A stretch of DNA of 30,475 bases, taken from positions 1-30,475 of the forward strand of contig NEEC01000378.1 of the NCBI GenBank assembly GCA_002189035.1, read 5' to 3'. This DNA comes from Utricularia gibba (lineage: Eukaryota; Streptophyta; Magnoliopsida; Lamiales; Lentibulariaceae). The notes beneath the pieces are model-generated. The model was not told the DNA's origin. It did no database searches and was given only the letters and a program-made list of their open reading frames with translations. This document shows, in pieces, positions 1 to 30,475 of the stretch; within the stretch, counting starts at the first letter, position 1; every line of letters starts with the position of its first letter. A program made the position numbers and the translations under genes.

Positions 1-3000
1 CCAAAGACCGCCTTCTCAAGTATAAAGTAAGTTGTTGAAAAAATCATGTGGGGTGCACGTGATATCGCAATTTAAACAAATGCAACATTGTATTCATCGA
101 TTTGCATCCTTTTGTCCTCATGAGCCATAAAGAATCGCGGGCCGGACCAAGTTCCTAGCGAGACTGGCCGCCACAAAACGAGAAGCTGTTCCTTGAAAAA
201 CCATGTAGGCAACACCGAAAACCGAACGTTAATAAATACATCACTTTCTTTGCCGGGCTACAACTTACTTTGGGCCAAGGCCTAAGCTGATCTTTTTCCG
301 GTTCCAAGTGCACCCAAAGACCGCCTTCTCAAGTATAAAGTAAGTTGTTGAAAAAATCATGTGGGGTGCACGTGACATCATAATTTAAACAAATGGATCA
401 TTTTTTTTTAATCGATTTGCATCCAGTTGACCTCATGAGCCATACAGAATCGGGGTCAAGGACCAAGTTCCCAGCGAGACTGGCCGCCACAAAACGAGAA
501 GCGGTTCCTTGAAAAACCATGTAGGCAGCCCCCGAAAACCGAACGATAATAAATACATCACTTTATTTGCCGGACTACAACTAACTCTCGGGCAAGCCAA
601 ACCTTACCTTTGTCCCGTTCCAGGTGCACCCAAGACCGCCTGCTCAAGTATAAAGTAAGTTGTTGAAAAAATCATGTGGGGTGCACGTGATATCGCAATT
701 TAAACAAATGCAACATTGTATTCATCGATTTGCATCCTTTTGTCCTCATGAGCCATAAAGAATCGCGGGCCCGGACCAAGTTCCTAGCGAGACTGGCCGC
801 CACAAAACGAGAAGCTGTTCCTTGAAAAACCATGTAGGCAACACCGAAAACCGAACGTTAATAAATACATCACTTTCTTTGCCGGGCTACAACTTACTTT
901 GGGCCAAGGCCTAAGCTGATCTTTTCCGGTTCCAAGTGCACCCAAAGACCGCCTCTCAAGTATAAAGTAAGTTGTTGAAAAAATCATGTGGGGTGCACGT
1001 GACATCATAATTTAAACAAATGGATCATTTTTTTAATCGATTTGCATCCAGTTGACCTCATGAGCCATACAGAATCGGGGTCAAGGACCAAGTTCCCAGC
1101 GAGACTGGCCGCCACAAAACGAGAAGCGGTTCCTTGAAAAACCATGTAGGCAGCCCCCGAAAACCGAACGATAATAAATACATCACTTTATTTGCCGGAC
1201 TACAACTAACTCTCGGTGCAAGCCAAACCTTACCTTTGTCCCGTTCCAGGTGCACCAAAGACCGCCTGCTCAAGTATAAAGTAAGTTGTTGAAAAAATCA
1301 TGTGGGTGCACGTGATATCGCAATTTAAACAAATGCAACATTTGTTTCATCGATTTGCATCCTTTTGTCCTCATGAGCCATAAAGAATCGCGGGCCGGAC
1401 CAAGTTCCTAGCGAGACTGGCCGCCACAAAACGAGAAGCTGTTCCTTGAAAAACCATGTAGGCAACACCGAAAACCGAACGTTAATAAATACATCACTTT
1501 CTTTGCCGGGCTACAACTTACTTTGGGCCAAGGCCTAAGCTGATCTTTTTCCGGTTCCAAGTGCACCCAAAGACCGCCTTCTCAAGTATAAAGTAAGTTG
1601 TTGAAAAAATCATGTGGGGTGCACGTGACATCATAATTTAAACAAATGGATCATTTTTTTTAATCGATTTGCATCCAGTTGACCTCATGAGCCATACAGA
1701 ATCGGGGTCAAGGACCAAGTTCCCAGCGAGACTGGCCGCCACAAAACGAGAAGCGGTTCCTTGAAAAACCATGTAGGCAGCCCCCGAAAACCGAACGATA
1801 ATAAATACATCACTTTTTTGCCGGACTACAACTTACTTCGGGCAAGCCAAACCTACCTTTTTCCGTTCCAAGTGCCCCCAAAGACCGCCTCTCAAGTATA
1901 AAGTAAGTTGTTGAAAAAATCATGTGGGGTGCACGTGATATCGCAATTTAAACAAATGATCGATTTGCATCCTTTGTCCTCATGAGCCATAAAGAATCGC
2001 GGGCCCGGACCAAGTTCCTAGCGAGACTGGCCGCCACAAAACGAGAAGCTGTTCCTTGAAAAACCATGTAGGCACACCGAAAACCGAACGTTAATAAATA
2101 CATCACTTTCTTTGCCGGGCTACAACTTACTTTGGGCCAAGGCCTAAGCTGATCTTTTCCGGTTCCAAGTGCACCCAAAGACCGCCTTCTCAAGTATAAA
2201 GTAAGTTTTTGAAAAAATCATGTGGGGTGCACGTGACATCATAATTTAAACAAATGGATCATTTTTTTTAATCGATTTGCATCCAGTTGACCTCATGAGC
2301 CATACAGAATCGGGGTCAAGGACCAAGTTCCCAGCGAGACTGGCCGCACAAACGAGAAGCGGTTCCTCGAAAAACCATGTAGGCAGCCCCGAAAACCGAA
2401 CGATAATAAATACATCACTTTATTTGCCGGACTACAACTAACTCTCGTGCAAGCCAAACCTTACCTTTGTCCCGTTCCAGGTGCACCCAAAGACCGCCTC
2501 TCAAGTATAAAGTAAGTTGTTGAAAAAATCATGTGGGGTGCACGTGATATCGCAATTTAAACAAATGCAACATTGTATTCATCGATTTGCATCCTTTTGT
2601 CCTCATGAGCCATAAAGAATCGCGGGCCCGACCAAGTTCCTAGCGAGACTGGCCGCCACAAAACGAGAAGCTGTTCCTTGAAAAACCATGTAGGCAACAC
2701 CGAAAACCGAACGTTAATAAATACATCACTTTCTTTGCCGGGCTACAACTTACTTTGGGCCAAGGCCTAAGCTGATCTTTTTCCGGTTCCAAGTGCACCC
2801 AAAGACCGCCTTCTCAAGTATAAAGTAAGTTGTTGAAAAAATCATGTGGGGTGCACGTGACATCATAATTTAAACAAATGGATCATTTTTTTAATCGATT
2901 TGCATCCAGTTGACCTCATGAGCCATACAGAATCGGGGTCAAGGACCAAGTTCCCAGCGAGACTGGCCGCCACAAAACGAGAAGCGGTTCCTTGAAAAAC

Positions 3001-4990
3001 CATGTAGGCAGCCCCCGAAAACCGAACGATAATAAATACATCACTTTATTTGCCGGACTACAACTAACTCTCGGTGCAAGCCAAACCTTACCTTTGTTCC
3101 GTTCCAGGTGCACCCAAAGACCGCCTGCTCAAGTATAAAGTAAGTTGTTGAAAAAATCATGTGGGGTGCACGTGATATCGCAATTTAAACAAATGCAACA
3201 TTGTATTCATCGATTTGCATCCTTTTGTCCTCATGAGCCATAAAGAATCGCGGGCCCGGACCAAGTTCCTAGCGAGACTGGCCGCCCAAAACGAGAAGCT
3301 GTTCCTTGAAAAACCATGTAGGCAACACCGAAAACCGAACGTTAATAAATACATCACTTTCTTTGCCGGGCTACAACTTACTTTGGGCCAAGGCCTAAGC
3401 TGATCTTTTTCCGGTTCCAAGTGCACCCAAAGACCGCCTTCTCAAGTATAAAGTAAGTTGTTGAAAAAATCATGTGGGGTGCACGTGACATCATAATTTA
3501 AACAAATGGATCATTTTTTTTAATCGATTTGCATCCAGTTGACCTCATGAGCCATACAGAATCGGGGTCAAGGACCAAGTTCCCAGCGAGACTGGCCGCC
3601 ACAAAACGAGAAGCGGTTCCTTGAAAAACCATGTAGGCAGCCCCCGAAAACCGAACGATAATAAATACATCACTTTATTTGCCGGACTACAACTAACTCT
3701 CGGTGCAAGCCAAACCTTACCTTTGTCCGTTCCAGGTGCACCCAAAGACCGCCTGCTCAAGTATAAAGTAAGTTGTTGAAAAAATCATGTGGGGTGCACG
3801 TGATATCGCAATTTAAACAAATGCAACATTGTATTCATCGATTTGCATCCTTTTGTCCTCATGAGCCATAAAGAATCGCGGGCCCGGACCAAGTTCCTAG
3901 CGAGACTGGCCGCCACAAAACGAAGCTGTTCCTTGAAAAACCATGTAGGCAACACCGAAAACCGAACGTTAATAAATACATCACTTTCTTTGCCGGGCTA
4001 CAACTTACTTTGGGCCAAGGCCTAAGCTGATCTTTTTCCGGTTCCAAGTGCACCCAAAGACCGCCTTCTCAAGTATAAAGTAAGTTGTTGAAAAAATCAT
4101 GTGGGGTGCACGTGACATCATAATTTAAACAAATGGATCATTTTTTTTAATCGATTTGCATCCAGTTGACCTCATGAGCCATACAGAATCGGGGTCAAGG
4201 ACCAAGTTCCCAGCGAGACTGGCCGCCACAAAACGAGAAGCGGTTCCTTGAAAAACCATGTAGGCAGCCCCCGAAAACCGAACGATAATAAATACATCAC
4301 TTTATTTGCCGGACTACAACTAACTCTCGTGCAAGCCAAACCTTACCTTTGTCCCGTTCCAGGTGCACCCAAAGACCGCCTGCTCAAGTATAAAGTAAGT
4401 TGTTGAAAAAATCATGTGGGGTGCACGTGATATCGCAATTTAAACAAATGCAACATTGTATTCATCGATTTGCATCCTTTTGTCCTCATGAGCCATAAAG
4501 AATCGCGGGCCCGGACCAAGTTCCTAGCGAGACTGGCCGCCACAAAACGAGAAGCTGTTCCTTGAAAAACCATGTAGGCAACACGAAAACCGAACGTTAA
4601 TAAATACATCACTTTCTTTGCCGGGCTACAACTTACTTTGGGCCAAGGCCTAAGCTGATCTTTTTCCGGTTCCAAGTGCACCCAAAGACCGCCTTCTCAA
4701 GTATAAAGTAAGTTGTTGAAAAAATCATGTGGGGTGCACGTGACATCATAATTTAAACAAATGGATCATTTTTTTTAATCGATTTGCATCCAGTTGACCT
4801 CATGAGCCATACAGAATCGGGGTCAAGGACCAAGTTCCCAGCGAGACTGGCCGCCAAAACGAGAAGCGGTTCCTTGAAAAACCATGTAGGCAGCCCCCGA
4901 AAACCGAACGATAATAAATACATCACTTATTTGCCGGACTACAACTTACTTGGGCAAGCCTAAGCTGACCTTTTTCCGTTCCAAGTGCCC
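1..4990 (+). repeat. Array block 1: regular A-B alternation, monomers 1-16
   Basis: Anchors are at 71, 384, 699, 1011, 1324, 1637, 1947, 2245, 2556, 2869, 3184, 3497, 3812, 4124, 4439 and 4752; odd-numbered monomers are A and even-numbered are B. Most copies are canonical with one to three small deletions. The B copy anchored at 1637 has an intermediate tail, TTACTTCGGGCAAGCC. The one at 4752 has a fully A-like tail, TTACTTGGGCAAGCCTAAGC. The A copy anchored at 1947 is short. Confidence 0.93.
1878..2174 (+). repeat. Short type A monomer (297 bp)
   Basis: After the anchor this copy reads AAATGATCGATTT, where A normally has 13 further bases between AAATG and ATCGATTT. Single bases are also missing in the head (CCTCTC), in CCTTTGTCC and in GGCACACCG. 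It follows a B monomer with an intermediate tail and CCCCCAAAG at the junction. The lost block is exactly the stretch where A and B cannot be aligned to each other. Confidence 0.9.
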
Positions 4991-5299
4991 CCAAAGACCG
5001 CCTCCTCAAGTATAAAGTAAGTTGTTAAAAAAATCATGTGGGGTGCACGTGATATCGCAATTTAAACAAATGCATTTTTTTTTAATCGATTTGCATCCTT
5101 TTGTCCTCATGAGCCATAAAGAATCGCGGCCCGGACCAAGTTCCTAGCGAGACTGGCCGCCACAAACGAGAAGCTGTTCCTTGAAAAACCATGTAGGCAA
5201 CACCGAAAACCGAACGTTAATAAATACATCACTTTCTTTGCCGGGCTACAACTTACTTTGGGCCAAGGCCTAAGCTGATTTTTCCGGTTCCAAGTGCAC
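4991..5299 (+). repeat. A monomer with a B-type T-tract
   Basis: The bases before the anchor are A-type (GATATCGCAA) and the downstream part is A-type (CCTTTTGTCC, CATAAAG, AACGTT). Between them stands a B-like T-tract followed by AATCG in place of the A block ending ATTCATCG. The head reads CTCCTCAAG and GTTAAAAAAATC, unlike normal A or B. A near twin lies at 21075-21389. Confidence 0.85.
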
Positions 5300-5915
5300 C
5301 CAAAGACCGCCTCTCAGTATAAAGTAAGTTGTTGAAAAAATCATGTGGGGTGCACGTGACATCATAATTTAAACAAATGATCATTTTTTTTAATCGATTT
5401 GCATCCAGTTGACCTCATGAGCCATACAGAATCGGGGTCAAGGACCAAGTTCCCAGCGAGACTGGCCGCCAAAACGAGAAGCGGTTCCTTGAAAAACCAT
5501 GTAGGCAGCCCCCGAAAACCGAACGATAATAAATACATCACTTTATTTGCCGGACTACAACTACTGCAAGCCAAACCTTACCTTTGTCCCGTTCCAGGTG
5601 CACCCAAAGACCGCCTGCTCAAGTATAAAGTAAGTTGTTGAAAAAATCATGTGGGGTGCACGTGATATCGCAATTTAAACAAATGCAACATTGTATTCAT
5701 CGATTTGCATCCTTTTGTCCTCATGAGCCATAAAGAATCGCGGGCCCGGACCAAGTTCCTAGCGAGACTGGCCGCCACAAAACGAGAAGCTGTTCCTTGA
5801 AAAACCATGTAGGCAACACCGAAAACCGAACGTTAATAAATACATCACTTTCTTTGCCGGGCTACAACTTACTTTGGGCCAAGGCCTAAGCTGATCTTTT
5901 TCCGGTTCCAAGTGC

Positions 5916-6221
5916 CCAAAGACCGCCTTCTCAAGTATAAAGTAAGTTGTTGAAAAAATCATGTGGGGTGCACGTGACATCATAATTTAAACAAATGATC
6001 ATTTTTTTTAATCGATTTGCATCCAGTTGACCTCATGAGCCATACAGAATCGGGGTCAAGGACCAAGTTCCCAGCGAGACTGGCCGCCACAAAACGAGAA
6101 GCGTTCCTTGAAAAACCATGTAGGCAGCCCCCGAAAACCGAACGATAATAAATACATCACTTTTTGCCGGCTACAACTTACTTTGGGCCAAGCCTAAGCT
6201 ATCTTTTTCCGGTTCCAAGTG
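5916..6221 (+). repeat. Chimaeric monomer: B body, A tail (alternation slip)
   Basis: This copy is B through ACGATAATAAA (near 6145) and A from GGCTACAACTTACTTTGGG (near 6169). The switch must lie in the shared AATACATCACTTT stretch. It is followed by a second B-headed monomer (6222-6520), so the order is A, B/A, B, A. An unequal exchange between an A and a B unit out of register would leave this arrangement. Confidence 0.85.
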
Positions 6222-6520
6222 CAAAGACCGCCTTCTCAAGTATAAAGTAAGTTGTTAAAAAATCATGTGGGGTGCACGTGACATCATAATTTAAACAAAT
6301 GATCATTTTTTTTAATCGATTTGCATCCAGTTGACCTCATGAGCCATACAGAATCGGGGTCAAGGACCAAGTTCCCAGCGAGACTGGCCGCCACAAACGA
6401 GAAGCGGTTCCTGAAAAACCATGTAGGCACCCCGAAAACCGAACGATAATAAATACATCACTTTATTTGCCGGACTACAACTAAGCAAGCCAAACCTTAC
6501 CTTTTCCCGTTCCAGTGCAC
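6222..6520 (+). repeat. Type B monomer following a B-headed chimaera
   Basis: This has all B markers (GACATCATAA, CCAGTTGACC, CATACAG, ACGATA), but its tail is worn to CTAAGCAAGCCAAACC and its junction shortened to CAAAGACC. GGCACCCCG replaces GGCAGCCCCCG. It is the second B in a row, the only direct B-B neighbour pair besides the one around 8064-8303. Confidence 0.9.
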
Positions 6521-8063
6521 CCAAAGACCGCCTCTCAAGTATAAAGTAAGTTGTTGAAAAAATCATGTGGGGTGCACGTGATATCGCAATTTAAACAAAT
6601 GCAACATTGTTTCATCGATTTGCATCCTTTTGTCCTCATGAGCCATAAAGAATCGCGGGCCCGGACCAAGTTCCAGCGAGACTGGCCGCCACAAAACGAG
6701 AAGCTGTTCCTTGAAAAACCATGTAGGCAACACCGAAAACCGAACGTTAATAAATACATCACTTTCTTTGCCGGCTACAACTTACTTTGGGCCAAGGCCT
6801 AAGCTGATCTTTTTCCGGTTCCAAGTGCACCCAAAGACCGCCTTCTCAAGTATAAAGTAAGTTGTTGAAAAAATCATGTGGGGTGCACGTGACATCATAA
6901 TTTAAACAAATGGATCATTTTTTTTAATCGATTTGCATCCAGTTGACCTCATGAGCCATACAGAATCGGGGTCAAGGACCAAGTTCCCAGCGAGACTGGC
7001 CGCCACAAAACGAGAAGCGGTTCCTTGAAAAACCATGTAGGCAGCCCCCGAAAACCGAACGATAATAAATACATCACTTTATTTGCCGGACTACAACTAC
7101 AAGCCTAAGCTACCTTTTTCCGTTCCAAGTGCCCCCCAAGACCGCCTCCTCAAGTATAAAGTAAGTTGTTAAAAAATCATGTGGGTGCACGTGATATCGC
7201 AATTTAAACAAATGCATTTTTTCATCGATTTGCATCCTTTTGTCCTCATGAGCCATAAAGAATCGCGGGCCCGGACCAAGTTCCTAGCGAGACTGGCCGC
7301 CACAAAACGAGAAGCTGTTCCTTGAAAAACCATGTAGGCAACACCGAAAACCGAACGTTAATAAATACATCACTTTCTTTGCCGGGCTACAACTTACTTT
7401 GGGCCAAGGCCTAAGCTGATCTTTTTCCGGTTCCAAGTGCCCCCCAAGACCGCCTCTCAGTATAAAGTAAGTTGTTAAAAAAATCATGTGGGGTGCACGT
7501 GACATCGTAATTTAAACAAATGATCATTTTTTTTAATCGATTTGCATCCAGTTGACCTCATGAGCCATACAGAATCGGGGTCAAGGACCAAGTTCCCAGC
7601 GAGACTGGCCGCCACAAACGAGAAGCGGTTCCTTGAAAAACCATGTAGGCAGCCCCCGAAAACCGAACGATAATAAATACATCACTTTATTTGCCGGACT
7701 ACAACTAACTCTCGGTGCAAGCCAAACCTTACCTTTGTCCCGTTCCAGGTGCACCCAAAGACCGCCTGCTCAAGTATAAAGTAAGTTGTTGAAAAAATCA
7801 TGTGGGGTGCACGTGATATCGCAATTTAAACAAATGCAACATTGTATTCATCGATTTGCATCCTTTTGTCCTCATGAGCCATAAAGAATCGCGGGCCCGG
7901 ACCAAGTTCCTAGCGAGACTGGCCGCCACAAACGAGAAGCTGTTCCTTGAAAAACCATGTAGGCAACAAAACCGAACGTTAATAAATACATCACTTTCTT
8001 TGCCGGGCTACAACTTACTTTGGGCCAAGGCCTAAGCTGATCTTTTTCCGGTTCCAAGTGCAC

Positions 8064-8302
8064 CCAAAGACCGTCAAATCAGTGCACGATTTAAACAAAT
8101 GAATCGATTTGCATCCTTGACCTCATGAGCCATACAGAATCCGACCAAGTTCCCAGCGAGACTGGCCGCCACAAAACGAGAAGTTCCTTGAAAAACCATG
8201 TAGGCACGAAAACCGAACGTTAATAAATACATCACTTTTTTGCCGGCTACAACTTACTTTGGGCCAAGGCCTAAGCTGACCTTTTTCCGGTTCCAAGTGC
8301 CC
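8064..8302 (+). repeat. Heavily deleted chimaeric monomer (239 bp)
   Basis: About 75 bp shorter than normal. The head that normally holds TATAAAGTAAG and the A6 tract is reduced to a few bases: ACCGTCAAATCAGTGCACG leads straight to ATTTAAAC. The T-tract block, the G-rich block before CCAAG and the GCGG before TTCC are also lost. What remains is B-like at CATACAG and TTCCCAGCG and A-like at GTTAATAAA and the tail. Nearly all lost bases are ones where A and B disagree or which border such positions. Confidence 0.9.
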
Positions 8303-11300
8303 CCAAGACCGCCTCTCAGTATAAAGTAGTTGTTAAAAAAATCATGTGGGGTGCACGTGACATCATAATTTAAACAAATGATCATTTTTTTAATCGATTT
8401 GCATCCAGTTGACCTCATGAGCCATACAGAATCGGGGTCAAGGACCAAGTTCCCAGCGAGACTGGCCGCCACAAAACGAGAAGCGGTTCCTTGAAAAACC
8501 ATGTAGGCAGCCCCCGAAAACCGAACGATAATAAATACATCACTTTATTTGCCGGACTACAACTAACTCTCGTGCAAGCCAAACCTTACCTTTGTCCCGT
8601 TCCAGGTGCACCCAAAGACCGCCTGCTCAAGTATAAAGTAAGTTGTTGAAAAAATCATGTGGGGTGCACGTGATATCGCAATTTAACAAATGCAACATTG
8701 TATTCATCGATTTGCATCCTTTTGTCCTCATGAGCCATAAAGAATCGCGGGCCCGGACCAAGTTCCTAGCGAGACTGGCCGCCACAAAACGAGAAGCTGT
8801 TCCTTGAAAAACCATGTAGGCAACACCGAAAACCGAACGTTAATAAATACATCACTTTCTTTGCCGGGCTACAACTTACTTTGGGCCAAGGCCTAAGCTG
8901 ATCTTTTTCCGGTTCCAAGTGCACCCAAAGACCGCCTTCTCAAGTATAAAGTAAGTTGTTGAAAAAATCATGTGGGGTGCACGTGACATCATAATTTAAA
9001 CAAATGGATCATTTTTTTTAATCGATTTGCATCCAGTTGACCTCATGAGCCATACAGAATCGGGGTCAAGGACCAAGTTCCCAGCGAGACTGGCCGCCAC
9101 AAAACGAGAAGCGGTTCCTTGAAAAACCATGTAGGCAGCCCCCGAAAACCGAACGATAATAAATACATCACTTTATTTGCCGGACTACAACTAACTCGGT
9201 GCAAGCCAAACCTTACCTTTTTCCGGTGCACCCAAAGACCGCCTGCTCAAGTATAAAGTAAGTTTTGAAAAAATCATGTGGGGTGCACGTGATCGCAATT
9301 TAAACAAATGCAACATTTTTTTTCATCGATTTGCATCCTTTTGTCCTCATGAGCCATAAAGAATCGCGGGCCCGGACCAAGTTCCTAGCGAGACTGGCCG
9401 CCACAAAACGAGAAGCTGTTCCTTGAAAAACCATGTAGGCAACACCGAAAACCGAACGTTAATAAATACATCACTTTCTTTGCCGGGCTACAACTTACTT
9501 TGGGCCAAGGCCTAAGCTGATCTTTTTCCGGTTCCAAGTGCCCCCCAAGACCGCCTCTCAAGTATAAAGTAAGTTGTTAAAAAATCATGTGGGGTGCACG
9601 TGACATCATAATTTAAACAAATGATCATTTTTTTTAATCGATTTGCATCCAGTTGACCTCATGAGCCATACAGAATCGGGTCAAGGACCAAGTTCCCAGC
9701 GAGACTGGCCGCCACAAAACGAGAAGCGGTTCCTTGAAAAACCATGTAGGCAGCCCCCGAAAACCGAACGATAATAAATACATCACTTTATTTGCCGGAC
9801 TACAACTAACTCTGCAAGCCAAACCTTACCTTTGTCCGTTCCAGGTGCACCCAAAGACCGCCTCCTCAAGTATAAAGTAAGTTGTTGAAAAAATCATGTG
9901 GGGTGCACGTGATATCGCAATTTAAACAAATGCAACATTTTATTTCATCGATTTGCATCCTTTTGTCCTCATGAGCCATAAAGAATCGCGGGCCCGGACC
10001 AAGTTCCTAGCGAGACTGGCCGCCACAAAACGAGAAGCTGTTCCTTGAAAAACCATGTAGGCAACACCGAAAACCGAACGTTAATAAATACATCACTTTC
10101 TTTGCCGGGCTACAACTTACTTTGGGCCAAGGCCTAAGCTGATCTTTTTCCGGTTCCAAGTGCACCCAAAGACCGCCTTCTCAAGTATAAAGTAAGTTGT
10201 TGAAAAAATCATGTGGGGTGCACGTGACATCATAATTTAAACAAATGGATCATTTTTTTTAATCGATTTGCATCCAGTTGACCTCATGAGCCATACAGAA
10301 TCGGGGTCAAGGACCAAGTTCCCAGCGAGACTGGCCGCCACAAAACGAGAAGCCTTGAAAAACCATGTAGGCAGCCCCCGAAAACCGAACGATAATAAAT
10401 ACATCACTTTATTTGCCGGACTACAACTAACTCTTGCAAGCCAAACCTTACCTTTGTCCCGTTCCAGTGCCCCAAAGACCGCCTGCTCAAGTATAAAGTA
10501 AGTTGTTGAAAAAATCATGTGGGGTGCACGTGATATCGCATTTAAACAAATGCAACATTGTATTCATCGATTTGCATCCTTTTGTCCTCATGAGCCATAA
10601 AGAATCGCCCGGACCAAGTTCCTAGCGAGACTGGCCGCCACAAAACGAGAAGCTGTTCCTTGAAAAACCATGTAGGCAACACCGAAAACCGAACGTTAAT
10701 AAATACATCACTTTCTTTGCCGGGCTACAACTTACTTTGGGCCAAGGCCTAAGCTGATCTTTTTCCGGTTCCAAGTGCACCCAAAGACCGCCTTCTCAAG
10801 TATAAAGTAAGTTGTTGAAAAAATCATGTGGGGTGCACGTGACATCATAATTTAAACAAATGGATCATTTTTTTTAATCGATTTGCATCCAGTTGACCTC
10901 ATGAGCCATACAGAATCGGGGTCAAGGACCAAGTTCCCAGCGAGACTGGCCGCCACAAAACGAGAAGCGGTTCCTTGAAAAACCATGTAGGCAGCCCCCG
11001 AAAACCGAACGATAATAAATACATCACTTTATTTGCCGGACTACAACTAACTCTCGTGCAAGCCAAACCTTACCTTTGTCCCGTTCCAGGTGCACCCAAA
11101 GACCGCCTGCTCAAGTATAAAGTAAGTTGTTGAAAAAATCATGTGGGGTGCACGTGATATCGCAATTTAAACAAATGCAACATTGTATTCATCGATTTGC
11201 ATCCTTTTGTCCTCATGAGCCATAAAGAATCGCGGGCCCGGACCAAGTTCCTAGCGAGACTGGCCGCCACAAAACGAGAAGCTGTTCCTTGAAAAACCAT

Positions 11301-12359
11301 GTAGGCAACACCGAAAACCGAACGTTAATAAATACATCACTTTCTTTGCCGGGCTACAACTTACTTTGGGCCAAGGCCTAAGCTGATCTTTTTCCGGTTC
11401 CAAGTGCACCCAAAGACCGCCTTCTCAAGTATAAAGTAAGTTGTTGAAAAAATCATGTGGGGTGCACGTGACATCATAATTTAAACAAATGGATCATTTT
11501 TTTTAATCGATTTGCATCCAGTTGACCTCATGAGCCATACAGAATCGGGTCAAGGACCAAGTTCCCAGCGAGACTGGCCGCCACAAAACGAGAAGCGGTT
11601 CCTTGAAAAACCATGTAGGCAGCCCCGAAAAACCGAACGATAATAAATACATCACTTTATTTGCCGGACTACAACTAACTCTCGTGCAAGCCAAACCTTA
11701 CCTTTGTCCCGTTCCAGCCAAAGACCGCCTCCTCAAGTATAAAGTAAGTTGTTGAAAAAATCATGTGGGGTGCACGTGATATCGCAATTTAAACAAATGC
11801 AACATTGTATTCATCGATTTGCATCCTTTTGTCCTCATGAGCCATAAAGAATCGCGGGGGACCAAGTTCCTAGCGAGACTGGCCGCCACAAAACGAGAAG
11901 CTGTTCCTTGAAAAACCATGTAGGCAACACCGAAAACCGAACGTTAATAAATACATCACTTTCTTTGCCGGGCTACAACTTACTTTGGGCCAAGGCCTAA
12001 GCTGATCTTTTTCCGGTTCCAAGTGCACCCAAAGACCGCCTTCTCAAGTATAAAGTAAGTTGTTGAAAAAATCATGTGGGGTGCACGTGACATCATAATT
12101 TAAACAAATGGATCATTTTTTTTAATCGATTTGCATCCAGTTGACCTCATGAGCCATACAGAATCGGGGTCAAGGACCAAGTTCCCAGCGAGACTGGCCG
12201 CCACAAAACGAAGCGGTTCCTTGAAAAACCATGTAGGCAGCCCCCGAAAACCGAACGATAATAAATACATCACTTTATTTGCCGGACTACAACTAACTCT
12301 TGCAAGCCAAACCTTACCTTTGTCCCGTTCCAGGTGCACCCAAAGACCGCCTGCTCAAG

Positions 12360-12365
12360 TATAAA
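12360..12365 (+). promoter_or_regulatory. TATAAA motif in the monomer head (TATA-like, unproven)
   Basis: AGTATAAAGTA stands about 20 bp into every monomer except the deleted one at 8064, and it also survives in the variant heads as TGTATAAAGTA. It could serve as a TATA element, but AT-rich six-mers are common and there is no evidence of transcription. Confidence 0.2.
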
Positions 12366-12394
12366 GTAAGTTGTTGAAAAAATCATGTGGGGTG

Positions 12395-12402
12395 CACGTG
12401 AT
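12395..12402 (-). other. Conserved CACGTG (E-box/G-box) motif, A example
   Basis: Almost every monomer has GTGCACGTGA at this position, with overlapping palindromes GTGCAC and CACGTG. On the minus strand this A copy reads ATCACGTG. Binding of any protein is not shown; the motif is recorded because it recurs once per ~314 bp. It survives in both types and most worn copies; the deleted unit at 8064 keeps only GTGCACG. Confidence 0.6.
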
Positions 12403-12496
12403 ATCGCAATTTAAACAAATGCAACATTGTATTCATCGATTTGCATCCTTTTGTCCTCATGAGCCATAAAGAATCGCGGGCCCGGACCAAGTTCCT

Positions 12497-12653
12497 AGCG
12501 AGACTGGCCGCCACAAAACGAGAAGCTGTTCCTTGAAAAACCATGTAGGCAACACCGAAAACCGAACGTTAATAAATACATCACTTTCTTTGCCGGGCTA
12601 CAACTTACTTTGGGCCAAGGCCTAAGCTGATCTTTTTCCGGTTCCAAGTGCAC
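12497..12653 (+). repeat. Second ~157-bp half of the A monomer (ancestral subunit 2)
   Basis: This is the partner of the preceding half. It begins near GCGAGACTGG and holds the second TTGAAAAACCATGT block and the AATAAATACATCACT block. In type B the correspondence is even clearer around the T-rich block: AACAAATGGATCATTTT in the first half against AATAAATACATCACTTT in the second. That suggests B keeps more of the ancestral sequence there. The second half carries the most A/B divergence, in its last 60 bp. Confidence 0.75.
12571..12576 (+). other. AATAAA motif (poly(A)-signal-like, unproven)
   Basis: AATAAATACATCAC occurs about 230 bp into nearly every monomer of both types; at 24820 it is worn to AATAATACATC. 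It lies about 210 bp downstream of the TATAAA motif on the same strand. The hexamer equals the animal poly(A) signal, but chance occurrence is quite possible. It also forms part of the half-monomer homology. Confidence 0.2.
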
Positions 12654-12970
12654 CCAAAGACCGCCTTCTCAAGTATAAAGTAAGTTGTTGAAAAAATCAT
12701 GTGGGGGTGCACGTGACATCATAATTTAAACAAATGGATCATTTTTTTTAATCGATTTGCATCCAGTTGACCTCATGAGCCATACAGAATCGGGGTCAAG
12801 GACCAAGTTCCCAGCGAGACTGGCCGCCACAAAACGAGAAGCGGTTCCTTGAAAAACCATGTAGGCAGCCCCCGAAAACCGAACGATAATAAATACATCA
12901 CTTTATTTGCCGGACTACAACTAACTCTCGGTGCAAGCCAAACCTTACCTTTGTCCCGTTCCAGGTGCAC
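12654..12970 (+). repeat. Reference type B monomer (317 bp; one extra G)
   Basis: This is an intact copy of type B. It has a TTCTC head, GACATCATAA before the anchor, GGATCA followed by a T-tract, CCAGTTGACC, CATACAG, GGGGTCAAGGACC, TTCCCAGCG, AGCGGTT, GGCAGCCCCCG, ACGATAATAAA, TTTATTTGCCGGAC, and a tail with TAACTCTCGGTGCAAGCC and CTTTGTCCCGTTCCAGG. This copy carries GTGGGGGTGC, one G more than usual, so the normal length is about 315-316. By eye roughly 40-45 positions separate A from B, and about a third of them are in the last 60 bp. Confidence 0.95.
12710..12717 (-). other. Conserved CACGTG motif, B example
   Basis: In B the motif continues as CACGTGAC, so the minus strand reads GTCACGTG. 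A and B differ in the base just beside the core, yet both fit RTCACRTG, the consensus known for CDEI of budding-yeast centromeres. An eight-base match by chance in some monomer is not unlikely, so this is a site to test, not a call of function. Confidence 0.5.
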
Positions 12971-15900
12971 CCAAAGACCGCCTGCTCAAGTATAAAGTAA
13001 GTTGTTGAAAAAATCATGTGGGGTGCACGTGATATCGCAATTTAAACAAATGCAACATTGTATTCATCGATTTGCATCCTTTTGTCCTCATGAGCCATAA
13101 AGAATCGCGGGCCCGGACCAAGTTCCTAGCGAGACTGGCCGCCACAAAACGAGAAGCTGTTCCTTGAAAAACCATGTAGGCAACACCGAAAACCGAACGT
13201 TAATAAATACATCACTTTCTTTGCCGGGCTACAACTTACTTTGGGCCAAGGCCTAAGCTGATCTTTTTCCGGTTCCAAGTGCACCCAAAGACCGCCTTCT
13301 CAAGTATAAAGTAAGTTGTTGAAAAAATCATGTGGGGTGCACGTGACATCATAATTTAAACAAATGGATCATTTTTTTTTAATCGATTTGCATCCAGTTG
13401 ACCTCATGAGCCATACAGAATCGGGTCAAGGACCAAGTTCCCAGCGAGACTGGCCGCCACAAAACGAGAAGCGGTTCCTTGAAAAACCATGTAGGCAGCC
13501 CCGAAAACCGAACGATAATAAATACATCACTTTATTTGCCGGACTACAACTAACTCTCGGTGCAAGCCAAACCTTACCTTTGTCCCGTTCCAGGTGCACC
13601 CAAAGACCGCCTGCTCAAGTATAAAGTAAGTTGTTGAAAAAATCATGTGGGGTGCACGTGATATCGCAATTTAAACAAATGCAACATTGTATTCATCGAT
13701 TTGCATCCTTTTGTCCTCATGAGCCATAAAGAATCGCGGGCCCGGACCAAGTTCCTAGCGAGACTGGCCGCCACAAAACGAGAAGCTGTTCCTTGAAAAA
13801 CCATGTAGGCAACACCGAAAACCGAACGTTAATAAATACATCACTTTCTTTGCCGGGCTACAACTTACTTTGGGCCAAGGCCTAAGCTGATCTTTTTCCG
13901 GTTCCAAGTGCACCCAAAGACCGCCTTCTCAAGTATAAAGTAAGTTGTTGAAAAAATCATGTGGGGTGCACGTGACATCATAATTTAAACAAATGGATCA
14001 TTTTTTTTAATCGATTTGCATCCAGTTGACCTCATGAGCCATACAGAATCGGGGTCAAGGACCAAGTTCCCAGCGAGACTGGCCGCCACAAAACGAGAAG
14101 CGGTTCCTTGAAAAACCATGTAGGCAGCCCCCGAAAACCGAACGATAATAAATACATCACTTTATTTGCCGGACTACAACTAACTTCAAGCCAAACCTAC
14201 CTTTTTTCCGTTCCAAGTGCACCCCAAGACCGCCTGCTCAAGTATAAAGTAAGTTGTTGAAAAAATCATGTGGGGTGCACGTGATATCGCAATTTAAACA
14301 AATGCAACATTGTATTCATCGATTTGCATCCTTTTGTCCTCATGAGCCATAAAGAATCGCGGGCCCGGACCAAGTTCCTAGCGAGACTGGCCGCCACAAA
14401 ACGAGAAGCTGTTCCTTGAAAAACCATGTAGGCAACACCGAAAACCGAACGTTAATAAATACATCACTTTCTTTGCCGGGCTACAACTTACTTTGGGCCA
14501 AGGCCTAAGCTGATCTTTTTCCGGTTCCAAGTGCACCCAAAGACCGCCTCTCAAGTATAAAGTAAGTTGAAAAAATCATGTGGGGTGCACGTGACATCAT
14601 AATTTAAACAAATGATCATTTTTTTAATCGATTTGCATCCAGTTGACCTCATGAGCCATACAGAATCGGGTCAAGGACCAAGTTCCCAGCGAGACTGGCC
14701 GCCACAAAACGAGAAGCGGTTCCTTGAAAAACCATGTAGGCAGCCCCCGAAAACCGAACGATAATAAATACATCACTTTATTTGCCGGACTACAACTAAC
14801 TCTCGGTGCAAGCCAAACCTTACCTTTGTCCCGTTCCAGGTGCACCCAAAGACCGCCTGCTCAAGTATAAAGTAAGTTGTTGAAAAAATCATGTGGGGTG
14901 CACGTGATATCGCAATTTAAACAAATGCAACATTGTATTCATCGATTTGCATCCTTTTGTCCTCATGAGCCATAAAGAATCGCGGGCCCGGACCAAGTTC
15001 CTAGCGAGACTGGCCGCCACAAAACGAGAAGCTGTTCCTTGAAAAACCATGTAGGCAACACCGAAAACCGAACGTTAATAAATACATCACTTTCTTTGCC
15101 GGGCTACAACTTACTTTGGGCCAAGGCCTAAGCTGATCTTTTTCCGGTTCCAAGTGCACCCAAGACCGCCTTCTCAAGTATAAAGTAAGTTGTTGAAAAA
15201 ATCATGTGGGTGCACGTGACATCATAATTTAAACAAATGGATCATTTTTTTTAATCGATTTGCATCCAGTTGACCTCATGAGCCATACAGAATCGGGTCA
15301 AGGACCAAGTTCCCAGCGAGACTGGCCGCCACAAACGAGAAGCGGTTCCTTGAAAAACCATGTAGGCAGCCCCCGAAAACCGAACGATAATAAATACATC
15401 ACTTTATTTGCCGGACTACAACTAACTCTCGTGCAAGCCAAACCTTACCTTTGTCCCGTTCCAGGTGCACCCAAAGACCGCCTGCTCAAGTATAAAGTAA
15501 GTTGTTGAAAAAATCATGTGGGGTGCACGTGATATCGCAATTTAAACAAATGCAACATTGTATTCATCGATTTGCATCCTTTTGTCCTCATGAGCCATAA
15601 AGAATCGGGCCCGGACCAAGTTCCTAGCGAGACTGGCCGCCACAAAACGAGAAGCTGTTCCTTGAAAAACCATGTAGGCAACACCGAAAACCGAACGTTA
15701 ATAAATACATCACTTTCTTTGCCGGGCTACAACTTACTTTGGGCCAAGGCCTAAGCTGATCTTTTTCCGGTTCCAAGTGCACCCAAAGACCGCCTTCTCA
15801 AGTATAAAGTAAGTTGTTGAAAAAATCATGTGGGGTGCACGTGACATCATAATTTAAACAAATGGATCATTTTTTTAATCGATTTGCATCCAGTTGACCT

Positions 15901-17976
15901 CATGAGCCATACAGAATCGGGGTCAAGGACCAAGTTCCCAGCGAGACTGGCCGCCACAAAACGAGAAGCGGTTCCTTGAAAAACCATGTAGGCAGCCCCC
16001 GAAAACCGAACGATAATAAATACATCACTTTATTTGCCGGACTACAACTAACTCTTGCAAGCCAAACCTTACCTTTGTCCCGTTCCAGGTGCACCCAAAG
16101 ACCCCTGCTCAAGTATAAAGTAAGTTGTTGAAAAAATCATGTGGGGTGCACGTGATATCGCAATTTAAACAAATGCAACATTGTTTCATCGATTTGCATC
16201 CTTTTGTCCTCATGAGCCATAAAGAATCGCGGGCCCGGACCAAGTTCCTAGCGAGACTGGCCGCCACAAAACGAGAAGCTGTTCCTTGAAAAACCATGTA
16301 GGCAACACCGAAAACCGAACGTTAATAAATACATCACTTTCTTTGCCGGGCTACAACTTACTTTGGGCCAAGGCCTAAGCTGATCTTTTTCCGGTTCCAA
16401 GTGCACCCAAAGACCGCCTTCTCAAGTATAAAGTAAGTTGTTGAAAAAATCATGGGGTGCACGTGACATCATAATTTAAACAAATGGATCATTTTTTTTA
16501 ATCGATTTGCATCCAGTTGACCTCATGAGCCATACAGAATCGGGGTCAAGGACCAAGTTCCCAGCGAGACTGGCCGCCACAAAACGAGAAGCGGTTCCTT
16601 GAAAAACCATGTAGGCAGCCCCCGAAAACCGAACGATAATAAATACATCACTTTATTTGCCGGACTACAACTAACTCTCGGTGCAAGCCAAACCTTACCT
16701 TTGTCCCGTTCCAGGTGCACCCCCAAGACCGCCTGCTCAAGTATAAAGTAAGTTGTTGAAAAAATCATGTGGGGTGCACGTGATATCGCAATTTAAACAA
16801 ATGCAACATTGTATTCATCGATTTGCATCCTTTTGTCCTCATGAGCCATAAAGAATCGCGGGCCCGGACCAAGTTCCTAGCGAGACTGGCCGCCACAAAA
16901 CGAGAAGCTGTTCCTTGAAAAACCATGTAGGCAACACCGAAAACCGAACGTTAATAAATACATCACTTTCTTTGCCGGGCTACAACTTACTTTGGGCCAA
17001 GGCCTAAGCTGATCTTTTTCCGGTTCCAAGTGCACCCAAAGACCGCCTTCTCAAGTATAAAGTAAGTTGTTGAAAAAATCATGTGGGTGCACGTGACATC
17101 ATAATTTAAACAAATGGATCATTTTTTTTAATCGATTTGCATCCAGTTGACCTCATGAGCCATACAGAATCGGGGTCAAGGACCAAGTTCCCAGCGAGAC
17201 TGGCCGCCACAAAACGAGAAGCGGTTCCTTGAAAAACCATGTAGGCAGCCCCCGAAAACCGAACGATAATAAATACATCACTTTATTTGCCGGACTACAA
17301 CTAACTCTCGTGCAAGCCAAACCTTACCTTTGTCCCGTTCCAGTGCACCCAAAGACCGCCTGCTCAAGTATAAAGTAAGTTGTTGAAAAAATCATGTGGG
17401 GTGCACGTGATATCGCAATTTAAACAAATGCAACATTGTATTCATCGATTTGCATCCTTTTGTCCTCATGAGCCATAAAGAATCGCGGGCCCGGACCAAG
17501 TTCCTAGCGAGACTGGCCGCCACAAAACGAGAAGCTGTTCCTTGAAAAACCATGTAGGCAACACCGAAAACCGAACGTTAATAAATACATCACTTTCTTT
17601 GCCGGGCTACAACTTACTTTGGGCCAAGGCCTAAGCTGATCTTTTTCCGGTTCCAAGTGCACCCAAAGACCGCCTTCTCAAGTATAAAGTAAGTTGTTGA
17701 AAAAATCATGTGGGGTGCACGTGACATCATAATTTAAACAAATGGATCATTTTTTTTTAATCGATTTGCATCCAGTTGACCTCATGAGCCATACAGAATC
17801 GGGTCAAGGACCAAGTTCCCAGCGAGACTGGCCGCCACAAAACGAGAAGCGGTTCCTTGAAAAACCATGTAGGCAGCCCCCGAAAACCGAACGATAATAA
17901 ATACATCACTTTATTTGCCGGACTACAACTAACTCTCGTGCAAGCCAAACCTTACCTTTGTCCGTTCCAGGTGCAC

Positions 17977-18277
17977 CCAAAGACCGCCTGCTCAAGTATA
18001 AAGTAAGTTGTTGAAAAAATCATGTGGGGTGCACGTGATATCGCAATTTAAACAAATGCAACATTGTATTCATCGATTTGCATCCTTTTGTCCTCATGAG
18101 CCATAAAGAAGACCAAGTTCCTAGCGAGACTGGCCGCCACAAAACGAGAAGCTGTTCCTTGAAAAACCATGTAGGCAACACCAAACCGAACGTTAATAAA
18201 TACATCACTTTCTTTGCCGGGCTACAACTTACTTTGGGCCAAGGCCTAAGCTGATCTTTTTCCGGTTCCAAGTGCAC
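17977..18277 (+). repeat. Type A monomer lacking the CG-rich block (301 bp)
   Basis: CATAAAGAAGACCAAG near 18102 shows that TCGCGGGCCCG is missing, which removes the GGGCCC site characteristic of A. Further on ACACCAAACC replaces ACACCGAAAACC. All other A markers are present. Confidence 0.9.
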
Positions 18278-18583
18278 CCAAAGACCGCCTTCTCAAGTAT
18301 AAAGTAAGTTGTTGAAAAAATCATGTGGGTGCACGTGACATCATAATTTAAACAAATGGATCATTTTTTTTAATCGATTTGCATCCAGTTGACCTCATGA
18401 GCCATACAGAATCGGGGAAGGACCAAGTTCCCAGCGAGACTGGCCGCCACAAAACGAGAAGCGGTTCCTTGAAAAACCATGTAGGCAGCCCCCGAAAACC
18501 GAACGATAATAAATACATCACTTTATTTGCCGGACTACAACTAACTTTCGGCAAAACCTACCTTTTTCCCGTTCCAAGTGCAC

Positions 18584-18882
18584 CCAAAGACCGCCTGCTC
18601 AAGTATAAAGTAAGTTGTTAAAAAAATCATGTGGGGTGCACGTGATATCGCAATTTAAACAAATGTCGATTTGCATCCTTTTTCCTCATGAGCCATAAAG
18701 AATCGCGGGCCCGGACCAAGTTCCTAGCGAGACTGGCCGCCACAAAACGAGAAGCTGTTCCTTGAAAAACCATGTAGGCAACACCGAAAACCGAACGTTA
18801 ATAAATACATCACTTTCTTTGCCGGGCTACAACTTACTTTGGGCCAAGGCCTAAGCTGATCTTTTTCCGGTTCCAAGTGCAC
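18584..18882 (+). repeat. Short type A monomer (299 bp)
   Basis: AAATGTCGATTT near 18661 lacks about 14 bases of the normal A block after the anchor, at nearly the same place as the short copy at 1878. TTTTTCCTC replaces TTTTGTCCTC. The head has GTTAAAAAAATC instead of GTTGAAAAAATC, and the preceding B tail is worn. Confidence 0.9.
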
Positions 18883-21074
18883 CCAAAGACCGCCTTCTCA
18901 AGTATAAAGTAAGTTGTTGAAAAAATCATGTGGGTGCACGTGACATCATAATTTAAACAAATGGATCATTTTTTTTAATCGATTTGCATCCAGTTGACCT
19001 CATGAGCCATACAGAATCGGGGTCAAGGACCAAGTTCCCAGCGAGACTGGCCGCCACAAAACGAGAAGCGGTTCCTTGAAAAACCATGTAGGCAGCCCCC
19101 GAAAACCGAACGATAATAAATACATCACTTTATTTGCCGGACTACAACTAACTCTCGGTGCAAGCCAAACCTTACCTTTGTCCCGTTCCAGGTGCACCCA
19201 AAGACCGCCTGCTCAAGTATAAAGTAAGTTGTTGAAAAAAATCATGTGGGGTGCACGTGATATCGCAATTTAAACAAATGCAACATTGTATTCATCGATT
19301 TGCATCCTTTTGTCCTCATGAGCCATAAAGAATCGCGGGCCCGGACCAAGTTCCTAGCGAGACTGGCCGCCACAAAACGAGAAGCTGTTCCAAAAACCAT
19401 GTAGGCAACACGAAAACCGAACGTTAATAAATACATCACTTTCTTTGCCGGGCTACAACTTACTTTGGGCCAAGGCCTAAGCTGATCTTTTTCCGGTTCC
19501 AAGTGCACCCAAAGACCGCCTTCTCAAGTATAAAGTAAGTTGTTGAAAAAATCATGTGGGTGCACGTGACATCATAATTTAAACAAATGGATCATTTTTT
19601 TTAATCGATTTGCATCCAGTTGACCTCATGAGCCATACAGAATCGGGGTCAAGGACCAAGTTCCCAGCGAGACTGGCCGCCACAAAACGAGAAGCGGTTC
19701 CTTGAAAAACCATGTAGGCAGCCCCCGAAAACCGAACGATAATAAATACATCACTTTATTTGCCGGACTACAACTAACTCTCGGTGCAAGCCAAACCTTA
19801 CCTTTGTCCCGTTCCAGGTGCACCCAAAGACCGCCTGCTCAAGTATAAAGTAAGTTGTTGAAAAAATCATGTGGGGTGCACGTGATATCGCAATTTAAAC
19901 AAATGCAACATTGTATTCATCGATTTGCATCCTTTTGTCCTCATGAGCCATAAAGAATCGCGGGCCCGGACCAAGTTCCTAGCGAGACTGGCCGCCACAA
20001 AACGAGAAGCTGTTCCTTGAAAAACCATGTAGGCAACACCGAAAACCGAACGTTAATAAATACATCACTTTCTTTGCCGGGCTACAACTTACTTTGGGCC
20101 AAGGCCTAAGCTGATCTTTTTCCGGTTCCAAGTGCCCAAAGACCGCCTTCTCAAGTATAAAGTAAGTTGTTGAAAAAATCATGTGGGGTGCACGTGACAT
20201 CATAATTTAAACAAATGATCATTTTTTTTAATCGATTTGCATCCAGTTGACCTCATGAGCCATACAGAATCGGGTCAAGGACCAAGTTCCCAGCGAGACT
20301 GGCCGCCACAAAACGAGAAGCGGTTCCTTGAAAAACCATGTAGGCAGCCCCCGAAAACCGAACGATAATAAATACATCACTTTATTTGCCGGACTACAAC
20401 TAACTCTCGTGCAAGCCAAACCTTACCTTTGTCCCGTTCCAGGTGCACCCAAAGACCGCCTTCTCAAGTATAAAGTAAGTTGTTGAAAAAATCATGTGGG
20501 GTGCACGTGATATCGCAATTTAAACAAATGCAACATTGTATTCATCGATTTGCATCCTTTTGTCCTCATGAGCCATAAAGAATCGCGGGCCCGGACCAAG
20601 TTCCTAGCGAGACTGGCCGCCACAAAACGAGAAGCTGTTCCTTGAAAAACCATGTAGGCAACACCGAAAACCGAACGTTAATAAATACATCACTTTCTTT
20701 GCCGGGCTACAACTTACTTTGGGCCAAGGCCTAAGCTGATCTTTTTCCGGTTCCAAGTGCACCCAAAGACCGCCTTCTCAAGTATAAAGTAAGTTGTTGA
20801 AAAAATCATGTGGGGTGCACGTGACATCATAATTTAAACAAATGGATCATTTTTTTTAATCGATTTGCATCCAGTTGACCTCATGAGCCATACAGAATCG
20901 GGGTCAAGGACCAAGTTCCCAGCGAGACTGGCCGCCACAAAACGAGAAGCGGTTCCTTGAAAAACCATGTAGGCAGCCCCCGAAAACCGAACGATAATAA
21001 ATACATCACTTTATTTGCCGGACTACAACTTACTTGGGCAAGCCTAACCTACCTTTTTCCGTTCCAAGTGCCCC

Positions 21075-21389
21075 CCAAAGACCGCCTCCTCAAGTATAAA
21101 GTAATGTTGTTAAAAAAATCATGTGGGGTGCACGTGATATCGCAATTTAAACAAATGACATTTTTTTTTAATCGATTTGCATCCTTTTGTCCTCATGAGC
21201 CATAAAGAATCGCGGGCCCGGACCAAGTTCCTAGCGAGACTGGCCGCCACAAAACGAGAAGCTGTTCCTTGAAAAACCATGTAGGCAACACCGAAAACCG
21301 AACGTTAATAAATACATCACTTTCTTTGCCGGGCTACAACTTACTTTGGGCCAAGGCCTAAGCTGATCTTTTTCCGGTTCCAAGTGCAC
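21075..21389 (+). repeat. A monomer with a B-type T-tract (second example)
   Basis: GATATCGCAA is followed by the anchor, GACA, a long T-tract and AATCG, then A markers. The head has GTAATGTTGTTAAAA, one T more than usual. It follows a B monomer with tail TTACTTGGGCAAGCC, just as at 4991-5299. Confidence 0.85.
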
Positions 21390-22182
21390 CCAAAGACCGC
21401 CTTCTCAAGTATAAAGTAAGTTGTTGAAAAAATCATGTGGGGTGCACGTGACATCATAATTTAAACAAATGGATCATTTTTTTTAATCGATTTGCATCCA
21501 GTTGACCTCATGAGCCATACAGAATCGGGGTCAAGGACCAAGTTCCCAGCGAGACTGGCCGCCACAAAACGAGAAGCGGTTCCTTGAAAAACCATGTAGG
21601 CAGCCCCCGAAAACCGAACGATAATAAATACATCACTTTATTTGCCGGACTACAACTTACTTTGGGCCAAGCCTAAGCTACCTTTTCCGGTTCCAAGTGC
21701 CCCCCAAGACCGCCTGCTCAAGTATAAAGTAAGTTGTTTAAAAAAATCATGTGGGGTGCACGTGATATCGCAATTTAAACAAATGCACATTGTTTCATCG
21801 ATTTGCATCCTTTTGTCCTCATGAGCCATAAAGAATCGCGGGCCCGGACCAAGTTCCTAGCGAGACTGGCCGCCACAAAACGAGAAGCTGTTCCTTGAAA
21901 AACCATGTAGGCAACACCGAAAACCGAACGTTAATAAATACATCACTTTCTTTGCCGGGCTACAACTTACTTTGGGCCAAGGCCTAAGCTGATCTTTTTC
22001 CGGTTCCAAGTGCCCCCAAAGACCGCCTCCTCAAGTATAAAGTAGTTGTTAAAAAAATCATGTGGGGTGCACGTGACATCATAATTTAAACAAATGATCA
22101 TTTTTTTTAATCGATTTGCATCCAGTTGACCTCATGAGCCATACAGAATCGGGTCAAGGACCAAGTTCCCAGCGAGACTGGC

Positions 22183-22286
22183 CGCCACAAAACGAGAAGC
22201 GGTTCCTTGAAAAACCATGTAGGCAGCCCCCGAAAACCGAACGATAATAAATACATCACTTTATTTGCCGGACTACAACTAACTCT
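22183..22286 (+). repeat. Direct duplication, copy 1 (104 bp)
   Basis: Covers the GCCACAAAACGAG to CTCTCG part of type B. The join to copy 2 lies at CTCTCG/CCACAAAA, where only CG or CGCC is shared between the two broken sequences. A short-homology or replication-slip joint, or a misassembly join, would look alike. Confidence 0.93.
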
Positions 22287-22390
22287 CGCCACAAAACGAG
22301 AAGCGGTTCCTTGAAAAACCATGTAGGCAGCCCCGAAAACCGAACGATAATAAATACATCACTTTATTTGCCGGACTACAACTTACTTTG
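22287..22390 (+). repeat. Direct duplication, copy 2 (~104 bp)
   Basis: Repeats copy 1 closely, with AGCCCCG for AGCCCCCG, until GGACTACAACT. It then departs into TTACTTTGGGC, the A-like tail. The two copies therefore end in different tail types, so this is not a simple polymerase stutter of one template. Confidence 0.9.
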
Positions 22391-24288
22391 GGCAAGGCCA
22401 AGCTGATTTTCCGGTTCCAGTGCCCCAAGACCGCCTCCTCAAGTATAAAGTAAGTTTTAAAAAAAATCATGTGGGGTGCACGTGATATCGTAATTTAAAC
22501 AAATGCAACATAATCGATTTGCATCCTTTGACCTCATGAGCCATAAAGAATCGCGGGCCCGGACCAAGTTCCTAGCGAGACTGGCGCCACAAAACGAGAA
22601 GCTGTTCCTTGAAAAACCATGTAGGCAACACCGAAAACCGAACGTTAATAAATACATCACTTTCTTTGCCGGGCTACAACTTACTTTGGGCCAAGGCCTA
22701 AGCTGATCTTTTTCCCGGTTCCAAGTGCCCCAAAGACCGCCTTCTCAAGTATAAAGTAAGTTGTTGAAAAAATCATGTGGGGTGCACGTGACATCATAAT
22801 TTAAACAAATGGATCATTTTTTTTAATCGATTTGCATCCAGTTGACCTCATGAGCCATACAGAATCGGGGTCAAGGACCAAGTTCCCAGCGAGACTGGCC
22901 GCCAAAACGAGAAGCGGTTCCTTGAAAAACCATGTAGGCAGCCCCGAAAACCGAACGATAATAAATACATCACTTTATTTGCCGGACTACAACTTACTTT
23001 GGGCAAGGCCTAAGCTGACCTTTTTCCGTCCAAGTGCCCCCAAGACCGCCTCCTCATGTATAAAGTATGTTCTTAAAAAAAATCATGTGGGGTGCACGTG
23101 ATATCGTAATTTAAACAAATGCAACATTTTTTTCATCGATTTGCATCCTTTGACCTCATGAGCCATAAAGAATCGCGGGCCCGGACCAAGTTCCTAGCGA
23201 GACTGGCCGCCACAAAACGAGAAGCTGTTCCTTGAAAAACCATGTAGGCAACACCGAAAACCGAACGTTAATAAATACATCACTTTCTTTGCCGGGCTAC
23301 AACTTACTTTGGGCCAAGGCCTAAGCTGACCTTTTTCCGGTTCCAAGTGCCCCCAAAGACCGCCTCCTCATGTATAAAGTAAGTTGTTAAAAAAATCATG
23401 TGGGGTGCACGTGACATCGTAATTTAAACAAATGCATCATTTTTTTAATCGATTTGCATCCAGTTGACCTCATGAGCCATACAGAATCGGGGTCAAGGAC
23501 CAAGTTCCCAGCGAGACTGGCCGCCACAAAAACGAGAAGCGGTTCCTTGAAAAACCATGTAGGCAGCCCCCGAAAACCGAACGATAATAAATACATCACT
23601 TTATTTGCCGGACTACAACTACTCTTGCAAGCCAAACCTTACCTTTGTCCGTTCCAGGTGCACCCAAGACCGCCTGCTCAAGTATAAAGTAAGTTGTTGA
23701 AAAAATCATGTGGGGTGCACGTGATATCGCAATTTAAACAAATGCAACATTGTATTCATCGATTTGCATCCTTTGACCTCATGAGCCATAAAGAATCGCG
23801 GGCCCGGACCAAGTTCCTAGCGAGACTGGCCGCCACAAAACGAGAAGCTGTTCCTTGAAAAACCATGTAGGCAACACCGAAAACCGAACGTTAATAAATA
23901 CATCACTTTCTTTGCCGGGCTACAACTTACTTTGGGCCAAGGCCTAAGCTGACCTTTTTCCGGTTCCAAGTGCCCCAAGACCGCCTCCTCATGTATAAAG
24001 TATGTTGTTAAAAAAATCATGTGGGGTGCACGTGACATCGTAATTTAAACAAATGCATCATTTTTTTTAATCGATTTGCATCCAGTTGACCTCATGAGCC
24101 ATACAGAATCGGGGTCAGGACCAAGTTCCCAGCGAGACTGGCCGCCACAAAACGAGAAGCGGTTCCTTGAAAAACCATGTAGGCAGCCCCCGAAAACCGA
24201 ACGATAATAAATACATCACTTTATTTGCCGGACTACAACTTACTTTGGGCCAAGGCCTAAGCTGACCTTTTTCCGGTCCAAGTGCCCC

Positions 24289-24595
24289 CCAAGACCGCCT
24301 CCTCATGTATAAAGTATGTTGTTAAAAAAAATCATGTGGGGTGCACGTGAGATCGTAATTTAAACAAATGTATCATTTTTTTTAATCGATTTGCATCCAT
24401 TTGACCTCATGAGCCATAAAGAATCGCGGGCCCGGACCAAGTTCCTAGCGAGACTGGCCGCCACAAAACGAGAAGCTGTTCCTTGAAAAACCATGTAGGC
24501 AACCCGAAAACCGAACGTTAATAAATACATCACTTTTTGCCGGCTACAACTTACTTTGGGCAAGGCCAAATGATCTTTTTCCGTTCCAAGTGCAC
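24289..24595 (+). repeat. Variant A monomer with GAGATCG, followed directly by another A
   Basis: Reads GAGATCGTAA before the anchor, GTATCA and a T-tract after it, and CCATTTGACC, then A markers (CATAAAG, CGGGCCCGG, AACGTT) with worn ACCCG and CTTTTTGCCGGC. The same sub-type recurs at anchors 28088 and 29966, and partly at 25903. The next unit is also A, so the alternation slips here without a visible chimaera. Confidence 0.88.
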
Positions 24596-24897
24596 CCAAA
24601 GACCGCCTCTCAAGTATAAAGTAAGTTGTTGAAAAAATCATGTGGGGTGCACGTGATATCGCAATTTAAACAAATGCATCATTTATTCATCGATTTGCAT
24701 CCTTTTGACCTCATGAGCCATAAGAATCGGGGGGACCAAGTTCCAGCGAGACTGGCCGCCACAAAACGAGAAGCTGTTCCTTGAAAAACCATGTAGGCAA
24801 CCCGAAAACCGAACGTTAATAATACATCACTTTTTGCCGGGCTACAACTTACTTTGGGCCAAGGCCTAAGCTGATCTTTTTCCGGTTCCAAGTGCAC
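24596..24897 (+). repeat. Second consecutive A monomer (302 bp, worn)
   Basis: A markers are GATATCGCAA, AGCTGTT, AACGTTAAT and TTACTTTGGGCC. It has CCTTTTGACC and GGGGGGACC between A and B forms, CATAAG short by one A, TTCCAGCG lacking the base that separates TTCCTAGCG from TTCCCAGCG, and AATAATACATC short by one A in the AATAAA motif. Confidence 0.88.
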
Positions 24898-27085
24898 CCA
24901 AAGACCGCCTTCTCAAGTATAAAGTAAGTTGTTGAAAAAAATCATGTGGGGTGCACGTGACATCATAATTTAAACAAATGGATCATTTTTTTTAATCGAT
25001 TTGCATCCAGTTGACCTCATGAGCCATACAGAATCGGGGTCGGGACCAAGTTCCCAGCGAGACTGGCCGCCACAAAACGAGAAGCGGTTCCTTGAAAAAA
25101 CCATGTAGGCAGCCCAAAACCGAACGATAATAAATACATCACTTTATTTGCCGGACTACAACTTACTTTGGGCCAAGGCCTAAGCTGACCTTTTTCCGGT
25201 CCAAGTGCCCCCCAAGACCGCCTCCTCATGTATAAAGTATGTTGTTAAAAAAATCATGTGGGTGCACGTGACATCGTAATTTAAACAAATGCATCATTTT
25301 TTTTAATCGATTTGCATCCTTTGACCTCATGAGCCATAAAGAATCGGGGCCCGGACCAAGTTCCTAGCGAGACTGGCCGCCACAAAACGAGAAGCTGTTC
25401 CTTGAAAAACCATGTAGGCAACACCGAAAACCGAACGTTAATAAATACATCACTTTCTTTGCCGGGCTACAACTTACTTTGGGCCAAGGCCTAAGCTGAC
25501 TTTTTCCGGTTCCAAGTGCACCCAAAGACCGCCTTCTCAAGTATAAAGTAAGTTGTTGAAAAAATCATGTGGGGTGCACGTGACATCATAATTTAAACAA
25601 ATGGATCATTTTTTTTAATCGATTTGCATCCAGTTGACCTCATGAGCCATACAGAATCGGGGTCCGGACCAAGTTCCCAGCGAGACTGGCCGCCACAAAA
25701 CGAGAAGCGGTTCCTTGAAAAACCATGTAGGCAGCCCCCGAAAACCGAACGATAATAAATACATCACTTTATTTGCCGGACTACAACTTACTTTGGCCAA
25801 GGCCTAAGCTGACCTTTTTCCGGTTCCAAGTGCACCCAAGACCGCCTCCTCATGTATAAAGTATGTTGTTAAAAAATCATGTGGGGTGCACGTGAATCGT
25901 AATTTAAACAAATGCATCATTTTTTTTAATCGATTTGCATCCATTTGACCTCATGAGCCATAAAGAATCGCGGGCCCGGACCAAGTTCCTAGCGAGACTG
26001 GCCGCCACAAAACGAGAAGCTGTTCCTTGAAAAACCATGTAGGCAACACCGAAAACCGAACGTTAATAAATATATCACTTTCTTTGCCGGGCTACAACTT
26101 ACTTTGGGCCAAGGCCTAAGCTGACCTTTTTCCGGTTCCAAGTGCCCCCAAGACCGCCTCCTCATGTATAAAGTATGTTGTTAAAAAAATCATGTGGGGT
26201 GCACGTGACATCGTAATTTAAACAAATGCATCATTTTTTTTAATCGATTTGCATCCAGTTGACCTCATGAGCCATACAGAATCGGGGTCAAGGACCAAGT
26301 TCCCAGCGAGACTGGCCGCCACAAAACGAGAAGCGGTTCCTTGAAAAACCATGTAGGCAGCCCCCGAAAACCGAACGATAATAAATACATCACTTTATTT
26401 GCCGGACTACAACTACTCTCGGGCAAGCCAAACCTTACTTTTTCCCGTTCCAGGTGCACCCCAAAGACCGCCTGCTCAAGTATAAAGTAAGTTGTTGAAA
26501 AAATCATGTGGGGTGCACGTGATATCGCAATTTAAACAAATGCAACATTGTATTCATCGATTTGCATCCTTTACCTCATGAGCCATAAAGAATCGCGGGC
26601 CCGGACCAAGTTCCTAGCGAGACTGGCCGCCACAAAACGAGAAGCTGTTCCTTGAAAAACCATGTAGGCAACACCGAAAACCGAACGTTAATAAATACAT
26701 CACTTTCTTTGCCGGGCTACAACTTACTTTGGGCCAAGGCCTAAGCTGACCTTTTTCCGGTTCCAAGTGCCCCCCAAGACCGCCTCCTCATGTATAAAGT
26801 ATGTTGTTAAAAAAATCATGTGGGTGCACGTGACATCGTAATTTAAACAAATGGATCATTTTTTTTAATCGATTTGCATCCAGTTGACCTCATGAGCCAT
26901 ACAGAATCGGGGTCAGGACCAAGTTCCCAGCGAGACTGGCCGCCACAAAACGAGAAGCGGTTCCTTGAAAAACCATGTAGGCAGCCCCGAAAACCGAACG
27001 ATAATAAATACATCACTTTATTTGCCGGACTACAACTTACTTTGGGCCAAGGCCTAAGCTGACCTTTTTCCGGTCCAAGTGCCCC

Positions 27086-27388
27086 CCAAGACCGCCTCCT
27101 CATGTATAAAGTATGTTTTAAAAAATCATGTGGGGTGCACGTGATATCGTAATTTAAACAAATGATCATTTTTTAATCGATTTGCATCCTTTGACCTCAT
27201 GAGCCATAAAGAATCGGGGCGGACCAAGTTCCTAGCGAGACTGGCCGCCACAAAAACGAGAAGCTGTTCCTTGAAAAACCATGTAGGCAGCCCCCGAAAA
27301 CCGAACGATAATAAATACATCACTTTTTGCCGGACTACAACTAACTCTCGGCAAGCCAAACCTTACTTTTGTCCCGTTCCAGGTGCAC
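27086..27388 (+). repeat. Chimaeric monomer: A head, B tail (alternation slip)
   Basis: This is A-type through AGCTGTTCC (near 27262) and B-type from GCAGCCCCCG and ACGATA onward (near 27288), with a TAACTCTCGGCAAGCC tail. The switch lies in the shared TTCCTTGAAAAACCATGT block. The next unit is a normal A. It is the reciprocal form of the chimaera at 5916-6221. Confidence 0.88.
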
Positions 27389-30209
27389 CCAAAGACCGCC
27401 TTCTCAAGTATAAAGTAAGTTGTTGAAAAAATCATGTGGGGTGCACGTGATATCGCAATTTAAACAAATGCACATTGTATTCATCGATTTGCATCCTTTT
27501 GTCCTCATGAGCCATAAAGAATCGCGGGCCCGGACCAAGTTCCTAGCGAGACTGGCCGCCACAAAACGAGAAGCTGTTCCTTGAAAAACCATGTAGGCAA
27601 CACCGAAAACCGAACGTTAATAAATACATCACTTTCTTTGCCGGGCTACAACTTACTTTGGGCCAAGGCCTAAGCTGATCTTTTTCCGGTTCCAAGTGCA
27701 CCCAAAGACCGCCTTCTCAAGTATAAAGTAAGTTGTTGAAAAAAATCATGTGGGGTGCACGTGACATCATAATTTAAAACAAATGGATCATTTTTTTAAT
27801 CGATTTGCATCCAGTTGACCTCATGAGCCATACAGAATCGGGGTCGAGGACCAAGTTCCCAGCGAGACTGGCCGCCATAAAACGAGAGCGGTTCCTTGAA
27901 AAACCATGTAGGCAGCCCCCGAAAACCGAACGATAATAAATACATCACTTTATTTGCCGGACTACAACTTACTTTGGGCCAAGGCCTAAGCTGACCTTTT
28001 TCCGGTCCAAGTGCCCCCCAAGACCGCCTCCTCATGTATAAAGTAAGTTCTTAAAAAAAATCATGTGGGGTGCACGTGAGATCGTAATTTAAACAAATGT
28101 ATCATTTTTTTTAATCGATTTGCATCCATTTGACCTCATGAGCCATAAAGAATCGCGGGCCCGGACCAAGTTCCTAGCGAGACTGGCTGCCACAAAACGA
28201 GAAGCTGTTCCTTGAAAAACCATGTAGGCAACACCGAAAACCGAACGTTAATAAATACATCACTTTCTTTGCCGGGCTACAACTTACTTTGGGCCAAGGC
28301 CTAAGCTGATTTTTCCGGTTCCAAGTGCCCCAAGACCGCCTCCTCATGTATAAAGTATGTTGTTAAAAAAATCATGTGGGGTGCACGTGACATCGTAATT
28401 TAAACAAATGCATCATTTTTTTTAATCGATTTGCATCCAGTTGACCTCATGAGCCATACAGAATCGGGGTCAAGGACCAAGTTCCCAGCGAGACTGGCCG
28501 CACAAACGAGAAGCGGTTCCTTGAAAAACCATGTAGGCAGCCCCCGAAAACCGAACGATAATAAATACATCACTTTATTTTCCGGACTACAACTAACTCT
28601 CGGTGCAAGCCAAACCTTACCTTTGTCCCGTTCCAGGTGCACCCAAAGACCGCCTGCTCAAGTATAAAGTAAGTTGTTGAAAAAATCATGTGGGGTGCAC
28701 GTGATATCGCAATTTAAACAAATGCAACATTGTATTCATCGATTTGCATCCTTTGACCTCATGAGCCATAAAGAATCGCGGGCCCGGACCAAGTTCCTAG
28801 CGAGACTGGCCGCCACAAAACGAGAAGCTGTTCCTTGAAAAACATGTAGGCAACACCGAAAACCGAACGTTAATAAATACATCACTTTCTTTGCCGGGCT
28901 ACAACTTACTTTGGGCCAAGGCCTAAGCTGACCTTTTTCCGGTTCCAAGTGCACCCAAAGACCGCCTTCTCAAGTATAAAGTAAGTTGTTGAAAAAATCA
29001 TGTGGGGTGCACGTGACATCGTAATTTAAACAAATGGATCATTTTTTTTAATCGATTTGCATCCAGTTGACCTCATGAGCCATACAGAATCGGGGTCAAG
29101 GACCAAGTTCCCAGCGAGACTGGCCGCCACAAAACGAGAAGCGGTTCCTTGAAAAAACCATGTAGGCAGCCCCCGAAAACCGAACGATAATAAATACATC
29201 ACTTTATTTGCCGGACTACAACTAACTCTCGATGCAAGCCAAACCTTACCTTTGTCCCGTTCCAGGTGCACCCAAAGACCGCCTGCTCAAGTATAAAGTA
29301 AGTTGTTGAAAAAATCATGTGGGGTGCACGTGATATCGCAATTTAAACAAATGCAACATTGTATTCATCGATTTGCATCCTTTTGTCCTCATGAGCCATA
29401 AAGAATCGCGGGCCGGACCAAGTTCCTAGCGAGACTGGCCGCCAAAAACGAGAAGCTGTTCCTTGAAAAACCATGTAGGCAACACCGAAAACCGAACGTT
29501 AATAAATACATCACTTTCTTTGCCGGGCTACAACTTACTTTGGGCCAAGGCCTAAGCTGATCTTTTTCCGGTTCCAAGTGCACCCAAAGACCGCCTTCTC
29601 AAGTATAAAGTAAGTTGTTGAAAAAATCATGTGGGGTGCACGTGACATCATAATTTAAACAAATGGTCATTTTTTTTAATCGATTTGCATCCAGTTGACC
29701 TCATGAGCCATACAGAATCGGGGTCAGGGACCAAGTTCCCAGCGAGACTGGCCGCCATAAAACGAGAAGCGGTTTCCTTGAAAAACCATGTAGGCAGCCC
29801 CGAAAACCGAACGATAATAAATACATCACTTTATTTGCCGGACTACAACTTACTTTGGCCAAGGCCTAAGCTGACTTTTTCCGGTTCCAAGTGCCCCCAA
29901 GACCGCCTCCTCATGTATAAAGTAAGTTGTTAAAAAAATCATGTGGGGTGCACGTGAGATCGTAATTTAAACAAATGTATCATTTTTTTTAATCGATTTG
30001 CATCCTTTTGTCCTCATGAGCCATAAAAGAATCGCGGGCCCGGACCAAGTTCCTAGCGAGACTGGCCGCCACAAACGAGAAGCTGTTCCTTGAAAAACCA
30101 TGTAGGCAACACCGAAAACCGAACGTTAATAAAATACATCACTTTCTTTGCCGGGCTACAACTTACTTTGGGCCAAGGCCTAAGCTGACTTTTTCCGGTT
30201 CCAAGTGCC

Positions 30210-30475
30210 CCAAAGACCGCCTCTCAAGTATAAAGTAAGTTGTTGAAAAAAATCATGTGGGGTGCACGTGACATCGTAATTTAAACAAATGCATATTTTT
30301 TTTAATCGATTTGCATCCAGTTGACCTCATGAGCCATACAGAATCGGGGTCAAGGACCAAGTTCCCAGCGAGACTGGCCGCCACAAAAACGAGAAGCGGT
30401 TCCTTGAAAAACCATGTAGGCAGCCCGAAAACCGAACGATAATAAATACATCACTTTATTTGCCGGACTACAACT
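30210..30475 (+). repeat. Last B monomer, truncated by the window end
   Basis: B markers are present up to CCGGACTACAACT, where the window stops about 50 bp before the monomer would end. GACATCGTAA and GCATA with a T-tract mark it as the variant B common in this part. The array clearly continues past the window. Confidence 0.95.

What the first reader, a model, noticed from the sequence alone, without database searches (positions are those of the whole stretch)
1..30475. Hidden ~157-bp periodicity inside the ~314-bp monomer
The two halves of the A monomer align collinearly at offsets of 156-158 bp. In the first monomer: TTGAAAAA at 35 and 193, CATGT at 45 and 202, CAC at 56 and 213, CG-A at 66 and 223, TTAA at 72 and 229, AA-AAAT-CA-CA at 75 and 231, CCGG at 142 and 298, CCAAG at 147 and 304. 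B shows the same, with a slightly larger offset of about 160 and a better match in the T-rich block. This implies three nested levels, ~157, ~314 and ~628 bp, with the ~157 unit near the size of DNA in one nucleosome. The monomer would be an old fused dimer and the A-B unit a tetramer of the ancestral repeat.
Basis: partly seen in the sequence, partly recalled or inferred. Interest (0 to 1): 0.75.

Follow-up and report, generated by a model that had tools for sequence, protein, structure and literature searches.

The report
Satellite monomer is an ancient doubled unit
The 314-base unit of this plant tandem-repeat array is an old head-to-tail doubling of a roughly 157-base unit; this is a known way for satellite DNA to evolve, seen here with unusually clear nested ages in a very small plant genome.

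Summary
The window is one A/B satellite array (98 anchors; 94 of 97 intervals 270-350 bp; 47 A, 47 B). Offset 157 is the strongest sub-monomer autocorrelation. Half-to-half alignment gives 88 identities in 152 (A) and 153 (B) aligned columns; 0 of 2000 shuffles of either kind do as well.

Two diverged families of the same genome, C (67.5-70% to A/B) and D (~70%, inside a 2.33-kb composite), show the same doubling. Halves taken as consensus over families agree at 102 of 155 columns, z 11.9. Halves 1 and halves 2 separate on a tree (support 1.000), so the doubling predates the families. An unrelated 339-356-bp satellite of this genome shows no half period.

The 157-bp level looks fossil: exact searches with each half's core found 10 and 20 scattered places. 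No sequence sign of nucleosome phasing was found. A dimer-derived monomer is a known kind (New World monkey 343-bp repeat). The genome is probably Utricularia gibba (inference); the half-2 core has 13,056 copies.

The parts
1..30475 (+). A/B alternating satellite array filling the whole contig
   Evidence: 98 anchors; 94 of 97 intervals 270-350 bp, 47 A and 47 B; the window is G000:C478:1-30475
4..160 (+). Half 1 of the first A monomer (cut at 157 bases of the consensus)
   Evidence: aligns with 161-316; consensus 88 identities in 152 columns
161..316 (+). Half 2 of the first A monomer
   Evidence: as above
317..631 (+). First B monomer; halves approximately 317-474 and 475-631
   Evidence: interval m1; B halves 88 identities in 153 columns
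41..99 (+). Half-1 copy of the better conserved core (columns 41-100 of the half alignment; window coordinates counted by hand)
   Evidence: half-to-half identity is concentrated here; 23 of 2000 permutations as clustered
199..256 (+). Half-2 copy of the same core (window coordinates counted by hand)
22183..22387 (+). Local 103-bp tandem duplication inside a B monomer (a shift of -104, not half-register)
   Evidence: TRF row; jump at 22287
7758..8304 (+). Irregular stretch with intervals 400 and 147, left out of the monomer alignment
   Evidence: jumps at 8076 and 8207

Best explanation
The array is a plant satellite whose present unit of homogenisation (314 bp) arose when two adjacent copies of an older ~157-bp tandem repeat were fused into one copied unit. 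Inferred steps: (1) an ancestral ~157-bp tandem array; (2) two neighbouring variants were amplified together, so that the dimer became the copied unit; (3) once the halves had diverged, unequal exchange in the 157-bp register became rare and only the 314-bp register was homogenised; (4) the 314-bp monomer split into families (A/B, C, D); (5) within A/B, and separately within C, pairs of 314-bp monomers began to be copied together, giving ~628 bp. Shown here: homology of the halves, its presence in three diverged families, the split of halves 1 from halves 2, and the rarity of intact half-register intervals. Not shown: the recombination events themselves and any array of the ancestral unit. The array is most likely centromeric or pericentromeric DNA, judged only from where relatives lie in the assembly.
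For: Autocorrelation; half alignments against shuffles; nine half-1 to half-2 comparisons among A, B and C, each with 0 of 1000 shuffles as good, z 4.5 to 7.8; Dy 89 of 136 and Dz 93 of 139, 0 of 500 shuffles each, and FastTree split support 1.000; family-consensus halves aligned separately, 102 of 155, z 11.9, 0 of 1000, in-register score 137 against at most 102 in 128 rotations; single offset peak in A, B and C but not in three members of an unrelated 339-356-bp satellite; 314-bp register kept within 3 bp in 16 of 18 jumps of the window and 19 of 23 of six cleaner loci; one contig, C213, runs from telomere repeats to at least ~100 kb of family C, by sampled points.
Against: No ~157-bp array of the ancestral type was found, so the ancestor is reconstructed only from its descendants. 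Shared site-by-site conservation in the two halves is not significant (p .15), so the lattice need not be under selection. Order of the families within each half clade is poorly supported (0.16-0.79). Three runs of two half-length intervals do occur. The third D monomer, a 261-bp partial one, was not used in the half tests. Only 3 of 30 readable long-contig ends carry the satellite, so the centromeric placing is weak.
Confidence: 0.88

Rival explanations
1. Chance or compositional similarity: A-rich runs and short words recur, and the eye picks the ones near offset 157.
For: Four of the eight quoted motifs also occur elsewhere in the monomer; single-family identity is only about 57-58% with gaps; one of 18 shuffled monomers also happened to peak at 156.
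Against: 0 of 2000 base and 0 of 2000 dinucleotide shuffles; replicated in families C and D, with z 11.9 on combined halves; no such peak in another satellite of the same genome.
Confidence: 0.01
2. Halves alike by convergence or constraint rather than descent: both carry binding sites for the same protein or the same nucleosome-favouring layout at one-nucleosome spacing.
For: Identity is concentrated in columns 41-100 of the half alignment (23 of 2000 permutations as clustered).
Against: Collinear similarity over nearly the whole 157 bp with block offsets of 155-159; no ~10-bp WW periodicity; sites conserved in half 1 are not significantly those conserved in half 2. Constraint may add to descent but hardly replaces it.
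Confidence: 0.06
3. The 157-bp register is still in use, so that the array goes on exchanging half units.
For: 5 of the 10 half-1 places have spacing 157 or 161; half-2 cores give three runs of two half-length intervals (C175, C260, C483); one of 23 jumps in the cleaner loci is at 148.
Against: 10 and 20 exact places against 7459 anchors (up to 3 mismatches) and 13056 cores (up to 1 mismatch); many of the places lie in irregular stretches, 8 of the 20 in one contig, C260; in four irregular loci 6 of 98 jumps are 142 or more out of register, no more than a uniform spread would give (expectation is my arithmetic). No half-register jump in the window.
Confidence: 0.05

Closest known systems
New World monkey 343-bp centromere repeat (Melters et al. 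2013, PMC4053949; passages read)
   [quoted passage not shown] here no single-unit relative is in hand. Sequences unrelated as far as I know (not compared)
Dimeric human alpha satellite, suprachromosomal families 1-2 (PMC8122249; passages read)
   Same: Two alternating diverged monomers copied as one pair, like A-B here
   Different: Monomer there is the single 171-bp unit; here each alternating monomer is itself a doubled unit
Sorghum AB dimer and other higher-order repeats in 76 of 171 species (PMC4053949; passages read)
   Same: A and B variants of a plant satellite in strict pairs
   Different: One level of pairing described there; here a second, older one lies inside the monomer
VaccSat2 of Vaccinium (PMC7290377; passages read)
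   Same: Plant satellite monomer made of two related subunits (reported similarity 74-34%)
   Different: Monomer 201-240 bp with unequal subunits; here two nearly equal halves of ~157 bp
Gn7c161 of Genlisea nigrocaulis, 161 bp, (peri)centromere-associated (PMC4542322; passages read)
   Same: Nearly the half length, in the same plant family as the presumed host; its two primers together fit the satellite better than 294 of 300 shuffled pairs
   Different: Only primer letters were available; taken singly the primers are not significant (14 and 20 of 200 shuffles as good). Homology not established

Membership tests
Satellite with a dimer-derived monomer | Long head-to-tail array of one monomer | tested here: met
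   94 of 97 intervals 270-350 bp in the window
Satellite with a dimer-derived monomer | Two halves of the monomer homologous and collinear | tested here: met
Satellite with a dimer-derived monomer | Doubling older than the divergence of monomer families | tested here: met
   half-1/half-2 split support 1.000 over five monomers of three families
Satellite with a dimer-derived monomer | Single-unit array in a relative or elsewhere in the genome | tested here: inconclusive
   exact-core searches of this genome gave no such array, but diverged arrays would escape them; relatives not available
Two-monomer higher-order repeat | A and B alternate, and copies of one type are more alike than neighbours | tested here: met
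   within A .018, within B .030, between .1105; near-perfect alternation
Centromeric satellite | CENH3 enrichment | not testable with these tools
   no ChIP data
Centromeric satellite | Located at the centromere or inner end of chromosome arms | tested here: inconclusive
   3 of 30 readable ends of 16 long contigs carry it, one of these contigs (C213) with telomere repeats at its other end; centromere positions unknown
Nucleosome-phased satellite | ~10-bp AA/TT/TA/AT periodicity (rotational signal) | tested here: not met
   185, 493 and 443 of 500 shuffles reach the observed power in A, B and C
Nucleosome-phased satellite | Nucleosomes positioned at the repeat period (MNase) | not testable with these tools
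   no MNase data

The most novel reading that the evidence does not exclude
In this plant (probably Utricularia gibba) satellite-rich and satellite-free centromeres coexist. Some chromosomes carry large blocks of a dimer-derived 314-bp satellite in array- or chromosome-specific families (A/B, C, composite D), or of an unrelated 339-356-bp satellite, while the assembled chromosome-sized contigs lack the 314-bp one. The satellite doubled twice (157 to 314 to ~628 bp), the last step independently in two families, and the 157-bp lattice survives as the step of CENH3 nucleosomes.
Probability: 0.2. Interest if true: 0.7.

Novelty: new member of a known kind. Interest (0 to 1): 0.45.

Why it matters
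One satellite is seen at three nested ages in one small genome: a fossil ~157-bp unit, a 314-bp working unit, and ~628-bp pairs that arose separately in two families. That makes the step 'a dimer becomes the new monomer', proposed for New World monkeys, open to study inside a single genome. If the host is Utricularia gibba, whose putative centromeres in the assembled chromosomes were described as lacking satellite repeats (PMC8333044, passage), then the same assembly holds about 13,000 core copies of this family, roughly 4 Mb, outside contigs C1-C6, and the centromere picture deserves another look.

Tried and rejected
Segmentation by fuzzy regular expression lost most anchors (37 found, 4 of 36 intervals usable) and was replaced by a dynamic-programming scan. 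A first circular offset scan with unrestricted gapped alignment was wrong, since it realigned the sequence to itself at small shifts, and was replaced by a banded one. The jump analysis printed its results and then ended with an error while saving a file. A search for 5.8S rRNA in the genome found none. Rfam at gathering scores gave no match in the window and one ORF of at least 100 aa was listed, so I dropped a coding or RNA-gene reading. Constraint on sites shared by both halves: not significant. Rotational nucleosome signal: absent. An intron-split histone H3 on C402 was looked at as a possible CENH3 and reads to me as ordinary H3 (by eye). Rows dropped before counts: 3 of 97 window intervals (400, 147, 408), 1 of 31 family-C intervals (405), the partial D monomer, and the 534-bp repeat of C505, which was not put through the offset scan.
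Full report
1. What the window is. The window is the whole contig G000:C478 of a 100,091,633-base assembly in 516 contigs. It is one array of alternating A and B monomers. A dynamic-programming scan found 98 anchors; 94 of 97 intervals are 270-350 bp, and the other three (400, 147, 408) were left out of the alignment. Clustering gives 47 A and 47 B in near-perfect alternation; mean divergence is .018 within A.030 within B and .1105 between. There is no Rfam match at gathering scores and one ORF of at least 100 aa.

2. The observation. Four are unique to those two places in the first monomer; four also occur elsewhere in it, so I relied on whole-half tests. Autocorrelation at offset 157 is .337 against .253 +/- .016 over offsets 20-290. 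Half 1 against half 2 gives 88 identities in 152 columns (A) and in 153 (B), z 5.6 to 6.6, with 0 of 2000 base shuffles and 0 of 2000 dinucleotide shuffles as good. A banded scan over offsets has one strong peak, at 156, in A, B and C; 18 shuffled monomers peak at scattered offsets and lower scores, one by chance at 156. Block offsets run from 155 to 159, with B's mean at 158.2.

3. Independent replicates. Ends of long contigs of the same genome gave two diverged relatives. Family C is at the right end of C213: 30 monomers used of 31 intervals, consensus 314 bp, 67.5% to A without a gap and 70% to B. Family D is at the right end of C402, where about 860 bp of satellite recur every 2.33 kb; near-identical D copies lie on ten further contigs among the 40 best candidates scored. 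Their halves agree more than those of the window: C 94 of 152, Dy 89 of 136, Dz 93 of 139. All nine comparisons of a half 1 with a half 2 among A, B and C have 0 of 1000 shuffles as good. With one consensus per half over A, B, C, Dy and Dz, the two sets of halves aligned separately, 102 of 155 columns agree (z 11.9, 0 of 1000 shuffles); the in-register score is 137 and the best of 128 rotations 102, at the smallest rotation tried. FastTree separates the five halves 1 from the five halves 2 with support 1.000, though the order of families inside each clade is weakly supported. The doubling is real and older than the families.

4. A negative control. C244 (right end), C451 (right end) and C402 (left end) carry another tandem repeat, with consensus units of 344, 339 and 356 bp. 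The first two are about 75% alike and C402 is 66% like C244. None of their fetched stretches matches A/B, C or D at E 1e-4. None has a half-length peak above the range of shuffled monomers; C244's unit has a minor one at 170, z 1.8, and C402's best is at 152, z 2.3, not its half length. A half period is thus not general to satellites of this size here, nor an artefact of the method.

5. Is the 157-bp level alive? Exact pairs of the half-1 core at spacing 142-172 occur at 10 places, all in different contigs. Exact pairs of the half-2 core at spacing 140-170 occur at 20 places, 8 of them in C260; three runs of two such intervals occur (C175, C260, C483), none longer. For scale, the 33-base anchor with up to 3 mismatches occurs 7459 times and the half-2 core with up to 1 mismatch 13056 times. 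In a jump-allowing alignment 16 of 18 jumps in the window keep the 314-bp register within 3 bp; the others are +28 and -104. In L011, L012, L016, L018, L019 and L020, 19 of 23 keep it, three are 21-23, and one is 148. In L013, L014, L015 and L017, 98 jumps scatter, 6 of them 142 or more out of register. I read the 157-bp register as fossil. A more diverged 157-bp array could have escaped these exact searches.

6. The ~628-bp level. A and B differ by 11%; C is about 30% from both. C has its own two types (17 and 13 monomers; 7.3% between, 3.2-3.3% within; alternation imperfect). Pairing of 314-bp monomers therefore arose separately in the two families. 'Tetramer of the ancestral repeat' is right as a description of A-B, but the levels are not one common ladder.

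7. Nucleosome and constraint. There is no ~10-bp periodicity: 185, 493 and 443 of 500 shuffles reach the observed power in A, B and C. Half identity is concentrated in columns 41-100 of the half alignment (23 of 2000 permutations as clustered), but sites conserved between families in half 1 are not significantly those conserved in half 2 (Fisher p .15; 22 of 152 circular shifts as good). The nucleosome idea rests on length only.

8. Which organism, and where in the genome. The genome has TTTAGGG telomere arrays. A GTE-type bromodomain protein from C1 has as its best named hits plants that I know as Lamiales (Phlomoides, Sesamum, Buddleja, Orobanche, Striga); no hit in the list is named Utricularia, and a partial Genlisea aurea protein is at 54%. 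C451 is 6,822,880 bp, and a paper on Utricularia gibba names 'Unitig_8 (6.8 Mb)' and four putatively entire chromosomes (PMC8333044, passages). I conclude by inference that this is a U. gibba long-read assembly. Against it: a review gives 581 contigs for the published one (PMC5793159, passages), not 516. C3 and C4 have telomere repeats at both ends, C213 at its left end. I scanned 31 ends of 16 long contigs (not the left end of C1; those of C2 and C3 over 300 bases only); 30 are readable and 3 carry the 314-bp satellite: C213 right, C402 right, C414 left. On C213, family C is present at all six points sampled from 3.60 to 3.688 Mb and through most of the last 10 kb, and a more diverged form at 3.50 Mb; five points on C402 from 2.50 to 2.612 Mb have none. 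Exact copies of the anchor and of the half-2 core are listed from C7 on, none for C1-C6; only the first hundred places are listed, seemingly in contig order. At 313 bp per copy, 13056 cores make about 4.1 Mb, about 4% of the assembly (my arithmetic). PMC8333044 relates the low lncRNA density of the putative centromeres to absence of satellite repeats in these regions, citing the assembly paper. That paper is not held, so I cannot say what it reports about the satellite contigs.

9. What is known. Melters et al. 2013 (PMC4053949, passages) describe the same step in New World monkeys: a 343-bp repeat whose halves are weakly related and align to the 171-bp repeat of Old World monkeys and apes; they find higher-order repeats in 76 of 171 species. 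VaccSat2 is a plant satellite with two related subunits (PMC7290377, passages). Genlisea nigrocaulis has a 161-bp (peri)centromere-associated repeat (PMC4542322, passages); its primer pair fits the satellite slightly better than shuffled pairs (6 of 300 as good), while each primer alone does not stand out (14 and 20 of 200). That is a lead only. In the listings of my searches of the held library I saw no description of this satellite; most subscription papers are not held.

10. Verdict. The fused-dimer reading is right; the nucleosome reading is untested and has no sequence support here. As a kind of system it is known; as a satellite it looks like a new member with unusually clear nested ages.

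Noticed in passing
G000:C244:3345000-3405668, C451:6790000-6822880, C402:1-1200 (loci L059, L090-L092, L066, L093, L094, L044): A second tandem-repeat superfamily (344, 339 and 356 bp; C244 and C451 about 75% alike) at contig ends, C244 having telomere repeats at its other end; no match to the 314-bp family at E 1e-4.
   Followed up: partly
G000:C402:2619908-2629907 (L073): Family D: a 2.33-kb composite repeat holding about 2.7 monomers of the 314-bp satellite plus ~62-bp subrepeats; near-identical copies on ten other contigs.
   Followed up: partly
contigs listed: Contigs listed for the family-C core (C34, C37, C50, C52, C56, C64, C75, C92, C93, C110) do not overlap those listed for A/B, as if each family had its own arrays or chromosomes; all lists are cut short.
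   Followed up: no
window 22987-29843: Seven B-to-A switches at the same place (B position 256 to A 255), at 22987, 24233, 25156, 25781, 27030, 27962 and 29843: a recurrent chimeric monomer subtype in the last quarter of the array.
   Followed up: no
L013, L014, L015, L017; contigs C175, C260: Stretches where satellite fragments are densely rearranged (98 jumps in four loci); either old degraded array or poor long-read contig sequence.
   Followed up: no
G000:C505:1-1200 (L049): A 534-bp tandem repeat, two copies 99% alike, at the left end of a 3.45-Mb contig.
   Followed up: no
G000 whole assembly: No 5.8S rRNA match was found, odd for a plant nuclear assembly; rDNA may be missing, withheld, or missed by the tool's first look.
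   Followed up: no
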